This document shows, one piece after another, positions 1-64,000 of a stretch of DNA of 64,000 nucleotides; positions within the stretch are counted from its first letter, which is position 1, and each line of letters begins with the position of its first letter. A model generated the notes under the pieces. It did not search any database, was not told where the DNA came from, and saw nothing but the letters and a program-made list of their open reading frames with translations. The DNA lies in contig JACRIK010000033.1 of assembly GCA_016235865.1 (NCBI GenBank), positions 47,083 to 111,082 on the forward strand, written 5' to 3'. Position numbers and translations under genes: made by a program. This stretch comes from Planctomycetota bacterium (lineage in GTDB: Bacteria > Planctomycetota > MHYJ01 > JACQXL01).

Positions 1-376
1 AGTTTGCTGTTACTATAATATCAGTGACTCGAGCATTGTCATTATAAGATTCCTTGTTCATCACGGCGCTGCCTACTACTGTCCAGGTACAAATACACCA
101 ATCCCTGCCATCTGGGCTTGATATCCTTTGGGACGGTTCGGGGGTAAGAACGACATAAACACTAAATATCGGGTGCTTCTCTTTTGTTGCAGTTCTAATT
201 CCGGGAATGCCATACCCGGTGTACATTATTACATAAGAAAGAAGCATAGAGCCGGCAATGGCAAAAAATATCATCCCTATTAGAATTAATTTAGCCGTTC
301 GTTCTTTCGTTGTCATATCCCTCGAATCTGCCGAATCAAAATCAGAGATGTCCCAGCAAGTATTTATAAATAACAT
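1..376 (-). CDS. partial membrane-anchored protein of unknown function, runs off the window
   Basis: An open frame of at least 125 codons reads leftward and leaves the window without a stop, so the C-terminus is missing. The start is probably the ATG at 376, preceded by a GGTGAAGAGGG stretch; an in-frame ATG at 316 is the alternative. A hydrophobic segment (about residues 29-51, rich in I/L/M/F) follows a short charged N-terminus and looks like a single membrane anchor. The remainder contains a Cys pair in WCICTW. I do not recognise the family. An N-in, C-out topology is plausible but inferred. Confidence 0.6.
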   Translation of the reverse strand, partial: MLFINTCWDISDFDSADSRDMTTKERTAKLILIGMIFFAIAGSMLLSYVIMYTGYGIPGIRTATKEKHPIFSVYVVLTPEPSQRISSPDGRDWCICTWTVVGSAVMNKESYNDNARVTDIIVTAN

Positions 377-499
377 ACCCTCTTCACCATAAATGTCAAC
401 CAAAATCGTATATTTTGTTGGTATTAAGTCATTATTAGCCCCGATTGTTCACCCAGCCCATAACTTATGGATTGGGTTCACCGGAGGCAGGGCGTTATT
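377..499. repeat. intergenic imperfect palindrome of the CCCAGCCC family
   Basis: The gap holds a near-perfect inverted repeat at about 454-479 (ACCCAGCCCATAA paired with TTATGGATTGGGT). The same CCCAGCCC/GGGCTGGG tips recur inside mtaB (41139-41199) and inside the triple-HTH gene (62605-62632). It could act as a terminator-like structure between two leftward genes. Confidence 0.5.
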
Positions 500-1672
500 T
501 TATTTCCCTGTAGTTACTATCTTCAACGGTTTGGTGGCCTTGGTCAGGAATAACAGGGCGAAACAGGTGTCGGAAAGATTGTCGTTCCATTCGCCTGTCT
601 CGGACTGCTTGGCCACCAGGAACTTGGCGCCGTCTGAGTACCAACTATTATTCCCGATTTTCTCCTGCTCGGCCAATACCCCCAGCCGCTCCATGGCATA
701 TAAGTAGTAGTAGAGCCAGCGCGGGTCGCCCTCGGGATTCTTGCTGACCGTGTAATTCCAGGACACCCATTTCAGGCCGTTGTTGAACCAGGGTTCGCTG
801 TTTACGTCTTTCAACTCTTTGAGGTAATATTTGGTAATGGCCAGGGTGCCCAGCGCGCCCACGGTCATTGAGCCGTAGCCGGTTGATGTCATCCCCAGCG
901 AGCAATAGCCCCAGGAGCCGTTTTTGTTCTGGCAGGCCAGCAGCCACTTTTGGGCTGATTTCAGGGTGGCCTCCGGCACCGAGACGTTGCTTTCGATGCA
1001 GGCCCTCAGGCCCAGGATGGCATATTGGGTATTGGAGTTGTCGCCGTCAGCCGGGCCCTGGGGCGCGCCGGTTATCTTTATCGGCGTTATCTTCTTCGAC
1101 TGGGTCGAACCTGATGATGCCTTGGGAGCCGGGGTCTTCTGGCCGTTGCCGGTCACGACTATCTTTTCCTTGCCCTGGCCGGTCTTGACCCAGCGGGGCG
1201 AGGTCCGCTCGGTGCCGTAACTCCACTGGCCGTTCTTGCACTGGGTATCGACCAGATACTGGGCGCAGTCGGCAATCCGGGCCTGGTATTTTTCCCGGTC
1301 GATGTGCTCCAGGGCTATGGCCTGCAAGGAGACGTGATAGACCTTGTCCAGTTTCAGTTCGGTCACCCTTTGTAAGAATTTGTCCCAGTCCTCGTTGGTG
1401 GCCACGCCGCAATGGGCCAGGGTGTAGAGAATCAGGTCGGCATAGCGCATGGTATGGTCGAATCCGTTGTAATCCCTGAGCGGTACCGTATCCAATTCCT
1501 CCGAAGCGACGTATTTGTAGAGGTATTCGGTGCCCTTGCTGATGGCGTCATTGACCTGGTTCTGCAGTTCCGGCGGCAGGGTCTTCTTTTCTTCTTTCGG
1601 GGCGGATTGGGCAAGTCCGATAAGCAGGACAGAAATGCAAAAGATTACAAAGGCGATTTTTCTGGTAATCAT
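500..1672 (-). CDS. secreted prenyltransferase/squalene-oxidase-like (QW) repeat protein
   Basis: This 390-residue protein has a typical signal peptide (residues 1-24, ending AQSA) followed by an alpha-helical repeat domain. Three QxxxGxW motifs are visible (QCKNGQW, QNKNGSW and QSETGEW, the last near residue 356), each just after a helix of the type AQKWLLACQ. This is the signature of the alpha/alpha toroid shared by squalene cyclases and protein prenyltransferases. The aspartate-rich catalytic motif of true cyclases is not evident, so it is probably a periplasmic structural or binding member of the kind common in Planctomycetes. Residues about 165-215 form a Lys/Ser/Pro-rich linker inside the repeat domain. 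Function is unknown; the fold assignment is fairly secure. Confidence 0.7.
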   Translation of the reverse strand: MITRKIAFVIFCISVLLIGLAQSAPKEEKKTLPPELQNQVNDAISKGTEYLYKYVASEELDTVPLRDYNGFDHTMRYADLILYTLAHCGVATNEDWDKFLQRVTELKLDKVYHVSLQAIALEHIDREKYQARIADCAQYLVDTQCKNGQWSYGTERTSPRWVKTGQGKEKIVVTGNGQKTPAPKASSGSTQSKKITPIKITGAPQGPADGDNSNTQYAILGLRACIESNVSVPEATLKSAQKWLLACQNKNGSWGYCSLGMTSTGYGSMTVGALGTLAITKYYLKELKDVNSEPWFNNGLKWVSWNYTVSKNPEGDPRWLYYYLYAMERLGVLAEQEKIGNNSWYSDGAKFLVAKQSETGEWNDNLSDTCFALLFLTKATKPLKIVTTGK

Positions 1673-1722
1673 TATGATTATCTTGTAGATAAATACGTAA
1701 TAAATATCAAGAATAAGTAAGC

Positions 1723-1803
1723 GGATTTAGCAGATTTTGCTGATTAAACGGATTTATGGCGTCAATCGGCTTAATCCGTATTATCCGCTTAATCAGTTTA
1801 CAG
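1723..1803. repeat. dispersed palindromic repeat upstream of thyA
   Basis: The arms GCGGATTTAGCAGATTTTGCTGATTAAACGGA and ATCCGCTTAATCAG are imperfect inverted copies. A related stretch (GATTAAACGGATAAAC ... ATAAATCCGTTAAATC) lies at 17345-17412. The right arm sits just upstream of the thyA ribosome-binding site. Confidence 0.55.
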
Positions 1804-1814
1804 AGGAATTAAAT

Positions 1815-2588
1815 ATGTCAGAGACCGAAGGTAAGTTAACCCCGGTATTTATCGAGGCATTTGATTTGGATGACGCCTGGTTCCAGGCCCTGAATAAGAT
1901 TCTAGACCACGGCCACGTCTATACCATCACCCGGGGCAGTTTTGCCGGGCAGCGCCGGCTGGAATTCGATTACGCCTTTATCCAGGTGCGCAACCCGTCG
2001 CACCGGCCGATTATCCCGCTCATGCCCGAGGGTTGCGGCATCCCGGCCCCGACCTCGCTGGAATACGTGGAACAGTATATGAATTACTTGCTGACCGGCG
2101 ACAAGCAGGAGAACGAGGATTATACCTACGGCGCCCGCTTAGTTGGCGAGAGGCCGGTGTCCAGTGACGGTTCATTCAAAAGCATGCTCAAGGAAATGCC
2201 GCTCCAGGTCAACCAGATTGAAGAGGTCATCAAGATTTACAAGAATCAGGGATTCGGCACCAACCAGGCCGTGATGGAAATCGGCATGCCCTCGGACATC
2301 AAGCTGGTCGACCCGCCGTGCCTGCGCATCATCGACACGCGCATCCGCTACGGCAAACTCCATTTCATGATTTATTTCCGCTCCTGGGACCTCTGGGCCG
2401 GACTGCCGTCCAACCTGGCCGGGCTGCAGCTCCTGAAGGAGTATATGGCGTCCGAAATCGGGGTCGAGGACGGCGAAATAATCGCCTGTTCCAAGGGTCT
2501 GCATCTCTATGAATATGTCTGGGAATTCGCCCAGACCCGGACCCGCAAGGTGGTGGAGCGGCTCAAAATACAGCCACTAAGTCACTAA
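1815..2588 (+). CDS. thyA: thymidylate synthase, archaeal-type ThyA-superfamily
   Basis: The protein (257 residues from the chosen start) carries the thymidylate synthase active-site pattern: DPPC with the nucleophilic Cys at residue 169, followed by FRSWDLWAGLPSN, which matches the family's RSxDxxLGLPxN dUMP/folate-binding stretch. The N-terminal half has the YTYGARL motif, also typical of the methanogen-type branch. The expected reaction is dUMP methylation with methylene-tetrahydrofolate (or a related C1 carrier), giving dTMP in the cytoplasm. I chose the ATG at 1815 because GAGGAATT precedes it; the frame is open upstream to 1737, but that stretch is a dispersed palindromic repeat. Bacterial ThyA usually has a PCH motif where this has PCL. 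Archaeal affinity is my reading and needs a tree. Confidence 0.72.
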   Translation: MSETEGKLTPVFIEAFDLDDAWFQALNKILDHGHVYTITRGSFAGQRRLEFDYAFIQVRNPSHRPIIPLMPEGCGIPAPTSLEYVEQYMNYLLTGDKQENEDYTYGARLVGERPVSSDGSFKSMLKEMPLQVNQIEEVIKIYKNQGFGTNQAVMEIGMPSDIKLVDPPCLRIIDTRIRYGKLHFMIYFRSWDLWAGLPSNLAGLQLLKEYMASEIGVEDGEIIACSKGLHLYEYVWEFAQTRTRKVVERLKIQPLSH

Positions 2589-2599
2589 GGCACGAAAAC

Positions 2600-2715
2600 A
2601 CAAACACGAATCACACGAAAAGAACGAATGGCACGAATAAATCCGCTATAAACAATAATTCGTGTTATTCGCCTTTATTCGCTGGACGCGGTCCCTACGG
2701 GTTCGTCTTATTCGT
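2600..2715. repeat. dispersed repeat, AACACGAATCACACGAA family
   Basis: Contains CACGAATCACACGAA and inverted counterparts (ATTCGTGTTATTCG, TTATTCGTGTTT), giving an overall palindrome. A related copy is at 16966-17025. Confidence 0.6.
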
Positions 2716-2797
2716 GTTTATATTTTACGGCTGGTTTTTCTTGACTTCTTAGGGTCTTTGTGGTTATATAATTTAAAAGTAATGAAAGGGGTGTTAT

Positions 2798-3817
2798 ATG
2801 AAGAAAATGATAGTAATCGCCGTGGTGCTGGCCGCGCTGATCGTGGTCGGCTACAGTTGCGGCGGGGGCAGCAGCAGCGGGAGTTCCGGAGACACCACGG
2901 TAAAACACATCGCGGTTGACCCGTATATTGTCGGCGCCAAGTTTTTTGAAGACCTGGATGGCGACGAAGTCCAGGATACAGGCGAGCAGTTGTCCAGCTT
3001 GACTGATGCCAATGGCCTATTTACATTTTCCAGCCCGTTAACCACCGGCTCATTTATAGTCCTGAGCAATACGGTCATCGGCCCGCTCCATAACGGCGTA
3101 AGCTACACCGGCATCGTTAAAAGAGAGGTGACCTCAATCACTGAGTCGCTGGTGGCTTCGCCTTTGACCACGCTTCTGGCCAACGGCTGGACCGCGGAAA
3201 ATGTGGTTGATGTCCTGACCGGCGCCGGATTGGCCGGAATCACAGTTACAGACCTGACCAAGAACCCGATGGCCGGGGTTAATGACCTGACCGCCGTGAC
3301 TGAGGCCGAACTGGTTCAGATCAGGTCGTCCATAGCCATTTATTCATTCCTTTCCATAATGGACCAGATAATTACCGGCGAGGGATATGCCCTGACCTAT
3401 ATTACTTTTACGAATTATGCCGTGACCACCACGCCGGCTCTGCAGGCAATGGTTACTTCCATTAAAACCTGCCTATCGCATACACTTCTGGCCACTATCA
3501 AATCCCAGATGGATGGTTCGGGATACACACTTCCGTCTGTGACAGCCGGAGATATTATCAGGACATCAGTGGCTATGGCTGACTGGATTATTCCGCAGGT
3601 AGTTGCAAACCCGACCGGATTTGATCCTACTCCATCATTACCATTGTATGCGACTATGAGTTACCAATTAGGGGTGAATTTCTATATTATCAGGAATAAA
3701 ACGAATTTTATCATCCAGGGGGCGCTTAGCGGTCCTGCACCTTCAAACCCGCTAAAAGATAATGCCATTCCCGGTATTCTTACAAGGGATACACTTGGAG
3801 TCAATGACTTGCCGTAA
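2798..3817 (+). CDS. putative lipoprotein with Asp-rich SdrD/EF-hand-like segment
   Basis: This 339-residue protein begins with a lipoprotein signal peptide; the lipobox VGYSC puts the modified Cys near residue 21, followed by a Gly/Ser linker. Residues about 48-75 (FFEDLDGDEVQDTGEQ ... TDANGLFTF) resemble the calcium-binding start of a B-type/SdrD-like or carboxypeptidase-regulatory beta-sandwich domain. The rest is helical and unrecognised. GAAAGGGG is well placed before the ATG. A TTGACT box at 2741 and TTATAT 17 nt later are a possible promoter. A strong terminator follows immediately. Likely an envelope protein; the partner is unknown. Confidence 0.6.
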   Translation: MKKMIVIAVVLAALIVVGYSCGGGSSSGSSGDTTVKHIAVDPYIVGAKFFEDLDGDEVQDTGEQLSSLTDANGLFTFSSPLTTGSFIVLSNTVIGPLHNGVSYTGIVKREVTSITESLVASPLTTLLANGWTAENVVDVLTGAGLAGITVTDLTKNPMAGVNDLTAVTEAELVQIRSSIAIYSFLSIMDQIITGEGYALTYITFTNYAVTTTPALQAMVTSIKTCLSHTLLATIKSQMDGSGYTLPSVTAGDIIRTSVAMADWIIPQVVANPTGFDPTPSLPLYATMSYQLGVNFYIIRNKTNFIIQGALSGPAPSNPLKDNAIPGILTRDTLGVNDLP

Positions 3818-3836
3818 ACAAGGCGATCGGATTATT

Positions 3837-3870
3837 AAAAGCCCTGCAGTATACACTGCAGGGCTTTTTT
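3837..3870 (+). terminator. strong intrinsic terminator, bidirectional
   Basis: A perfect 14-bp stem (AAAAGCCCTGCAGT / ACTGCAGGGCTTTT) with an ATAC loop ends in a T-run. Because the stem starts with an A-run, it can also terminate the convergent minus-strand operon ending at 3890. Confidence 0.85.
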
Positions 3871-3889
3871 ATTCTCTGCGCCTCTGCGG

Positions 3890-4717
3890 TTATATTGCTT
3901 CGTAGTGTTTTTTCATCAGCAGGGCATCGGTTTCCAGGTTCGGGCTCTCGCAGATTAATATCCCACCCACCTGGTGTTCCTTTAGCGCCTTTAATAAATC
4001 CTTGTAATTCATGTCCGACTCCGGCAGGTTGAGATGCTCCTGTTCGCCCTTGTCAGAATACTTGATGCCGGAGGTGTGGATATGCAGATTCTTTAGGAAC
4101 CCGGAGCCTAATTCCTTGGCTATCTGTTTTAGGACATCGGTCCATTCTTGGTAAGAATTATATTTTCCTGCGCTACGCGCGTGCAGATGTGAGAAGTCAA
4201 TACACATGCCGATAGGTAATTCTTCAGCCAATTTGATTAGTTCCTCGAGCGAGCCGAATTGTGACGCCTTGCCGGTGAGTTCCGGGGTCAATCTGATATC
4301 TATTTTATCCTTATTGAGACGGCTGATGATTTCCTTAAGATTATTTCTGATGGTTTGATATGTTTTGTCCGCCGGGTCGCCCAGATAGAACCCGGCATGG
4401 AAGGTGACGTTGACAGCGCCGCAGAGCGCGCCGATGCGGCAACTGTCGTATATCCGTTTCTTGCTGGCGTCTATTTTCTCCGGCTCATGGGCATTGAGAT
4501 TGATAAAGTAGGGCGCATGGACGGTCAGGGTTAGTCCTAATTCTTGGCGCTTTTTATTAACCTCTTTAGCTAGCGCCTCGCCCATACGCACGCCCTGGAC
4601 GAATTCCAGTTCCATGGCGCCCAGGCCCAATTCCTTGATGCGGGCCAGCCCGGCTATGGTATGCGGTTCACTGGAACTTCTGGGCACCCCGGCTGTGCCG
4701 AATAATAGGTTTCCCAT
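3890..4717 (-). CDS. nfo: endonuclease IV-like TIM-barrel (AP endonuclease family 2)
   Basis: The 275-residue protein is the length of endonuclease IV and shows its zinc-ligand series in order: HAPY, FHAG, TPELTG, CIDFSHLHAR, HIHTSG, EHLN and ICESP. These residues bind the trinuclear zinc site that cleaves DNA 5' of abasic sites. It opens with GTAGVP, as in archaeal-type relatives. It is the last gene of a minus-strand group; its ATG overlaps the preceding stop by one base (TAATG), suggesting translational coupling. A sugar-isomerase-like TIM barrel is the alternative, but the ligand set favours Nfo. Confidence 0.75.
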   Translation of the reverse strand: MGNLLFGTAGVPRSSSEPHTIAGLARIKELGLGAMELEFVQGVRMGEALAKEVNKKRQELGLTLTVHAPYFINLNAHEPEKIDASKKRIYDSCRIGALCGAVNVTFHAGFYLGDPADKTYQTIRNNLKEIISRLNKDKIDIRLTPELTGKASQFGSLEELIKLAEELPIGMCIDFSHLHARSAGKYNSYQEWTDVLKQIAKELGSGFLKNLHIHTSGIKYSDKGEQEHLNLPESDMNYKDLLKALKEHQVGGILICESPNLETDALLMKKHYEAI

Positions 4718-5802
4718 TACAATCCTAACTTCTTATAAAGCGCCTTGATATTAACGTTCTTCTGGACCAGCTTGATGGCCTCGTCAATCTTGGACGGCGT
4801 ATATAGTCCAAAATGTTTTCTCAGGCGCTCTATCTTGCGCGAGGTCTCCAGCGAGGTGTCCCGGACCACCAGAACCGGCACGTTCATCTCCTCGGCCTTG
4901 GACAGGACGATATCCGGCGGATAGAGTTTGCCGGTCAGGATCAGGCATTCAATCTGGCTTTCCAGGGCGGCCAGTTGGATCTCGACCCGGTCGCCGCTGA
5001 CGATGACCGCATTGCATCTGGTATCCCGGAAATACTTTATGTCGTTTTCCATGTTCATGGTCGAGATGCAGAATTCCTCGACGATACTGTCTTCCTTGTC
5101 AGTGCCGGAAAGCAGTTCCGCATTGAGCATGGTTTTGAGTTCCCGGATGGACAGGGCCTTTAGGCGGGGCAGGGCCGGGATGATACCCAGGGTTTCTATT
5201 TTGTGCTCCTTTTCCAGGAACGGGACGATTCTGTCCTTAAGGTATTCAATCTGGTTGGCTGGCACGTAGTTGAATATCACGCCGGACAGGAGATTTCCCA
5301 GGACTTTTTTGGCCATAATGAATCCGTCAATGATGTCCAGCGGCAGGGCGAAGCGGTTGGCCTGGAATCCGTCAATCAGGATGGTCGGCCAGTTGAAATC
5401 CCGGATGAGATGGTGTTCGCTTAAGCCCAAAGACGAGCCGCGGTAGAACCGGCCCAGGCCCTTGACCAGAAGCACGTCCTTCTTACCGGAGAGTTTGGCG
5501 ATGCTGGCCTTGACGTTTTCGGACAGATTTATCCTTTCCTTGCCGGCAATGATATTCCTGAAGAGTTCGTCATTGACCACCAGCGAGGTTAGGTGCTTGA
5601 CCGGCTCTTCCAGTTGGAATATGTTCTGGAAAAAGACCGCGTCCTCATCGCTGGTTACCCGCTCGTGCAGGTGCGGCTTGTTGGCCAGCGGCTTGAGGAA
5701 GCCGACCCGGTATTTGTCGGCCAGCATTTTCTTGCCAATGCCGGCAATGACCATGTTCTTGCCGGCCGCGTCATTGACCGAAGAGATGAATAGTGTTTTC
5801 AT
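4717..5802 (-). CDS. BioD-type P-loop protein with DRTGG domain (phosphotransacetylase N-terminal-like)
   Basis: The 361-residue protein starts with a P-loop NTPase related to BioD/cobyrinic acid synthase (SSVNDAAGKNMVIAGI, residues about 7-22), a form in which the Walker A is modified. Residues about 210-320 match a DRTGG domain (RELKTMLNAEL ... NAVIVSGDR ... CLILTG). Together these correspond to the N-terminal regulatory half of long-form phosphotransacetylases, without the catalytic Pta domain. Such stand-alone proteins often sit next to ADP-forming acyl-CoA synthetases, as here. A regulatory role in acetyl-CoA/acetate metabolism is inferred from that neighbourhood. Confidence 0.7.
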   Translation of the reverse strand: MKTLFISSVNDAAGKNMVIAGIGKKMLADKYRVGFLKPLANKPHLHERVTSDEDAVFFQNIFQLEEPVKHLTSLVVNDELFRNIIAGKERINLSENVKASIAKLSGKKDVLLVKGLGRFYRGSSLGLSEHHLIRDFNWPTILIDGFQANRFALPLDIIDGFIMAKKVLGNLLSGVIFNYVPANQIEYLKDRIVPFLEKEHKIETLGIIPALPRLKALSIRELKTMLNAELLSGTDKEDSIVEEFCISTMNMENDIKYFRDTRCNAVIVSGDRVEIQLAALESQIECLILTGKLYPPDIVLSKAEEMNVPVLVVRDTSLETSRKIERLRKHFGLYTPSKIDEAIKLVQKNVNIKALYKKLGL

Positions 5803-5817
5803 GTAGCACTCCTTGTT

Positions 5818-5872
5818 GAGCGTAGAGCGTGTAGCGTAGAGCGTGTTGTGCTCTATGCTCTTTGCTCTATGC
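5818..5872. repeat. dispersed repeat, GTAGAGCGTATAGC family
   Basis: Alternating GAGCGTAGAGCGTGTAGC and GCTCTATGCTCTTTGCTCTATGC arms form a palindrome between two minus-strand genes. The same family lies at 37867-37930 and in frame inside the acyl-CoA synthetase gene at 6536-6605. Confidence 0.7.
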
Positions 5873-8005
5873 TATGGTAATCCTTGCATCAATAGCAATA
5901 CCGCCTTTCGAGAACAATTTATACGGATTTATATCCAGTTCGGCAATCTGGGGAAAATCGGTCACCAGTTGCGAGATCTTTAAAATGGTTTCTTTGAGGT
6001 TCTGCAGGTCGGATGGTTCCTGCCCTCTGATGCCTTTGAGGAGCGGATAGGTTTTTATCTCGCGGATCATGGCCTCGACATCGGACATCTTCAGAGGCGC
6101 CAATCTGAATGACACGTCTTTCAAGACTTCCACATAGATGCCGCCCAGCCCGAACATTATCAGGTGCCCGAACTGGCGGTCGCGCGATACGCCGATAATG
6201 ATTTCCTGGCCGCCGGCCACCATTTTCTGGACCATGATGCCCTTGATGGCGGCGCTGGCCGAGAGCCGGGACACGCTTTCAATAATCTCCCGGTAGGCCT
6301 TGTTTAATTCGGCCGGCGTATGGATATTCAGTTTTACCCCGCCCACATCGGTCTTGTGCGAGAATTCGGCCGAGATGAGTTTGAGCACCACCGGATATCC
6401 GATGGCCTCAGCATATTCCAGGGCCTGGTCCAGTGACTGGGCCAGTTTGAAATCCGGAATCGGGATATCATAATCGTTAATTACCTTCATCACCTCATCA
6501 GTGGTGATGGTTTCGCCTGAACTTAATGTTTTAGCGCATAGAGTATAGGGCTTAGAGCCTTTTGATATTTTTGCTATACGCTCTACGCCGCTCGCTCTTT
6601 GCTCTGAATTCTGCCAGCTGGAATACTGGAACATGGCTTTAAATGCGGTGATGGCTTGTTCCGGGTAGGGATAGCAGGGGATGCCAGCCTGTTTAATCAG
6701 TTCCACCCCGCGCGAGGCAATCTCTCCGCCCATAAAGCAGGCCAGGATAGGTTTCCGGGACTTCCGGAACATCTCCACGATGGCCCGGGCAATGGCCTCG
6801 GGCTGTTTTTCCTTGCTGGCCGGCAGCAATACGGCCAGTAATCCGTCCACGTTTTTATCGTTATGGGCCGACTCTAGGGCTAGGGAGTAACGTTCGTAGG
6901 TGGCGTCGGCAATCACGTCAATCGGGTTATAGAAATTAGCCCCGGGCGGGAATCCGGCGCGCAGTTTGGCAATGGTTTCCTCGGTGAACTGGGCCATCTG
7001 GAGTATTTTGGATTTCTCAATCTGGTCCGTGGCCATGACGGCCGGCCCGCCGGCGTTGGTGATGATGGCGATGCGCGGGCCTTTGAGGCTGATGTCTTTC
7101 GATGTGTCCGGTGAGCCGGAATAGGTGGCAAAGGCCCGGGCTACGTCGAATAACTCCGGCAGCGTGTCGACTCGGATGACGCCGGATTGCAGAAACCCTG
7201 CCTGGTAAGCCCGGTCCTGACCGGCCAAAGAACCGGTATGTGACGAGGCCGCCCGTGAACCGGCCACGCTCGAGCCGCCTTTGACCATGACAATCGGCTT
7301 TATCTTGCTCACCCGCCTGGCCACCTCCATAAACCTGCGGCCGTTTTCTATCGCCTCAAGGTAGCCGAGGATTACGTTTGTATCCTTGTCTGCGGCCAGG
7401 TAATCTATCAGATCTATCTCGTCGACGTCGATTTTATTGCCTAGGCTGATTAGTTTGGAGATGCCGATTTGTTCCTGGATGGTCCAGTCGAGAATAGCCA
7501 TGCACAGCCCGCCGGACTGAGAGAAGAAGGTAATCTGTCCGCGCGGCGGCAATTTATCCGCCGGCAGGAAGGTGGCGTTAAGCGGGGTGACCAGGTCGAT
7601 GAATCCCACACCGTTCGGGCCGATGGCTCGGATATCGTTATCCTTGAAGACCTGGCGGATTTCCTTTTCCATCCGGGCGCCTTCCAGCCCGATTTCCTTG
7701 AATCCGGCTGTGATAATAATGGCCGACTTGAGATTTTTCTTGGACTCAACGGCGGATTTAAGTATGGGCAGGACAAACGGCGCCGGGACCGAGAATATTA
7801 TCAGGTCAATATCGCCCGGAACGCTTTGGACATCCTGATAACATTTCAGCCCCAATATTTCATCGGCATTCTTGTTGACCGGGTATATCCGTCCTTTATA
7901 ACCGCTGGTGATGATATTCTTGAGGGTGGTGTGTCCCAGTTTGCCCGGTTCGCGCGATGCGCCGATAACCGCGATTGATGAAGGCTGAAAAAGGTCTTTT
8001 ATCAC
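5867..8005 (-). CDS. acd: ADP-forming acyl-CoA (acetyl-CoA) synthetase, fused alpha-beta subunits
   Basis: This 712-residue protein has the full domain order of the fused enzyme. It begins with a CoA-binding Rossmann domain (SIAVIGASREPGKLG). The succinyl-CoA-synthetase-like ligase domains follow, with the phosphorylated histidine at residue 256 (ASSHTGSLAG). The ATP-grasp beta part starts near residue 495 and contains GYPVVLKL, SHKTDVGGV and ELDINP. It makes ATP from ADP plus an acyl-CoA, the energy-conserving step of peptide or aldehyde fermentation in archaea and some anaerobic bacteria. The start overlaps the upstream lipoprotein gene (ATGA). Residues about 467-490, between the ligase and ATP-grasp parts, are encoded by a dispersed palindromic repeat. 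Substrate preference cannot be read. Confidence 0.9.
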   Translation of the reverse strand: MIKDLFQPSSIAVIGASREPGKLGHTTLKNIITSGYKGRIYPVNKNADEILGLKCYQDVQSVPGDIDLIIFSVPAPFVLPILKSAVESKKNLKSAIIITAGFKEIGLEGARMEKEIRQVFKDNDIRAIGPNGVGFIDLVTPLNATFLPADKLPPRGQITFFSQSGGLCMAILDWTIQEQIGISKLISLGNKIDVDEIDLIDYLAADKDTNVILGYLEAIENGRRFMEVARRVSKIKPIVMVKGGSSVAGSRAASSHTGSLAGQDRAYQAGFLQSGVIRVDTLPELFDVARAFATYSGSPDTSKDISLKGPRIAIITNAGGPAVMATDQIEKSKILQMAQFTEETIAKLRAGFPPGANFYNPIDVIADATYERYSLALESAHNDKNVDGLLAVLLPASKEKQPEAIARAIVEMFRKSRKPILACFMGGEIASRGVELIKQAGIPCYPYPEQAITAFKAMFQYSSWQNSEQRASGVERIAKISKGSKPYTLCAKTLSSGETITTDEVMKVINDYDIPIPDFKLAQSLDQALEYAEAIGYPVVLKLISAEFSHKTDVGGVKLNIHTPAELNKAYREIIESVSRLSASAAIKGIMVQKMVAGGQEIIIGVSRDRQFGHLIMFGLGGIYVEVLKDVSFRLAPLKMSDVEAMIREIKTYPLLKGIRGQEPSDLQNLKETILKISQLVTDFPQIAELDINPYKLFSKGGIAIDARITIA
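6536..6605. repeat. palindromic repeat lying in frame inside acd
   Basis: GCATAGAGTATAGGGC ... CTATACGCTCTACGC ... GCTCTTTGCTCTG matches the intergenic elements at 5818-5872 and 37867-37930. Here it encodes about 24 residues of the interdomain linker without breaking the frame. Confidence 0.75.
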
Positions 8006-9045
8006 GGCAGTATGATATTTATTCTTCTGACATCGCCGATGATCAGGGTCTGAAAGGAATTAATTCTTGGTTCGCCCGTCCCTGAAGAAATGACGGCTTC
8101 AATTCGGTAAAACCCCTCGGGTAATTCCACGCTGACCTGGCCGTTGGGATCGGTGGTAAACTGCTGGGTTACTGCTAAAGCCGGTTCTTTACTTATATGG
8201 TAAGACGTATCTGTTTTAATGAGCGCGATGCTGGTAATGGTTATGGTGACATCCTTGAGCAGATTATCGTTCGCCACCTTTCCGTCATAAAGGTAGATGT
8301 CCGCCTTGACTTTATGGCTGAAATTTATATTAACCGCCAGTGGCTTGAATGATTCCATCATTTCCTGGACGGTTTTCAAGATGACTTCATTATTAATCTG
8401 TTCGTAATAGTGCGGTTGCTCCAGGGAATAAGCCAGGTCGTCCAGCGGCTTGCTGCCCGATATTTTCTTCTCTGTCAGCATCAGGGCCTTGGCGGTCACG
8501 TCATACCGCCAGATGAGATTCATATTGGCTGATTCATAGAGTTCAATCCGGGCGCGGGCCGCGGAGTCCTGCTGCCATTGCTCGACCGGATAGCCGCCTG
8601 CTTTTTCAGGCGCTAATCTTCCGACCTTGGTTTCGCTGTCGGTCAGTTCATAAAGGTAAACCAGCAGGCAATAATCAGCCGGGCAGGATATCTTCAGCAC
8701 CTCAAAGAATTCAGGCGCATAAAGATCCTCGGTCCGGGCTAGAGTGGCCACAAACGGCACAAAGCCTTTCTGTTCCAGGTCATCTTTAATCTTATTAGCC
8801 ATTATGGCGGTATAGCGTCTGGATTGCTCGTATTTATCCTTATCAGGCGGAGGCAGGAAATAGTCGTAGAAATCCTTTTTCCGGGACGGCTCAGGTGATA
8901 CCACCGGCACGATGCCGATAACGGATTTCTCTTTAATCTGGGCCGGAATCCGGGTCGGCAAAATCCGGGAGACCTGGGGTGCGACGGGCTTCGATGAATT
9001 GCATCCGCATAACAGCAAGACCAGTAATAAAATCAATGCCGGCAT
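8002..9045 (-). CDS. putative lipoprotein of unknown function
   Basis: The 347-residue protein has a short lipoprotein signal peptide with lipobox LLCGC (Cys at about residue 14). The middle (VIGIVPVVSP ... MANKIKDDLEQKGFVPFV ... CLLVYLYEL) resembles envelope lipoproteins that form an alpha/beta CsgG/GNA1162-like domain, but I cannot assign it firmly. The C-terminal 90 residues look like a beta-sandwich (TTDPNGQVSVELPEGFYRIEA), typical of carboxypeptidase-regulatory-like domains. Its stop overlaps the acd start by 4 bases. A promoter whose -10 lies only 8 nt from the ATG suggests a very short or absent leader. Confidence 0.6.
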   Translation of the reverse strand: MPALILLLVLLLCGCNSSKPVAPQVSRILPTRIPAQIKEKSVIGIVPVVSPEPSRKKDFYDYFLPPPDKDKYEQSRRYTAIMANKIKDDLEQKGFVPFVATLARTEDLYAPEFFEVLKISCPADYCLLVYLYELTDSETKVGRLAPEKAGGYPVEQWQQDSAARARIELYESANMNLIWRYDVTAKALMLTEKKISGSKPLDDLAYSLEQPHYYEQINNEVILKTVQEMMESFKPLAVNINFSHKVKADIYLYDGKVANDNLLKDVTITITSIALIKTDTSYHISKEPALAVTQQFTTDPNGQVSVELPEGFYRIEAVISSGTGEPRINSFQTLIIGDVRRINIILP

Positions 9046-9052
9046 AAAGATG

Positions 9053-9080
9053 ATAATACTATAATTTATAACCGGGTCAA
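9053..9080 (-). promoter_or_regulatory. sigma70-type promoter for the lipoprotein-acd operon
   Basis: On the minus strand TTGACC (9075-9080), a 16-nt spacer and TATTAT (9053-9058). The ATG at 9045 is 8 nt downstream of the -10, so the transcript would be nearly leaderless. Confidence 0.45.
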
Positions 9081-9103
9081 TAAAAATGGTTAGCTACTTT
9101 TCG

Positions 9104-9133
9104 TTGACCTTGATGTGAATAAATTGATATAAT
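9104..9133 (+). promoter_or_regulatory. sigma70-type promoter for the ferredoxin-AOR operon
   Basis: TTGACC (9104-9109), 18-nt spacer, TATAAT (9128-9133). The first gene starts about 40 nt downstream and has a GGAGAGGAG ribosome-binding site. Confidence 0.6.
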
Positions 9134-9172
9134 TATTTTCTATATATATATTGCAGGAGAGGAGTTTGAGCC

Positions 9173-9556
9173 ATGTATTTAGACGCCGATTCCAGTAAGT
9201 GCACGGGTTGCCGGGTCTGCCTGACCGTCTGTTCGTTATATCATTTCAAGGAGGTAAATCCCAAGAAGGCCGCGCTGGCGGTCGATGCCAAATTTCCCAA
9301 GCCGGGCCATTACGAAGTGCGGGTCTGCAACCAGTGCGGCACCTGCGCCAGCGTCTGCCCGGTCGAGGCCATCTCCGAGAAATCCGGCATCTATATCATT
9401 GATGCCGATAAATGCACCGGCTGCGGCGAATGCGTCAAGGCCTGCCCGACCCAGGTGATGTTCCTGCACGAGGACAGCCCGGTGCCCATAAAGTGCGACC
9501 TGTGCAAGGAATGCATCCCGCTCTGCGGAACCAAGGTGTTATTCCTGAAAGACTAA
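9173..9556 (+). CDS. polyferredoxin-type iron-sulfur protein, electron partner of aldehyde oxidoreductase
   Basis: The 127-residue protein carries four cysteine clusters: CTGCRVCLTVC, CNQCGTCASVCP, CTGCGECVKACP and CDLCKECIPLC. This is the arrangement of HycB/DmsB-type electron-transfer subunits, able to hold up to four [4Fe-4S] clusters. No signal peptide, so it is cytoplasmic. It lies 87 nt before the aldehyde:ferredoxin oxidoreductase gene under the same apparent promoter, so it probably takes the electrons from aldehyde oxidation. The last cluster lacks the usual Pro after the fourth Cys. The electron sink is not encoded nearby. Confidence 0.85.
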   Translation: MYLDADSSKCTGCRVCLTVCSLYHFKEVNPKKAALAVDAKFPKPGHYEVRVCNQCGTCASVCPVEAISEKSGIYIIDADKCTGCGECVKACPTQVMFLHEDSPVPIKCDLCKECIPLCGTKVLFLKD

Positions 9557-9561
9557 CGTTG

Positions 9562-9628
9562 GTGCGTCGTGAGTCCTGTGTTGTGCGTTTTAACACCTGA
9601 CGCAGAGCGCAAGGCGCAGGACGCATTA
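9562..9628. repeat. palindromic repeat between ferredoxin and AOR genes
   Basis: TGCGTCGTGAGTCCTGTG pairs imperfectly with CGCAAGGCGCAGGACGCA. It lies within the presumed operon and just upstream of the AOR ribosome-binding site. Confidence 0.5.
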
Positions 9629-9643
9629 GATTAGGAGAATCAT

Positions 9644-11482
9644 ATGTTCGCTGAACGCAGTCCCTTCGGGTTCGGTTACGGCGGTAAGATATTAAGAGTC
9701 AATCTTTCTAATGGTAAGATAACCACTGAGCCCCTGCCCGGGAAACTGGTCCGGGATTATTTGGGCGGGCGCGGTTTTGCCGCCCGGATTCTCTACGACG
9801 AATTAAAGCCCGGTATTGACCCGATGGGCCCGGATAATAAAGTTCTTATTGCCTCAGGCCCCTTGGCGGGCTTGTTCCTGCCGGCCGGCGGCAAGATTAC
9901 CTTTGCGGCTAAATCACCGGCTACCAATTCCTACGGTGACAGCAATATGGGCGGCCATTTGGCGGCTGAGGTAAAATACGCCGGCTACGACGTGATTATC
10001 ATTGAAGGCGCGGCTGCTCAGCCCGTTTATCTCTATATCAATAACGACAAGGTGGAAATTCGCGATGCCGCGAAATACTGGGGCCAGGGCGCAATTATAA
10101 CCGAAGACATGCTCAAGAACGACCTGGGTCGGGAGTTTGAAATAGCCACCATCGGCCCGGCTGGCGAGAACAAAATCAAATTCGCCTGCATTTCCCACGA
10201 TTTCGGACGTCAGGCCGGACGGACCGGTATCGGCGCGGTTATGGGCTCGAAAAACCTCAAGGCCGTGGCCGTAAAAGGCACCAAGTCGCTCAAGGTGGCT
10301 GACCCGGATAAACTTTTGGAAATAGGCAAACAGGCCTTTGCCGACTGTTTCAAGCATACCGGCTGGAAACAGTGGGTGGCCCAGGGTACGGCCGGCGTGA
10401 CCGTTTGGTCCAACCAGCAGGGCTCTTTCCCGACCCGCAATTTCCAGAGCGGCAGTTTGAAGGGCTACGAGAATATTTCCGGCGACGAGCTGGTCAAGCA
10501 GACCCTGGTTAATCACAAGGCCTGTTTCGGCTGCCCGTGCGCCTGCGGCAAATACGCCAAGACCGTCAGGAACAACAAGGATTATTATGTCGAAGGCCCG
10601 GAATACGAGACGGCCGCGCTTATCGGCGGCGACTGCGCCATCGGCAACATGGCTGATCTGACCTACGCCAATTATATCTGTGATGAACTGGGCATTGACA
10701 CTATTTCCGGCGGCTCGGTGGTGGCCTTTGCCATGGAGTGCTATGAAAAGGGTATTATTACTAAAAAAGATACCGGAGGGATGGACTGGAAGTTCGGCAG
10801 TATCGAGGCCTTTGACAAGATAATAAATATGATTGCCCGCCGCCAGGGTATCGGAAACCTTCTGGCTGACGGCGTAAAGATTGCTTCCGAGAAATTGGGT
10901 AAAGGCTCCGAGAAATTCGCCATGCAAGTCAAGGGACTGGAGATTTCCGGCTACGAATCACGCAATGCCCCGGCCATGATGCTGGCCTATATGACCTGCG
11001 ACATCGGCGCCCATCACAACCGGGCCTGGGCCATTACCCACGACATCCAGGTCGGCCGCGACATCATCGAAGGCAAAGCCAAGAAGGTGGTGGAGCTTCA
11101 GCACATCAGGCCGATTTTCGATATGGTCGGCTGCTGCCGCCTGCAGTGGGTGGAGCTGGAACTTAAACTGGATTATTATCCGCAGTTGCTCAAGGCCGCC
11201 ACCGGCTTGGACTTTACCTGGGATGAAATGCTCAAGGCATCGGAGCGGGTCTGGAACCTGACCCGGCTGTTCCTGATTAAGGAACACACCCAGACCTTCG
11301 GCCGACAGTTTGATTATCCGCCGGCCCGGTGGTATGAGGAGACCGTGGTCAACGGCCCGACCAAGGGCAGTATCATCAGCAAGGCCAATATAGATATACT
11401 CCTGGATGAATATTATAATGTGCGCGGCTGGGACAAGAACGGCAAGCCCACACCGGAGAAGTTAAAGGAATTAGGGCTCTGA
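9644..11482 (+). CDS. aor: tungsten-type aldehyde:ferredoxin oxidoreductase
   Basis: The length (612 residues) and motifs fit the AOR family throughout. The N-terminal pterin-binding domain begins KILRVNLSNGKI and includes DYLGGRGFAARIL. The Cys cluster CFGCPCAC sits near residue 293, DELGIDTIS follows at about 348, and a further ligand Cys lies in the C-terminal MVGCC region. These bind one [4Fe-4S] cluster and a bis-tungstopterin, oxidising aldehydes to carboxylic acids with reduction of ferredoxin. The adjacent Fe-S protein is the likely redox partner. With the divergently encoded ADP-forming acyl-CoA synthetase it suggests amino-acid or 2-oxoacid fermentation. A BamB-like (benzoyl-CoA reductase) subfamily cannot be excluded by eye. 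GGAG precedes the ATG. Confidence 0.88.
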   Translation: MFAERSPFGFGYGGKILRVNLSNGKITTEPLPGKLVRDYLGGRGFAARILYDELKPGIDPMGPDNKVLIASGPLAGLFLPAGGKITFAAKSPATNSYGDSNMGGHLAAEVKYAGYDVIIIEGAAAQPVYLYINNDKVEIRDAAKYWGQGAIITEDMLKNDLGREFEIATIGPAGENKIKFACISHDFGRQAGRTGIGAVMGSKNLKAVAVKGTKSLKVADPDKLLEIGKQAFADCFKHTGWKQWVAQGTAGVTVWSNQQGSFPTRNFQSGSLKGYENISGDELVKQTLVNHKACFGCPCACGKYAKTVRNNKDYYVEGPEYETAALIGGDCAIGNMADLTYANYICDELGIDTISGGSVVAFAMECYEKGIITKKDTGGMDWKFGSIEAFDKIINMIARRQGIGNLLADGVKIASEKLGKGSEKFAMQVKGLEISGYESRNAPAMMLAYMTCDIGAHHNRAWAITHDIQVGRDIIEGKAKKVVELQHIRPIFDMVGCCRLQWVELELKLDYYPQLLKAATGLDFTWDEMLKASERVWNLTRLFLIKEHTQTFGRQFDYPPARWYEETVVNGPTKGSIISKANIDILLDEYYNVRGWDKNGKPTPEKLKELGL

Positions 11483-11512
11483 TTTACGGATCAATGAAGA
11501 AAGAATTACATT

Positions 11513-13012
11513 ATGAAGCAAACCGAATTAAATCCCCATCCCATCGTTCGTTATCTTCATAAGCCGTCCGCGGATTTTACCAGACAGGACTTGATTAAAT
11601 TCATCGTTGATAACCAGATCCAGATGCTTAACTTCCGCTATGTCGGCGGAGACGGCAAGTTAAAGACCCTGAACTTCGCCCTGACCGGCCGGACGCACCT
11701 GGACCGGATTCTCTCGGCTGGCGAGCGGGTGGACGGCTCGAGCTTGTTTTCTTATATTGACGCCGGCTCGAGCGATCTCTATGTCATCCCGCGCTACCGG
11801 ACCGCCTTTGTCAATCCGTTCTCGGTTATACCGGCCGTGGATATCCTCTGCTCTTATTATACCAGCAAGGGCCAGCCGCTGCCCAGCGCCCCGGAATTCA
11901 TCACGGCTAAGGCTAATCAGGCGCTCAAATCAGCCACCGGACTGGAGATGGAGGCCATGGGCGAACTGGAATATTACATCCTCTATAACAAAGACCCGCT
12001 TTATCCCAACGACGCCCAACGCGGGTATCATGCCTCAACGCCCTTTGCCAAGTGGGAGCATCTTCGCCTCGAGGCGGCGCACGCCTTGTCTTCAATGGGC
12101 TGCCAGATTAAATACAGCCACGCCGAGGTCGGCCATATACCTGATACCGACCTGGAAATGGAACAGCACGAGATAGAATTCCTGCCGGTTAATATAGAAT
12201 CCGCGGCAGACCAGATTGCCCTGGCCAAGTGGGCGCTCAGGACCTTGGCTTACAAATACGGAGTGACCGTGACCTTTGCGCCCAAATTATTGGTCGGCCA
12301 CGCCGGCAGCGGGATGCACATCCACAGCCGTCTGATAAAGAACGGCCGGAATATGATGGTGGCCAACGGCGAACTGAGCGACATTGCGCTCAAGGTCATT
12401 GCCGGCTATCTTAAGATGGCATCATCCCTGACCGCATTCGGCAATACCGTGCCGGTTTCGTATCTCCGACTGGTACCCAAACACGAAGCGCCGACCAATA
12501 TCTGCTGGGGCGACCGCAACCGCTCGGTCCTGGTGCGTGAGCCGCTGGGCTGGCGCAATAAGCGCGATATGGCCCGCAATGCAAATCCCAAAGAGAGGCA
12601 GAAATCATTGGGCAAAGGTGACAGCCAGACCGTGGAATTTCGCTGTCCGGACGGCTCGGCCAACGTGCATCTGCTGATGGCCGGACTGGCCTCAGCCGCC
12701 CGGCACGGACTGGAGATGCCCGGCGCGCTCAACCTGGCCCGGAAACTCTATGTCGATGTCAATATCTTCCACGATGAATATAAAAAGGTCCAGAAGACCC
12801 TGCCCCAGTTGCCACTGTCCTGCTGGCAGTCGGCTGACTGCCTGGTGCGCGACCGGGCGGTCTATGAAAAGGATGCGGTGTTTTCTCCCAAGGTGATTGA
12901 CGGCATTGCCCGGAATTTAAAGAACTATAACGACCAGGATTTGAGCCGGAGGTTATACGGAAAACCGGCCAAGATAAAGGATTTGATTAACCAGTATCTG
13001 CATTGCAGTTAG
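11513..13012 (+). CDS. glnA: glutamine synthetase family protein
   Basis: The 499-residue protein shows the GS motifs in order. First is a beta-grasp N-domain with DGSSLFSYID. Then come ELEYY (metal-binding Glu), HAEVGHIPDTDLEMEQHEIEF, GSGMHIHSRL (normally GSGMHxHxS) and RLVPKHEAPTNICWGDRNRS. Last is FRCPDGSANVHLLMAG, corresponding to RxPDxSANPYL. It should condense glutamate with ammonia using ATP, but the AEVGHIPD variation and the basic insert before FRCPD leave room for a GS-like gamma-glutamyl ligase. It starts 30 nt after the AOR stop and may be co-transcribed. The following gene is gatE, so glutamine supply and its tRNA charging are encoded side by side. Confidence 0.8.
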   Translation: MKQTELNPHPIVRYLHKPSADFTRQDLIKFIVDNQIQMLNFRYVGGDGKLKTLNFALTGRTHLDRILSAGERVDGSSLFSYIDAGSSDLYVIPRYRTAFVNPFSVIPAVDILCSYYTSKGQPLPSAPEFITAKANQALKSATGLEMEAMGELEYYILYNKDPLYPNDAQRGYHASTPFAKWEHLRLEAAHALSSMGCQIKYSHAEVGHIPDTDLEMEQHEIEFLPVNIESAADQIALAKWALRTLAYKYGVTVTFAPKLLVGHAGSGMHIHSRLIKNGRNMMVANGELSDIALKVIAGYLKMASSLTAFGNTVPVSYLRLVPKHEAPTNICWGDRNRSVLVREPLGWRNKRDMARNANPKERQKSLGKGDSQTVEFRCPDGSANVHLLMAGLASAARHGLEMPGALNLARKLYVDVNIFHDEYKKVQKTLPQLPLSCWQSADCLVRDRAVYEKDAVFSPKVIDGIARNLKNYNDQDLSRRLYGKPAKIKDLINQYLHCS

Positions 13013-13082
13013 GGGGATTAACCACAAAGACACAAAGGACACAAAGAATAAACGATTCTGTGTTTTCTGTGCCTCAGTGGTT

Positions 13083-13124
13083 AATAATATATTTAATCGG
13101 TGTAATCTGTAGAATCTGTGGTTT
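13083..13124. repeat. dispersed repeat, AATAATATATTTAATCxGTGTAATCTG family
   Basis: Near-identical copies lie at 18034-18067 and 20682-20710, each just upstream of a plus-strand gene (gatE, pepF, PPC gene). The repeat ends directly at the gatE ATG. Shorter relatives ending AATCTGTGG are at 28738-28768, 29272-29301, 33189-33214 and 33791-33850. Confidence 0.7.
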
Positions 13125-15122
13125 ATGAATAAAATTGATTACAACAATCTGGCGTTTTACAGCGCGCTGGGTTTTAAGTCCGGTATAGAAATCCACCAGC
13201 AAATATTCACCCAAGAGAAACTCTTCTGCCATTGCCCGGCCGGCAGATATTCCAAGGTGCACGACGCCGAGGTGCTGCGCCATATGAGGCCGACCCTGTC
13301 CGAGCTGGGCGAATACGACGGCTGCGCCCTGATGGAATTCAAGACCAAGAAAGACGTGGTTTACCAATTGAACCGGGAAACCGTCTGCACCTATGAAATG
13401 GACGACACCCCGCCCTTTACCGTCAATCAGGAAGGACTGGATATCGCCATTGAGATTGCCTTGCTGCTAAATTGCAGTATCGTGGATGAGATGCACATCT
13501 CGCGCAAGCAGTACTTAGACGGCAGTATCCCGACCGGGTTCCAGCGCACGGCCGTAGTCGGCATCAACGGCTGGATTCCGTTCAAGGACCGGAAGATCGG
13601 TATCAGCCATATCTGTTACGAAGAAGATGCCTGCCGCCAGGTTAGTAATGTTGGGCATCGGGTAACATTCCGAACCGACCGGCTGGGCATGCCGTTGATT
13701 GAGGTAATCACTAGAGCGGATATGCGAACGCCGGAAGAGGCGCGCCAGGTGGTCAACGAAATCGGGCGCTTGGTCCGGGCCACCAAAAAGGTGCGCCGGG
13801 GCCTGGGTTCGGTTCGTCAGGACGTCAATTCCAGCATCACCGGCGGCTCGCGCGTGGAAATCAAAGGCGTGGCTCAGACCTGTATGATGCCGGCTTTGCT
13901 CCACAACGAAGCCCTGCGCCAGGAGAATCTGCTCAAGATAAAGAACATATTGACCAAACGTAATATTGGCGAGAAGAATCTTAATGTGGTTAAGCATGAC
14001 CTGACCGCGGAATTGTCAGGGACGAAATCAAGGACTCTGCTTGATGCCATATATCGCAAGAAGGTTATCGGCGGAATCAAACTGGTTGGCCTAGCCGGCA
14101 TATTCAATCATCCCTGCCAACCGACTACCACGCTGGCTGACGAGGTCAGCGACCGGGTGCGCATCATTGCCTGCCTGGATGAACTGCCCAACCTGTTCCA
14201 TACCGATAAATACCCGTCTTATGACGGTGCGTTGGCTGACCTGGAAATAATTAAGAAGGCGCTGGCTGTGGGCAGGGATGATGTGGCTGTGGTTACCTGG
14301 GGTAGTCCGGCAGATGTCAAGACTGCGCTGGAAGAGGTGCGTCTGCGTATCGTGGACGCCATTAATGGCGTGCCTAACGAAACCAGAAGGGCACTGAAGA
14401 AGGGGATTACTGATTTTGAACGGATTCTGCCCGGCGCCAACCGGATGTATCCGGATACTGACTCTCCGCCCACCAAGATTACCCATGAGCGAGTCAACAA
14501 GATAAAGGAATATCTGCCTGAAGCGCCCTGGGCCAGGGAACAGCTCTACGCTAAGATGGGCATGGCTTATACCGTGGCGCGTGATTTAGCTATCTCTGAC
14601 AAGGCATCTCTAGCTGAAACGATTATCAAGGATTACAAAGTAAATCCGACATTAGTCGGCGCAGTCCTGACCCAGCAACTGACTGCGCTAAAACATAAGG
14701 GTATGAGAGCGGATAAAATATTAGATGAATCATTCAAAGAACTCTTTGAACTCTATTCTAAAGGCCTGTTCCACAAAGAGGCCATTCCGCTGATTCTGAC
14801 CCAGTTGGCTGGTAATATTCCTGATGATTCCGCGCCTGTCATTGCGACCCCGCCGGGGCGGGGGAAGCAATCTCATTTGGTTAAGGATATTATATCAAGG
14901 ATGGATTTAGGCATCCTTTCGGACAAGCAACTTGACAAAGTAATCAGTGATATGCTCAAATCCGGGGAATTCAAGACATTTCACAAGAATGGGGCAGACA
15001 CGCGGGGCAAGCAGATTGCCTATTACAGCGGCGTAATTATGAAGACCTGCCGTGGCCGGATTAGTGGCCAGGCGCTCCAAAAAGCGCTGGCCAAGCGGGT
15101 GAACCATGCCGAACAGTTTTAA
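13125..15122 (+). CDS. gatE: Glu-tRNA(Gln) amidotransferase subunit E (archaeal-type GatE)
   Basis: This 665-residue protein matches GatE in length and order. It has the GatB-like kinase core (LGFKSGIEIHQQI, CYEEDACRQV and the LPLIEV-like GMPLIEVITRADMRTP). A GAD-type insert follows at about residues 280-400. After it come the cradle region (YPDTDSPP) and a C-terminal YqeY-like tail from about 510. GatDE converts Glu-tRNA(Gln) to Gln-tRNA(Gln) and is known mainly from archaea; GatB, the bacterial counterpart, lacks the GAD insert. The partner gatD is convergent, 450 nt downstream. No Shine-Dalgarno sequence precedes the ATG, which abuts a dispersed repeat. Residues 571-583 are encoded by another dispersed repeat. 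Confidence 0.92.
   Translation: MNKIDYNNLAFYSALGFKSGIEIHQQIFTQEKLFCHCPAGRYSKVHDAEVLRHMRPTLSELGEYDGCALMEFKTKKDVVYQLNRETVCTYEMDDTPPFTVNQEGLDIAIEIALLLNCSIVDEMHISRKQYLDGSIPTGFQRTAVVGINGWIPFKDRKIGISHICYEEDACRQVSNVGHRVTFRTDRLGMPLIEVITRADMRTPEEARQVVNEIGRLVRATKKVRRGLGSVRQDVNSSITGGSRVEIKGVAQTCMMPALLHNEALRQENLLKIKNILTKRNIGEKNLNVVKHDLTAELSGTKSRTLLDAIYRKKVIGGIKLVGLAGIFNHPCQPTTTLADEVSDRVRIIACLDELPNLFHTDKYPSYDGALADLEIIKKALAVGRDDVAVVTWGSPADVKTALEEVRLRIVDAINGVPNETRRALKKGITDFERILPGANRMYPDTDSPPTKITHERVNKIKEYLPEAPWAREQLYAKMGMAYTVARDLAISDKASLAETIIKDYKVNPTLVGAVLTQQLTALKHKGMRADKILDESFKELFELYSKGLFHKEAIPLILTQLAGNIPDDSAPVIATPPGRGKQSHLVKDIISRMDLGILSDKQLDKVISDMLKSGEFKTFHKNGADTRGKQIAYYSGVIMKTCRGRISGQALQKALAKRVNHAEQF
14837..14874. 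repeat. palindromic repeat in frame inside gatE
   Basis: TGTCATTGCGA ... CCCCGCCGGGGCGGGG ... GAAGCAATCTC shares both ends with the intergenic element at 40947-41041. It encodes about 13 residues (VIATPPGRGKQSH) in the C-terminal YqeY-like domain. Confidence 0.75.
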
Positions 15123-15200
15123 AGGTGTTTTTGTGGCACACCGTATTCTTTTATAAACCGATACGGTTTCTGTTAATAACATTTGGCACCTCTTGTATAC

Positions 15201-15416
15201 TTAGTGTTTTAGTAAGTTTACAAGAAACGGCGCTTGTTCGTATTTCGGATGCCGTTCGTTCGGTAAACAAATGCCGTTTCTTTGCCCATCAGATGCCATC
15301 CCTTATCAGCTTACTAAAACATTAAGTTTACAAGAAATGGCGTCTGTTTTGATTAGTAATGCCATTCGGTTATCAATCAGACGCCACTTCTTTATCAATC
15401 AGATGCCACTCCTAAG
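15201..15416. repeat. diverged tandem duplication with nested inverted repeats
   Basis: Two units of about 90 nt (15214-15304 and 15324-15416) align along their length, starting AAGTTTACAAGAAAyGGCG and ending ATCAGATGCCAyyCC. A 16-nt inverted repeat (TTAGTGTTTTAGTAAG at 15201; CTTACTAAAACATTAA at 15310, one mismatch) brackets the first unit. Within each unit the GGCG/GCCGTTTC parts are themselves inverted. It fills the gap between convergent gatE and gatD. Confidence 0.7.
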
Positions 15417-15451
15417 GAGCAGGGTGGGAATGTAACTCTGCCAGGGGGGTG

Positions 15452-15478
15452 GGGGGACTCCCCCCTGCCTGCGTAAGA
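15452..15478. repeat. G/C-run hairpin between gatE and gatD
   Basis: CAGGGGGG TGGGGGGACT CCCCCCTG can form a very stable hairpin. There is no clear T-run, so termination is uncertain. The rest of 15123-15571 shows no gene. Confidence 0.5.
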
Positions 15479-15571
15479 GTTTGATTTATAAGGAGTTAAA
15501 GAAGGAATAATGGCAAAAAATGGTGGTTTTTAAGGCAAAAATAAGGATTTTTGTATGTGTAAATACCTGTT

Positions 15572-16957
15572 TTACTTCAAATGCTGTGAAATAAAGAGGT
15601 CCACCTCAGGCAGGCCGCCCTGTAGAATCAAATAGCCGTCGTGCGGCTCGCGTTCCGTTATTTCGTGGGCTATGGATGTGAGCATCATCTCCTTGACCTT
15701 GGCCGGTTCTTTGGTGTGGCCCAGCACCCAGCACAATTTCATATAGGCCACTTCAGGCAGCATATTGGCGCAGGGGATGACGCCCAGGTCCATCAAATCA
15801 CGGCCCGTGTCATAGACATACATCTGGACATAGCCCCATAATGTCTGAACCGTCATCACGACCGTAATGCCTTTATCCACCGCCTTCTTTAACGGCGCAT
15901 AGAGCGGCTTATTGACGTGGCCCAGCCCGGTGCCGGCAATGACAATGCCTTCATACCCGTGGTCAATCAGGGAATCAATCATGTCCGGCTTCATATTGGG
16001 ATAATAATAGACAATGGCCACCTTTTCGTTAAAGGCCGTGTCTATCTTGACTTTCTTATCCGCGCGCCGGCGCTTGTAATCATCGGTAAAGAACTTGAAT
16101 TCGGTCGGCGAGGCCAGACCTATGGGAATCCCGCCGATGGTCCTGAATGTGCTCCGGTAGCTGGAATGCATCTTGCGCACCCGGGTGCCCCGATGGAGCA
16201 GGCAATACTTATCGCTGGTCGGGCCGAACATGCAGACCATGACTTCAGCTGCGTCGCTGTAGGCCGCGGTCCGGACCGAGTTTATCAGGTTTAGGGCTGC
16301 GTCACTGGATGGCCGGTCGCTGGAACGCTGTGAGCCGACCATGACAATCGGCACCGGCGTATCTTGGACCATAAAAGAAAGTATGGCCGCGGTGTGGTGC
16401 ATGGTATCCGTGCCGTGGCCGATGACAATGCCGGCCGCGCCGGCCTCGATTTCCTGGCCGATGGCCTGGGCCGTGGCGATATACTGCTCCGGGCCCATAT
16501 TTTCGCTAAACACCCCGAAGAGTTTTATGGTCTTGAGGTTGCAGATATCAGCCAGTTCCGGCACCGCGCCGTAGAGTTCGCCCGGCGTAAAGGCCGGGAT
16601 GACCGCGCCGGTCCGGTAATCCAGCCGCGAGGCAATGGTTCCGCCCGTGCCCAGCAGCGTCACATTGGGCTTGGCCGGGTCAAACGGGAATGCCTTTTCG
16701 GGAATCTTATAGATGGCTTCTTTATAGCCCAGTTCCTTGATGGCAGTGATGGAATCGATATTGATGCCGGTATTATATCCGGCCCGGATTTTCAGGACGA
16801 TATGCTGGCTGTCGCCGGTCTCGGATCGGGGCAAGATGATGCCCTCGAACTCGCCTTTGGTGGTATTGATGATGACATCGCTCCAGACCTTGACGTTGAA
16901 CTGGATGAGCTTCTCTTTGGCCTTGCCTTTATAGCCTTTATAAAAATCAGTGGTCAT
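15572..16957 (-). CDS. gatD: Glu-tRNA(Gln) amidotransferase subunit D (archaeal-type GatD, L-asparaginase-like)
   Basis: The 461-residue protein has an N-terminal small beta-barrel domain (residues about 1-90) and then a type I/II L-asparaginase fold. VTLLGTGGTIASR contains the first catalytic Thr; GIVIGHGTDTMHHTA carries the second Thr and the Asp; the Lys region follows (VMVGSQRSSDRPSSDAALN). The extra N-terminal domain and the overall length distinguish GatD from plain asparaginases. It would release ammonia from glutamine or asparagine for GatE. Transcribed towards gatE from the opposite strand, so the pair is not one operon as it often is in archaea. Confidence 0.9.
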   Translation of the reverse strand: MTTDFYKGYKGKAKEKLIQFNVKVWSDVIINTTKGEFEGIILPRSETGDSQHIVLKIRAGYNTGINIDSITAIKELGYKEAIYKIPEKAFPFDPAKPNVTLLGTGGTIASRLDYRTGAVIPAFTPGELYGAVPELADICNLKTIKLFGVFSENMGPEQYIATAQAIGQEIEAGAAGIVIGHGTDTMHHTAAILSFMVQDTPVPIVMVGSQRSSDRPSSDAALNLINSVRTAAYSDAAEVMVCMFGPTSDKYCLLHRGTRVRKMHSSYRSTFRTIGGIPIGLASPTEFKFFTDDYKRRRADKKVKIDTAFNEKVAIVYYYPNMKPDMIDSLIDHGYEGIVIAGTGLGHVNKPLYAPLKKAVDKGITVVMTVQTLWGYVQMYVYDTGRDLMDLGVIPCANMLPEVAYMKLCWVLGHTKEPAKVKEMMLTSIAHEITEREPHDGYLILQGGLPEVDLFISQHLK

Positions 16958-16965
16958 AAAATTAG

Positions 16966-17025
16966 AACACGAATCACACGAACACCGCAGTGACCGCGAA
17001 GCGAATTAAGCGAATCACACGAATA
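16966..17025. repeat. dispersed repeat, AACACGAATCACACGAA family
   Basis: Second copy of the family seen at 2600-2715: GAACACGAATCACACGAACACCGCAG ... GCGAATCACACGAATA. Confidence 0.6.
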
Positions 17026-17135
17026 ATATTAAATACAATACAATTATTATCGGAATAATCGATAAATAAGAATAGGCGGATTATTAAAGCTGTTATTCAT
17101 TGCCAATCAGGGCGGGGTTTTATAGGATATATCGT

Positions 17136-17342
17136 ATGACATTCACTAATTTATTCGGCGGGCTGTTATTTGGATGCATCGGGCTGGCTGCCTTCACGAT
17201 AGGCAGGAAACGGGCCAGGTTTAAGATGATGATAACCGGTATCATTTTGATGGGTTTCCCTTATTTGATGGGTGATAGCGCCATAGCACTGTATGCCCTG
17301 GGTGGGCTTTTAACCGCGTCATTATTTGTGTTTAAAGAGTAA
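17136..17342 (+). CDS. small hydrophobic membrane protein
   Basis: A 68-residue protein with three short hydrophobic segments (about 5-23, 31-46 and 48-65) separated by a basic loop GRKRARFK. I prefer the ATG at 17136, with AGGAT upstream, over the longer frame start at 17100, which adds a basic extension lacking a ribosome-binding site. Unknown family; such proteins are often called DUF-type inner-membrane proteins. Confidence 0.5.
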   Translation: MTFTNLFGGLLFGCIGLAAFTIGRKRARFKMMITGIILMGFPYLMGDSAIALYALGGLLTASLFVFKE

Positions 17343-17344
17343 TT

Positions 17345-17412
17345 TATAACAACTGGATTCAACTGATTAAACGGATAAACCTAATCTGATAAATCCGTTA
17401 AATCCTGTTGTC
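17345..17412. repeat. dispersed palindromic repeat, GATTAAACGGAT family
   Basis: CAACTGGATTCAACTGATTAAACGGAT and ATAAATCCGTTAAATCCTGTTG are inverted copies. Related to the element before thyA (1723-1803). Confidence 0.55.
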
Positions 17413-17431
17413 TAAATAAGGAGATTAACTT

Positions 17432-17584
17432 ATGGTAGAAAGAACCGAATACAAAGGCAATCCGATAATCGTGCTCAAGCGCGACGAGAATGATAAATTC
17501 CCGTTCTCATTCGGATTATCCAAGGCCAAACTTATCCTGGAGAACCTAGAAGAAATCAAGAAGTTCGTCGAGGAAGGGAAATAG
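17432..17584 (+). CDS. small cytoplasmic protein, 50 residues, unknown
   Basis: A short gene with a textbook ribosome-binding site (AAGGAGATTAACTTATG). The product starts MVERTEYKGNPIIVLKR and ends with a charged amphipathic helix, KLILENLEEIKKFVEEGK. Predicted layout is a beta hairpin followed by one helix, with no membrane segment or cysteines. It lies between two small membrane-protein genes. Function unknown; composition and ribosome-binding site argue that it is real. Confidence 0.6.
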   Translation: MVERTEYKGNPIIVLKRDENDKFPFSFGLSKAKLILENLEEIKKFVEEGK

Positions 17585-17656
17585 GCCCGGCAAGTAGGTA
17601 GTAGGTAGGATGTGGAATGTAGGTGGCCGGCGCGCGAGGGCCGGGACGGGAAATAT

Positions 17657-18022
17657 ATGACACGCGAAACCAGAAATAAAATATTGACGGTAGGTTTCAT
17701 GTCTTTATTTACCATAGGGTTTTTAGTGGTATTGTATATCGGTCTAAGCGAAAAGAGCGCACAGGGAAGGATAAATGAATCCGCCAGAACGCCTATTCTA
17801 ATCGGCCTACCAATAATGATTGTTGTTATGTCGGGTTTTTTATATGCGGCATATTATTGGAATTGGGGAAGTAAGCATTTTGATACTATGCCGAAGTTTT
17901 TTAAGATGTTCTGCGGCTCAACGACACGATCCGAATACGATTTCTTTTATAAAGCGTCAATAATTGCAACATTAATATTTTGTGTAATCTTGTTTATTTT
18001 CTTTCTATTTTGGAAATGGTAA
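17657..18022 (+). CDS. membrane protein with three predicted transmembrane helices
   Basis: The 121-residue product has hydrophobic segments at about 10-30, 46-67 and 99-120, with a soluble aromatic/Ser-Thr loop (about 70-95) between the last two. The ATG at 17657 has GGGACGGG upstream; an in-frame earlier start (17612) would add a peptide encoded by a GTAGGTAGTAGG-type repeat. No family recognised. It lies 72 nt after the 50-residue gene. Confidence 0.5.
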   Translation: MTRETRNKILTVGFMSLFTIGFLVVLYIGLSEKSAQGRINESARTPILIGLPIMIVVMSGFLYAAYYWNWGSKHFDTMPKFFKMFCGSTTRSEYDFFYKASIIATLIFCVILFIFFLFWKW

Positions 18023-18033
18023 CTCTCATCGGT

Positions 18034-18067
18034 GAATAATATATTTAATCTGTGCAATCTGTGGTTT
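18034..18067. repeat. dispersed repeat, AATAATATATTTAATCTG family
   Basis: GTGAATAATATATTTAATCTG then TGCAATCTGTGGTTT, nearly identical to 13083-13124; it precedes the pepF gene by 14 nt. Confidence 0.7.
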
Positions 18068-18080
18068 AGAAAGGTCTTGA

Positions 18081-19775
18081 ATGAAATTCGGCGAATTTGG
18101 ATACCTGCGACCGGATATCAAGGATGTCCAGACCCGTTACCAGATACTGCTGGACAAACTGGAGTCCGCGCCTACGCCTCAGGATATGGAATCCCTGATG
18201 GCTGACATCAATAAACTCCGGATTGAATTCGGGTCAATGGGCGCGATTGCGGCCATCCGCCACACCATCAACACCACGGACGAATTCTATAAGAACGAGC
18301 AGGCCTATTTCGACCAGGCCGGCCCGTTGCTGGGCCAATACGAGACCCGGTATTACGCCATCCTGATAAAATCCAAGCACCGGGCCTGGCTGGAAAACAA
18401 GGTGGGCAAGCATCTTTTTGTCATGGCTGAACTGGCCCTCAAGGTCTTCAAGCCCGAAATTGTGCCGGACCTGCAGGCCGAGAACAAACTCTCCACCGAA
18501 TACACGGCCCTGCTGGCCTCGGCCCGGATAATGTTCGAAGGCCAGGAGCGGACCCTGTCCCAGATGGGTCCGTTCCTGATTTCGCCGGACCGGCAGATGC
18601 GCCAAAAGGCGGCTAAGGCCAAATACGCATTCCTGTCCAGCCACGAAGCCGAACTGGACGAACTCTATGACAAGCTGGTCAAGACCCGGGTGGCTATTGC
18701 CCATAAACTCGGATACAAGAACTTTGTGCAACTGGGCTATGACCGGATGGGCCGTTCGGATTACGACGCCAAGATGGTGGCCAATTTCCGCAAGCAGGTC
18801 AAGGAATTCATCGTGCCCATCGCCTCGGGTTTAAGGGAACGGCAGCGGGTCCGGCTCGGGCTGGACAAACTAAAATACTATGACGAGGGCCTGAATTTCC
18901 AGGACGGCAACGCCAAGCCCAAGGGCGACCCGGACTGGATTATCAACAACGGCCGGCAGATGTATTCCGAACTCTCGCCTGAAACAAAAGAATTCTTCGA
19001 CTTTATGCTGGACAGCGAACTCATGGACCTGGTCAGCAAACCCAACAAGGCCGGGGGCGGTTACTGCGCCTTTATCGGCAAATACAAGGCGCCGTTTATA
19101 TTCTCCAACTTCAACGGCACCTCAGGCGACATTGACGTCCTGACCCACGAGGCCGGACACGCCTTCCAGGCATACACCACCCGCGATTTTATTGTGCCGG
19201 AATACCAGAGCCCGACTTCTGAAGCGGCCGAGATACATTCCATGAGCATGGAATTCTTCACCTGGCCCTGGATGGAAAAATTCTTCAAGGAAGATACCCG
19301 CAAATACCGGTTCGGGCATCTCAATAACGCTATGCTCTTTATTCCCTACGGCGTCACCGTTGATGAATTCCAGCATTTCGTTTATGAGAATCCCAATGCC
19401 ACGCCAACCGAGCGCAAGAAACAATGGCGCGAGATAGAAAAGAAATACCTGCCGCACCGGGATTATGATGATAACCAATATCTGGCCAACGGCGGGTTCT
19501 GGCACCAGCAGTTGCACATCTTCAAGAGTCCGTTTTATTATATTGATTACACATTGGCTGAGATATGCGCCTTCCAGTTCTGGAAGAAGTCGTTGGAAGA
19601 CCGGACGAACGCCTGGTCGGATTATGTCAGGTTATGCCAGACCGGGGGCAAGCAGGCATTTGTCGGCCTGACCCAAGTGGCCAAACTGATATCCCCGTTC
19701 CAGGACGGCTGTGTCAAATCCGTGGTCGGGACCATCAAAACTTGGTTAGACGACGAGCAAAATAGTAGAATGTGA
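18081..19775 (+). CDS. pepF: M3-family oligoendopeptidase (PepF type)
   Basis: The 564-residue protein has the M3 zinc site HEAGH at residues 356-360 within DVLTHEAGHAFQAY, and a downstream Glu ligand in SEAAEIHSMSMEFF. The helical N-terminal half and the C-terminal region (GGFWHQQLHIF, YYIDYTLAEICAFQFW) follow the oligoendopeptidase F layout. It cleaves short peptides in the cytoplasm. No signal peptide. AGAAAGG is placed before the ATG. Together with the exported M1-M28 peptidase and AOR/Acd it fits a peptide-fermenting lifestyle. Confidence 0.9.
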   Translation: MKFGEFGYLRPDIKDVQTRYQILLDKLESAPTPQDMESLMADINKLRIEFGSMGAIAAIRHTINTTDEFYKNEQAYFDQAGPLLGQYETRYYAILIKSKHRAWLENKVGKHLFVMAELALKVFKPEIVPDLQAENKLSTEYTALLASARIMFEGQERTLSQMGPFLISPDRQMRQKAAKAKYAFLSSHEAELDELYDKLVKTRVAIAHKLGYKNFVQLGYDRMGRSDYDAKMVANFRKQVKEFIVPIASGLRERQRVRLGLDKLKYYDEGLNFQDGNAKPKGDPDWIINNGRQMYSELSPETKEFFDFMLDSELMDLVSKPNKAGGGYCAFIGKYKAPFIFSNFNGTSGDIDVLTHEAGHAFQAYTTRDFIVPEYQSPTSEAAEIHSMSMEFFTWPWMEKFFKEDTRKYRFGHLNNAMLFIPYGVTVDEFQHFVYENPNATPTERKKQWREIEKKYLPHRDYDDNQYLANGGFWHQQLHIFKSPFYYIDYTLAEICAFQFWKKSLEDRTNAWSDYVRLCQTGGKQAFVGLTQVAKLISPFQDGCVKSVVGTIKTWLDDEQNSRM

Positions 19776-19803
19776 GGGTTTGAAAGGGAAAGGATATTAA
19801 AAT

Positions 19804-20322
19804 ATGAACAATAAAATTTCTATTATTCCGGCAGAACGTATTGAGCATTCCATCCTGTTAATTCGGGGCCACAAGGTCATATTAGATAAGGACATGGCTG
19901 CGCTTTATGGCGTAACGACTTTCAACCTTAATAAGGCGGTTAAACGCAATCTTAAAAGATTTCCGCCTGATTTTATGTTTCGGCTGACATCGGCTGAATT
20001 CAAATCTTTGATATTCCGGTTTGGAATATCAAAGCCAGGCCGAGGCGGAACACGATATTGCCCGTATGCCTTTACGGAACAAGGTGTGGCAATGCTGTCC
20101 GGAGTTCTCAATAGTGAAAGGGCGATATTGGTTAATATTGAAATCATGCGGACATTCGCCAGATTGCGCCGGATACTTTCATCGCACAAAGCAATGGCCC
20201 GTAAACTTGATGCATTAGAACAGAAATACGATACTCAATTCAGAGTGGTATTTGATGCGATTCGTCAATTGATGATAGAAGAGACCAAGCCAAAGCCGCG
20301 GATAGGATTTCGTAAACAATAG
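19804..20322 (+). CDS. ORF6N-domain protein
   Basis: The 172-residue protein has the ORF6N domain pattern at residues about 8-105: IERSILLIRGHKVILDKDMA-like start, LYGVTTFNLNKAVKRN, FPPDFMFRLT and AFTEQGVAML. The C-terminal helix (KLDALEQKYD) is a likely coiled coil. ORF6N proteins are presumed DNA-binding and are common in phages and mobile regions, but chromosomal copies are frequent. It follows pepF by 29 nt. Role unknown. Confidence 0.85.
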   Translation: MNNKISIIPAERIEHSILLIRGHKVILDKDMAALYGVTTFNLNKAVKRNLKRFPPDFMFRLTSAEFKSLIFRFGISKPGRGGTRYCPYAFTEQGVAMLSGVLNSERAILVNIEIMRTFARLRRILSSHKAMARKLDALEQKYDTQFRVVFDAIRQLMIEETKPKPRIGFRKQ

Positions 20323-20361
20323 TCCGGCCGGTGCGCGGGGGTGTAAAGGAGGAAGGTAGCG

Positions 20362-20619
20362 ATGAAAGTTCATGAGAAAATTGATTCTGTTAAGTCGCGA
20401 GAGGACTTTATAGATTTTCTTAATGCTTTAAGTAAGGATTTTCATGATAACCATGAATCCTGGGAACACATTAATTTAGAAGGTTATTTTGAGACTATTG
20501 CAGCTTGGTTAAAAGATACAAAAAATCCTGGTCCTTTGTATCAGGGGGCGCTTATTCCCGCAGATATTGATTGGAAATCTCTAGCGACAATATTTTATGT
20601 GGGTAAAATATATGAGTAG
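20362..20619 (+). CDS. small DUF7660-like protein
   Basis: The 85-residue product has the pattern SREDFIDFLNALSKDF ... WEHINLEGYFETIAAW ... DIDWKSLATIFYVGKIYE, which I associate with the DUF7660 family: acidic, helical, cytoplasmic, function unknown. AAGGAGGAAGG is a strong ribosome-binding site. Its A+T-rich coding differs slightly from the flanking genes, which suits an acquired gene, but this is weak evidence. Confidence 0.55.
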   Translation: MKVHEKIDSVKSREDFIDFLNALSKDFHDNHESWEHINLEGYFETIAAWLKDTKNPGPLYQGALIPADIDWKSLATIFYVGKIYE

Positions 20620-20681
20620 TTGAATTCGGAGTTTGGAGCGCAGAATAGTGAATTCTTTGTGGTCTTTGTGTGCTTTGTGTT

Positions 20682-20710
20682 GAATAATATATTTAATCTG
20701 TGTAATCTGC
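20682..20710. repeat. dispersed repeat, AATAATATATTTAATCTG family
   Basis: Third copy of the 13083-13124 family. The rest of 20620-20826 holds a CGGAGTTTGGAGCGCAGAAT stretch resembling the repeat at 42353-42390; no gene is apparent. Confidence 0.65.
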
Positions 20711-20826
20711 GTAAGTACCCGGTGCGCTTCAGCCACTGGCTGAATGCTGTCCGACCAGTGCTTCGCTTCGCGGTCTCTGCGGAGTTCGCACAGGGCTGTG
20801 GCTAATATTTATTTAGGAGTTTGATT

Positions 20827-21243
20827 ATGAAATACCATAAAAGTTACGACCATTTGCTGATAGTGCTGGCCAAAGGCGATAAGATAATTGAGAAACTGAG
20901 CGAGGTCTGCCGCAATGAGAATATCCTGTCCGGATTCTTTAATGCCATCGGCGCAGTCAGTGCGGTGGAGATAGCGCACTTTGACCCGGCCAAAAAACAA
21001 TACAGCTACAAACAGATGTCCGGCGCCCTGGAGATTGTCAGCTTAACAGGCAATATAACACGCAAGGACGGAGAGGTAGTAATTCACAGCCATATCTCAA
21101 TCAGTGCCGAGGATATGCTCTGCTACGGCGGCCATCTCAAGGAGGCCGTAGTCAACCCGACATGTGAGATTACCCTGACCGACCTTAAAACCACCATATT
21201 ACGCACCCTGGATAAAGACACCGGCCTGAATCTGATACAGTAA
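20827..21243 (+). CDS. PPC/DUF296-domain DNA-binding protein
   Basis: The 138-residue protein matches the plants-and-prokaryotes-conserved (PPC) domain: LAKGDKIIEKLSEVC near the start, SGFFNAIGAVSAVEIAHFD, LEIVSLTGNI, and HSHISIS followed by GGHL near the end. PPC proteins form trimers; in bacteria they occur alone and their ligand is unknown, with a His cluster proposed to bind metal. The ATG at 20827 has AGGAG 7 nt upstream; a TTG at 20821 is in frame. Confidence 0.85.
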   Translation: MKYHKSYDHLLIVLAKGDKIIEKLSEVCRNENILSGFFNAIGAVSAVEIAHFDPAKKQYSYKQMSGALEIVSLTGNITRKDGEVVIHSHISISAEDMLCYGGHLKEAVVNPTCEITLTDLKTTILRTLDKDTGLNLIQ

Positions 21244-21310
21244 ATCTATAACAGGGATACCCACGGAATTCAGACCTATTGGTAAAACGCCCGAATTAGC
21301 CGGAAAAGGA

Positions 21311-21338
21311 TTGACAAATCCATTTGCGTGAGTATAAT
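21311..21338 (+). promoter_or_regulatory. consensus sigma70 promoter before the HEAT lipoprotein gene
   Basis: Perfect TTGACA (21311-21316) and TATAAT (21333-21338) hexamers with a 16-nt spacer. The gene starts about 55-70 nt downstream. Confidence 0.75.
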
Positions 21339-21409
21339 CAAACACACAATTTCAGTAAGGTATTCCCGGAATTGCAGATTCTTAAAATGGAATGGGAATG
21401 ATTCCAGCG

Positions 21410-22711
21410 ATGAAAATACGTAGTTTACTAATATTCCTGATTACTACCATTGCAATTAGTTCCTGTAGTAACTTTTCAGAAGAAGTGCAAGAAGATTTCA
21501 TACCTATTCCAGCAGAAAAAGTTTACGGCAAATACTATCGAGGAGATGGCTTGGGTGTAAATCACTATTTGGAATTAGTGATGAATGGCAGGTTTATTTT
21601 CCGCTGGGATGGTTGCCTTGGGGAATACGACAAGAATGAAGGTGCATTTAAGATAGAAGGAGATAAACTGATTCTTTCGCCTGAACTTCCTAATATTCAG
21701 AAAGGTTTCCAGGGGACGCCTACTCAGTTTATCATCAGGCAGGCAGGTGAAGATATTTTCTTAATAGAAAAAGGAGATTTAAGAAAATTTGAGAAGGACC
21801 TAATGGGAAATGTAAGTTCACATGGCATATATTACAGGAAAATAATACTGGATGTTCAAGAAGACAATAGATATGAAGTCGGGATTGATTCTTCACTGCG
21901 CATTTATGACCGGGAGAGGACGAAACTCCTGGCAACATACACATCAAAAGACCTGTTTGGCGAGCTGGATAAATCATCCCCGTTTTCTCGTAGACATGCC
22001 CTTAGAAAATATAACGAATTAGATGATTGGCCGCTCTTTTTTATTTCCAATAATGACGCTAAATTAAATGTAATAACACGACGCAATAACCGGGCGTCGA
22101 TTAACCTTGCTGATGGGAAAATTATTAGGAGTATTTCAGAATTTGATACAGAAGCAATTACGCCTGCATTAAAGAGTCTTGATTCTCCAATACCCCGAAG
22201 AAAGAAAACTGGTCTTATAGTTCTGGGCTATCTTAAAGTCGCTGAGTCAATTCCGGCAATAATAAAAATGCTTGATGACGAATCGTATCAACATACAATA
22301 ACATCGGGTGAATATAAATACGAGCCTAAAACTATTCGGATAGCGGCTATTCGGGTACTGGCTAAAATCCAGGGGGATAAAGCATCTGATTTATTGCTGA
22401 AGTATTCCAAAGATGATGACCCTCATACCCGCGCTGCTGTTGTCTGTTCTTTCGTTGATATGAAACAAACGGTAAATGAGGGGTTGCTGTTGGAATTTAT
22501 CAAAGACAACGACCCTTATGTAAGGTTAAGTGCAGTAGAGACAATAGGTCGAATTGGCGACAAGAAATACAGGGGATTGTTAGAGGTTCTTAAGGATGAC
22601 AAGGAGGGCTATATCTGCGATTGGGCAAAAAGCATATTGGATTTATGGGACGGCAAAAGAACCTCTGTCGCCATACTTTCCGGGGATAATTATCCGCAGG
22701 ATGACGATTAA
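21410..22711 (+). CDS. HEAT-repeat lipoprotein
   Basis: From the ATG at 21410 the product is 433 residues with a lipoprotein signal (lipobox ISSC). A start at 21392 is also possible. The N-terminal half is beta-rich (GKYYRGDGLGVNHYLEL ... GDKLILSPEL) and unassigned. The C-terminal 150 residues contain at least three HEAT repeats (ESIPAIIKMLDDE, RIAAIRVLAKIQGD, VRLSAVETIGRIGDKKY). HEAT arrays are protein-interaction scaffolds, here on the periplasmic face of a membrane. The codon choice is more A+T-rich than in housekeeping neighbours. Confidence 0.65.
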   Translation: MKIRSLLIFLITTIAISSCSNFSEEVQEDFIPIPAEKVYGKYYRGDGLGVNHYLELVMNGRFIFRWDGCLGEYDKNEGAFKIEGDKLILSPELPNIQKGFQGTPTQFIIRQAGEDIFLIEKGDLRKFEKDLMGNVSSHGIYYRKIILDVQEDNRYEVGIDSSLRIYDRERTKLLATYTSKDLFGELDKSSPFSRRHALRKYNELDDWPLFFISNNDAKLNVITRRNNRASINLADGKIIRSISEFDTEAITPALKSLDSPIPRRKKTGLIVLGYLKVAESIPAIIKMLDDESYQHTITSGEYKYEPKTIRIAAIRVLAKIQGDKASDLLLKYSKDDDPHTRAAVVCSFVDMKQTVNEGLLLEFIKDNDPYVRLSAVETIGRIGDKKYRGLLEVLKDDKEGYICDWAKSILDLWDGKRTSVAILSGDNYPQDDD

Positions 22712-22778
22712 GTATCGGAATCTGTCGAATCTGGGGTGGCTGGCAGGATATGGGGACGTCATATCTAATTATTCACCA

Positions 22779-22922
22779 CCCCGTTAGAAGCGACCTAAAT
22801 AAGATAGCAGAACAATCACCAAATCTAATCTGCCCCGATGGTTAATCGGGACTCCGTTCCGACTCCGCTGTCATTGAACCTGTCTGCGTGCGGATACGCA
22901 CAGGCAGGAGCTTCTAACGGGG
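22779..22922. mobile_element. MITE-like element with 13-bp perfect terminal inverted repeats
   Basis: Ends CCCCGTTAGAAGC (22779-22791) and GCTTCTAACGGGG (22910-22922) are exact inverted copies 144 bp apart. The interior has no gene and contains a CCCGATGGTTAATCGGGA hairpin and a CCTGTCTGCGTGCGG...CGCACAGGCAGG palindrome. A smaller relative with the same ends lies at 59275-59355. Confidence 0.7.
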
Positions 22923-22945
22923 CTAACGAAAAACTTGCACAATCC

Positions 22946-23026
22946 CGCTGGCGGGGAAGAAATCCGCCTTGGTGGGAAAGAAATCCGCTTGAGCGGGGAA
23001 GAAATCCGCTTGAGCGGGGAAGATTT
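22946..23026. repeat. 21-bp minisatellite, about 4 units
   Basis: Units of the form GCGGGGAAGAAATCCGCTTGA. Each unit can pair GCGG with CCGC. Confidence 0.75.
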
Positions 23027-23046
23027 CCTGCCTACCGGCAGGCAGG
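23027..23046. repeat. 20-bp palindromic repeat, exact inverse copy at 40604
   Basis: CCTGCCTACCGGCAGGCAGG is the exact reverse complement of the 20-mer at 40604-40623. Confidence 0.7.
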
Positions 23047-23049
23047 CCG

Positions 23050-23308
23050 CCTTAGGGATGAAAGTTTTCGCCCAAGGATGAATGACTCAGACCAAGGGAT
23101 GAAAGAGTCATCCCCAGGGATGAATGACTCAGCCCAAGGGATGAACGGCTCAGACCAGGGTCTGATTGGGTCAGACCAGGGTCTGATTGGGTCAGACCAG
23201 GGTCTGATTGGGTCAGACCAGGGTCTGATTGGGTCAGACCAAGGTCTGATTGGGTCAGACCAAGGGATGACCGGGCCAGACCCAGGGATGAAAAGTTCCG
23301 CCCCGGGG
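23050..23308. repeat. 21-bp minisatellite, about 12 units
   Basis: Units such as ACCAGGGTCTGATTGGGTCAG, with the inner five nearly identical and the outer ones diverged. Each contains the dyad TCAGACC...GGTCTGA. Because 21 is a multiple of three, one plus-strand frame stays open as a heptapeptide repeat (LIGSDQG). Confidence 0.85.
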
Positions 23309-23348
23309 GTTGATTATTAGTATAACTGCTTTATTTTATTGGGTTGTA

Positions 23349-23432
23349 GTTAATTTACCCTTCGCCCTGCCCTCTCACGTCCCGAAGTTATCGGGACTTC
23401 GCTTCGGCTCCGCAAGGGGAGAGGAAATTAAC
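23349..23432. mobile_element. MITE-like composite palindrome containing the CCCGAAGTTATCGGG hairpin
   Basis: Eight-bp terminal inverted repeats GTTAATTT / AAATTAAC enclose CCCTCTC...GAGAGG arms and the core hairpin CCCGAAGTTATCGGG (23381-23395) followed by ACTTCGCTTCGGCTCCGC. This core is the best intergenic match to the elements inside mtaB and the radical SAM gene. Confidence 0.6.
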
Positions 23433-23470
23433 GACCTAAAGGTCGTTGTCTACCGGGATTGGTAGACAAC
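23431..23470. repeat. two adjacent perfect hairpins
   Basis: ACGACCTAAAGGTCGT (23431-23446) and GTTGTCTACC-GGGATT-GGTAGACAAC (23445-23470) are perfect inverted repeats sharing two bases. Significance unknown. Confidence 0.6.
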
Positions 23471-23492
23471 GCAATTTATTACGTTGTCAGGG

Positions 23493-23537
23493 AATAAAAA
23501 ATCCCCCCATCCCTCCGTACGGAGGGAAAGGGGGATT
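23493..23537 (-). terminator. intrinsic terminator after the truncated dnaK copy
   Basis: Read on the minus strand, AATCCCCC...CCCTCCGTACGGAGGG...GGGGGATT forms a long stem followed by a T-run (TTTTTT), just after the stop at 23548. Confidence 0.7.
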
Positions 23538-23547
23538 AGAAAGATGC

Positions 23548-24330
23548 TTATTTATCCTTGGTCTCGAATTCGGCGTCTATGATGTTGTCGCCGTCCTTGC
23601 CTTTGCCTTTTTCACCACTGGGCGGTTGCTCCTGCTGAGGGGGTTCTTGGGTTCCCGACATATCGTCGGGACTACGCTCGCCTTGGAAAGAGCTCGCTCC
23701 GCCTGCCTGACCGCCGGTCTGTTTGTTGGCCTGTTCATACAATTTCTGAGCCAGGGTATGGCTGGATTTGGTTAGTTCCTCCATAGCGCTTTTGATTTCG
23801 GCTACGTCTTCCTTTTCCTTGGCTTTCTTGAGCCGCTCCAGCGCGGAGTTAATCTTGCCTTTTTCGTCCGGAGTGACTTTGTCGCCTAATTCGGCTACGG
23901 TATTTTCCGAGGAGTAGATTAACTGGTCGGCCTGGTTGCGCGCCTCGGCCAGCGATTTCCGCTGCTTGTCGTTCTCGGCATATTGTCCGGCGTCCTTGAC
24001 CATCCGTTCCACCTCGTCCTTGGCCAGTCCTGAAGACGCCTGGATAACGATGGACTGCTTTTTGTTGGTGGCCTTATCAAGCGCCGCGACATTGAGTATG
24101 CCGTTGGCGTCTATGTCAAATGTTACCTCGATTTGTGGCACGCCGCGCCGCGCGGCCGGAATCCCGGCCAGGCGGAACTTGCCCAGGGTCCGGTTGTCGG
24201 ACGCCATCTCGCGTTCGCCCTGGAGGATGTGGATTTCCACCTCGGTCTGGCTGTCGGCCGCGGTGGAGAATATCTCTTTCTTGCTGGTCGGAATCGTGGT
24301 ATTGCGGGGTAATCCGGGGACACGTACCAA
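23548..24330 (-). pseudogene. dnaK: truncated second copy of dnaK (substrate-binding domain and tail only)
   Basis: From about residue 10 the 260-codon frame is nearly identical in protein and DNA to residues about 407-659 of the intact dnaK at 26523-28502. The whole ATPase domain is missing. The homology stops abruptly at about 24306, and the frame upstream is unrelated, with only a TTG start and no ribosome-binding site. The substrate-binding part has only a few substitutions (for example AKDEVER for AKEEVER, AENDKQRK for AEQDKQRK) and no stop codon, so the duplication is recent or the frame is maintained. In the Gly-rich tail the copy carries a palindromic element (23652-23682) where the intact gene has [19 protein letters not shown]. 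Probably not a functional chaperone; a free substrate-binding fragment cannot be excluded. Confidence 0.7.
23652..23682. repeat. palindromic element within the dnaK copy
   Basis: CCCGACATATCGTCGGG (23654-23670) followed by ACTACGCTCG belongs to the CCCGAnnnnnTCGGGACT family. The intact dnaK lacks it at the same place. Confidence 0.7.
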
Positions 24331-24365
24331 TTTCTGACCAATCCGCAGTATTTTTCAAATCCAGC

Positions 24366-24393
24366 TTGACTAAACCATAATAATAGTTATATT
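24366..24393 (+). promoter_or_regulatory. possible promoter for the 24565 gene
   Basis: TTGACT (24366-24371), 16-nt spacer, TATATT (24388-24393). The leader to the gene would be about 165 nt and include the palindrome at 24467-24550. Confidence 0.35.
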
Positions 24394-24442
24394 ATATTGG
24401 GAGAGGGATTTACTAATTAATCCTTGACTGTTTATAAAACAA

Positions 24443-24550
24443 GCCCCCGCCGTAAGCGGGGGCCTAACTCGCTGTCCCTTGCGGGATTCTATTATAATGG
24501 AGTCCCGTAGGGATAACGCCCCCGACTCCATCTGGGGACTAACAGCGAGT
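24443..24550. repeat. nested palindromes in the leader of the 24565 gene
   Basis: CCCCCGCCGTAAGCGGGGG (24444-24462) is followed by an 84-bp unit bounded by ACTCGCTGT (24467-24475) and ACAGCGAGT (24542-24550). That unit holds further CCCTTGCGGG and CCCGTAGGG hairpins. Another MITE-like arrangement. Confidence 0.6.
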
Positions 24551-24564
24551 AAGAAAGGCATTTT

Positions 24565-24999
24565 ATGGCCTACAAATCATTCAAGAGCAAGCAACGTTGG
24601 GAGGCATTCGGCGACAAGCCCGTTATCAGTATCCTTTCCACCGGTCTCATCTGCCTTAACAAGGTTTGTTACGATACATACATCAAGCCGACCAACTGCG
24701 GCTATGTGAAACTTTATTATAACCCGGACGAGAAAAAGATTGCTTTTGAGATGCGCCCGGCCAAGGCATACGGCGAGCCGGTATTCCTGGTTACGATGGC
24801 CAAGACCGGACCCATCGCCATCGTCAATGCCAGGTCGTTCCTGAAGCAGTGTGGCATAAAATATAATGAAAAATCCAGGTCTTATTTGGTCTACCCTGTC
24901 CCCCTGCCTGAAGCTGCATCGGGATATAAGCGCAAGTGGAGCGAGATACCCAGAGGCATTGAGATTCGCCTTACTGATGAGTATAGTAGTCCGGAATAA
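24565..24999 (+). CDS. hypothetical protein, 144 residues
   Basis: AAAGG lies 8 nt before the ATG. The product is a mixed alpha/beta soluble protein without signal or membrane segments. Segments such as KPVISILSTGLICLNKVCY and VKLYYNPDEKKIAFEMRP suggest beta strands and a small DNA/RNA- or metabolite-binding fold, but I recognise no family. It stands alone between a dnaK fragment and a minisatellite, so it may belong to an accessory island. Confidence 0.55.
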   Translation: MAYKSFKSKQRWEAFGDKPVISILSTGLICLNKVCYDTYIKPTNCGYVKLYYNPDEKKIAFEMRPAKAYGEPVFLVTMAKTGPIAIVNARSFLKQCGIKYNEKSRSYLVYPVPLPEAASGYKRKWSEIPRGIEIRLTDEYSSPE

Positions 25000-25047
25000 A
25001 AAATTCGTAAGGGTGGATATACCAAGATAGAGCGTAGCCTCCCGTCA

Positions 25048-25530
25048 GGGACAAGACGGTATGAGTATAGACACAAGACAGTATAGGTATAGACCAAAGA
25101 CGTTAGGGGGATAGACCAAAGGCAATAGGGGTGTAGAGCAAAGGCAGTATAGGGATAGGTCAAAGGCAGTATGGGTGTAGGCCAAAGGCAGTATGGGGAC
25201 AGGCCAAAGGCAGTATAGGGATAGGCCAAAGGCAATATGGATGTAGAGCAAAGGTAGTATAGGGATAGAGCAAAGGCAGTATGGGGATAGACCAAAGGCA
25301 GTATAGGGACAGGCCAAAGGCAATATGGGTATAGACCAAAGACGGTAGGGGTATAGAGCAAAGGGAGTATAGGGATAGAGCAAAGACAGTATGGGGATAG
25401 ACCAAAGGTGGTATAGGGATAGGTCAAAGGCAGTATGGGGATAGACCAAAGGCAGTATAGGGGCAGGCCAAAGGTAATATGGGTATAGACCAAAGACGGT
25501 AGGGGTATAGAGCAAAGGGAGTATGGGGTG
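25048..25530. repeat. 22-bp minisatellite, about 22 units
   Basis: Imperfect units with the consensus GRCCAAAGGCAGTATRGGGATA repeat head to tail. A three-unit block (GGCAATATGGGTATA, GACCAAAGACGGTAGGGG, TATAGAGCAAAGGGAGTAT) occurs twice, showing higher-order duplication. With a 22-nt period every minus-strand frame stays open as a 22-residue repeat (CLWPIPILPL-like); I read this as an artefact. No unique spacers, so not CRISPR. Confidence 0.88.
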
Positions 25531-25596
25531 AGGTGGGAGAGGGGGGTAGGATAACTCCTGTTTTGCCTAACCCTATAATTTACAGGAGATATAAAA

Positions 25597-26436
25597 ATGG
25601 GGCAAATTAAGTTTAAAACCAGCTTGGTTGCGCCGTATTTTACCGAGGCGCCTTCGGAAATCAAGGAGAACTGGCTGAAAAAGATGATAGCGAATAGGCA
25701 AAAGACCTTTCGCGGTCTGAAAAAGGCCATCAAGACCCAAAAGGATTTTAAGGAAAAGATTGCCAAACCGGCCCAGAAAGGGATTGCCTCTTTCATTAAT
25801 CCGGAATATATTACCAGGGGCGGCCGGAGTTACCAGAATATAATGGACAAGACCAAAGATAGTTTTGGCCGGTCTGTAAAGCACTATTTCCAAAAACGGA
25901 AAGACGCCTTTGAGAGCGGGAAATATGAGGAGAAGTTGGAATCCGGTCAAAATGAATATGCCCGTCAGTGGTGCAGATACCTTGGACCGCTTAGGGGCTA
26001 TAAGAAAGATAACATATTAGGGCTTCCCGCAATGGCCATAATGGCCCTGACCGGAGCGAAAGGCCTTGTGTCTTACCTGAGAGAACGAAAGGTTCAAGTG
26101 GATGGCGAATCGGTAAATATCATCACCCCTGAGAAACTCAACCAATTCAAGCGTCGGCTGAACGGCCGGATTGTCCATTGGGGCAGTGAGATAATCACCT
26201 TGGACTATGAAGTCACGGTCATCACGCGGGCCAATGAGGAATTAAATGAATTGGTTAACGAATATCGCCGCCCCGAAATTGCGACGTTCAGTCCTGCGGG
26301 CGCTTCGTCCCGATTAGGTCGGGATTCCGCTGTCGCTTCACATATCGACTTTATAATAGAAAAGATTCCGAATCCGGCCAAGCCGGGTGAACGGATAAAA
26401 CAATTGGGATTGGATATCAGTATAGTTGTGGAATAA
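25597..26436 (+). CDS. hypothetical protein, 279 residues, basic N-terminal half
   Basis: ACAGGAGATATAAAA precedes the ATG. The N-terminal half is very basic and helical (KKMIANRQKTFRGLKKAIK), the centre has a hydrophobic helix (ILGLPAMAIMALTGAKGLVSYL), and the C-terminal half looks beta-rich (VHWGSEIITLDYEVTVIT). I do not recognise it. Residues about 228-248 (PEIATFSPAGASSRLGRDSAV) are encoded by a palindromic repeat. It is the second orphan gene of the accessory block beside dnaK. Confidence 0.55.
   Translation: MGQIKFKTSLVAPYFTEAPSEIKENWLKKMIANRQKTFRGLKKAIKTQKDFKEKIAKPAQKGIASFINPEYITRGGRSYQNIMDKTKDSFGRSVKHYFQKRKDAFESGKYEEKLESGQNEYARQWCRYLGPLRGYKKDNILGLPAMAIMALTGAKGLVSYLRERKVQVDGESVNIITPEKLNQFKRRLNGRIVHWGSEIITLDYEVTVITRANEELNELVNEYRRPEIATFSPAGASSRLGRDSAVASHIDFIIEKIPNPAKPGERIKQLGLDISIVVE
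26297..26340. repeat. palindromic element in frame inside the 25597 gene
   Basis: TCCCGATTAGGTCGGGATTCCGCTG belongs to the CCCGAnnnnnTCGGGACT family; frame preserved. Confidence 0.6.
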
Positions 26437-26437
26437 T

Positions 26438-26522
26438 GGGACGCCCCGATGTAGTATCGGGACGTCCCTTAATAATCATATCCGCCAGAGGCGGATCTAA
26501 TAGTCCCGCCTGAAGCGGGACT
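26438..26522. repeat. three consecutive palindromes immediately after dnaK
   Basis: GGGACG-CCCCGATGTAGTATCGGG-ACGTCCC (26438-26468), ATCCGCCAGAGGCGGAT (26480-26496) and AGTCCCGCCTGAAGCGGGACT (26502-26522). The last begins at the dnaK stop codon. They probably serve as the 3' end of the dnaK message. Confidence 0.7.
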
Positions 26523-28502
26523 CTAAGATTTATCCTTGGTCTCGAATTCGGCGTCTATGATATTGTCGCCTTCCTTGCCTTTACCCTTTTCGCCACTGGG
26601 CGGTTGCTGTTGAGGTGGCTCTTGTCCCTGCTCAAATCCGCCACCCATCGGCCCGCCGGCATCTGGGCCAGCGCCGGGTCCTGCCTGGCCGCCGGTCTGT
26701 TTGTTGGCCTGTTCGTATAACTTTTGAGCCAGGGTATGGCTGGATTTGGTCAGTTCTTCCATAGCGCTTTTGATTTCGGCCACGTCGTCTTTTTCCTTGG
26801 CTTTCTTTAACCGTTCCAGCGCGGAGTTAATCTTGCCTTTTTCGTCCGGGGTGACCTTGTCGCCTAATTCAGTCACGGTATTTTCCGAGGAGTAGATTAA
26901 CTGGTCGGCCTGGTTGCGCGCCTCGGCCAGCGATTTCCGCTGCTTGTCCTGTTCGGCGTATTGCCCGGCGTCCTTGACCATCCGTTCCACCTCTTCCTTG
27001 GCCAGTCCGGAAGACGCCTGGATGACGATGGACTGCTTTTTGTTGGTGGCCTTATCAAGCGCCGCGACATTGAGTATGCCGTTAGCGTCAATGTCAAATG
27101 TTACCTCGATTTGGGGCACGCCGCGCCGCGCGGCCGGAATCCCGGCCAGGCGGAACTTGCCCAGGGTCCGGTTATCGGATGCCATCTCGCGTTCGCCCTG
27201 GAGGATGTGGATTTCCACCTCGGTCTGGCTGTCGGCCGCGGTGGAGAATATCTCTTTCTTGCTGGTCGGAATCGTGGTATTGCGGGTGATTAACGGGGTC
27301 CGGATGCCGCCCATGGTTTCTATACCTAAGGTCAGGGGCGTCACGTCCAGGAGCAGGATGTCCTTGATGTCGCCTTTCAAGACCGCGCCCTGGATAGCCG
27401 CGCCCACCGCCACCACCTCGTCAGGATTGACCGAGCGATTGGGTTCTTTCTTGAAGTATTCTTTGACCAGTTCCTGGACGCGCGGGATTCTGGTTGAGCC
27501 GCCCACCAGGACCACCTCGTCCAGTTCTTCGGGCTTGAGTTTGGCGTCGGCCAGCGCCTGCTTGCACGGCGCCAGCGACGAGACCAGCAGGTCTTCGATG
27601 AGTTGCTCCAGCTTGGCCCGGGTAATGGTCAGCTGGAGATGTTTCGGGCCGGTGCTGTCAGCCGTGATAAAGGGCAGGTTGACCTCGGTCTGGACCGAGG
27701 ATGACAGTTCGCACTTGGCGCGTTCGCAGGCCTCTTTCAGGCGCTGTAATGCCATCTGGTCTTTGCGCAGGTCAATGCCTTCCTTTTTCTTGAATTCGTC
27801 AGCCACGAAATTAATCAGGCGCTGGTCAAAATCATCGCCGCCCAGATGGGTATTGCCGTTGGTGGACAGGACCTCGACCACGCCGTCGCCCACTTCCAGG
27901 ACTGAGACGTCGAAGGTGCCGCCGCCCAAATCATAGACGGCCACCTTTTCGTTCTTCTTCTTATCCAATCCGTAGGCCAGTGCCGCGGCGGTCGGCTCGT
28001 TGATGATGCGCTTGACGTCCAGGCCGGCGATTTTTCCGGCGTCCTTGGTGGCCTGGCGCTGTGAGTCGTTGAAATATGCCGGCACGGTAATGACCGCGTC
28101 AGTCACCTTTTCGCCCAGGTATGCCTCGGCGGTTTCTTTGAGTTTCTGGAGAATCATGGCCGAGATTTCCGGCGGCGAATACTGCTTGCCCCGGGCCTCC
28201 ACCTTGACCATTTCATCGCCTGAGCCGACCACCTTGTAGGGAACCATCTTTTCCTCCTGGGCTACTTCGGAGCGCCGGCGGCCCATAAAGCGCTTGATGG
28301 AATAGACGGTATTGGCCGGGTTGGTGATGGCCTGGCGCTTGGCTAATTGTCCGACCAGCCGTTCGCCCTTGTCCGTGAATGCCACGATGGACGGGGTCAG
28401 CCGTCCGCCTTCGGCGTTGGTGATGACGGTGGTCTCGTTGCCTTCGCGCACGGCCACGACTGATAAAGTGGTGCCCAAATCAATGCCTATAGTTTTTCCC
28501 AT
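26523..28502 (-). CDS. dnaK: molecular chaperone DnaK (Hsp70)
   Basis: The 659-residue protein is complete. The ATPase domain begins [13 protein letters not shown] and contains [41 protein letters not shown] and [14 protein letters not shown]. Next come the interdomain linker ([15 protein letters not shown]), the substrate-binding domain, the helical lid and a Gly/Gln-rich tail ending EEVD-like ([12 protein letters not shown]). It folds client proteins in the cytoplasm with DnaJ and GrpE, neither of which is adjacent. The ATG at 28502 has AAGGAG 6 nt upstream; the frame continues 13 codons further without support. A consensus promoter lies about 190 nt upstream. A truncated duplicate is at 23548-24330. 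Confidence 0.97.
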
Positions 28503-28564
28503 ATAAAACTCCTTTTTAGAGCCAGTTAAACAGACAGACACGAAGTGGCTGTATGTTGTTACTG

Positions 28565-28606
28565 GGTCTTATCCCGATGAGTCCCACAGGGACGACATCG
28601 GGGCTT
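28565..28606. repeat. palindrome in the dnaK leader
   Basis: ATCCCGATGAGTCCCACAGGGACGACATCGGGG: nested arms CCCGATG...CATCGGG and GTCCC...GGGAC, part of the CCCGA/TCGGG family and located in the 5' untranslated region. Confidence 0.6.
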
Positions 28607-28647
28607 TCCTTTATCTAACCATAATATACATTATTCCGCCTAACTCT

Positions 28648-28665
28648 CCTTGACTTAGGTCAAGG
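28648..28665. promoter_or_regulatory. perfect dyad downstream of the dnaK promoter, possible operator
   Basis: CCTTGAC-TTAG-GTCAAGG, a 7-4-7 exact inverted repeat, lies about 25-45 nt downstream of the expected transcription start. It is not the CIRCE/HrcA element (TTAGCACTC-N9-GAGTGCTAA). It could be a repressor site; inference only. Confidence 0.4.
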
Positions 28666-28697
28666 GACACGCAATTTTACCGGTTCCGCAATCAATG

Positions 28698-28726
28698 AGT
28701 ATATATTAAGTGCGCGGGTTTGTCAA
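28698..28726 (-). promoter_or_regulatory. consensus sigma70 promoter of dnaK
   Basis: Minus strand TTGACA (28721-28726), exact 17-nt spacer, TATACT (28698-28703). Confidence 0.75.
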
Positions 28727-28776
28727 GTAAAAATGAAACCGCAGATGAACACAGATAAACACGGATAATCAGCGTT

Positions 28777-29268
28777 CTATTTCTTTTCTTTCGCCTTATT
28801 AATTTCCTCTTCCGGCACGCCGAGTTTCCTTAATGCTTTCTCGGCGGCTTCATATACATCGTTGCCTTTATAATCAAGAAACTTCTTTATCTCAGGGATG
28901 GATTTCTTATCTCCCAATTTAGCAAGCGCAGTAATAGCAGCTTTACAGCAAATTGGGTTTTGACCAGTAAGAAATTTTCGTATTTCCGGGATAGATTCTT
29001 TGTCTTCTAAATTGCCGAGAGCAGATATGCATGCACTTTGTAACACTACTTCGTCATCGTGAAGCAATTTACGGATTTCCGGGATAGATTCTTTGTCGCC
29101 AGATTCTCCAAGGATAAGGACATTATGATAACAGACACGTTTATCTTTATTATGAAGTTCATGACGTGTATAATAAATAGAATTACGGTACCAGACGAAT
29201 CCGGTTATGGCGATTACGACAAGAGTAATCTCGCCTATCAAAATAATCCATTTGGTTCGTGTGGTCAT
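28777..29268 (-). CDS. membrane-anchored HEAT-repeat protein
   Basis: The 163-residue protein has an N-terminal hydrophobic helix (residues about 7-27, IILIGEITLVVIAITGFVW) followed by three regular HEAT repeats. The recurring phrase GDKESIPEIRKxL is seen at about residues 53-68, 87-101 and 117-133. HEAT repeats mediate protein binding; the anchor suggests a periplasmic location. It is 44 nt upstream of, and co-oriented with, the M1-M28 peptidase gene, so the two may share a transcript. Specific role unknown. Confidence 0.7.
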   Translation of the reverse strand: MTTRTKWIILIGEITLVVIAITGFVWYRNSIYYTRHELHNKDKRVCYHNVLILGESGDKESIPEIRKLLHDDEVVLQSACISALGNLEDKESIPEIRKFLTGQNPICCKAAITALAKLGDKKSIPEIKKFLDYKGNDVYEAAEKALRKLGVPEEEINKAKEKK

Positions 29269-29311
29269 ATTTTAATCTGCGTAATCTGTGCAATCTGTGG
29301 TTTCCGACTAC

Positions 29312-32300
29312 CTATTTCCCACCCGGACGGCCGCCTGGATGCCCGCCGCCCATGCCTCCACCCATTCCACCCATGCCGGACGGGAACGGGACTTCCACTT
29401 CCTTGGGCAAAGGGAATGTTATGCTGGAATTGGCAATATCCAGCAGGGCTGCGGATACCAGATTGATGGCGTTATCAATCTTCTCGATGTCGAGCTTGTC
29501 GGCCGTGTCGTTGACAGTATGCTGTTCCATAAAACGGCTGGAGGTGAAGTTGAGGGACGGTATCTTCTCCTCGTAAAATGAATAATAGTCCGAGCCGAAC
29601 TTGAAGGTGAATTCGATATTATCCTTGAGGGTCAGGGGTAGTCTGGATTGGCCATTGGCTTTTTTAATGACATCGTAGATCTCAGGATTTCTCAGCACGC
29701 CCATGACAGTAAGTTCGGTCGGATTGCCCCGGCCGAGCATATCCATATTTAACATAGCAATGGTCTTGGACGGCGCGGTATTGTGTTTAGCATAGTATCT
29801 GGAGCCAAAGAGCCCCATTTCCTCGGCGCCGAATGCCACGAATACGATATTGCGTTTGGGTTTTATGCCGGAGCGGGCCAGGGTCTCGGCAATGGACAGC
29901 AGTCCGGCCACGCCTGAGGCGTTATCATTGGCGCCCGGGAAATATTTACCGTCTGCGGTTGAACCGAGATGGTCATAATGCGCGCCCAGGACCACGCTGG
30001 CCAGCAGTTCGCCCTTGAGCGTTGCAACTACATTATATGTAGTGCAGTCTTTGGCCCAGGTGGTATCAGTGGTGATGCCAACTGTGGCCGGCGCGGCCAG
30101 CAGTTCCTTGGCCACCTCTTCGGTTACTACCACGGCCGGCAATATGGGGTCGGTAGCGACTCTTGATTGCCCGCCCAGGATAACGAAACGCAGGGTCAGA
30201 TTGGATGCCGCGGCCTCCGGCGACCTGAGCCGTTTCTGGATGGCCTCGGACGGGAATTCCTGCCAGACCGCGCTGTCGTCTGCCAGGCCCTTGGCTGAAA
30301 CAACGACGATGCCCTTGGCGCCGCGGTTCTTGGCGTTGGCGGCCTTGAGGATTGATGACGAGTATTTGGCGGCGGTGATAGTGCCTGAGACAACCAGTTG
30401 GACCAGCGGCTCGGGCAGTCCGGCCTTGACCACGACTATCTTGTCCCTGACGTCAATGCCTTTGTAGTCGTCATATTTGAATTCTTCGGCGGTGACGCCG
30501 TAGCCGGCCGCCACCAGCGCGCCGTTGACTTCGCCGTTAGCGCTTAAATTAAGGGGCAGGAAATCCTTGCCCAGGGTGTACGGCTTGATTTCCCATTTGT
30601 CGGTTGGCTTCATCCCCAAGGCGGTCTTCTGGCCCAGTTTCTGCATCTGGATATCAAAGGGCTGGAGTTCGGTGGCCAAGCCGTATTTCCGAAATTCAGC
30701 GGCGATGTATTCAGCCGCGGCCTTGTCGCCTTCAGCGCCGGCAGCCCGGCCGGCTAACGCCGGAGATGCCAGAAAGGCGCAGTGTTTCCGGATGGCATCC
30801 AAGCGGGGGTTTTGGGCCGGCGCCGGAGTGGGCGCTGCCTGGGTAATCTGGTCGCCGGTAAAGCTGTATTCCAGCGAGTTGAACGGGGCATTGAAATCGC
30901 CCTTGCGGATCATCTGGCCCTGCTCAAAGATGATATAGTTGTCCCAGCGGTAGAAGAATATGACCCGGGCCGGCCGCTCGGACGCCTGCTGGGACAGGCC
31001 CATAAAAAGGGTGATGTATTTCTTGCTGTTATACGGGCTCCAGCACGAGGCCATGACCGCCTGGCCGGGCGAGTTATAGGTGGTGTTGTTGATGACGAAG
31101 CCGTCCTTCATCAGTTTGAAATTATCGGGCTTGAACCTGGCCTCGTTCATCAACTGGGCCGCGGCCAGATTGATGGCCGGCGAGCCGAGAATCATGAGCG
31201 AATTATTATTTAGGTCGGCCTGGACGAACTCGCTGTCCGCCTTCATGGCCGCTTTTTGGTTTCCGGCTACCCGTTCGGCCACCTTTTTATAGAGGGCGTT
31301 TTCCTCGGGCGTTCCGGCCGAGGGATAAACCACCAGGAGATTCTTGTCGCCCATGGTGGCGCCCAGGCAGGGCCAGAGTTCCTTGTCCTTGAGCCGGCGG
31401 AAGATGTTGTAGTCCGGGTCAACGGCCAGTGACAGCGGTTTACCGGACTTGACCTCGATGGTCTTTGGGTCTACGAGGTTGGACACCTCGACGATACTTT
31501 CTTCCTTGCCCTGGTCAGTAGTGACGACCACCGGCAGCATTATTTTGAATGGCGGGACCGTATTCTGCCTGATGGTAAATGAGACATTCTGTTTGTCGAG
31601 TGATACATTTTCCAGTGCCAGGTCCGGGATGCCGGTCCGGTCCAGCCACTGGTCAAAGAACCACTGGAGTTTCTGGCCCGAGGTCTTTTCAAAGGCGAAC
31701 TGGAAATCCTCCCAGTTGGCTTTGTTGCCGCCTTTTTCCTTGATGACCAGGCGCAGGGCATCGACGAACGCCTTATCGCCCATCATCTTCCGGAGCATAT
31801 GGAACATGGCCGATGGCTTGCCGTAGCCGATTTCGTTGTCGATTTCGGCCTGCTTGCCCACGAAGGTCCGGACCGGCTTGTCATTGCCTTCGTTGACAAA
31901 GGCCGAGAACTTGACGCAGTTAATCCGGCGGTAATTCAGGGCGTCAACCGGGGTTTTCTTGAGTTCCAGGAAATAATAATTGGAGCAGTAGGTGGTCAGG
32001 CCCTCGCACCAGTTGCCGCGCGATTCGTCGACATTGACGTAGTTGCCCCACCAGCAGTGCATTATTTCGTGGCCCAGCCCGCCTTCGTTGGCGTGCCGGC
32101 CCATCATGATTACATCCGTGCCGAGCAGGGTATATGAAGGCATGCCGTAGCCGGTGGTGAAGAAATTCTCCACGATGGAGAAGGACTTGAATGGATAGGG
32201 CGTGAGAAAGGTCGGGAAGAGCGCCAGGAAATTCTTGGCCGCCTCGATATGCGCCTGGGCAAACTGCTGGGAGTCCTTGTAGAAATAAGACGCCACCCGG

Positions 32301-33022
32301 ATGCCGTTGAACTGTTCCGCGGTGATGACGTATTTTCCGGCTACTAAAGTGTAGCTGTCAAACAGGATATCGCTGGTCCAGGTGGTCCTGACCTGGTTGC
32401 CCACGACCGTGCGGGCCTTTAATTCGTTCTGGCCGACTACCTCCCATCCGGCCGGGGTGAGCGTGGTGACCTCAAAGCGAATCATCGGACTGGACGGGAC
32501 TCTGGGATACCAGCCGGAGCCGTGGTGCAGATACACGCCTTCCTCGGAGATGATGCCTGAGGTCCGGCCGCCGGCCACAAAGCCCAGGGTCTTTTCAGTT
32601 TCGGGCTTGTCGTATATCTTGCCTTCGTATGAGGCGATGAGCGTGAACTTGTCCGGGGTTTGGGTGCTGGCCAGCGGCAGGGAGAAATTATATGATTGCA
32701 GGCCTTCTGATTTGCCTTTGGTGAATTTGACGGGTTTGGATGTTTTGCCGTCGCTTAATGCCAGCGATTTCAGTTCCAGTCCCGGATGCAGGGCGAAAAA
32801 GAAATTGCCTACCTTGGGCGGCACACCCTGTTTCTCAACCGTTGCTTCCAGGGTATCGGTGGCCGTGATATAATGGATGGTCGGGTCGAGTTCAGCCGTA
32901 ATCTTGTGGCCTGTGATATTAAGCGGCTCCGGGGCTGACGATGGCGTGCCGGCCATACCTGAGGATTGGCAGCCGCAGATTACACAGATTAATACCAGGG
33001 AATAAAGTAGTACTTGTTTCAT
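29312..33022 (-). CDS. lipoprotein with fused M1 and M28 metallopeptidase domains
   Basis: This 1236-residue protein has a lipoprotein signal (lipobox VICGC) and two complete zinc-peptidase units. Residues about 30-560 are an M1-type aminopeptidase: HEIMH at 318-322 and the third ligand at E340 in NWCEGLTT. The usual GxMEN motif appears altered to GYGMPSYT. Residues about 760-1200 are an M28 aminopeptidase with all five ligands: AHYDHLG, GANDNASG, GAEEMG, NMDMLGR and EQHTVNDT; a PA-type insert (VAAGYGV ... GAKGIVVVSAKG) precedes them. The tail is Gly/Met-rich. It probably degrades peptides at the cell surface or in the periplasm. An M1-M28 fusion is unusual; I see no frameshift that would suggest two genes. 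Confidence 0.85.
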   Translation of the reverse strand: MKQVLLYSLVLICVICGCQSSGMAGTPSSAPEPLNITGHKITAELDPTIHYITATDTLEATVEKQGVPPKVGNFFFALHPGLELKSLALSDGKTSKPVKFTKGKSEGLQSYNFSLPLASTQTPDKFTLIASYEGKIYDKPETEKTLGFVAGGRTSGIISEEGVYLHHGSGWYPRVPSSPMIRFEVTTLTPAGWEVVGQNELKARTVVGNQVRTTWTSDILFDSYTLVAGKYVITAEQFNGIRVASYFYKDSQQFAQAHIEAAKNFLALFPTFLTPYPFKSFSIVENFFTTGYGMPSYTLLGTDVIMMGRHANEGGLGHEIMHCWWGNYVNVDESRGNWCEGLTTYCSNYYFLELKKTPVDALNYRRINCVKFSAFVNEGNDKPVRTFVGKQAEIDNEIGYGKPSAMFHMLRKMMGDKAFVDALRLVIKEKGGNKANWEDFQFAFEKTSGQKLQWFFDQWLDRTGIPDLALENVSLDKQNVSFTIRQNTVPPFKIMLPVVVTTDQGKEESIVEVSNLVDPKTIEVKSGKPLSLAVDPDYNIFRRLKDKELWPCLGATMGDKNLLVVYPSAGTPEENALYKKVAERVAGNQKAAMKADSEFVQADLNNNSLMILGSPAINLAAAQLMNEARFKPDNFKLMKDGFVINNTTYNSPGQAVMASCWSPYNSKKYITLFMGLSQQASERPARVIFFYRWDNYIIFEQGQMIRKGDFNAPFNSLEYSFTGDQITQAAPTPAPAQNPRLDAIRKHCAFLASPALAGRAAGAEGDKAAAEYIAAEFRKYGLATELQPFDIQMQKLGQKTALGMKPTDKWEIKPYTLGKDFLPLNLSANGEVNGALVAAGYGVTAEEFKYDDYKGIDVRDKIVVVKAGLPEPLVQLVVSGTITAAKYSSSILKAANAKNRGAKGIVVVSAKGLADDSAVWQEFPSEAIQKRLRSPEAAASNLTLRFVILGGQSRVATDPILPAVVVTEEVAKELLAAPATVGITTDTTWAKDCTTYNVVATLKGELLASVVLGAHYDHLGSTADGKYFPGANDNASGVAGLLSIAETLARSGIKPKRNIVFVAFGAEEMGLFGSRYYAKHNTAPSKTIAMLNMDMLGRGNPTELTVMGVLRNPEIYDVIKKANGQSRLPLTLKDNIEFTFKFGSDYYSFYEEKIPSLNFTSSRFMEQHTVNDTADKLDIEKIDNAINLVSAALLDIANSSITFPLPKEVEVPFPSGMGGMGGGMGGGHPGGRPGGK

Positions 33023-33116
33023 AGTTAAGGCCTTTCTATATTAATAATATGAGGTTAGAAATAGTTCTTTTACCTCTCCGGACAGGGTGAGTCAAGCAAA
33101 TAATGTAATGATTAAA

Positions 33117-33145
33117 TTGACCTCGTCGGGGATTTAAGGTATTTA
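33117..33145 (+). promoter_or_regulatory. possible sigma70 promoter for gmhA
   Basis: TTGACC (33117-33122), 17-nt spacer, TATTTA (33140-33145), about 80 nt before the gmhA start. A dispersed AATCTGTGG repeat lies between. Confidence 0.4.
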
Positions 33146-33227
33146 TTTTTAACCACGAGATTAACACGAGATTCCACAAGATAATAAGTAATAATCTGTG
33201 AAATCTGTGGCTAAAGAGGATGAGTAT

Positions 33228-33791
33228 ATGAATAAAGAGATTATCAGCCGGATAATAGAATCAGCCGAGGCCAAGTACCTGATGCTCAACCAGGCCGAGG
33301 TGATTGCCAAAATAGCGGATAAGGTTATCAGCGCGCTCAAGAAGGGCAACAAGGTGGTGCTGTTCGGCAACGGCGGCAGCGCCTCGGACAGCCAGCATCT
33401 GGCGGCTGAAATCGTGGGCTGTTTTACCAGGCGTAGCCGCCGGCCATTGCCGGCCATTGCCTTGACTGCCAATACATCCAATCTGACCGCCATCGGGAAT
33501 GACTATGGGTTTGAGAATGTATTCAGCCGGCAGGTTGAGGCGCTGGTTAATCGGGGTGATGTGGTGCTGGCGTTTTCCACCAGCGGGAATTCGGTTAACG
33601 TGATAAAGGGCGTTCAGGCCGCGCGTAAGAAGGGCGCTTATGTTATCGGCTTTACCGGCCATAAGAAGAATAAACTAAAGTCGTCCGTGGATTTATGTTT
33701 CTCGGCCCCGGCTGATACCTCAGGCCGGATTCAGGAATGCCATATTACCGCCGGGCATATTGTGTGCGAGATGGTGGATAGGGCGTTTTAA
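33228..33791 (+). CDS. gmhA: sedoheptulose-7-phosphate isomerase
   Basis: The 187-residue SIS-domain protein carries FGNGGSASDSQHLAAE and FSTSGNSVNVIKGV, the sugar-phosphate-binding loops of GmhA, and the C-terminal ECHITAGHIVCEMV with the catalytic His and Glu. It makes D-glycero-D-manno-heptose-7-phosphate, the first step of LPS-heptose synthesis, consistent with a Gram-negative envelope. I chose the ATG at 33228 (GAGGATGAG upstream); an in-frame start at 33198 falls in the dispersed repeat. No other heptose genes are adjacent. Confidence 0.9.
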   Translation: MNKEIISRIIESAEAKYLMLNQAEVIAKIADKVISALKKGNKVVLFGNGGSASDSQHLAAEIVGCFTRRSRRPLPAIALTANTSNLTAIGNDYGFENVFSRQVEALVNRGDVVLAFSTSGNSVNVIKGVQAARKKGAYVIGFTGHKKNKLKSSVDLCFSAPADTSGRIQECHITAGHIVCEMVDRAF

Positions 33792-33853
33792 ACCACAGAT
33801 AGATTCGCTGTGCTCACTACAAGTTTGCACAGATTGACACAGATTAAATACGA

Positions 33854-34567
33854 ATGATTTACTATTACATTATTTGCGCTGTTGTCGGGTATCTGATTGG
33901 CTCAATTCCTTTCGGTTATATCATTGTCAAACTCAGGAAAGGCATAGACATTCGCACTGTCGGCAGCGGGAATATTGGGGCAACTAATGTTGTAAGGATT
34001 GCTGGATTACCTTGGGGCATACTTTGCTTTTTGTTAGATGCAGCCAAGGGGTTTTTGCCTACACTGTATGTTATTTATAACTTAACTTGTTCACCGCGAG
34101 CGGAAATCGTCGTGACCCATGGTGATTTCGGTGGTTGCACCGTAATAGAAATGACAAGCGGGGCAATAATAGGATTAAGCCTTATTATCGGACACCTTTT
34201 CCCTGTTTATATCCGTTTTAGAGGGGGCAAGGGAGTGGCCACAGCGCTTGGGGTGTTTTTAGCGCTTACACCTGAAGCAACAATTGTTTCATTTATTATT
34301 TGGTTGGTATTATTTTCGTTATTTCGTTATGTTTCTGTTGCGTCAATTATGGCTGCGGTCTCATTGCCAATAAGTTTTGGATGGATAACACAAAGTAAAT
34401 ATCCCATAAGGAGTATATGGGAATATTATTATGGATTATTTATTGTTTGTATCATTGTTGCCATATTAGTTATTATCAAACATATTCCCAACATCAAGCG
34501 GTTGATTAAGGGAACGGAGCCGAAAGTTCGCCTGTGGGGGCGAAAAGCGGAGGAGAAGTTACAATAG
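33854..34567 (+). CDS. plsY: glycerol-3-phosphate acyltransferase PlsY
   Basis: The 237-residue multi-pass protein has the PlsY motifs GYLIGSIPFGYI, GSGNIGATNVVR and FRGGKGVAT. It transfers acyl from acyl-phosphate to glycerol-3-phosphate in the inner membrane, starting phospholipid synthesis. It is about 35 residues longer than usual because of a polar insertion (CSPRAEIVVTHGDFGGCT) in the loop before the third membrane helix. That insertion may be repeat-derived, but I found no clear copy elsewhere. It precedes gpsA, which supplies its substrate. Confidence 0.9.
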   Translation: MIYYYIICAVVGYLIGSIPFGYIIVKLRKGIDIRTVGSGNIGATNVVRIAGLPWGILCFLLDAAKGFLPTLYVIYNLTCSPRAEIVVTHGDFGGCTVIEMTSGAIIGLSLIIGHLFPVYIRFRGGKGVATALGVFLALTPEATIVSFIIWLVLFSLFRYVSVASIMAAVSLPISFGWITQSKYPIRSIWEYYYGLFIVCIIVAILVIIKHIPNIKRLIKGTEPKVRLWGRKAEEKLQ

Positions 34568-34669
34568 GTTACAGCGTCCTGCGGACTGTTACAAGAGGTT
34601 ACAGGAAGTTGCTTTTAGTAACCCTTTGTAACCTATTATTGTAACCTCGTGTAACTATTTGTAACATTT

Positions 34670-35665
34670 ATGAGAATTCTTGTACTCGGCGATGGCGGTT
34701 GGGGCACGGCATTAGCTCTAGTCCTGCATCACAATGGGCACCAGGTCACGCTCTGGAGCAAATTCCCGGAATACGCGCAGTATATAAACCGGAAACGGGA
34801 AAACACCAAGTTTCTGCCCGGTATCAAACTCCCGCCAGCAATTACTGTTACTTCAGAACTCGTAATTCATAATTCAGAATTGATTGTCATGGCGGTTCCG
34901 ACCCAATTCTGCCGTTCAGTGCTTAAGGATGTAAAATTCCGCATTCCGCACTCCGCATTCCGAATTCCAATTGTTTCCGTAGCCAAAGGCATAGAGCAGA
35001 CAACCCTCAAACGTCCGAGCCAGATTATCAAAGAGGTGCTGGATTATCCCAATGATAAGATTGCGGTCCTGTCCGGCCCGAGCCATGCCGAGGAGGTGGC
35101 GCGCCAGAAACCGGCCAGCGTGGTGGTGGCATCAAGCAATAAGAAATTAGCCCGCGATTTGCAGGCCATCTTCAGCAACGAGTATTTCCGGGTCTATACC
35201 CAGGATGACGTGGTCGGGGTGGAGACGGCCGCGGCGGTTAAGAATATCATTGCCATTGCCGCCGGTATCTGCGACGGCCTGGGCTTGGGGGATAATGCCA
35301 AGTCCGCTTTATTGACCCGGGGCATGGTCGAGATTTCCCGGTTAGGCGAGGCGCTGGGCGGAAACAAGAAGACATTCTTCGGGCTGGCTGGCATCGGCGA
35401 TTTGATTACCACCTGTATCTCGCCGCACGGCCGGAACCGGGCGGTCGGTGTGCGTATCGGTAAAGGCGAGACCCTGAAACAGATATTGAAGTCAATGCAA
35501 CAGGTGGCTGAAGGCGTCTGGACCACCAAGGCCGTAATTAATTTGGTCAAGAAGTATAAAGTAGAAATGCCGATTACACAGGAAGTGTATAATATTTTGT
35601 TTAAGAACAAAAGTCCTATTAAAGCGGTGTATAGCTTAATGACCCGTAAACCCAAGGGGGAGTGA
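34670..35665 (+). CDS. gpsA: NAD(P)-dependent glycerol-3-phosphate dehydrogenase
   Basis: The 331-residue enzyme has the nucleotide-binding GDGGWGTALALVL, the catalytic-Lys region VETAAAVKNIIAIAAG, and GLAGIGDLITTC ... HGRNRAVG. It reduces dihydroxyacetone phosphate to sn-glycerol-3-phosphate for PlsY. Two segments of the N-terminal domain are encoded by dispersed repeats. Residues 61-71 (SELVIHNSELI) stand where other GpsA proteins have an Asp/Glu/Ala helix; residues 89-100 (FRIPHSAFRIPI) lie before the IVSVAKGIE strand. The overall length stays normal, so the repeats have replaced or become ordinary sequence rather than just lengthening it. Confidence 0.93.
   Translation: MRILVLGDGGWGTALALVLHHNGHQVTLWSKFPEYAQYINRKRENTKFLPGIKLPPAITVTSELVIHNSELIVMAVPTQFCRSVLKDVKFRIPHSAFRIPIVSVAKGIEQTTLKRPSQIIKEVLDYPNDKIAVLSGPSHAEEVARQKPASVVVASSNKKLARDLQAIFSNEYFRVYTQDDVVGVETAAAVKNIIAIAAGICDGLGLGDNAKSALLTRGMVEISRLGEALGGNKKTFFGLAGIGDLITTCISPHGRNRAVGVRIGKGETLKQILKSMQQVAEGVWTTKAVINLVKKYKVEMPITQEVYNILFKNKSPIKAVYSLMTRKPKGE
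34852..34881. repeat. repeat-like AATTCATAATTCAGAATT stretch inside gpsA
   Basis: CAGAACTCGTAATTCATAATTCAGAATTG is a degenerate palindromic run of the GAATTATGAATT type. No intergenic copy is seen in this window, so its assignment as a mobile repeat rests on its character alone. Confidence 0.45.
34935..34968. repeat. CGCATTCCGCACTCCG repeat in frame inside gpsA
   Basis: ATTCCGCATTCCGCACTCCG... is the reverse complement of the repeat overlapping the mtaB/nrnA junction at 42353-42390. Confidence 0.7.
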
Positions 35666-35668
35666 TGG

Positions 35669-36325
35669 ATGAAAGATATTTCCGTAATTATCGTAGCCGC
35701 CGGTGAGAGCAAGCGGATGGGTATGGGAATCCGAAAGCCATATCTGACGCTTAAAGGAAAACCGGTGCTGCGTCATAGTATTGATGTCTTCAGGGGTATC
35801 TCGGCTGTAAAAGAGATCATTATTGCCGTAAATCCCAGAGATACCCAGATAACGGAAAATATTATCAGGAGGTTTAAGGAGGTAAGAACGGTGGCCGGCG
35901 GGGCGCGCAGGGTTGATTCGGTATTTAACGCCCTGATGGCGACCGATAACCAGAGCCGGATGGTCCTGGTGCACGACGCGGCCCGTCCTTTTGTCAGCCG
36001 CCGGGATGTGCTAAGATTGATTAACCAGGTGCGCCGGAGCGGAGCGGCCATATTGGCTGTGCCGGTAAAAGACACTATAAAGAGGACGAAAGAACTAAAG
36101 AACCTTATTATAAAAGAAACCGTAACACCGAGGGAATCATTATGGGCGGCGCAGACGCCACAGGGATTCAGGCGGGATTGGTTGGTCAGGGCCTATCAGG
36201 ACAGGGGAGTTAATGTGACGGATGACGCGTCCCTGGTGGAGAGAATGGGATTGCCGGTACGCATTGTCCGCGGGTCGGAAGCCAATATCAAGATTACGAC
36301 TAAGGCGGATATACGTGGTAAGTAG
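35669..36325 (+). CDS. ispD: 2-C-methyl-D-erythritol 4-phosphate cytidylyltransferase
   Basis: The 218-residue protein shows VIIVAAGESKRMG (CTP-binding), KPYLTLKGKPVLRHS, GGARRVDSVFNAL, VLVHDAARPFV and ETVTPRESLWAAQTPQGFR. It activates MEP with CTP in the non-mevalonate isoprenoid pathway. The start lies 3 nt after the gpsA stop, with GGGGGAG as ribosome-binding site, so it is surely co-transcribed with gpsA. Confidence 0.95.
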   Translation: MKDISVIIVAAGESKRMGMGIRKPYLTLKGKPVLRHSIDVFRGISAVKEIIIAVNPRDTQITENIIRRFKEVRTVAGGARRVDSVFNALMATDNQSRMVLVHDAARPFVSRRDVLRLINQVRRSGAAILAVPVKDTIKRTKELKNLIIKETVTPRESLWAAQTPQGFRRDWLVRAYQDRGVNVTDDASLVERMGLPVRIVRGSEANIKITTKADIRGK

Positions 36326-36357
36326 ACAATAAACAGTTGTCAGTAGACAGCTATAAG

Positions 36358-36966
36358 ATGAAGAAGATAATCATATTCGGCGGGACGTTTAACCCGATAC
36401 ATAATGGACATCTGCGCATGGCCCGGGTACTCCGGAGTAAATTCAGGCCCGATAAAATTCTTTTTATTCCCTGCCACATCCCGTATCACAAGAATTATCA
36501 GGGATTGGCTGATCCGAAACACCGGCTGGCGATGGCTCGACTGGCTATTGCCGGAATGCCCGGCTTAGCGACCTCGGATATGGATATAAAAAGGGGCGGA
36601 CGGACATTTTCCATTGATACCGTTAAGGCGCTGAAGCGGAAATACAAAGCCGGGACGGAATTATATTTCGTCATCGGTGCTGATTCGCTGATTGACCTGT
36701 CGCGCTGGTATAAGATAAAAGAACTGAGCCGGCTGTGCAGGTTTATCACCATAGCCCGGACCGGGTTTGATTCCGGCAAACTAATCAAGGGATTGCCGTT
36801 TCCGAAGGATGTGATTGATGAAATGAAGCGGTTATATCAGTCAAGCCCGAGGATAAATATTTCCTCAACCCGGATCAGGGCCAATATCAGGGCCGGAAAA
36901 CCGATAAAATCTCTTGTCCCCAGGGCAGTGGAGAGTTATATTAGAAACTACGGTTTATATAAGTAA
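36358..36966 (+). CDS. nadD: nicotinate-nucleotide adenylyltransferase
   Basis: The 202-residue protein has the nucleotidyltransferase motifs GGTFNPIHNGHLRMA (HxGH-type), the family stretch GGRTFSIDTVKAL, and SSPRINISSTRIRANI at the C-terminus. It makes deamido-NAD from nicotinate mononucleotide and ATP. I prefer the ATG at 36358, where the conserved sequence starts; an upstream TTG at 36337 is in frame but lies in a GTAGACA...TGTCAGTAGACAG repeat. AGCTATAAG is a poor ribosome-binding site. Confidence 0.92.
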   Translation: MKKIIIFGGTFNPIHNGHLRMARVLRSKFRPDKILFIPCHIPYHKNYQGLADPKHRLAMARLAIAGMPGLATSDMDIKRGGRTFSIDTVKALKRKYKAGTELYFVIGADSLIDLSRWYKIKELSRLCRFITIARTGFDSGKLIKGLPFPKDVIDEMKRLYQSSPRINISSTRIRANIRAGKPIKSLVPRAVESYIRNYGLYK

Positions 36967-36976
36967 GTCTCATTGT

Positions 36977-37085
36977 GTCATTCCCGTGACCCCTAACGGG
37001 ATTCTTATTAATGAGAGTTCCGTAGGAAAAACGGGAATCTAGGTTTTCCAACGATGTTCTGGATTCCCGCCTACGCGGGAATGAC
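36977..37085. mobile_element. MITE-like element with GTCATTCCCG ends
   Basis: Ten-bp perfect terminal inverted repeats GTCATTCCCG / CGGGAATGAC delimit 109 bp with inner CCCGCCTACGCGGG and CCGTAGG...ACGGG hairpins. A degenerate relative is at 60115-60210. It separates nadD from the mlaE gene. Confidence 0.7.
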
Positions 37086-37105
37086 ATATAAGTGTGTTAA
37101 GTATT

Positions 37106-37867
37106 ATGAATATTCTTTTTACCAGCATGGCCAAGGACTTTTTCTCGAGTATCGGCCGGCATCTGGTCCTGCTGGGCGATACGGCCAGGTCATACCGTTA
37201 CATCGGCAAGCGGAAGTCCGCCATCCTGGCCGAGGTAGAGCGGGGCGTCTTCGGTTCGTTCCCGGTGGTGATGATAGTCGGCGTCTTTACCGGCATGGTC
37301 CTGGCGTTCCAGTCCGGCAAGGAGCTGGCTGATTACGGGCAGGAGTCGTCTATCGGCGCGCTGGTGGCGGTGACCATGTGCCGCGAGATGGGACCGGTCA
37401 TGACGGCCTATATCCTGGCCGGATTGATCGGCTCGACCATTGCCGCGGAACTGGGCACCATGAAGGTCTCCGAAGAAGTGGATGCACTGTCGGTCATGTC
37501 TGTTGACCCGGTTAATTACCTGGCCCTGCCCCGGATTATTGCATTGGCCATCATCAGCCCGATTCTGACCATTTACACCAATATCATCGGCATATTGGGC
37601 GGGGCAGTGATTGGAAGACTGAAACTGGAGATTAGTTTTCCGTTTTATTTCCGCCGGGCCATGGAAAGCCTGGAGATGATTGATATTTACAGCGGGTTAT
37701 TCAAGGCATTCATATTCGGGCTGACCATCGCGATAGTCGGCTGCGTCCAGGGGCTGAATGCCGAGAACGGCGCGGCCGGCGTGGGCAAGTCCACCATGAA
37801 ATCCGTGGTTATCTCCTTCGTCTCAATATTGATATTGGATTTCCTGCTGACCTGGATGTTTTACTAA
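37106..37867 (+). CDS. mlaE: MlaE-family ABC transporter permease
   Basis: The 253-residue protein has the MlaE/YrbE hallmark: GMVLAFQSGKELADYG followed by REMGPVMTAYILAGLIGSTIAAELGTMKVSEEVDAL, about five hydrophobic segments, and a C-terminal GFTxG-type region (LNAENGAAGVGKSTMKSVV). These permeases move phospholipids between the membranes of Gram-negative cells. The usual partners (MlaF ATPase, MlaD) are not adjacent. The ATG at 37106 is chosen; no clear ribosome-binding site. Confidence 0.88.
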   Translation: MNILFTSMAKDFFSSIGRHLVLLGDTARSYRYIGKRKSAILAEVERGVFGSFPVVMIVGVFTGMVLAFQSGKELADYGQESSIGALVAVTMCREMGPVMTAYILAGLIGSTIAAELGTMKVSEEVDALSVMSVDPVNYLALPRIIALAIISPILTIYTNIIGILGGAVIGRLKLEISFPFYFRRAMESLEMIDIYSGLFKAFIFGLTIAIVGCVQGLNAENGAAGVGKSTMKSVVISFVSILILDFLLTWMFY

Positions 37868-37930
37868 GCATAGAGCAAAGGGCGTGTAGCATAGAGTTAC
37901 TATACGCTCTACGCTCTACGCTCTACGCTT
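37867..37930. repeat. dispersed repeat, GTAGAGCGTATAGC family
   Basis: GCATAGAGCAAAGGGCGTGTAGCATAGAG ... CTATACGCTCTACGCTCTACGC; same family as 5818-5872 and the in-gene copy at 6536-6605. Confidence 0.75.
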
Positions 37931-37937
37931 ATTTATT

Positions 37938-39758
37938 ATGTCTAACAATCTCTGGCCTCAAATTGAATCCATCCTTCTCCAGATTACCAATCCATCCCAA
38001 TACACCGGCGGGGAGTTTAATAGCGTAACCAAGGACCACAATTCGGTTGATGTCAGGATAGCCCTGGCATTTCCGGATAAATACCAAATCGGAATGTCGC
38101 ACTGGGGCCTGCAGGTGCTCTACGGGCTGGTTAACAGCCGGACCGATGCCCTGGCCGAGCGCGCCTTTGCACCGCAACTGGATATGGAGCAGATGATGCG
38201 GGCCAAAGGCATACCGCTGTTCACATTGGAGAGCCACACGGCGGTCAAGGATTTTGATATCTTCGCGCTCTCGCTCCAGTATGAACTGGTCTATACCAAT
38301 GTCCTGAATATGCTCGACCTGGCCGGGATTCCTCTGGAGCGGACTAAACGTGATGACTCGCATCCGCTGGTTATTGCCGGCGGTCCGTCTGTATTCAACC
38401 CTGAGCCGATGGCGGATTTCATTGATATATTCGTAATCGGCGATGGCGAAGAGGTACTGGTTAAGATAGTAGATGAGTTCAAGAAGTGCAAGGCGGAAAA
38501 ACTCGGGCGCACGGAGACAATTAAGCGTTTGGCGCAGAATGTGCCGTCTGTATATGCGCCGGCATTGCATGAAGTCACATACAATTCTGACCAAACCATA
38601 AAAGCCATAACACCGTTTGCGGTTATTCCCAAAGCCACGGTGGCAAACCTGGATGAGGCGTTTTATCCGATTGCGCCGATTGTCCCGTTCGGAGACGCCA
38701 TCCATAACCGCATCAATCTGGAGATAATGCGGGGCTGTCCGCATTCCTGCCGGTTTTGCGTCTCCAGCGTGATTAAATCGCCTTTGCGCTTTCGTTCGGT
38801 CTTCAAACTCCTGGAACTGGCCGAGCGGATATACCGTAACACCGGCTATGATGAAATCTCCCTGTTGTCGCTGTCCAGCGGCGACCATCCGGATATAGAC
38901 GAACTAATCCTGCGCCTGACCAGCCGGTTCAAGAGCAAGCGGGTGGGGCTGTCCCTGCCGTCCCTGCGGGTGGATGAGCGGTTGATGAATTTACCAGCGG
39001 TCTTGAATGCGGTGCGCAAATCAGGGTTTACCATGGCGCCCGAGGCCGGGACCGACAAACTGCGCGCCATTATTAGCAAGGACATCAAGGACAAAGACCT
39101 TTATGAAGCGGTCCGGGCGGCATATAAAAACGGCTGGCGGCTGGTGAAACTATATTTTATGGTCGGACTGCCCGGCGAGACCATGGACGATATCAAGGCC
39201 ATTGCCAATATGATACGGCAGGCATCGCAAATCGGCCGGGAATTCCATAAACAACCGGGTAATATTAATGTAACGATTTCGCCATTTGTGCCCAAGCCCC
39301 ACACGCCGTTCCAGTGGGCCGGGATGGACAGCATAGAAACCCTGCGGGCAAAGCAGGCATTTCTCAGAGACCAATTAAGGTCCAGGCATATCAAGGTCAA
39401 GTTCCATCCGCCGGAACGCAGTTTTATTGAATCAATCTTCTCGCGCGGTGACCGGCGATTAGGCCGATTGCTTATCAATGCCTTTAAGCAGGGGTGCAAG
39501 TTTGACGCCTGGGACGAGCACTTTGAATTCTCCAAATGGCTCAAGGCGATAGAACAAAGCCAAAAAGAACTGGAGGGATTTAGCCAGCGGAGCGTGAGCG
39601 AAGTCCCGATGGATATCGGGAAATTCTATGCCATTCGCAAGAGAGACATTTCAGAGGTCTTGCCCTGGGATATGATAGATGGCGGACTGAGCAAGGAGCA
39701 TCTCAAACAAGATATGGCTTCTGTGACCCAGGCCGTTGGTGCGCCGATATCTGAATAG
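37938..39758 (+). CDS. B12-binding-type radical SAM protein (TIGR03960-like)
   Basis: The 606-residue protein has an N-terminal cobalamin-binding-like domain (residues about 30-220, DKYQIGMSHWGLQVLY ... VIAGGPSVFNPEPMADF ... GDGEEVL) and a radical SAM core with the cluster motif C267-xxx-C271-xx-C274 (RGCPHSCRFC), as in the TIGR03960 family. The C-terminal part contains NVTISPFVPKPHTPFQW. The substrate is unknown; TIGR03960 proteins are often followed by a TIGR03936 (DUF2344) protein, which is absent here. Residues about 549-562 are encoded by a palindromic repeat. Confidence 0.85.
   Translation: MSNNLWPQIESILLQITNPSQYTGGEFNSVTKDHNSVDVRIALAFPDKYQIGMSHWGLQVLYGLVNSRTDALAERAFAPQLDMEQMMRAKGIPLFTLESHTAVKDFDIFALSLQYELVYTNVLNMLDLAGIPLERTKRDDSHPLVIAGGPSVFNPEPMADFIDIFVIGDGEEVLVKIVDEFKKCKAEKLGRTETIKRLAQNVPSVYAPALHEVTYNSDQTIKAITPFAVIPKATVANLDEAFYPIAPIVPFGDAIHNRINLEIMRGCPHSCRFCVSSVIKSPLRFRSVFKLLELAERIYRNTGYDEISLLSLSSGDHPDIDELILRLTSRFKSKRVGLSLPSLRVDERLMNLPAVLNAVRKSGFTMAPEAGTDKLRAIISKDIKDKDLYEAVRAAYKNGWRLVKLYFMVGLPGETMDDIKAIANMIRQASQIGREFHKQPGNINVTISPFVPKPHTPFQWAGMDSIETLRAKQAFLRDQLRSRHIKVKFHPPERSFIESIFSRGDRRLGRLLINAFKQGCKFDAWDEHFEFSKWLKAIEQSQKELEGFSQRSVSEVPMDIGKFYAIRKRDISEVLPWDMIDGGLSKEHLKQDMASVTQAVGAPISE
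39582..39624. repeat. palindromic element in frame inside the radical SAM gene
   Basis: AGCGGAGCGTGAGCGAAGTCCCGAT...ATCGGGA is the reverse complement of the intergenic core at 23381-23413 (TCGGGACTTCGCTTCGGCTCCGC), with a few changes. Encodes SQRSVSEVPMDIGKF. Confidence 0.75.
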
Positions 39759-39821
39759 TAGTTATAGGTGAAAAGGGAATTAAGTGTGGAGTGTTCCCCG
39801 AATAGAGAGAATATTTTGCAT

Positions 39822-40517
39822 ATGAAGTTCTTTATCACTTTGTTTTTATGTTTAAGCTTATCTGGTTGCACAAGTACTTTAGTAGGGGGTGGTATACCAA
39901 CTATAATAGTTCCATATATGGCAGCGGCTATTGACGGTCGGTTAGATAGTTCTTCATCTAAAGAAGGAATATTTCTGAAAGTCACATCGACTAATACTAA
40001 AGGTTGGGATACCACTTCTTTTAAATTCTATGATTCGGCGACATCACAAAAGATAAACTATGGAGAAGGGCAAAAAGAAGATTATGAAATTGGATTTATT
40101 AATAGTAAAATGTATGACGGGTGGTCATTTGCATTCTCTAAAGGGCAATATGATGCTACAGTTAACGGTATAAAAGACCGGCTAACCGAAAGGCAGTATT
40201 ACATTAATCATACCTATCTTTTTAAGGAGGAATTGTATGGTATTCAGCCGTTCATTAAAGCAGGATTTGGGATAATGCATCAGGACTTCAATAATTTAGA
40301 TTTAGGTCGAACAGATTATCCCGGGTCTAATGCTGGAGCGTTGCTTAATGGCGCCCTTGGTCTTAGAATCTCTGTTTACAAGGAAATATTCTTATCAATT
40401 GGCGGTCAATGGGAACGGTTTGCTGTTGGGGAGGGGGACCCCACGGGATGGTGGGAGCGTAACGATGATGTAACGCATCGTTTCAACTCGTTTATTTCTA
40501 TTTCGGGAGGACTTTGA
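39822..40517 (+). CDS. putative lipoprotein / outer-membrane beta-barrel-like protein
   Basis: From the ATG at 39822 the 231-residue product has a lipoprotein-type signal (lipobox LSGC, Cys about residue 16). The rest alternates polar and hydrophobic residues with Gly/aromatic ends (KAGFGIMHQDF, ALGLRISVYKEIFLSIGGQW), and ends in an aromatic-poor ISGGL. This suggests a small beta-barrel similar to OmpW/OmpA-type hypothetical proteins, though a lipidated barrel would be unusual. The coding is markedly A+T-rich compared with neighbours. Function unknown. Confidence 0.55.
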   Translation: MKFFITLFLCLSLSGCTSTLVGGGIPTIIVPYMAAAIDGRLDSSSSKEGIFLKVTSTNTKGWDTTSFKFYDSATSQKINYGEGQKEDYEIGFINSKMYDGWSFAFSKGQYDATVNGIKDRLTERQYYINHTYLFKEELYGIQPFIKAGFGIMHQDFNNLDLGRTDYPGSNAGALLNGALGLRISVYKEIFLSIGGQWERFAVGEGDPTGWWERNDDVTHRFNSFISISGGL

Positions 40518-40603
40518 CCGAGTTTGGGGGACAGCATACTTTATAATCGGGGGGATGCCCTCCAGAGGTGGGCAAGCGATACCGCCCTTAAACAGGCGGT
40601 GGG

Positions 40604-40623
40604 CCTGCCTGCCGGTAGGCAGG
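40604..40623. repeat. 20-bp palindromic repeat, exact inverse of 23027-23046
   Basis: CCTGCCTGCCGGTAGGCAGG. It sits in a longer GGCGGT/ACCGCC palindrome (about 40580-40632). Confidence 0.7.
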
Positions 40624-40703
40624 TAGCCACCGAATTGCACTAACCCTGCCCTCTGGCGGGAATATCGGGGGATGTTCTGCTAACTCCCCAAAAGTTTCCG
40701 GAG

Positions 40704-40890
40704 TGTCCACGGATGGTTCGGGGACATCCACGGATGGTCGGGGGACGTCCACGGATGGTTCGGGGGCGTCCACGGATGGTTCGGGGGCGTCCACGGATGG
40801 TTCGGGGGCGTCCACGGATGGTCGGGGGCGTCCACGGATGTTCGGGGGCGTCCACGGATGGTCGGGGGCGTCCACGGATGTTCCGGGGAC
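40704..40890. repeat. 20/21-bp minisatellite, nine units
   Basis: Units GTCCACGGATGGTTCGGGGGC (21 bp) and shortened 20-bp versions. The mixed period keeps several frames open on both strands; these are not genes. Confidence 0.85.
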
Positions 40891-40946
40891 ATACGGCAAA
40901 GTCATGGGAATGTTCGCCAAACATAGATAGAATAAGTGGTTATAAG

Positions 40947-41041
40947 AGATTGCCACGCCCTACGGGTTCGCTGGATGCGGTCCCTTCGGGCTCGCAATGA
41001 CTGTCATTGCGAGGAGTCCCAGCGGAACGACGAAGCAATCT
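40947..41041. mobile_element. MITE-like element, TGTCATTGCGAG family
   Basis: Ends AGATTGC / GCAATCT; a central dyad CTCGCAATGAC-TGTCATTGCGAG joins two inverted halves. One half-type (TGTCATTGCGA...GAAGCAATCT) is also present in frame inside gatE. Located 35 bp before mtaB. Confidence 0.7.
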
Positions 41042-41075
41042 ACTTTAATAAGAGATATTTTAGGGGTTAGAGTAT

Positions 41076-42398
41076 ATGCTTAATTGTGTTAGTATAGGTT
41101 GCAAGGTCAATCAGGCGGAGATGGCGGAGATAAAGGACGGCCCAGCCCTGGCCCCGAAATTATCGGGACTTCGTTGCGACTCCGCACGCACGGGCTGGGT
41201 GAATGTCTGCGTGTTGAATACCTGCGCTGTGACTGCCACGGCTGAGGCCAAGTCCCGCAAACTTATCCGCCGGCTCATTCGTCAGAATCCCAATTCCCGG
41301 CTGATTGTTACCGGATGCCTGGCCCAGGCCAAGCCGGAGGAGGTTAAACGGTTGATACGGAAAGATGATGTGGTGATTGGTAATAAAGATAAAGTACGCA
41401 TACCGGAGATGGTTTTGCAACTTAAGAACCCCGCATCAGGGTGCGGGGTAAACTCCAGAACTGAAAAACTAAAGAACAGTTCTTTAGTTCTTGAGTCCTT
41501 TAGTCATTCAGTGTGCGCCGAAAGGCGCACCAGGGCTTTTGTAAAGATTCAGGATGGGTGTAATAATTTCTGTTCATATTGCATCGTGCCGTTCCTGCGT
41601 TCGGAAATGTGGTCCAAGCCGCTAAATACAGTTGATAAGGAGATAAGGGAATTGGTTAATAAGGGTTATCAGGAAGTAGTTCTGACCGGGATTAACTTAG
41701 GCAAGTATGATGATTTAACGGGGTTGCTAAAGAGATTGCTCAAGATTAAAGAACTTAAGCGGCTTCGGCTGAGTTCCATTGAGTTAGAGGATGTCAGCGA
41801 TGAGCTGATTGATTTGATAGCCGAAAATCCCGTTATTTGTCCGCATCTGCATATCCCGTTGCAGAGCGGGAGCGACCGAATTCTTAAATTAATGAAGCGG
41901 CATTATACTTCCGGGGATTTTATAAAGCGGATTAATCTGCTCAAGCGCCGGATAGCGAATCCGGCTATTACCACGGATATAATAGTAGGATTCCCAAGCG
42001 AAACCGATGATGATTTCCGGCAGACCCTGGCGGTCTGCAAGGAGGTAGGTTTCAGCAAGATACACATATTCCCGTTCAGTCCGCGTCAGGGTACGGCGGC
42101 TTTTGGGATGACGGATAATGTCAAGTCCGATATAATAAAAAAGCGTTTTAATATTCTCAATAATCTTGCCAGCGAATTATCTTTAAAGTATAAACAACTC
42201 TTTATCAATAAAGAGGTTGAGGTCCTGACCGAAGATTCAAATGAAGGTTTTACTGACAGGTATATTAAAGTCAGTATCAAACCAAGCGGAGAGATAAAGC
42301 CCAACCAGATAGTTAAGGTTAAGATAACCGGAATTAAACCGGATTGGGTGAGCGGAATTCGGAGTGCGGAATGCAGAATGCGGAGTGGGAATCAGTGA
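41076..42398 (+). CDS. mtaB: tRNA t6A37 methylthiotransferase MtaB
   Basis: The 440-residue protein has the MiaB-family N-terminal cluster cysteines (GCKVNQAE with C9; NTCAVT; VTGCLAQ) and the radical SAM motif DGCNNFCSYC. QEVVLTGINLGKYDD and HIPLQSGSDRILKLMKRHY follow, with a C-terminal TRAM-like domain. It adds a methylthio group to t6A37 of ANN-decoding tRNAs. Two repeat-derived segments are in frame. One, residues about 22-42 (DGPALAPKLSGLRCDSARTG), lies between C9 and NTCAVT. The other, residues about 118-152, lies in the linker to the radical SAM domain. Conserved cysteines are untouched. Confidence 0.93.
   Translation: MLNCVSIGCKVNQAEMAEIKDGPALAPKLSGLRCDSARTGWVNVCVLNTCAVTATAEAKSRKLIRRLIRQNPNSRLIVTGCLAQAKPEEVKRLIRKDDVVIGNKDKVRIPEMVLQLKNPASGCGVNSRTEKLKNSSLVLESFSHSVCAERRTRAFVKIQDGCNNFCSYCIVPFLRSEMWSKPLNTVDKEIRELVNKGYQEVVLTGINLGKYDDLTGLLKRLLKIKELKRLRLSSIELEDVSDELIDLIAENPVICPHLHIPLQSGSDRILKLMKRHYTSGDFIKRINLLKRRIANPAITTDIIVGFPSETDDDFRQTLAVCKEVGFSKIHIFPFSPRQGTAAFGMTDNVKSDIIKKRFNILNNLASELSLKYKQLFINKEVEVLTEDSNEGFTDRYIKVSIKPSGEIKPNQIVKVKITGIKPDWVSGIRSAECRMRSGNQ
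41139..41199. repeat. palindromic element in frame inside mtaB (first)
   Basis: Outer arms CCCAGCCC / GGGCTGGG enclose CCCGAAATTATCGGGACTTCGTTGCGACTCCGC, nearly the same as the intergenic core at 23381-23413. Confidence 0.8.
41429..41530. repeat. three hairpins in frame inside mtaB (second)
   Basis: CCCCGCATCAGGGTGCGGGG (41429-41448), AACTAAAGAACAGTTCTTTAGTT (41467-41489) and GTGCGCCGAAAGGCGCAC (41513-41530) follow one another within about 100 nt of open coding sequence. Confidence 0.75.
42353..42390. repeat. CGGAGTGCGGAATGC repeat at the mtaB/nrnA junction
   Basis: Encodes the last residues of MtaB and ends 4 nt before the nrnA start. The inverted copy is inside gpsA (34935-34968). Confidence 0.65.
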
Positions 42399-43405
42399 AT
42401 AATTATAAAACTGTTATAAGCAAGATTCTGGGCGTGGTAAAGAAGCACCGGCGGTTCCTGATTACCGGGCATGCCCGGCCGGACGGCGATTGCCTGGGTT
42501 CGGAACTGGCTATCGCCCGGATGCTTACCCGGATGGGCAAATCAGCGCATGTAATTAATTACGGTTCGATCTCCCGGGAATTATTCTTTATGCCCGGGGT
42601 AAAGCAGGTCAGGTTCTATCGCAAAGGCGATAGGTTACCGGATGATATAGAGGTTGCTTTTGTCATTGATTCCGGGGGCTTAAGCCGGCTGGAGGAACTG
42701 GAACCGGCTGTCCGCCGGATGCTGGCAGCAAAGAGCAAGCCCTTCCTGATTAACATTGACCACCATCCCTCCAACGGAGATTTCGGGGACATTAACTGGG
42801 TTAACGCGAAAAGTTCTTCGGTAGGCGAGATGATATATTTGCTGATTAAACAGAGCGGCGTAAAGATGGACAAGGATATCGCCACCAATCTCTATGTTTC
42901 GCTGGATACCGATACCGGGCATTTCTGTTTTGAGACCACCACGCCGATGAGCCATCAGATAGCCGCCGACCTGATAGAAAAAGGCGTTAAGGTTCGGGAT
43001 ATTTACCGGAAGATTTACGAGGACAAGACCATCGGCGAGATGAGATTGTTTGTTGAATGCCTGAGACAAACCAAGCTGGCGTTTAACGGCCGAATTGCCT
43101 GGAGCGTGCTGACCCGGCAGATGTACCGGAAATTCGGAGCCACGCCGACCGATTCCCAGAACTATCTGTCTACCATCAGGGCCATCGAGGGCGTCAAGGT
43201 GGCTCTGCTGTTCAAGGAAACCGAGCAGAATCCGCTGTCCATCAAGGTGAGCATCCGGACGGACCGTCCGATAGATGCGGATGGATTGGTTAAGGCGCTG
43301 GGCGGCGGCGGCCATCACCGGGCGGCCGGCGTGACCATGAAGCCGCCGGTGCAGCAGGCGTGCCGGCAACTGATTAAACATATAGCCGGGCTGATAAAAA
43401 GTTAG
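42395..43405 (+). CDS. nrnA: DHH-family phosphoesterase, NrnA-like
   Basis: The protein has GHARPDGDCLGSELA (motif I), VIDSGG (II), NIDHHPSN (DHH motif) and the C-terminal DHHA1 motif GGGGHHRAAG. It degrades nanoRNA and/or pAp or cyclic dinucleotides. I place the start at the GTG of 42395, which overlaps the mtaB stop as GTGA and has GGAGTGGGA upstream, giving 336 residues, about the family length. The frame is open further upstream only through the repeat. Clearly coupled to mtaB. Confidence 0.88.
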   Translation: MNNYKTVISKILGVVKKHRRFLITGHARPDGDCLGSELAIARMLTRMGKSAHVINYGSISRELFFMPGVKQVRFYRKGDRLPDDIEVAFVIDSGGLSRLEELEPAVRRMLAAKSKPFLINIDHHPSNGDFGDINWVNAKSSSVGEMIYLLIKQSGVKMDKDIATNLYVSLDTDTGHFCFETTTPMSHQIAADLIEKGVKVRDIYRKIYEDKTIGEMRLFVECLRQTKLAFNGRIAWSVLTRQMYRKFGATPTDSQNYLSTIRAIEGVKVALLFKETEQNPLSIKVSIRTDRPIDADGLVKALGGGGHHRAAGVTMKPPVQQACRQLIKHIAGLIKS

Positions 43406-43412
43406 TTTTTGC

Positions 43413-43441
43413 TTGACCCGGTTAGAAACAGATTATATAAA
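43413..43441 (+). promoter_or_regulatory. sigma70-type promoter of the PilM/secretin/ExbBD locus
   Basis: TTGACC (43413-43418), 17-nt spacer, TATAAA (43436-43441), 55 nt before the first gene. I found no equally good promoter within the following 15.8 kb. Confidence 0.6.
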
Positions 43442-43495
43442 TTTTCGTGCGATAAAACTTTGATATTATTTCACGGCAAGGTATAAATAATACTT

Positions 43496-45307
43496 ATGAA
43501 AAGCGCATGGGGATTTGATATCAGCAAGTCGTCTCTCAAGGCGGTCCGGCTGGAATTGTCCGAGGACGGCGTAGAGATAACCGATTTTGACGTGATTGAC
43601 TACGGTCCTTCGCCCAGCCGTGATGAGGCCACCTTTGAGCAGGATTTCCGCCTGGCTTTTAATACCTTCCGGAGCCGTCATAAGCTGAGGGGCGAGGCCA
43701 TCGTGGTTTCGCCGCCTTTCCACAATGTTTTTAACCGGTTCGTCAATCTTCCGTCGGTCAGCGGCGAGCGCCTGCATGAAATAGTCAAATACGAGGCCCA
43801 GCAGCACCTGCCGTTTAATATTGAAGAAGTTATCTGGTCGTACCAGAAGATAGAGCGCGCTTACCAGCCCGGCGAGGAGATAGAAGTGGTTTTCTTCGCG
43901 GTCAAGCGTGACTTGATCGAGCAATTCCTGGGGCTGGTGACCAACAGCGGCCTGCGGGTGGACGCCATCCAGTTTGCGCCGGTGGCGCTCTACAATTATA
44001 TCATGGCCGATTACGCCGCGCTCGGGACCGGAAAGAATTTCGTCATCCTGGACATCGGCACCAATAACACCAACCTGGTTCTGGTTGAGGGCAATAAATT
44101 CTGGATTCGGAACATACCGATTGTCGGCAACGACATCACCAAGGCCATCCAGCAGAAACTGGAGATTCCCTTTGAAGAGGCCGAGCGGATGAAGGTCAGC
44201 ACGACCTCCAAGGAATCACCCGAGGCGGGCAAGATATTTGCCGCCACCCAAAACATCCTCAAGGATCTGGCCAGCGAGATTCACCGTTCCATCGGATTCT
44301 ATAAGAGCCTGGCCAGCGGCCGCTCGGTCAATTTTGACAAGATAATCCTGATGGGCAATGCTTCCAAGACCATCTATTTCGAGGAATTCGTTTCCCAGCG
44401 CCTCCAGATTGCCACGGTGAAATTGTCCGGATTGGGCAAACTGGAGCTGGCTGACGAGGTGAATAAAACTGAGTTCTCATTTAAGTTGCAGGGTTTGGGA
44501 GTGGCGACGGGACTGGCCTTGCAGGGACTGGATAAGTCGGTCAACAAGATAAACCTTCTGCCGCCTGAGGTTCTGCAACGCCGGGCCGTTTTGCGCCGCA
44601 AGCCGTTTGTGGCGGCCATTGCGGCGGTTCTTATCCTGATTCCGTTGCTACTGCATCTTTCAGCCCAAGGTGAACTGAACCGCTTGACTAAAGCCAACGA
44701 GCAGATTAGGGAAGTGCTTGATAAAAGCGAAAAAATAAGCAAGAACTATAAAAAGCTAAAAGAGGAAGGCGATAAGATAAAGCAGTTGACTGATTTTACT
44801 TCGGTCGGCTGGCAGAGGGATATCTGGATAAAGATATTGAACAATCTCAATAAGTTGGGCGTATTTGCCCAGCCCAATATCGCGCCGCCCAAGGGGTATG
44901 TCGAAAAGGGCAGCGAAGCTGATGGGAAATACGTCAAGGAACAGGAACAGAATAAGATATGGGTATTGGAAGTAAAGATGTCCAGGATTGGCAAGCCGGA
45001 TGACAAGGCGGTCAGCCCGGCAGGGGGGTTTGTCAATATGGAGATTATCTGCGGATTAACGGCCCGGCGCAAGGCCGACGGCGAATTTGACCCGGTCAGC
45101 TCCCAGTCGTTTATTAAAGACCAACTGGTCAAGCCGCTGTTAGCCGAGTTTAATATACCGGAGTCAGCTTCCATGGTGAATATGATTGGCAGCCATCCGG
45201 TAAACGAATTGAAAACCGACCAGGAAATAAAGGAAACAGAGCGCGTTTCCGAAGAGCCCAGGTATTACCGTTTCCAGGTGAATCTCCAGATTCCGGTGGC
45301 AAAATAA
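43496..45307 (+). CDS. pilM: PilM-like actin-fold protein fused to a PilN-like membrane/coiled-coil region
   Basis: Residues 1-350 follow PilM: WGFDISKSSLKAVRL (phosphate loop 1), VVSPPFHNVFNRFVNLP, KYEAQQHLPFNIEEVIW (the conserved PilM stretch) and FVILDIGTNNTNLVLVEG. Then comes a Q/R-rich linker (INLLPPEVLQRRAVLRRK, like the NLLP start of PilN), one membrane helix (about 372-392), a coiled coil (about 395-425) and a periplasmic alpha/beta domain. PilM normally binds the N-terminal tail of PilN; here the two are one chain of 603 residues, much longer than PilM (about 350). First gene of the locus. Confidence 0.82.
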   Translation: MKSAWGFDISKSSLKAVRLELSEDGVEITDFDVIDYGPSPSRDEATFEQDFRLAFNTFRSRHKLRGEAIVVSPPFHNVFNRFVNLPSVSGERLHEIVKYEAQQHLPFNIEEVIWSYQKIERAYQPGEEIEVVFFAVKRDLIEQFLGLVTNSGLRVDAIQFAPVALYNYIMADYAALGTGKNFVILDIGTNNTNLVLVEGNKFWIRNIPIVGNDITKAIQQKLEIPFEEAERMKVSTTSKESPEAGKIFAATQNILKDLASEIHRSIGFYKSLASGRSVNFDKIILMGNASKTIYFEEFVSQRLQIATVKLSGLGKLELADEVNKTEFSFKLQGLGVATGLALQGLDKSVNKINLLPPEVLQRRAVLRRKPFVAAIAAVLILIPLLLHLSAQGELNRLTKANEQIREVLDKSEKISKNYKKLKEEGDKIKQLTDFTSVGWQRDIWIKILNNLNKLGVFAQPNIAPPKGYVEKGSEADGKYVKEQEQNKIWVLEVKMSRIGKPDDKAVSPAGGFVNMEIICGLTARRKADGEFDPVSSQSFIKDQLVKPLLAEFNIPESASMVNMIGSHPVNELKTDQEIKETERVSEEPRYYRFQVNLQIPVAK

Positions 45308-45356
45308 ATGAGTAATGAATGATGCCCCGCCAAGGCGGGACTCTAAGAGATTTGAA

Positions 45357-46388
45357 ATGAAGAAGAATTTGTTTGTATTCGCAGTAGCGGGAGCCGTAAT
45401 CGCCGCTATTGTTGTTTTTTACTTTGGGGTAATCAGTTATTACAGCCAGATTTCTGGGCAAGCAGACCAATTGAAAGTTTATAAGGAAGATATAGAAAAA
45501 ATTATGGCCAAGAAGGGCGAAGTGCCTTCCCAGAAGTGGGTGGAAGCATATGAAGCCCGGCAAAAGGAACTGGACAGCGAGATTGCCGGCTGCCGGAATT
45601 ATTATATAGAAATCGACAAGACGCTTGAGAAATGGTTCCCGGGGCTGAAGATTGACAAGAATGAGATGCCGGCGGTGGGCGATTTCAAGGCGACCTACCT
45701 TTCAGAAAAGGATGTTACGATAAGGCAGCTTAAGGCAAAGAAGTTATACGGCGCTTCAGAGGAGGAATCTGGTGAAGAGAATAAGGCGGAGGAAGGAAAA
45801 GACCTGGGATTCGGGGAGCCCACCGCGGATAATCTTAAGAAGCTCCAGAAGCAGTTCTGGATACAGAAGGCGTTGTTTAACTCAATAATGGAATCCAATG
45901 TGGTGAAGTGCGAAAAGTTGGAATTCCCGGATATCAACCAGTCCAAAGCAGCCTCGTTCACTTACGGTGTTCTTATTCCGTTTAACCTGACGGTGGCCAT
46001 ACAGAATAAGGACATTCCGGGATTTGTGCATAATACCATGAAATTCCGCAATGATAAGGATGCGTCCTCCATATGCGTTTTATTCAAGAATATTTCGATT
46101 GCCCGGATACCGGATGAGATCAAGAATATACCGGAGAATATAGAGGCGAAACCGGTACCGGACAAGAACCGGGATACCTATAAACCGGAGCAGGTCAGGC
46201 TGCCGCTGAGCAAACTGGTTATTGAAGGCGAGGCGCTGGATTTTGACTTCGCGCTGGCGATGCAGGCCGCCAAGGAAGACCAGGCGGTTAAGGATAAGGC
46301 GGCAAAAGATAAAGCGGCAAAGAATAAAGCGGCAAAGGGCAAGCCGGGCAAGGACAGTAAAGACACGGATAAGGAAGAGAATAAGTAA
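45357..46388 (+). CDS. inner-membrane pilus-like protein (PilO/Amuc_1100-like position)
   Basis: The 343-residue protein has an N-terminal membrane helix (residues about 6-26) followed by a coiled-coil-forming periplasmic region (SQISGQADQLKVYKEDIEK). A mixed alpha/beta domain and a low-complexity Lys/Ala/Asp tail (KDKAAKDKAAKNKAAKGK) complete it. The architecture and position after pilM match PilO, or the Amuc_1100-type proteins of PVC bacteria; sequence similarity is not verified. The ATG at 45357 is used; an earlier in-frame start (45315) falls in a CCCCGCCAAGGCGGG palindrome. It ends 5 nt before the next gene. Confidence 0.6.
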   Translation: MKKNLFVFAVAGAVIAAIVVFYFGVISYYSQISGQADQLKVYKEDIEKIMAKKGEVPSQKWVEAYEARQKELDSEIAGCRNYYIEIDKTLEKWFPGLKIDKNEMPAVGDFKATYLSEKDVTIRQLKAKKLYGASEEESGEENKAEEGKDLGFGEPTADNLKKLQKQFWIQKALFNSIMESNVVKCEKLEFPDINQSKAASFTYGVLIPFNLTVAIQNKDIPGFVHNTMKFRNDKDASSICVLFKNISIARIPDEIKNIPENIEAKPVPDKNRDTYKPEQVRLPLSKLVIEGEALDFDFALAMQAAKEDQAVKDKAAKDKAAKNKAAKGKPGKDSKDTDKEENK

Positions 46389-46393
46389 CCGAT

Positions 46394-47332
46394 ATGAAAT
46401 TATCAAACATAAAACAATTTATTGCCAGCTATCCTGAGCGGATAATATTCGGCGTCTGCGCCATTATATTTCTGGTGGTGCTTATCGGGTATTTTACCGG
46501 AGGGAAAGATAATGAAACGGTTTCTTCGGCAATCCGGGAATCAGACGAGCTGAAAAAGGTTATTACCCTGAATGAGTTGGCCGCATTGGGGAAAGTAGAA
46601 TGCCTGAAGAAGATAAAAGGTAACTGGGAGGAGATTCAGCAGCCGACCGAAGGCAAGGCCTGGCTGATGTATCGTCCGCCGGTAATAACCGTCGAGTTTA
46701 CAAGAGAAAGCACTTTTATTATTGAGAAGAAAGCCAATCTGCCCCCGGCAGCTAAGAGCGTTATTACCGACACTAACAGGCCGGATGAGATTACCCTGAC
46801 CTGGGACGGGAATATGAGCTCCACGGCCCAGATTAAGGGTTACAGGATTTACCGCCGGGCCCAGGGCGAAAAGGATTTTGCGGCAATCGCAGAGATTCCG
46901 GCTGTGACTTCCACGGAAAGCAGTTATACCCATGTTGATAAGGGATTGAAACCGGAATCCGAATATTCTTATTATTTTACGGCCTTATCTGAGGAGCCGG
47001 AGGTTATAAAACCGGAAAGCGAGAAGAGCGGAGAATTGAAGGCGACTACGTTGAAAGATTACAAGATTGAATTTAAGTCAGTAGACGAGAAAAACAACCG
47101 GGTTTGGACTAAGATTGATAAATATCTAAATGGGAAATGGGATAAAAAAGAGGGCTTTGTGATTAAAGGCGAGAAAATAGATATGGATAAATTTGTTACC
47201 GGATGCACTTTGAAGGATTTCCAGGCCGATATGAAAGAAGAAATAGTTGCCGGTAATACCATGAAGGTGGCAATATTTAAGGTTATTTATATTGACAAAA
47301 GCATAGAGTATATTAAAGAAGTTAAGAAATAG
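46394..47332 (+). CDS. single-pass membrane protein with fibronectin type III domain
   Basis: The 312-residue protein has a short cytoplasmic N-terminus, a membrane helix (residues about 15-36) and a fibronectin type III-like domain (about 118-215). The latter shows PDEITLTWDGN, GYRIYRRAQGEKDFAAIAEI and GLKPESEYSYYFTALS. The C-terminal 90 residues are beta-rich (DKKEGFVIKGEKIDMDKF). It starts 5 nt after the preceding stop. By position it corresponds to the Amuc_1099-type member of the cluster, perhaps a PilP-like link between inner membrane and secretin; inference. Confidence 0.65.
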   Translation: MKLSNIKQFIASYPERIIFGVCAIIFLVVLIGYFTGGKDNETVSSAIRESDELKKVITLNELAALGKVECLKKIKGNWEEIQQPTEGKAWLMYRPPVITVEFTRESTFIIEKKANLPPAAKSVITDTNRPDEITLTWDGNMSSTAQIKGYRIYRRAQGEKDFAAIAEIPAVTSTESSYTHVDKGLKPESEYSYYFTALSEEPEVIKPESEKSGELKATTLKDYKIEFKSVDEKNNRVWTKIDKYLNGKWDKKEGFVIKGEKIDMDKFVTGCTLKDFQADMKEEIVAGNTMKVAIFKVIYIDKSIEYIKEVKK

Positions 47333-47366
47333 TTCGAAGTCGGGTAATACTGTTGTGAGTGAAGCA

Positions 47367-49976
47367 ATGAGAATAAAGAATTATCATTGGTTAGTACCTG
47401 CCTATGGGCTTCTGTGCTTTATAATGATTACGGGATGCGGCGGCAAGTCCAAATTGCAGCCCGCGAAGATGAATACCCAGCCGGCGCCGGCAATTGCAGG
47501 AACTGAGAACGTTCCGGAGCCGAAGCCTTCCGAGGATACCCGGCCCCAACCGGGTCCAATCACGCCAGATGACTTAACCGAAGCGCTAAGACGTCTGGAA
47601 TCAGAGAAGGCCGTTGATATAGAAAAACAAAGAGTATTAGCGGAAAATTATTACCAGGTCGGTCTTAAGCTATATCAGGAGCTGAGATTTGCCGATGCCA
47701 TAGACGCCCTTAAGAAGGCCTCAGAGCTTGACCCGTCCCATGAAAAGGCCAAGGTGCTTTTAGAGGAAGCGCGTCTGGCCCAGGGAGAATACCTGTCCGG
47801 CGAGATGGGCGCGGTTTCCCGGAAACTCTTTGCGGAAGTCCGGGCCAAAATCCAGCAGGCAAAATTGGAAGTCGAATATCATCTTAATAAAGGGATCCAG
47901 TATTATAACGATGAGGATTATGTCAAGGCCGAAGAGGAATTTAAATGGGTGGTTGAGACCATTAAATGGTTCCCTTACCGGACTGATTTGATGAACTACC
48001 AGACCCAGGCGGAAAATTATCTGCGGGTGAATACGGAGAAGAAGGAAGTCAAGGAACGCGATATGACCAGGCGCCGTGAGGTCGCGGCGCGGAAGCTGGC
48101 ATCCCAGGAGGAGGAAAAAAGGCGGGATGATTTTATCAAGAATATCGACATGCTTTTCCGGCAGGCCCAGATTGAGTTCGAAAAGGAAAATTACCAGGAA
48201 ACCATGCGGTTATGCGAAAAGATAAAAGAAAAGAGTCCCGGCAATTTTGTGGCTGATAAGCTTAGGATGATCGCATTGGTCGCCTATCGGTATAGGCAGA
48301 AAAAGCTGACCACCAACACCTTGATTGAAGAATGGAAACGAACTTTTGAGAGCTATGACAGCAAAACGCTCCCTTATTTGGACCCGATAACCTTCCCTGA
48401 AAAGGACGTCTGGGAAAAGATTGAGCGGCGGGGACCGAAGAAGATATTCAAGGAGAAGCCGGTTTCTGAGTTGGATAAGCAGACGGAATTGCTGCTGAGA
48501 AGGAAAATCAAATTTCCCTTTACCGATCCGACACCGCTGAGCCAGATAATCCAGTATATCAAGGAGTTCATCCCCAACCTGAATATAATCATCGATACCA
48601 GCGCCGGCGTAGACCCGCAGGAGCAGATCAGTTATACCGGCGCGGAGTTGCCGCTGGATTTTGTTTTGCGGGATATGCTGTCCCTGAAGCAGTGGGGTTA
48701 TTTTATCCGCGAAGGAGTGGTTTATATTTCCTCGTTGGAACGGATAATCCAGGAGCAGATGGAAACGAGATGGTATAGCATCCTTGATCTGACTATTCCG
48801 ATAATAGATTTCCCCAGCCAGGAAATAGCCTTTGGGATAACGCCGGAAGCAGGCGATTCGGGAACCGTTCAGATGCCCGCCATTTCCGGTGATGAGCTGG
48901 TTAACCTGATAAAAGAAACCACGGCCAAGCAGGAAGGCGGATGGGAAAAAGGTAATGTAACATTCCAAGCGACGACCGGGGTTTTGGTTGTTATACATGT
49001 GCCTAAGGTGCATAATCAGATAGAATCGCTTCTTAACCAGATTCGCGCTCAAGCAGATGTAGTGGTTACCATTGAAGCGCGATTCCTGTCCGTTCAACAG
49101 AACTTCCTGGAGGATATCGGCGTAGACCTGCGTGGTCTTCCAAATACCTTGCCGACTTATTTCCAGGCGCCGCCTCCGGATGGCCCCGGTTTTAGCGACC
49201 TGTCGGCCGGTATTGCCGGCGTTTATGCCAGCGGGCAACGGAGTCTGACAGCGCGGGTGGAAAACTTTATCACCAATGCCGACCCCTACTCGCGTTTTAT
49301 CAGGGATGAAAGGGTATCCCCGTTGGGCGGCGCGGTTTTATCATATTCGGTATTGGGACAGACCTCCTATCAGGCATTGCTTACCGCAGTCCAGAAAGAT
49401 ATACGCACCACGGAGGTTTTCGCCCCCAAGATTACCATTGCCAACGGACAACGGGCGCATATCCAGATGACGGACCAGTTCACCTATATAAAAGATTTTG
49501 ACGTGGTTATTGTCAATGCCGCCAGTTCTTTGGCAATGGGAGAGCCGATAATTGACACTTTCCGGACCGGCGTTATTTTGGACGTCCGGCCGGTGGTCAG
49601 CGCCGACTTGAAGTATATTATGATGGAACTCCGCCCCTCTCTTTCGGCATCCGAAACCAGACTGCCGACCATCAGAACGGTTCCTTTTCTTATTGGTAAT
49701 GTAAACACTCCGCTTCAGTCAATAGAGCTGCCGGAAGTGAAAGTCCAGCGCGCCCGGGGTAATGCCATTATACCGGACGGTGGCATATTATTGATGAGCG
49801 GTTATGCTTCGGGGAAAGATACCATGGCATCCTCAAACGTGCCGGTGCTTTCCAAAATACCTATTTTGAGTTTTATGTTTGGGAGGAAAGCCAAGGGAGA
49901 AGCGCGCAAGAATCTTATTATTCTGATTAAGGCAAAAATTAGTATTCTGAGCGAAGAAGAAAAGAAGAAATTCTGA
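47367..49976 (+). CDS. TPR-containing secretin, lipoprotein form
   Basis: The 869-residue protein has a lipoprotein signal (MITGCGG). Two TPR-like helical pairs follow, at about 80-135 (YYQVGLKLYQELRFADAIDALKKASELDP) and about 175-210. Next are a charged coiled coil, another TPR (about 250-300), an STN/N-domain region (ISYTGAELPLDFVLRDML) and the secretin beta-barrel (VVTIEARFLSVQQNFLEDIGVDL ... VPVLSKIPILSFMFGRKA). It should form the outer-membrane channel. The alternative GTG start at 47355 adds four residues. It is a clear architectural paralogue of the secretin at 56151. Confidence 0.85.
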   Translation: MRIKNYHWLVPAYGLLCFIMITGCGGKSKLQPAKMNTQPAPAIAGTENVPEPKPSEDTRPQPGPITPDDLTEALRRLESEKAVDIEKQRVLAENYYQVGLKLYQELRFADAIDALKKASELDPSHEKAKVLLEEARLAQGEYLSGEMGAVSRKLFAEVRAKIQQAKLEVEYHLNKGIQYYNDEDYVKAEEEFKWVVETIKWFPYRTDLMNYQTQAENYLRVNTEKKEVKERDMTRRREVAARKLASQEEEKRRDDFIKNIDMLFRQAQIEFEKENYQETMRLCEKIKEKSPGNFVADKLRMIALVAYRYRQKKLTTNTLIEEWKRTFESYDSKTLPYLDPITFPEKDVWEKIERRGPKKIFKEKPVSELDKQTELLLRRKIKFPFTDPTPLSQIIQYIKEFIPNLNIIIDTSAGVDPQEQISYTGAELPLDFVLRDMLSLKQWGYFIREGVVYISSLERIIQEQMETRWYSILDLTIPIIDFPSQEIAFGITPEAGDSGTVQMPAISGDELVNLIKETTAKQEGGWEKGNVTFQATTGVLVVIHVPKVHNQIESLLNQIRAQADVVVTIEARFLSVQQNFLEDIGVDLRGLPNTLPTYFQAPPPDGPGFSDLSAGIAGVYASGQRSLTARVENFITNADPYSRFIRDERVSPLGGAVLSYSVLGQTSYQALLTAVQKDIRTTEVFAPKITIANGQRAHIQMTDQFTYIKDFDVVIVNAASSLAMGEPIIDTFRTGVILDVRPVVSADLKYIMMELRPSLSASETRLPTIRTVPFLIGNVNTPLQSIELPEVKVQRARGNAIIPDGGILLMSGYASGKDTMASSNVPVLSKIPILSFMFGRKAKGEARKNLIILIKAKISILSEEEKKKF

Positions 49977-50108
49977 TATCCACCGGCTGCCGGTTGTCAA
50001 CCTCTAAAAAACCATTTATTTTAAGCCGTAAGAGGTATTTTTCGTTTATATATATGGGGAAAGACCCATAATATCAGATTGCCGGTCAGAGAAAGGGGAA
50101 TGTTTATT

Positions 50109-53072
50109 ATGATAAAATATAATACGAATCAAAAGACTGCGGTTATCCTGTTATTTCTGGTCGCGCTGGGATTCATTGTCTTTAACGGGCATACGCCGTC
50201 GTTTTCCGAAGCGAAACCGCAGGAAGGCCAGCAGGAAAGTGATTTGGATTTCGCCGACAGGTTAGCCGAGGAATCCACTCCGGGCGGGCTTAATTTCCTG
50301 GATATTGCCGAGGAAATGGCGCAGGATATCCTCAAAAACACCGCCTCCAAAAAAGTCCAGCAGCACGCCACACTGGTATTGGGAAAAATAAAGAAATTCA
50401 GCTCAACGATGGAAAGAGACCCGGAAAAGCGCGCCCAGCTTATGAATGAGTCGGTTGATATATTGACTAAATTCATCCAGGAAAATGCCGATTACAGCGG
50501 CATATCGGAAGCCAAGTTTGAGTTGTCCGAGCTTTTACAGGGAAAGGCCATCTTTTTGAGCAATGTGGCCAAGGTGGAAGCGGATCCGGCTAAGAAGCAG
50601 GGGCTGATTGAGCAGGTGGAGGCAACTTATATCCGCATCAATGAAGACCTGAATTCCATGATTGGGGAATACCAGAAAACACTGGATGGTACTTCGGCAG
50701 AAGACAAAAGAGAGGAATTGGATAACAAGATTATGCGCGCCTCTTATACACTGGCGCAGAACTTTTATTTAAGGGGGATGCTCTATAATAAAGGCGATGA
50801 GAACAATAAAAAATATATCCAGGAGTCCATTAAGTCTTTCAATACTTTCGCGCTGAAGTATGGCGATAAGCTGCTGTGTTACGAAGCAGCTGATTATATC
50901 GGCGAGTGTTATTACGAACTGGACAATTACCGGGACGCCAAGACTTATTACAAGATGACGGCTAATCTATATAAAACCATCAAGGATGATGAAGAAAAAA
51001 CTCCCGAGGAAAAGACCGATATTATTAATGAATGCCAGGATATTATCCAGCGGGGATACGCCCATCTGGCCAAGGCGGCAAATGCCACCCGGGATTATGC
51101 CGAAGCCATCAAGACTATTGACGAGTTGATTAAGATATACCCCAAGGGCCAATCAGAGCAAGGGATGGAAACCGGCCTGCTGGAAAAAGCCTATGCCTTG
51201 TTCGCCACCAATAATAAGGATAAGGCGCTGGCGATTGTCCAGGATATCAAGGATAACAGCAAAAACAGCGCGTCCCGCTCAGCGGCCAACGATGCCTTGA
51301 ATAAAATTATAAAGACGGACGTTAATGTTCCGCCGGTTATTGTTATTGCCACCATGCGCGACCTGCTGGCGAAAAGCAAATACAGCGAGTTAATCCTGCA
51401 GGGCCAGGTATTAATGGCCCGGTTAAGCAATTCATCTGAAGCGGAAACGGTCCAGTATCTCCCGGAGGCGTTGCTCATTATGGCCGAGTCATATAAGACC
51501 CAGGAGCGTTTCTGCGAGGCCATAATTCTTTACGAAACCGTTTATCTTAATCCGAAGTATAAAGACGCCAAGAGCACCCAAAAAGAGGACCTTGCCCCGC
51601 TGGCTGCTTATGGCGCCGCTTCATCATATCTGAGCATGGGGGCGGCTACCGGTGATGAGGCCGATAAGGCAAAATACAAGGAAAGCTTTGCCTATCTGAC
51701 CAAGACCTGGCCGGATAACGATATCGTGAAGAGTATCAAGTATTTCCAGGCCAAAGAGTACGAGGGGGAAAACCGGTACTTTGATGCGGCAAAAGCATAC
51801 GAGCAGGTCCCGGCCTCTAATAAATATTATTACGATTCGTTGTTCCGCATTGGAAGAATGTATCATCTCCAGTCAGATAATATCCTGGCGCCGTCGTATA
51901 GAAAAGAGAAAGATGCCAAGAAGAAGGATGAGATTAAGAATGAGATTCTCCGCGCCTTTGCCTCGGCCGAAGAATCATACAAGAAAGCCCTTAAGTTATA
52001 CGAGGAAAAATCAAAAGAGGCCTTAGACGAGGAATCCAAGAACAAGATAGCCCACAATGAACTGCAGACGCGCATATTTTTATCCCGGATGTATCTCAGC
52101 GAGTTTTTGGGCAAATACTCAGAAGTCCTGGCAATCTTAAGCGGCCTGGAAAAGAAATACGCCTCAAAAGCTGATGCGGTCAGGGAGATTCTGCAATTGA
52201 AGATAGAGGCGTATATCAATATGAACGAGCTCGATAACGCCGAAGCTCATTTTAAATCCCTGCAGGAATACGCCCGGAAGGACAACAACCCGGAAATTAC
52301 CGCTCCGGCTATGCAAATGATGGCCCTGGCCTACGTGAAAAAAGCGGACAGTATCGTGCCCCAGCCCGAATCGTCGACGCCCGAGGGTAGGAGGAAAAGA
52401 GCGGACGCGATTAGGGAAAAGAAAGAGAAGTCTGCGGAGGAATACAAGAAGTTTGCCGATGCCCTGCAGCGCGCCGGCAGTTATTTCAGCCAGTGGGTGG
52501 AACTCAGGAAAAAGACCATAACTCCGGATGAGGTGTTATCGGTGGCGGAAAACCTGTTGCAATTCGCCGAGGAAATTGGAAAGAACGATTTCTATACGAA
52601 AGCGATTGATTTATACGAGAGAATCCTCAGCAAGGAGTTCCAGGGGAAATTGCCGCGCCAGGAAGCCTGGCTGATTAAATGGCGGTTAGCCAGAGCGCTG
52701 CGCGCGCTGGGTGAGAAGGATAAGGCCGTTACCATCCTGGAGAGTCTGGATGCCGAGAAGAAGAATAACGTTGATATCATAAAAGAGCTGGCATTGGCTT
52801 ATGAAGCCGCCGGCTCAAAGGATAATCAGACCCCCTGGCAATCAGCCCGGAAAACCTGGGCCCGGCTGGGCGGGTTGTTAAAGAGCGGGACAGAGGAATG
52901 GTGGGAGACGAAATACCATTTTGTAACCATAGAATATTGGCTGGGCAATTTCAAGGAAGCGCTTTATGCCATGAAGATGATTGAACAGGGCGTCAGCCCT
53001 GATTATGACAACAATAAATGGGGTTATAAGGATAAATTCAGCGAACTGAAGAAGAAAGTCGAAGCCAAATAG
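50109..53072 (+). CDS. large periplasmic TPR protein
   Basis: About 987 residues with an N-terminal signal/anchor helix (about 8-25), followed by an all-helical TPR solenoid over nearly the whole length. Recognisable units are CYEAADYIGECYYELDNYRDAKTYYK, AKAANATRDYAEAIKTIDELIKIYP, EALLIMAESYKTQERFCEAIILYE, and NMNELDNAEAHFKSLQEYA. GAAAGGGG precedes the ATG at 50109; ATG at 50100 is an alternative. It may be a scaffold between the membranes for the secretins or the ExbBD motor; no specific family recognised. The 132-nt gap before it is the largest in the locus. Confidence 0.7.
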   Translation: MIKYNTNQKTAVILLFLVALGFIVFNGHTPSFSEAKPQEGQQESDLDFADRLAEESTPGGLNFLDIAEEMAQDILKNTASKKVQQHATLVLGKIKKFSSTMERDPEKRAQLMNESVDILTKFIQENADYSGISEAKFELSELLQGKAIFLSNVAKVEADPAKKQGLIEQVEATYIRINEDLNSMIGEYQKTLDGTSAEDKREELDNKIMRASYTLAQNFYLRGMLYNKGDENNKKYIQESIKSFNTFALKYGDKLLCYEAADYIGECYYELDNYRDAKTYYKMTANLYKTIKDDEEKTPEEKTDIINECQDIIQRGYAHLAKAANATRDYAEAIKTIDELIKIYPKGQSEQGMETGLLEKAYALFATNNKDKALAIVQDIKDNSKNSASRSAANDALNKIIKTDVNVPPVIVIATMRDLLAKSKYSELILQGQVLMARLSNSSEAETVQYLPEALLIMAESYKTQERFCEAIILYETVYLNPKYKDAKSTQKEDLAPLAAYGAASSYLSMGAATGDEADKAKYKESFAYLTKTWPDNDIVKSIKYFQAKEYEGENRYFDAAKAYEQVPASNKYYYDSLFRIGRMYHLQSDNILAPSYRKEKDAKKKDEIKNEILRAFASAEESYKKALKLYEEKSKEALDEESKNKIAHNELQTRIFLSRMYLSEFLGKYSEVLAILSGLEKKYASKADAVREILQLKIEAYINMNELDNAEAHFKSLQEYARKDNNPEITAPAMQMMALAYVKKADSIVPQPESSTPEGRRKRADAIREKKEKSAEEYKKFADALQRAGSYFSQWVELRKKTITPDEVLSVAENLLQFAEEIGKNDFYTKAIDLYERILSKEFQGKLPRQEAWLIKWRLARALRALGEKDKAVTILESLDAEKKNNVDIIKELALAYEAAGSKDNQTPWQSARKTWARLGGLLKSGTEEWWETKYHFVTIEYWLGNFKEALYAMKMIEQGVSPDYDNNKWGYKDKFSELKKKVEAK

Positions 53073-53147
53073 AAGAGAAAAATAGGCGTATAAAACTTGA
53101 CAGAAACCGTATTTTAGTATTGCCTGTAACGGAAAGGAAGGGTGAAA

Positions 53148-54275
53148 ATGAAAGCGTTGAGAGTATTAACCGTCCTGACTTTTCTTGTCTTCCTGATGCC
53201 CGGGTTATGTCTTCTGGCCCAGGAAGTCGATGTGGTGTCTTCATCATCTCCGGATGGTAAATCTGTCCAGGATGATGCCGGTGAAATCACCAGTGAAACA
53301 TACAACGGTGTGGAAATAAAAGTAAAAGGGACCAGCGCCGTTAAGACCATTAAATTAGACCTGATTAAAAACATCACCTACCGCGATGAGCAAAAGGATT
53401 ACCTGAACGGCAAGCAACTCCAGCAAGACGGCAAATATCCGCAGGCCATCGAGTCGTATAAAAAGGCGCTCAACGATACGCGGTTGAGGGCCATATTCAA
53501 ACAGCATGTCCTTTATAATATCGCCGTGTGTTATCATAACGCCAAACAGCTTGATGAGGCGATTCAGGCCTATGATGAGGTGCTTAAGGCGTTTGAGAAG
53601 ACCCGTTATTTTAAACAGGTGTATTTCAATAAGAGCGAGTGCGCCGCAAAAAAGCCAGACCTGGAAAAGGCATTGAGCATCCTGGATGACGCCAAGGTTA
53701 AAGGTCAGGATCTGGGCGATAAATTCAAGCTGGAGGTTGACCTGCGCAAGGCCAATCTCCTGGAGGACAATAAGAAACTGGATGAGGCCAAGGCTATTTA
53801 TAACCAGCTTAAAACCAGGGCCCAAATGCAACCGGCCATACGAGACCGGGCCATGATCGGGCTGGGACGGGTGGAGTTGGCAGGTGGAAATATTTCCGGA
53901 GCAGAAGAGGCATTTAACGAGGTAATAGAGAAATCAACTGACGCCGTAGCCAAGGCCGGCGCCTATAACGGAAAGGGCGATTGTCTTATGGCCAATCCTA
54001 AGGCCGATTATAAAATAATAAAGAACGCCCTTTTCGCCTACCTGCGCTCCAAACTTCTCTATCCGGCCCCGGCCGGCGAGCCGACCATGGAAGAGGAAAA
54101 GGCCATTTATAACGCCGGGCTGTGTTGCGAGAAGTTAGCCCAGGCATTGCCCCAGGAAAAGAAGAAGGTTTATATCAATAATGCCAAAATACTCTATCTG
54201 GAGGTGAAGCAGAAATTCCCCGGTTCCAGGTTCGTGCCGGAGGCGAATAAGAGATTGTCCGAGCTGGGCAAATAA
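53148..54275 (+). CDS. secreted TPR protein
   Basis: The 375-residue protein has a signal peptide (residues 1-22, ending LLAQ). A short beta region follows, resembling SH3-like periplasmic repeats (NGVEIKVKGTSAVKTIKLDLIKNITYRD). TPR units come after it, starting QQDGKYPQAIESYKKALND at about residue 87. GGAAAGGAAGGG is a strong ribosome-binding site for the ATG at 53148. It lies directly before exbB, as YbgF/CpoB-type TPR proteins lie with tol-pal genes, so a role in connecting the motor to its periplasmic partner is plausible but unproven. Confidence 0.7.
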   Translation: MKALRVLTVLTFLVFLMPGLCLLAQEVDVVSSSSPDGKSVQDDAGEITSETYNGVEIKVKGTSAVKTIKLDLIKNITYRDEQKDYLNGKQLQQDGKYPQAIESYKKALNDTRLRAIFKQHVLYNIAVCYHNAKQLDEAIQAYDEVLKAFEKTRYFKQVYFNKSECAAKKPDLEKALSILDDAKVKGQDLGDKFKLEVDLRKANLLEDNKKLDEAKAIYNQLKTRAQMQPAIRDRAMIGLGRVELAGGNISGAEEAFNEVIEKSTDAVAKAGAYNGKGDCLMANPKADYKIIKNALFAYLRSKLLYPAPAGEPTMEEEKAIYNAGLCCEKLAQALPQEKKKVYINNAKILYLEVKQKFPGSRFVPEANKRLSELGK

Positions 54276-54318
54276 ATTATTAACTGTAGAAAAGCAGCAG
54301 AGAGAAGGAGAGAGAACT

Positions 54319-55080
54319 ATGTTTTACGGGAAAAATAAGACCGGCCAGGCCGCTATAATCGTCACCATTTTATTGGTAACTCTGTTTATCAGCGCAGTAG
54401 GATTTAACTATATCTATGCTCAGGACGGGGGCGATAAAAAGGCAGGCGGAGAGTCGGGTTTTATGGAGTTAGTTAAGGCCGGTTCCTGGGTCGGGCATTT
54501 TATCATCCTGTGCAGTATCGCCGGCATGGGTTTTGTCATTGAGCATATTGTGAATATCAAGCGGGACAAGTTATGCCCGCCTGATGTGGTTGCCGAGTTG
54601 GAGGCATTGGTGGAAGAAGGCAGATATGAAGAGGCGGTAACCCTTTGCAGCGCCAATCCCAACTTTTTCTGCAATATTGTGGGCGCGGCCCTGTCCAAGG
54701 TCAATGAGGGTTATGATTCCATGGTCGAGGCCATGGGCACGGCCGGCGAAGAGGAGGCCGCCAAATTGAATATGAAAATCAGTTACATCTCCCTTATCGG
54801 CAATATCGCCCCTATGTTAGGCCTGACCGGGACCGTCACCGGTATGATTGCGGCATTCGGTATCATCAAGAAAACAACTTCTCCTTCGCCGGCGATGCTG
54901 GCCCAGGGTGTTGAGGAAGCTCTTGTCACCACCGCTGAGGGGCTCTTTGTGTCGATGCCTCTGATGACCGCATTCTTCCTGTTCAAGAATAAGGTGACCA
55001 TGTATATCATTGAAATCGGCATCATGGCCGGTGAATTCGTGGATAAATTCAAGAACCTGACCGTGGAACAACAGCAATAA
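54319..55080 (+). CDS. exbB: MotA/TolQ/ExbB proton channel family protein
   Basis: The 253-residue protein has an N-terminal hydrophobic segment (12-33) that may be a cleaved signal. The three canonical helices follow: about 58-78, then the conserved SLIGNIAPMLGLTGTVTGMIAAF (about 155-178), then AEGLFVSMPLMTAFFLF. Pentameric ExbB/TolQ proteins with an ExbD/TolR dimer convert the proton gradient into movement. The N-terminal extra helix is typical of the ExbB group from several non-proteobacterial phyla. It sits with two exbD genes and between two secretin genes. Confidence 0.92.
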   Translation: MFYGKNKTGQAAIIVTILLVTLFISAVGFNYIYAQDGGDKKAGGESGFMELVKAGSWVGHFIILCSIAGMGFVIEHIVNIKRDKLCPPDVVAELEALVEEGRYEEAVTLCSANPNFFCNIVGAALSKVNEGYDSMVEAMGTAGEEEAAKLNMKISYISLIGNIAPMLGLTGTVTGMIAAFGIIKKTTSPSPAMLAQGVEEALVTTAEGLFVSMPLMTAFFLFKNKVTMYIIEIGIMAGEFVDKFKNLTVEQQQ

Positions 55081-55103
55081 CCTGATTTAGGACTGATAAA
55101 AAA

Positions 55104-55631
55104 ATGAGATTGAAACGTCCGGCAATGCTGGAATCAACCGGGTTGAATATGACCCCGATGATTGACATCGTTTTCCAGTTGATTGTTTTCCTGATGCTGG
55201 CCTCAGACTTTGCCAACCAGGAAATGGAACGCGTTTACCTGCCCAAGGCCGATGCGGCCGTGGCTGACGACCATCCGGATAAAACACGGCTGATGGTCAA
55301 TATCAACCACGAAGTTCCAAAGGATACAGAGTGTCCGCAGTTAAAATATAAAAGCGGTATTTTGCAGCAACCTTGCCAGATTGATGAACACTGGAAAATA
55401 AAGATAAAGGGCAGGGAGTTGACCATACCTGAGCTGGAACAGCAACTGGTTTTGGAAGGCAATATGGACCGGGAAATCAAGGATAATCCCAAAAGTCCGT
55501 CAAACCGGCCGGTGATGATACGGGCTGACGGCAGCGCTCCTTTTAAACTGATTACCAAGGTTTTGGAGGCGGCCGGCAAGGCGCTGGTCTGGAAGATAGA
55601 AATAGGCGCTGAAAAACCACCTGAGGACTAA
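55104..55631 (+). CDS. exbD: ExbD/TolR family protein 1
   Basis: The 175-residue protein has the family's membrane helix with the essential aspartate: NMTPMIDIVFQLIVFLML, Asp21. The periplasmic domain carries an unusual pair of cysteines and a long insertion (HEVPKDTECPQLKYK), then the usual C-terminal domain (PVMIRADGSAPFKLITKVLEAAGKA). It starts 23 nt after exbB. Confidence 0.92.
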   Translation: MRLKRPAMLESTGLNMTPMIDIVFQLIVFLMLASDFANQEMERVYLPKADAAVADDHPDKTRLMVNINHEVPKDTECPQLKYKSGILQQPCQIDEHWKIKIKGRELTIPELEQQLVLEGNMDREIKDNPKSPSNRPVMIRADGSAPFKLITKVLEAAGKALVWKIEIGAEKPPED

Positions 55632-55634
55632 AAC

Positions 55635-56123
55635 ATGGCGAAAAGAATTTCCAGTAAAGTAGAAGAAGCCAATATGGAGTTGAATATGACTCCAATGATT
55701 GACGTCATATTCCAGTTAATCATATTCTTTATGTGCTCCATACATTTTAAGTCGCTGGAAGGTAAGTTATATTCCTATCTTCCCAGAGACAAGGGAATGG
55801 CCAACACCTCGGTTACCGACCCGATTTTAGAAGAGGTCCGGATAAAATTGGCGTATTCTGATACCGCGGATCTCTTGACCAAAATCAAGGTGGGCGATAA
55901 GGATTTTGGATCTGGTAAGGACGCCTGGGATGCTTTATATAAGCATATGCAGGGCATGGCTTCAAGCTTGGTGACGCCCAGCGGCGATGTGATACCGGTC
56001 AAAATAGATTCAGACGAGAAAATACCTGTTCAGTCGGTGGTTAACGCCCTTAATATCTGTAAGAAGGCGGGTGTGCAGAAAACGGAATTCGCGGCCAAAA
56101 CCTCTCCGGGCAAGAAGCCATAA
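55635..56123 (+). CDS. exbD: ExbD/TolR family protein 2
   Basis: The 162-residue paralogue begins 3 nt after the first exbD and has NMTPMIDVIFQLIIFFM with Asp23. The C-terminal domain (DVIPVKIDSDEKIPVQSVVNALNICKKAG) is the ExbD/TolR fold. Having two different ExbDs with one ExbB recalls the AglRQS motor of Myxococcus gliding and TolQ-TolR-TolR sets in other phyla. Heterodimer formation is possible. Confidence 0.92.
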   Translation: MAKRISSKVEEANMELNMTPMIDVIFQLIIFFMCSIHFKSLEGKLYSYLPRDKGMANTSVTDPILEEVRIKLAYSDTADLLTKIKVGDKDFGSGKDAWDALYKHMQGMASSLVTPSGDVIPVKIDSDEKIPVQSVVNALNICKKAGVQKTEFAAKTSPGKKP

Positions 56124-56150
56124 TAGCTCATAATGAGGAAGATACTTGTA

Positions 56151-59100
56151 ATGAGTAAATCTGACTTGCTGATTAAAACCGATTTGGGACTTTTATCCCG
56201 ATTGCTCATCGGGGTCGGCATCTCTTTAATCGCCTTATTGGTTTCAGTAAATTGCGGCGGCCCGGCGGTAGCCAAATCGAGAAGTCTTTCCATCACGTCC
56301 CAGCTTCCGGCCAAGGTTTCGGGCACGGCAGTCGTTATGGAAAACGTCGCGCCGGCGGCAATCCCGCCTAATTCAGCCAATGTGCCGGTCGTTCACTTCG
56401 CTATGGCTACTAACCAGCCGGATATTATCCTGAAATCCGTCCGGTTTGACCAGACCGGAACCCTCAAGGATAACGATATCAAGGGTATTAAGCTCTTTCT
56501 GGATAACGGAGATGAAGCTTTCAATGCCATCACCGATATCCTGCTTTCCTCGTCGGTTCTCAAGAACGATGCCTGTGAATTCAAGCTGGAACAACCCATC
56601 ATCAGCCGGGCCCAGTCATTTTTCATAACCGTTGACGTGGTCAGCAGCATTGTTGGCACGGTTTCATTCTTGTTTACCGCCGAATCAATCGGCACCACCG
56701 ATATAGTCGGCGTCACCGGCAAATTCCCGTTTTCCAGCGCTCCGATGTCTGTGTCGGCTGTATCCGCTCCGGCGGTTGGCGCGGCGGAAAAACCGGCCGT
56801 CAAAGCGCGCGAAGAACCGGCCCGGGAAACCGGCGAGGCCGGAGATATCATGTCCGAACTGGAAAAGGAAAAATCGGTCAAGATGCAGGAAAACGAATTC
56901 CTGGCCCAGAAATACTACGAGACGGGTTTAAAATTATTCAAGGAGTTTAATTACAGCCAGGCAAAAGACACCATAGACCGGGCATTGGAACTAAATCCCC
57001 AGCACAAGGAAGCCCGGAAGCTCTACTCGGAGATACAGTTGATTCTGGGCTCCCGGTCCGACGAAATCAAGGTTATAAAGGAATTTATGCAGGAACAGCT
57101 ATCGGTCAAGATTCAGGAAACCGAGATTGTGGTCAGGAACCATTTTCTGAGCGGAGAAAAACTGATAGCCGAAAAGAGATACAACGAAGCCCGGCTGGAA
57201 TTTGAAGCGGTTATAAACAAGTTGAAATGGATACCGTATGAAATAGGATTGAAGGATTACCTGGTCAAGGCGCAGGAGCGCTTAAAGCAGATGCAGGATA
57301 TGATAATCCGGCAGGAAGAAGAGATAAACCGGCAGCGCCGTGAAGCTGCCACCAGAATCGCCCAGGAAGAGGAGTTCAAACGCCAGCAGGAATATAACGA
57401 AAAAATCAAATCGCTCTTCAAAGAGGCGTTGGTTTTCTTTGAACAACAGCGGTTTGAAGAGGTGGAGCGCTTGGCGGTGACCATACTGGAATTGGCCCCT
57501 AATTTCAAGGCCGCCGAGGAATTAAAGAAAGAGGCCATCAGGTCAAGGCACTATGAAGTGTCCGAGAAATACCTGCAATTGCGTTCGGAGCGTTTTAAGG
57601 CGATGTATGACGAATTCAAGGAAACCGTCATACCCTATGCCGGCGACCGGGTGGTGCGATATGACCCGGATATCTGGAAGATAGCCAGCAAGCGAAAACC
57701 GCCCGGGATGGTTACCAGCAAGACCGAAGAAGATCCTGATATCGTGGAAATAAAGCGTAAACTCAAGACCATCAGGCACGATTTCAAGCTGGAAGGCAAT
57801 GACACCCTATACGACGTGACGGATTACATCCAACAGCAGTATAAAATACCGATTATCTACGCCTCTGATGTCAAACAGGAAGGCATTCCGAATGAGAAAA
57901 AGACACTGGCGTTAACCGGGCTGCCTCTGGAGATAGGGTTAAAGAACCTCCTGGAGCAATACGGGCTGTCATACGGATTTGACCGCGAGGTAAAGAGTTT
58001 AAAGATAACCAAGGTCACGGCCCTGGAGGAGGAATTGGAATGGCGGGTGCACAATGTGGATGACCTGGTCCGGGACATACCGGAATTCCCCGGACCGAAT
58101 GTGGAGCTGCCGCTGACGCCGGGCGGAGCGCCGGGTTGGACTATGCCGCAGGCCGATATTCCGGGGGTCAGTAAAATAAACATAGAAGAAGTGATGGATT
58201 TGATTAAGAAGAATACCGGTAAGGACCGCAAGGGGCAAACCACCTGGGAAGGCAGTATCCCGGGTGTGAATATCCGCCGGATCGGGGACAGCAATAAGAT
58301 GATGGTGGTGCATAGCGCCTCGGTCCAGGAAGAGATACTGGAATTCCTGCAAATCTTAAGGTCATTCAGAAGCGCTATGGTTTCCATTGAAGCCACCTTT
58401 ATGACGACCACGGACGACTTCCTTGAAAGCCTGGGCGTGGAATTAAGGAATATTCCCCGCCAATCCATACCCAATGCGCCGGACATCCCCGGACAGTCCA
58501 ACCCGACCGCCGGTTTGCTTTTGGGCGGGACCAGGGATGCCCGGTTCCGGACTGCCTATACCTTGCGGGACCAGAATAACCAGGTTGAGTCCGCATTGCC
58601 GCCGACGGCCGTAGGCGGCTTGGGGCTGCAATTTGCCGTATTGGGCTCTCCGCGTATCAATATGCTCATGACCGCCCTGGAAAAGACCGGCAAGGGAACG
58701 GTCTTGGATTCGCCCAAGATTACCGCCCTTAACGGCCAGCGGGTTAACGTCTCATTTGTAAAACAGCGCCAGTATATCCAGGACGGCGATATTCAGGCCG
58801 GCGCCGTGGCCTATGAGCCGGTCGTAAATACCTTTTCTACCGGAGTGGTGCTGGATGTCAAGCCGGTCATGAGTTATGACCGGAAATTTATTACCATCCA
58901 TGTCTTCCCGACCTTATTGGAGCTGATAGATGTCCGGGAAGTGACTATGGAATATTTGGCCGACCCGCCGGGAATCGGCGTTGAATTACGCACGGAAATT
59001 ACCATTGAACTGCCCTGGCTGCGGCTCCAGAGATGCCGGACCAGCGCCGTTGTGCCTGATGAAGGCGCCCTGGTCCTGGGCGGAATGAAGACCATCTATG

Positions 59101-59258
59101 ACCGGGATATCACCAACTCCACGCCGTTAATGGATAAAATCCCTATTCTGGCGCCATTCTTCAGGCGCAAGGTTACCTCCGAGGAAAAACGCTACCAGAT
59201 GGTTATTATCAGAGCTAAGATTGTGGAGCTGCCTGAGATTGAACAAGACCTCAGATAG
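56151..59258 (+). CDS. TPR-containing secretin, long form
   Basis: From the ATG at 56151 (GAGGAAG upstream) the protein is 1035 residues. An N-terminal hydrophobic segment ends in SVNCGG, a possible lipobox-like site. A beta-sandwich domain follows (about 60-205, VPVVHFAMATNQPDIILKSVRF), absent from the other secretin, then an Ala/Pro/Glu linker. TPR pairs (KYYETGLKLFKEFNYSQAKDTIDRALELNP), a long coiled coil (about 375-430) and another TPR come next. The chain ends with an STN-like domain (ALTGLPLEIGLKNLL) and the secretin domain (MVSIEATFMTTTDDFLESLGVEL ... TPLMDKIPILAPFFRRK). Last gene of the locus. CCCGAT...ATCGGG at 56197-56213 may be a small palindrome in the signal region. Confidence 0.85.
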   Translation: MSKSDLLIKTDLGLLSRLLIGVGISLIALLVSVNCGGPAVAKSRSLSITSQLPAKVSGTAVVMENVAPAAIPPNSANVPVVHFAMATNQPDIILKSVRFDQTGTLKDNDIKGIKLFLDNGDEAFNAITDILLSSSVLKNDACEFKLEQPIISRAQSFFITVDVVSSIVGTVSFLFTAESIGTTDIVGVTGKFPFSSAPMSVSAVSAPAVGAAEKPAVKAREEPARETGEAGDIMSELEKEKSVKMQENEFLAQKYYETGLKLFKEFNYSQAKDTIDRALELNPQHKEARKLYSEIQLILGSRSDEIKVIKEFMQEQLSVKIQETEIVVRNHFLSGEKLIAEKRYNEARLEFEAVINKLKWIPYEIGLKDYLVKAQERLKQMQDMIIRQEEEINRQRREAATRIAQEEEFKRQQEYNEKIKSLFKEALVFFEQQRFEEVERLAVTILELAPNFKAAEELKKEAIRSRHYEVSEKYLQLRSERFKAMYDEFKETVIPYAGDRVVRYDPDIWKIASKRKPPGMVTSKTEEDPDIVEIKRKLKTIRHDFKLEGNDTLYDVTDYIQQQYKIPIIYASDVKQEGIPNEKKTLALTGLPLEIGLKNLLEQYGLSYGFDREVKSLKITKVTALEEELEWRVHNVDDLVRDIPEFPGPNVELPLTPGGAPGWTMPQADIPGVSKINIEEVMDLIKKNTGKDRKGQTTWEGSIPGVNIRRIGDSNKMMVVHSASVQEEILEFLQILRSFRSAMVSIEATFMTTTDDFLESLGVELRNIPRQSIPNAPDIPGQSNPTAGLLLGGTRDARFRTAYTLRDQNNQVESALPPTAVGGLGLQFAVLGSPRINMLMTALEKTGKGTVLDSPKITALNGQRVNVSFVKQRQYIQDGDIQAGAVAYEPVVNTFSTGVVLDVKPVMSYDRKFITIHVFPTLLELIDVREVTMEYLADPPGIGVELRTEITIELPWLRLQRCRTSAVVPDEGALVLGGMKTIYDRDITNSTPLMDKIPILAPFFRRKVTSEEKRYQMVIIRAKIVELPEIEQDLR

Positions 59259-59274
59259 TAATAATTACCTTGAG

Positions 59275-59355
59275 CCCCGTTAGAAACGGGGACTATCATA
59301 CAGAATAATAACCATCAATCCTTTATGCGTGTATATTAAGGAGTTTCTAACGGGG
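59275..59355. mobile_element. 81-bp MITE-like element ending on the start codon of the HAD gene
   Basis: Ends CCCCGTTAGAAAC (59275-59287) and GTTTCTAACGGGG (59343-59355) are perfect 13-bp inverted repeats, the same ends as the 144-bp element at 22779-22922. The last G is the first base of the downstream GTG start, and AAGGAG within the element is the only ribosome-binding site. Confidence 0.75.
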
Positions 59356-60104
59356 TGAGCACATTAAAAGCCGTATTTTTTGACATAGACGACACCTTAT
59401 ATTCCACGTCTCTTTTTGCCTCGCGCGCCCGGCATAATTCCATCAGGGCTATGATGGCCCTGGGCCTTGATTTCCCAGAAAAGGCGTTGGTCCGTGAACT
59501 GGAGGAGGTCATCCGGGAATTCTCCTCTAACTACGACCGGCATTTTGATAAACTGCTCCTGCGCATCCCGAAGCGCGCCTATGACGGCGTAAATCCGGCT
59601 ACCCTGGTGGCTGGGGCGGTCATTGCCTACCACGAAACCAAATCCCGCGAGTTGCTTCCTTTCCCAGATGTCGCGGCAGCGCTCAAGGCGCTGGCCCGGA
59701 CCGGTGGCGCCGAAGCGCCATGGTGCCCTAATGGCACCACCTTGATTCGGGGTGTGATTACCGACGGACTATCGGTCAAGCAGTCCGAGAAACTCATCCG
59801 GCTCAAACTCTATCACCTCTTTACCCCCGGCGCTATATTTATATCTGATGATATCGGTATCAGCAAGCCCAATATCAAACTCTATCAGCGGGTTTGTACC
59901 GAGCTCAATCTCGCGCCTGATGAGGTGATGTATGTGGGCGACGACCCGGTCAACGACATTGACCCGGCTAAGGCGCTGGGAATGATAACCGTTTTAATGA
60001 AGCGGGGCGGAAAATACCAGATTCGGCATGGCAAGCTCCGGCCCGATTATCAGAGTGATAACTTCCGCCAACTGTTGAAAATAGTAAATAAGTTGATAAA
60101 GTGA
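59355..60104 (+). CDS. HAD-superfamily hydrolase, subfamily IA (TIGR02253-like)
   Basis: The 249-residue protein has all HAD motifs: FFDIDDTLY with the nucleophile D10 and D12, VITDG (motif II), SKPN (motif III lysine) and GDDPVNDI (motif IV). The cap region (SLFASRARHNSIRAMMALG) resembles the TIGR02253 group of phosphatases. The substrate is unknown. Start is GTG at 59355; the ribosome-binding site AAGGAG belongs to a MITE-like element. Residues 117-129 (GGAEAPWCPNGTT), just before motif II, are encoded by two adjacent hairpins. Confidence 0.85.
   Translation: MSTLKAVFFDIDDTLYSTSLFASRARHNSIRAMMALGLDFPEKALVRELEEVIREFSSNYDRHFDKLLLRIPKRAYDGVNPATLVAGAVIAYHETKSRELLPFPDVAAALKALARTGGAEAPWCPNGTTLIRGVITDGLSVKQSEKLIRLKLYHLFTPGAIFISDDIGISKPNIKLYQRVCTELNLAPDEVMYVGDDPVNDIDPAKALGMITVLMKRGGKYQIRHGKLRPDYQSDNFRQLLKIVNKLIK
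59705..59738. repeat. two palindromes in frame inside the HAD gene
   Basis: TGGCGC-CGAA-GCGCCA (59705-59720) and GGTGCC-CTAAT-GGCACC (59722-59738), perfect stems. The encoded loop falls before catalytic motif II. Confidence 0.65.
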
Positions 60105-60114
60105 CAATACTGTT

Positions 60115-60210
60115 TGTCATTCCCGCCCCGCTTGTCATTCCGTGCTTGACACGGAATCCAGCGGGGTAAACTCCGACGGGAACTCTACTGAGACCGCGTT
60201 AGCGAATCCA
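60115..60210. repeat. dispersed repeat, GTCATTCCCGC family
   Basis: TTGTCATTCCCGCCCCGC, then GTCATTCCGTGCTTGACACGGAATCCAGCGGGG: nested palindromes related to 36977-37085. It lies between the HAD and ABC genes. Confidence 0.6.
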
Positions 60211-60263
60211 GATGTTTAATTATTAATCGGCGTTCACCTGCGTTAATCTTTTGTGTATTAATT

Positions 60264-61037
60264 ATGTCCGATATCATCCTTAAAACCGAAAACCTGTCCC
60301 GACATTTTGGCCGGTTCCCGGCAGTCGAGAATCTTTCTCTGGATATCTACAAGGGCGATATCTACGGATTCCTGGGCCTCAACGGCGCCGGCAAGACCAC
60401 CACTATCCGGATGCTCCTGCGCCTGATTAGGCCTGAATCAGGCCGGATATCCATCTTCGGCAAGGACCTGAATTTAGATTACCTGGAGATAATGCGCTCT
60501 ATCGGCGGTCTGGTGGAAACCCCGGCCTTTTATCCCTATCTCTCGGCCCGGGATAACCTGTTAATACTCACCCGGCTGCGGATGATTTCGCCCGGTTCTC
60601 TGCGCTATTCTATCGTGGATGAACTGTTATCCGCCGTGGGCTTAAAGGACCGGGCCGATGACCGGATTCGCACCTATTCGCTGGGCATGAAACAGCGTCT
60701 GGGCGTGGCCGGCGCCTTATTGCCGGCCTTTATCCCCCAACGCATACCCAACCAGACCCCGCTGATTATCCTGGATGAGCCGACCAACGGCCTGGACCCC
60801 CAGGGCATTGCCGATATCCGTAACCTGATTAAGAAACTCAATAAGGAAAAACAAGTTACCTTCTTTATCTCCAGCCATCTCCTGTCTGAGATGGAACTGC
60901 TCTGCAACCGGGTGGGCATTGTCCGGCAGGGCAGGTTGATAATCTCCGAGGAACTGGCCAAGCTTCTCAAGGAGGAGGGCATAGAAATAACTGAACCCAA
61001 ACGGCCCCTGGAAAAATACTTTATGGGCCTTATGTAA
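60264..61037 (+). CDS. ABC transporter ATP-binding protein (BcrA/CcmA type)
   Basis: The 257-residue protein has Walker A (GLNGAGKTTTIRMLLRL, about 37-53), the signature YSLGMKQRLGVAGALL, Walker B LIILDEPTNGLDPQG and the switch His (FFISSHLLSEMELL). It pairs with the membrane protein 143 nt downstream. The bacitracin-transport/DrrA-type similarity suggests an exporter; the substrate is not known. Confidence 0.92.
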   Translation: MSDIILKTENLSRHFGRFPAVENLSLDIYKGDIYGFLGLNGAGKTTTIRMLLRLIRPESGRISIFGKDLNLDYLEIMRSIGGLVETPAFYPYLSARDNLLILTRLRMISPGSLRYSIVDELLSAVGLKDRADDRIRTYSLGMKQRLGVAGALLPAFIPQRIPNQTPLIILDEPTNGLDPQGIADIRNLIKKLNKEKQVTFFISSHLLSEMELLCNRVGIVRQGRLIISEELAKLLKEEGIEITEPKRPLEKYFMGLM

Positions 61038-61063
61038 TATAGCCACTAAGGCGCGAGGTTGTA

Positions 61064-61148
61064 ACACACCCCGTCCCTTCGGGACACCCCTCTCAAGAGG
61101 GGATTTTCCCGAAAGTCCCCTCTAATAAGAGGGGATTTAGGGGTGTGT
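61064..61148. mobile_element. 85-bp MITE-like element between the ABC genes
   Basis: Nine-bp perfect ends ACACACCCC / GGGGTGTGT; inner hairpins GTCCCTTCGGGAC, CCCCTCTCAAGAGGGG and CCCCTCTAATAAGAGGGG. It lies between two genes that should be co-transcribed. Confidence 0.7.
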
Positions 61149-61179
61149 AGGTATTGATGCCTTTGTGGTGAAGGAATTT

Positions 61180-62058
61180 ATGTTATCAAGAATCTGGTCC
61201 TTAACGAAGATAGAACTCTTCAAATTCTACCGCCAGAAGATATTCTTTATCTCACTGTTCCTGGTGGTGCTGGTGGTGGTGGTGTCGGTCCTGATGGAAA
61301 AGATAGCGCCGACTACCAAGGCCCAAGTCAATGGCATTGCGCCGCTGATTTCCGGATGCCTGAACGGCTTCCGGCTGGTCACCTTCCTGCTCCTGGTTAT
61401 CGGCGCCTTGCTGGTTGCCTCGGAAACCACCTTCGGCACGATTCGGACCGTCCTGATTGCGCCTATCAGGAGAAGCGAGATTGTCCTGGCCAAGGCCATC
61501 ACCGTGATTATCCTGGCGCTCCTGTTCACCCTGCTGATTGAGACCATCTCATTCGGGCTGGCCTGGTCGGTTTACGGATTCCGTAACATCACCGACCCGA
61601 CCTTCCCGGAAATAGTCCATCTGGCCCGGGCTGAGATGCTGCTCTATGTGCTTTACACATTTCTGTATATTCTTTTGCCGCTGGTGGCCATCGGTTTGAT
61701 GGGATTGTTTATCTCGACGCTGGTGGAAAACGCCGGCATCTCGGTGGCTATCAGCATCATCCTCTATCTGGTCCTGGATTCATTTGTGGCCAACCTGTTT
61801 GAAGAGGCCTCGTCGTTTCTGTTCAACCCTTATTGGAACTATTACCTGGACACCCTAAAGAGCATGTCGGAAGGCGCGTTGCAGGAAATCTGGCGCTTCA
61901 AGGCCATTAACTCATTCCTGGGCATCAAGTCCGGCGAAGAGGTCATGCTTGACTCGGCCCGCAACCTCTCGGTCCTTAAGAGTTTCGTTATCCCAATCAT
62001 TTACTCCATTATCTTTGTTATCACCTCAATCATTGCGGTTAATCGGAAGAATTCGTAG
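61180..62058 (+). CDS. ABC transporter permease (ABC-2 type)
   Basis: The 292-residue protein has six hydrophobic segments: about 22-42, 65-90 (RLVTFLLLVIGALLVASE), 105-132, 155-180, 185-210 and 262-284. The FGTIRTVLIAPIRRSEIVLAK phrase after the second is typical of ABC-2 permeases. It works with the ATPase encoded at 60264. Start at ATG 61180 with AAGGA close upstream; a GTG at 61168 is in frame. Convergent with the triple-HTH gene. Confidence 0.88.
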   Translation: MLSRIWSLTKIELFKFYRQKIFFISLFLVVLVVVVSVLMEKIAPTTKAQVNGIAPLISGCLNGFRLVTFLLLVIGALLVASETTFGTIRTVLIAPIRRSEIVLAKAITVIILALLFTLLIETISFGLAWSVYGFRNITDPTFPEIVHLARAEMLLYVLYTFLYILLPLVAIGLMGLFISTLVENAGISVAISIILYLVLDSFVANLFEEASSFLFNPYWNYYLDTLKSMSEGALQEIWRFKAINSFLGIKSGEEVMLDSARNLSVLKSFVIPIIYSIIFVITSIIAVNRKNS

Positions 62059-62092
62059 TCCTGCCTGATCGTTAGGTGATAAATTTAATTGG

Positions 62093-62992
62093 CTACAGCT
62101 GCAATTGTTTTAATTGCTTATCCGGTATGTGATAACCGGACCAGTGCGCGTATTCCTCTTTAGGCAGGCAGGCATATTGTTCGTAACTGATGGTCAGGAT
62201 AAATCCGCCCTTGACCGGCACTCTGCGGTAATGCGCCTCGGCAAAGAGTATATCGCCTTTGGGAATGGCCTGCAAACTGCGCAAGGTTTTGTAATCGTGA
62301 TAGGCCTGGCGGCTGCCCACAAACCCGTCGTAGGCGTTTTCGGTTACATAATATTTCCGGTTGTCCTTGCGGTATTTGTCCAATACCTGTTCAGTAAAGA
62401 AGATGCCGTGGATGCCGTCCGGGGCATATCTGTATTTCCGCTTAAGCATGTAGTTTGCGACCTCTGTTTTTATCAGGCGCCAGACCCCGGCCACCCTGGT
62501 GGCCGGCAGTTTGCCGTCCTTGATTAGGCGGTAGATGGTCCGGCGATTCACGCCTAATATCGTTGACGCCTGGCTTAAGCTCAATACGCCGGATTCCAGA
62601 TTCACCCAGCCCCTGCACGCAGGGGCTGGGTTCATTCCCAGGACGTGCGAAGGCACCTCCCGTCCGTGGGTCAGGAATTGCCGGACATCGTCCCTGACGA
62701 ATTTCCACCGGCCGCCGGCCTTTACGGCATTCAGTTTCCCTGAATCAATTAATCTGTATATGGTGAACCGGCTTAAACCCAGATATTCGCAGACCTCGTT
62801 TAAGGTCATCAGGTCGGGCTTGATAATGTATTCGGCAGGGGACTTGTATGCAGTTAGTTTATCAAGGTCGCGCATCTCGAAACGCCACTGGCCGGCAAAG
62901 CGCTTGGCCGGTAGTTTGCCGCTCTTGATTAGGCGGTAAGCCGTACTGATGGATATACCGAGATATTTACAGACGTCTTTTACAGTCAGCAT
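62093..62992 (-). CDS. protein with three tandem excisionase-type helix-turn-helix domains
   Basis: The 299-residue protein contains three HTH_17/MerR-excisionase domains: residues 1-48 (VKDVCKYLGISISTAYRLI), 61-108 (LNEVCEYLGLSRFTIYRLI) and 136-183 (LSQASTILGVNRRTIYRLI). Each ends with a GxWRF/GxWKF wing. The C-terminal 110 residues are unassigned. Residues 121-130 between HTH2 and HTH3 are encoded by a perfect 13-bp-stem palindrome. Three such domains in one chain could read a long or repeated DNA site. No Shine-Dalgarno sequence is evident before the ATG. Confidence 0.8.
   Translation of the reverse strand: MLTVKDVCKYLGISISTAYRLIKSGKLPAKRFAGQWRFEMRDLDKLTAYKSPAEYIIKPDLMTLNEVCEYLGLSRFTIYRLIDSGKLNAVKAGGRWKFVRDDVRQFLTHGREVPSHVLGMNPAPACRGWVNLESGVLSLSQASTILGVNRRTIYRLIKDGKLPATRVAGVWRLIKTEVANYMLKRKYRYAPDGIHGIFFTEQVLDKYRKDNRKYYVTENAYDGFVGSRQAYHDYKTLRSLQAIPKGDILFAEAHYRRVPVKGGFILTISYEQYACLPKEEYAHWSGYHIPDKQLKQLQL
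62605..62632. repeat. perfect palindrome in frame inside the triple-HTH gene
   Basis: ACCCAGCCCCTGC-AC-GCAGGGGCTGGGT, 13-bp stem; shares CCCAGCCC tips with the mtaB element. It encodes NPAPACRGWV in an interdomain linker. Confidence 0.8.
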
Positions 62993-63069
62993 AAGATTAA
63001 GTTCGGGTTCGTTAATATGCCATCAACCCGGCCCGGGCGGAGATAACTCCTTATTTATAGTGTGGCAGT

Positions 63070-63117
63070 GCAGCCCAGCCTGCGTATTTGCGGGCTGGGC
63101 TGAATACTGCCAACTAT
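63070..63117. repeat. palindrome upstream of the triple-HTH gene
   Basis: GCAGTGCAGCCCAGCC ... GGCTGGGCTGAATACTGC, outer arms 16-18 nt with few mismatches; again CCCAGCCC-type. The adjacent CCCGCTTCAGCGGGA (63136-63150) supplies the stop of the next gene. Confidence 0.65.
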
Positions 63118-63140
63118 AGTCGGCTGTAACTCATCCCGCT

Positions 63141-63584
63141 TCAGCGGGATTCTAACAGCCGTACTATAATCTGCCTGATTCGTTCGGCTGAAATAGTAAT
63201 CTGCCACTGCTCGCGCACCCAGTTGGCCGTCTTCTGATAACTCCAGGTAGGCAGGTATTTTCTGCTCCGGGCCGCGGCCAGGTATTGGCCGACTTCCAAT
63301 ATCTTCTTGACCTGTTCGGGCGTTAATTTAACCGGTCTGGGCGGCTCGGACAAACCGGCCAGTTCTTTGGCCCGGTATGCCTTAAGCCAGGCATAGACCG
63401 AACGGGTGGAGCGGTTCAGTTCCTGGGCGATTTGGTCAACCTTGCGGAAGTGATGGGAGAGCCAGACGGCCTGGGCGCGTAATTTTACCCGGTGGTTTCC
63501 CTTGAGCGTCATCCGATTCATAAAGAAGGTCAGCCGGGCGCACTCGGCCTGTTCAAGATGTATAAAAAGCGGTCGTCTTGGCAT
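63141..63584 (-). CDS. IS630-type helix-turn-helix protein, possibly a truncated transposase N-terminus
   Basis: The 147-residue protein has the two-part HTH typical of IS630/Tc1-mariner transposase N-termini. The first part is HRVKLRAQAVWLSHHFRKVDQIAQELNRSTRSVYAWLKAYRAK; the second is a winged-helix part with GLSEPPRPVKLTPEQVKKI and SAERIRQIIVRLL. The DDE catalytic domain is absent. The final codons and stop come from a CCCGCTTCAGCGGGA palindrome. It may be an IS remnant or a domesticated regulator. A good promoter lies about 210 nt upstream. Confidence 0.7.
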   Translation of the reverse strand: MPRRPLFIHLEQAECARLTFFMNRMTLKGNHRVKLRAQAVWLSHHFRKVDQIAQELNRSTRSVYAWLKAYRAKELAGLSEPPRPVKLTPEQVKKILEVGQYLAAARSRKYLPTWSYQKTANWVREQWQITISAERIRQIIVRLLESR

Positions 63585-63795
63585 CTTAATATCAAATCAG
63601 TTCTTCCTGATTCCGCAAATCAATATTTCCTGATTCGCAAGTCCATCTTTCCACTTATCCCCTAAAACCGGCATTTTTCAGCAGAAATCTCCCTATTTAA
63701 CCGTGATTTTGCCCGGTATCCGGCCATTAGTTGCCCAAAGATAGGGATAAAAATTCCCTGGAACTGGTTAATCCCTATTATCTGAATTATCTTAC

Positions 63796-63824
63796 TTAAT
63801 ACCAGACGTCGCAAATCCTGTCAA
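63796..63824 (-). promoter_or_regulatory. consensus sigma70 promoter for the HTH gene
   Basis: Minus strand TTGACA (63819-63824), 17-nt spacer, TATTAA (63796-63801). The leader of roughly 200 nt holds no gene. Confidence 0.65.
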
Positions 63825-63888
63825 GGAATGTAGTAGAATGTTGCAAGGTATGACACAGTATGTCACTGGCCTATATCCCCACCCCCGG

Positions 63889-64000
63889 TGGGGGTGTAGA
63901 TGACCCCTATCCAGGGTGTAGATGACCTCTACCCAGGGTGTAGATGACCCCCACCCAGGGTGAAGATTACCCCCACCCAGGGTGAAGATTACCCCCACCC
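63889..64000. repeat. 22-bp minisatellite at the right edge, at least five units
   Basis: Units CCAGGGTGTAGATGACCCCCAC, changing to CCAGGGTGAAGATTACCCCCAC, continue past the window. Each carries GGGT...ACCC arms. The rest of 63585-63888 shows only the promoter and a TGACACAGTATGTCA dyad (63851-63865). Confidence 0.85.

Follow-up and report, generated by a model that had tools for sequence, protein, structure and literature searches.

Very short dispersed repeats, probably mobile, as in-frame insertions in protein genes of a Planctomycetota bacterium

The window analyzed here, a stretch of 64,000 nucleotides, lies in the 2.67-Mb genome of a bacterium of the Planctomycetota and contains members of several short repeat families both between and within genes. 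The gene mtaB carries such repeats at three sites, one more than the two given in an earlier sequence-only reading of this DNA. Insert 1 (41141..41199, + strand; residues ~22-42 of MtaB) is an F1 element (41153-41185, minus orientation, 33 nt) set inside an F12 palindrome with the arms CCCAGCCC and GGGCTGGG. Insert 2 (41430..41530, +; residues ~119-152) comprises three successive hairpins (41430-41447, 41452-41504, and 41513-41530), while insert 3 (42352..42392, +), a heptamer array of the GCGGAAT type, forms the C-terminal tail and overlaps the listed start (42344) of the next ORF. A structural model of MtaB has low confidence at residues 32-40 (insert 1), 120-147 (insert 2), and 435-440 (insert 3). 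At site 1, one of 21 homologues is longer (L053, 37 residues versus 35), as are four of the 25 closest relatives, and in several relatives the same MtaB loops hold different peptides that are about as long or longer. By eye, these other peptides look repeat-derived. The mtaB repeats are likely insertions.

In the HAD gene, a 36-nt F2 element (GAEAPWCPNGTT; 59705..59740, +) contributes 12 codons. Among the best 120 of 1920 matches, the site is 6 residues long in 118 proteins, 7 in one, and 18 in the window protein, and a HAD relative of solved structure (2HOQ) lacks the peptide. The insertion of 12 residues is thus evident against homologues; its family, F2, was absent from the earlier list. 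When orthologues were checked for peptides of the same length, the other 119 listed HAD proteins had 6 or 7 residues versus 18, and MtaB was a partial exception because of the similar or longer loop peptides of several relatives. The HAD model has low confidence at residues 119-126, and segments with pLDDT < 50 in the HAD and MtaB models were found only at the inserts. In the two proteins modeled, such inserts are thus predicted to be disordered loops.

Three further hosts proposed earlier do contain copies. The triple-HTH gene has an F12 palindrome (ACCCAGCCCCTGC/GCAGGGGCTGGGT; 62604..62631, -) without F1, an orphan gene (25597-26436) has an F1-like segment (CCCGATTAGGTCGGGATTCCG; 26309..26345, +), and a radical SAM gene (37938-39758) has a degenerate F1 of 34 nt (39587..39620, +), the sole coding F1 copy found with a length that is not a multiple of three. 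Other proposed hosts stood in part. The heptamer arrays of gpsA (CGCATTC/CGCACTC; 34936..34968, +) and acd (GTAGAGCGTATAGC; 6540..6604, -, in the interdomain linker) are present; insertion is equivocal for gpsA, which is longer by ~6 residues than 1Z82 and has no gap versus 1EVY, and acd shows no net length change relative to 8WZU. The gatE segment (14837..14877, +) is a doubtful match to an F4 copy, near chance (78% over 41 nt, E 0.004), and the dnaK assignment is unsupported, as matches were confined to a dnaK fragment (23548-24330) and a 35-nt stretch at the dnaK 5' end. Intergenic copies in the window include two F1 elements on the minus strand (22834..22868, 35 nt; 23381..23413, 33 nt, within a CCTCTCCCCTT/GAGAGGG palindrome), F7 seeds at 16980..16996 (+) and 20771..20787 (-), an F4 seed (TGTCATTGCGAG) upstream of mtaB (41002..41013, +), and a GTAGAGC heptamer array (37899..37929, -).

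Called genes were compared with intergenic DNA by blastn in an 847-kb sample of the genome with 677 called genes. This comparison returned 216 matches in 64 genes, and the same search against reversed intergenic DNA returned 0. The matches collapse into 79 segments. Visual inspection assigned 12 of these, in 5 genes, to protein repeats resembling RCC1 or HEAT or to repeats of Y1 transposases; with these set aside there remain 45 segments internal to 40 genes plus 22 terminal ones, a bulk set in which a few may be gene fragments. The claim that short repeats sit in frame within many protein genes is thus upheld far above chance, and the phenomenon is larger than first reported. Hosts include translation, cell-wall, and nucleotide enzymes, some of them likely essential, and the predicted added peptides range from roughly 8 to 30 amino acids. 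For every palindrome family counted, the share in genes is below the 83% coding share. On contig C21, hairpins as such were not enriched in genes (30 observed versus 29 and 32 in two simulations) and intergenic hairpins numbered 38 versus 6 and 4; as the gene hairpins equal simulation, this census is not usable as a measure.

Not every repeat named in the sequence-only reading is a palindrome: of its four supposedly unrelated palindrome families, GTAGAGC and CGCATTC proved to be heptamer tandem arrays. The acd array sequence has 33 matches genome-wide (control 1). Heptamer and 21/22-nt arrays are abundant, and the latter dominate a generic scan for empty sites, which carries no information on length modulo three. 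A census of the GCGGAAT heptamer (14 in genes, 2 between) is about what chance would give for 12-mers with one mismatch, by the analyst's estimate, and was left unused, while an extra segment in plsY matched no repeat. Heptamer arrays are a separate matter and may grow by slippage.

Among the dispersed families, F1 (CCCGAnnnnnTCGGGACTTCG) has 38 copies genome-wide at ≤1 mismatch, with 0 in the control. A broader survey, which admitted 32-36 nt only, collected 78 copies, 47 of them coding; lengths of 33 or 36 recur in 25 of the 31 non-coding ones. Since a coding call needs an open frame across the copy, this definition by itself biases the coding set toward multiples of three. Coding copies make up 19 of 39 in this genome and 27 of 35 in the sister genus (G003), where F1 is one codon longer (36 versus 33); in-gene counts for F2, F7, and F4 are 4/11, 9/23, and 6/19, respectively. 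Coding F1 copies use all three phases (19/14/14) and both orientations, giving unrelated peptides, and 33 of the 47 follow the orientation of the gene (p 0.008). A purine directly follows F1 at 71 of 72 non-redundant sites. No significant left-flank preference emerged among 27 non-coding sites, and flank complementarity was equivocal, with 8 of 62 sites scoring >=14 versus a mispaired mean of 2.6, yet the best of 200 shuffles also reaching 8. Both F1 and F2 also occur at the tips of other palindromes, and the F12+F1 composites measure about 57-60 nt.

Empty sites gave the net length of five families. Joined F1 flanks had 73 matches, with overlapping loci counted more than once, versus 4, 4, 0, 0, and 0 in five mispaired controls. 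Empty sites were readable for 7 of 39 F1 copies (six give 33 bp, one 55 bp), 1 of 16 F2 copies (36 bp), 11 of 25 F7 copies, 2 of 22 F4 copies (29 bp), and 1 of 13 F12 copies (17 bp). The F2 length is based on that one site and the HAD comparison, and the generic scan gave one F2-like insert of 33. For F7, 24 bp is supported by six copies, with single copies at 23, 25, 33, 35, 39, 41, and 54 bp; the element also occurs in runs spaced 24 bp, and no clear stem was found in it by eye. Net length is therefore a whole number of codons in three of the five families (F1 33, F2 36, and F7 mostly 24 bp), so that the reading frame remains open, and not in F4 or F12; as statistical support for whole-codon length, three out of five is weak. 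No target-site duplication is visible at the empty sites, although F1 begins with G and G is usually next, which could mask one of 1-2 bp. An initial notion that stops are avoided in the elements was abandoned: five or six of six frames are open, but 39-78% of shuffles reach the same.

Gaps at corresponding places in homologues occur in conserved enzymes outside the window as well. Solved relatives of LysRS (3A74), PyrD (5UE9), and Der (2HJG, 12 aa) lack the peptide, which in PyrD lies shortly after the conserved SCPN stretch and in Der between its two GTPase domains. The LysRS insert is an F3 pair of net ~81 nt, the only basis for an F3 length among 18 copies found. LysRS is present in one full-length copy in this genome, its orthologues in two relatives (G001 and G002) are without the stretch, and in G003 the one match across the site has TAG in frame. 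Less exact gaps were seen for CoaX, MurE, Asd (+6), and ValRS (+4), and partial gaps for two more F1 hosts of G003 (L145 and L154), whereas the F1-bearing MurG of G003 shows no clear gap to its orthologue.

The elements are shared unevenly among relatives, and the presence of individual inserts varies. F1, F2, and F7 each recur with one and the same conserved sequence in dozens of otherwise unrelated places, and F1 and F2 are common to different genera. Matches to F2 number 39 in this genome; of three genomes of the same family, two have 10 and 4, and elsewhere the count is about at the control level. Outside the family, 29 of 55 genomes have 1-7 near-matches to F7, amounting by the analyst's count to ~71 versus ~19 in controls.

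Taken together, these observations make it quite probable that the in-gene palindromes are insertions of several very short, likely selfish mobile repeat families, three of five adding whole codons that leave the frame open and are predicted to form a disordered surface loop; in the models, the insert would be translated as such a loop and the rest of the protein spared. Copies would spread by transposition that leaves no visible target-site duplication, perhaps acting on single-stranded hairpin DNA with the enzyme supplied in trans. Selection would remove any copy that disrupts the reading frame or a structured core, so that those in loops and linkers persist, and lineages with multiple-of-three lengths would be favored, since little of a gene-dense genome would be closed to them.

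This behavior resembles that of the palindromic elements of Rickettsia (RPEs) and Wolbachia, which are scattered through intergenic DNA and also lie in frame within conserved genes, with several families per genome and solvent-exposed inserts (as described in the parts consulted of PMC3767692, PMC2229807, and PMC10969869). F1, F2, F12, and others are likewise palindromic and found between genes as well as in frame within them. In the clear cases homologues lack the residues, and in the two proteins modeled the inserts are predicted to be disordered loops. The comparison made in the sequence-only reading therefore stands as an analogy but not as membership in the Rickettsia family, since F1 (33 or 36 bp), F2 (36 bp), and F7 (24 bp) are far from the 100-150 bp of RPEs; whole-codon net lengths, use of all three codon phases by F1, and another phylum are further differences. 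Multiple families do not set the system apart, as Rickettsia has ten according to the portion seen of PMC10969869. On one strand, F3 and F4 carry the motif ATGAC, which is also present in RPE-4/6/7 according to the part consulted of PMC3767692. MITEs with ORF fusions, such as Correia/NEMIS (107 bp) and ERIC (127 bp), are also non-autonomous and in frame with host ORFs, but they exceed 100 bp, about three times the size here, and have terminal inverted repeats, often a terminal TA (PMC2229807, in the section consulted), and target-site duplication is not visible here.

One competitor, standing only a little short of even chances, is that a RAYT or another Y1 (HUH) transposase moves these repeats as ordinary REP-type elements, with in-gene copies a tolerated minority and codon length a matter of survivorship or coincidence. 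As far as the consulted text of PMC3733652 goes, REPs are stem-loops of 20-40 bp, are known in the PVC group including R. baltica, may be inserted within other palindromes, and when intragenic code for 20-30 aa in, for example, uvrA, tRNA synthetases, and pseudouridine synthases; whole-codon length is unmentioned there for intragenic REPs. F1 and F2 are multicopy stem-loops in this size range and F7 has the right size (24-36 bp for the three), and lack of a visible target duplication with a preferred flank would fit HUH transposition. However, although individual F1 copies may contain GTAG or CGTC, neither is a constant end in the F1, F2, and F7 copies listed. The GTAG-type RAYT is flanked by its repeat, whereas no transposase is linked to F1, F2, or F7. 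The two Y1_Tnp genes of this genome carry their own end repeats (GGGGACAGACCACATATTTT; GGGGACAG), recalling TIRYT units, whose ends are of the GGGGWSAS type in the excerpt seen of PMC3733652. Y1_Tnp matches number five in three of the four family genomes, two of the four being less than 80% complete, and F1, F2, and F7 are absent from the fetched flanks of all five loci, leaving a Y1 transposase unsupported as their mover. In addition, G001 (63% complete) has F1 and no Y1_Tnp match, and most of the F1 copies inspected in the sister genus are intragenic. By analogy, the system works like RPEs and intragenic REPs, but it departs from them in length, tag, and transposase.

Local origin at hairpins, through slippage during replication or a switch of template and without dispersal by mobile copies, is improbable overall. 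It is a better account of the heptamer arrays in gpsA, in acd, and at the mtaB tail, and the abundant tandem arrays and the 24-bp F7 runs speak for it; for F1, F2, and F7, it is unlikely given clean empty sites and sequences conserved at dozens of unrelated loci, across genera for F1 and F2. Equally low credence goes to retention of inserts for a function, for example the tuning of expression by RNA hairpins or the supply of new protein loops: the orientation bias of coding F1 copies and the repeat-like peptides seen by eye in MtaB loops of relatives would fit, but the use of all three frames yields unrelated peptides, both modeled cases are predicted to be disordered, and presence differs among relatives. 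Chance similarity or assembly artefact has a negligible overall likelihood and is refuted for the main families by the empty reversed control, the homologue gaps at the same places (LysRS, PyrD, Der, and HAD), and the presence of these elements in further genomes of the family; isolated matches like that of gatE and many of the 12-nt heptamer matches are close to chance.

Within the mobile-repeat explanation, a tentative extension is that the transposed unit itself is tuned to whole codons (24, 33, or 36 bp) and that genes, not intergenic gaps, are its main habitat; its odds were lowered slightly because stop freedom is no better than in shuffles. Protein-coding palindromes are known mostly from Rickettsia, Wolbachia, and scattered REPs, and a literature search for in-frame bacterial miniature inverted-repeat elements of multiple-of-three length found none. 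In the present sample their density is high, with internal copies in 40 of the 677 genes called, and the phylum is a different one. With enzyme hosts and readable empty sites, this density makes two questions testable: whether whole-codon length evolved for life in genes, and what share of bacterial loop diversity comes from mobile DNA. If the codon-tuned reading is true, mobile DNA would land regularly in protein loops and would continually supply essential enzymes with new ones. The pointer to genes as the habitat is the F1 of the sister genus, one codon longer and found in ORFs in most of the copies examined.

Repeats that lie between genes recur inside genes in this genome, in agreement with the sequence-only reading: comparison of gene DNA with intergenic DNA gave 216 matches in 64 genes and none in a reversed control. 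The sample consisted of 40 genome stretches plus the window (C33:47083-111082), or 847,082 bases of a 2.67-Mb host genome in 38 contigs; a hexamer caller placed 677 genes over 83% of it and missed plsY, so that counts are approximate. After 12 of 79 shared segments were removed as protein-family or transposase repeats, 40 genes retained a total of 45 internal segments, and another 22 segments were terminal. The best named relatives of the window proteins are Planctomycetota metagenome genomes, and the nearest comparison genomes (G001, G002, and the sister-genus G003) represent other genera of the same family.

The repeat families, under our own labels, are F1 (GCGnAGyCGCAACGGAGTCCCGA(n5)TCGGG), F2 (TGGCGCCGAAGCGCCATGGCGCCCTTATGGCGCTCA), F3 (TGTCATTCC..GGAATCCAG pairs), F4 (TGTCATTGCGAG..), F5 (CCCTCTCCC..GGGAGAGGG), F7 (GAACwCCGCAGwGACCGCG..), and F12 (CCAGCCCCTGCGTGCAGGGGCTGG), with heptamer arrays in addition. 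Within the sample, in-gene copies accounted for 10/17 of F1, 4/11 of F2, 6/19 of F4, 3/10 of F5, 9/23 of F7, and 5/8 of F12, in every case less than the 83% of the sample that is coding. At C2:42551, C19:72454, and C27:142546, two or three F7 copies follow one another at a spacing of exactly 24 bp. Many intergenic tandem arrays of diverged 21- or 22-nt units, differing widely in sequence, were also seen (window 25053-25528, 23072-23292, 40705-40888, and 63892-64000, and many places in contigs C3, C21, and C26).

Because the repeats are dispersed, have empty sites (flanks joined elsewhere without the repeat), and are limited to certain lineages, we infer that they have been mobile. F1 has 32 matches in this genome, 41 in G003, 4 in G002, and 2 in G001, with one to three matches in 17 of 115 other genomes. 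The corresponding F2 counts are 39, 4, 10, and 0, with matches at about control level in 27 of the 115. F7 has 74 matches here and none in G001-G003; between one and seven near-matches were seen in each of 29 genomes out of 55 others, more than in their controls. Empty sites, defined by a near-exact match of the flanks at another place in the genome, were found for 7 of 39 F1 copies (33 bp in six, 55 in one), 1 of 16 F2 copies (36 bp), 2 of 22 F4 copies (29 bp in both), 1 of 13 F12 copies (17 bp), and 11 of 25 F7 copies (24 bp from six; 23, 25, 33, 35, 39, 41, and 54 bp from single copies, some copies giving two lengths). F1 empty sites such as CCCCTCTAAAAA|GAGGGGTAGGGG and CAGCCCCTGCGT|GCAGGGGCTGG are tips of other palindromes, the F2 site is TCCCCTCCCTT|GATGGGAGGGG, and no target duplication was visible at empty sites. 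The base 3′ of F1 is a purine in 71 of 72 nonredundant sites; the four preceding bases favor G, C/T, C/T, and T, and this preference reaches significance over all sites and over the coding ones, but not over the 27 noncoding ones alone. A Y1 enzyme is a possible mover of F1, F2, and F7, but none of these three repeats occurs in the fetched flanks of the five Y1_Tnp loci in this taxonomic family. The Y1 transposase genes at C33:1-2100 and C27:244841-248005 have GGGGACAGACCACATATTTT ends and lie near contig ends; downstream of the former, remnants of its 3′ end recur.

The 78 F1 copies from five genomes measured 33 (43 copies), 36 (28), 34 (5), and 35 nt (2) in a search admitting 32-36 nt, which longer forms would escape; the 36-nt form is typical of G003 (26/35) and the 33-nt form of this genome (34/39). 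Coding copies number 47 of 78: 19/39 in this genome, 1/4 in three others, and 27/35, spread over 25 ORFs, in G003, where copies are F1-pattern matches in loci around 33 listed places of the 41 counted. A length of 33 or 36 nt was found in 46/47 coding copies versus 25/31 others (p 0.014), although the coding criterion includes an open frame across the copy, so that only the noncoding figure is independent. Coding phases are 19/14/14, 33 of the 47 copies follow gene orientation, and stop codons are no scarcer in the elements than in shuffled versions of them. Selection against frame breaks and against disruption of structured cores would shape which insertion sites survive. PMC3733652 already describes REPs inside genes and inside palindromes, as well as uvrA and tRNA synthetase genes that carry them, and RPEs are covered by PMC3767692, PMC2229807, and PMC10969869; no report of whole-codon element length was found in the open-licence literature searched, most searches being broader than that question.

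Pfam families matched 25 of the 30 host genes scanned outside the window. These hosts include LysRS (named from a structure match), Mur ligase, a TrmE-type GTPase, type III pantothenate kinase, UvrA, semialdehyde dehydrogenase, ValRS, a class-III aminotransferase, Der/EngA, dihydroorotate dehydrogenase, a ComEC-type competence protein, pseudouridine synthase, D-Ala-D-Ala carboxypeptidase, a nickel-insertion protein, and a trypsin-PDZ protease. F1 hosts in G003, named from Pfam domains (in a scan of 20 of the 25 ORFs, of which one gave no match at 1e-8), include a ProRS-type synthetase, GcvT, DapF, a MurG-type transferase, MiaB- and MoaA-type enzymes, FeoB, and EF-G.

Comparison with homologues bore out the proposed insertion in HAD, where relatives read ALARTG-LIRGVITDG and the window protein ALARTG-GAEAPWCPNGTT-LIRGVITDG: among the best 120 of 1920 proteins, the site has six residues in 118, seven in one, and 18 in the window protein. 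Similarly, structure 3A74 aligns to LysRS residues 2-295 and 325-519, skipping an F3 pair, and the orthologues from G001 and G002 (69-73% identity) align as two blocks on either side of the insert (net 27 residues versus G002); this is the genome's one full-length LysRS, the remaining matches being partial at 25-37% or translated repeat copies. Structure comparison likewise left unmatched the F12+F1 peptide of PyrD and 12 residues between the two GTPase domains of Der; gaps in CoaX, MurE, Asd, and ValRS are less exact. Of the other hosts proposed in the window, GpsA is about six residues longer than 1Z82 and no longer than 1EVY at the site, and Acd has no net gap. For seven G003 hosts, an alignment with a protein from this genome's sample spans the element: the MiaB-type, MoaA-type, and Acd proteins (54%, 52%, and 35% identity, respectively) have the peptide in G003 and lack it here, gaps are partial in those at L145 and L154, MurG has no clear gap at the element, and the trypsin-PDZ protease carries F1 in both genomes.

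AlphaFold2-predicted models gave mean pLDDT values of 93.2 for HAD (below 50 only at 119-126) and 86.7 for MtaB (below 50 at 32-40, 120-147, and 435-440); these low-scoring segments fall within the inserts, whose residues have few aligned homologues and would score lower from that alone. MtaB site 1 has 35 residues in the window versus 20 to 37 in 21 homologues (mode 30, closest homologue 20), and site 2 has 44 versus 19 to 42. Among the nine closest proteins from a large database (64-74%), the F1 peptide of the window protein recurs in P0123, the short form is seen in P0124-P0126, and other peptides occupy the same loop in P0122 and P0127-P0129. Judged by eye from protein sequences alone, these other peptides appear repeat-derived. 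Differing repeat-like peptides (e.g., SRFRGNDK, NPLSPPLLRGKQGG, and SPLPRGERLGEG) occupy the same two loops in P0122, P0127, P0129, P0132, and P0139, suggesting that the loops may be a hot spot hit recurrently.

PlsY (window 33854-34567) has about 40 residues more than the Pfam model, and its segment 34060-34190 has no repeat match in the sample. The dnaK copy named as a repeat host is probably the fragment at 23548-24330, which lies near the full dnaK (26523-28541) and shares 96% identity with it across 486 nt and 82% across another 282 aligned.
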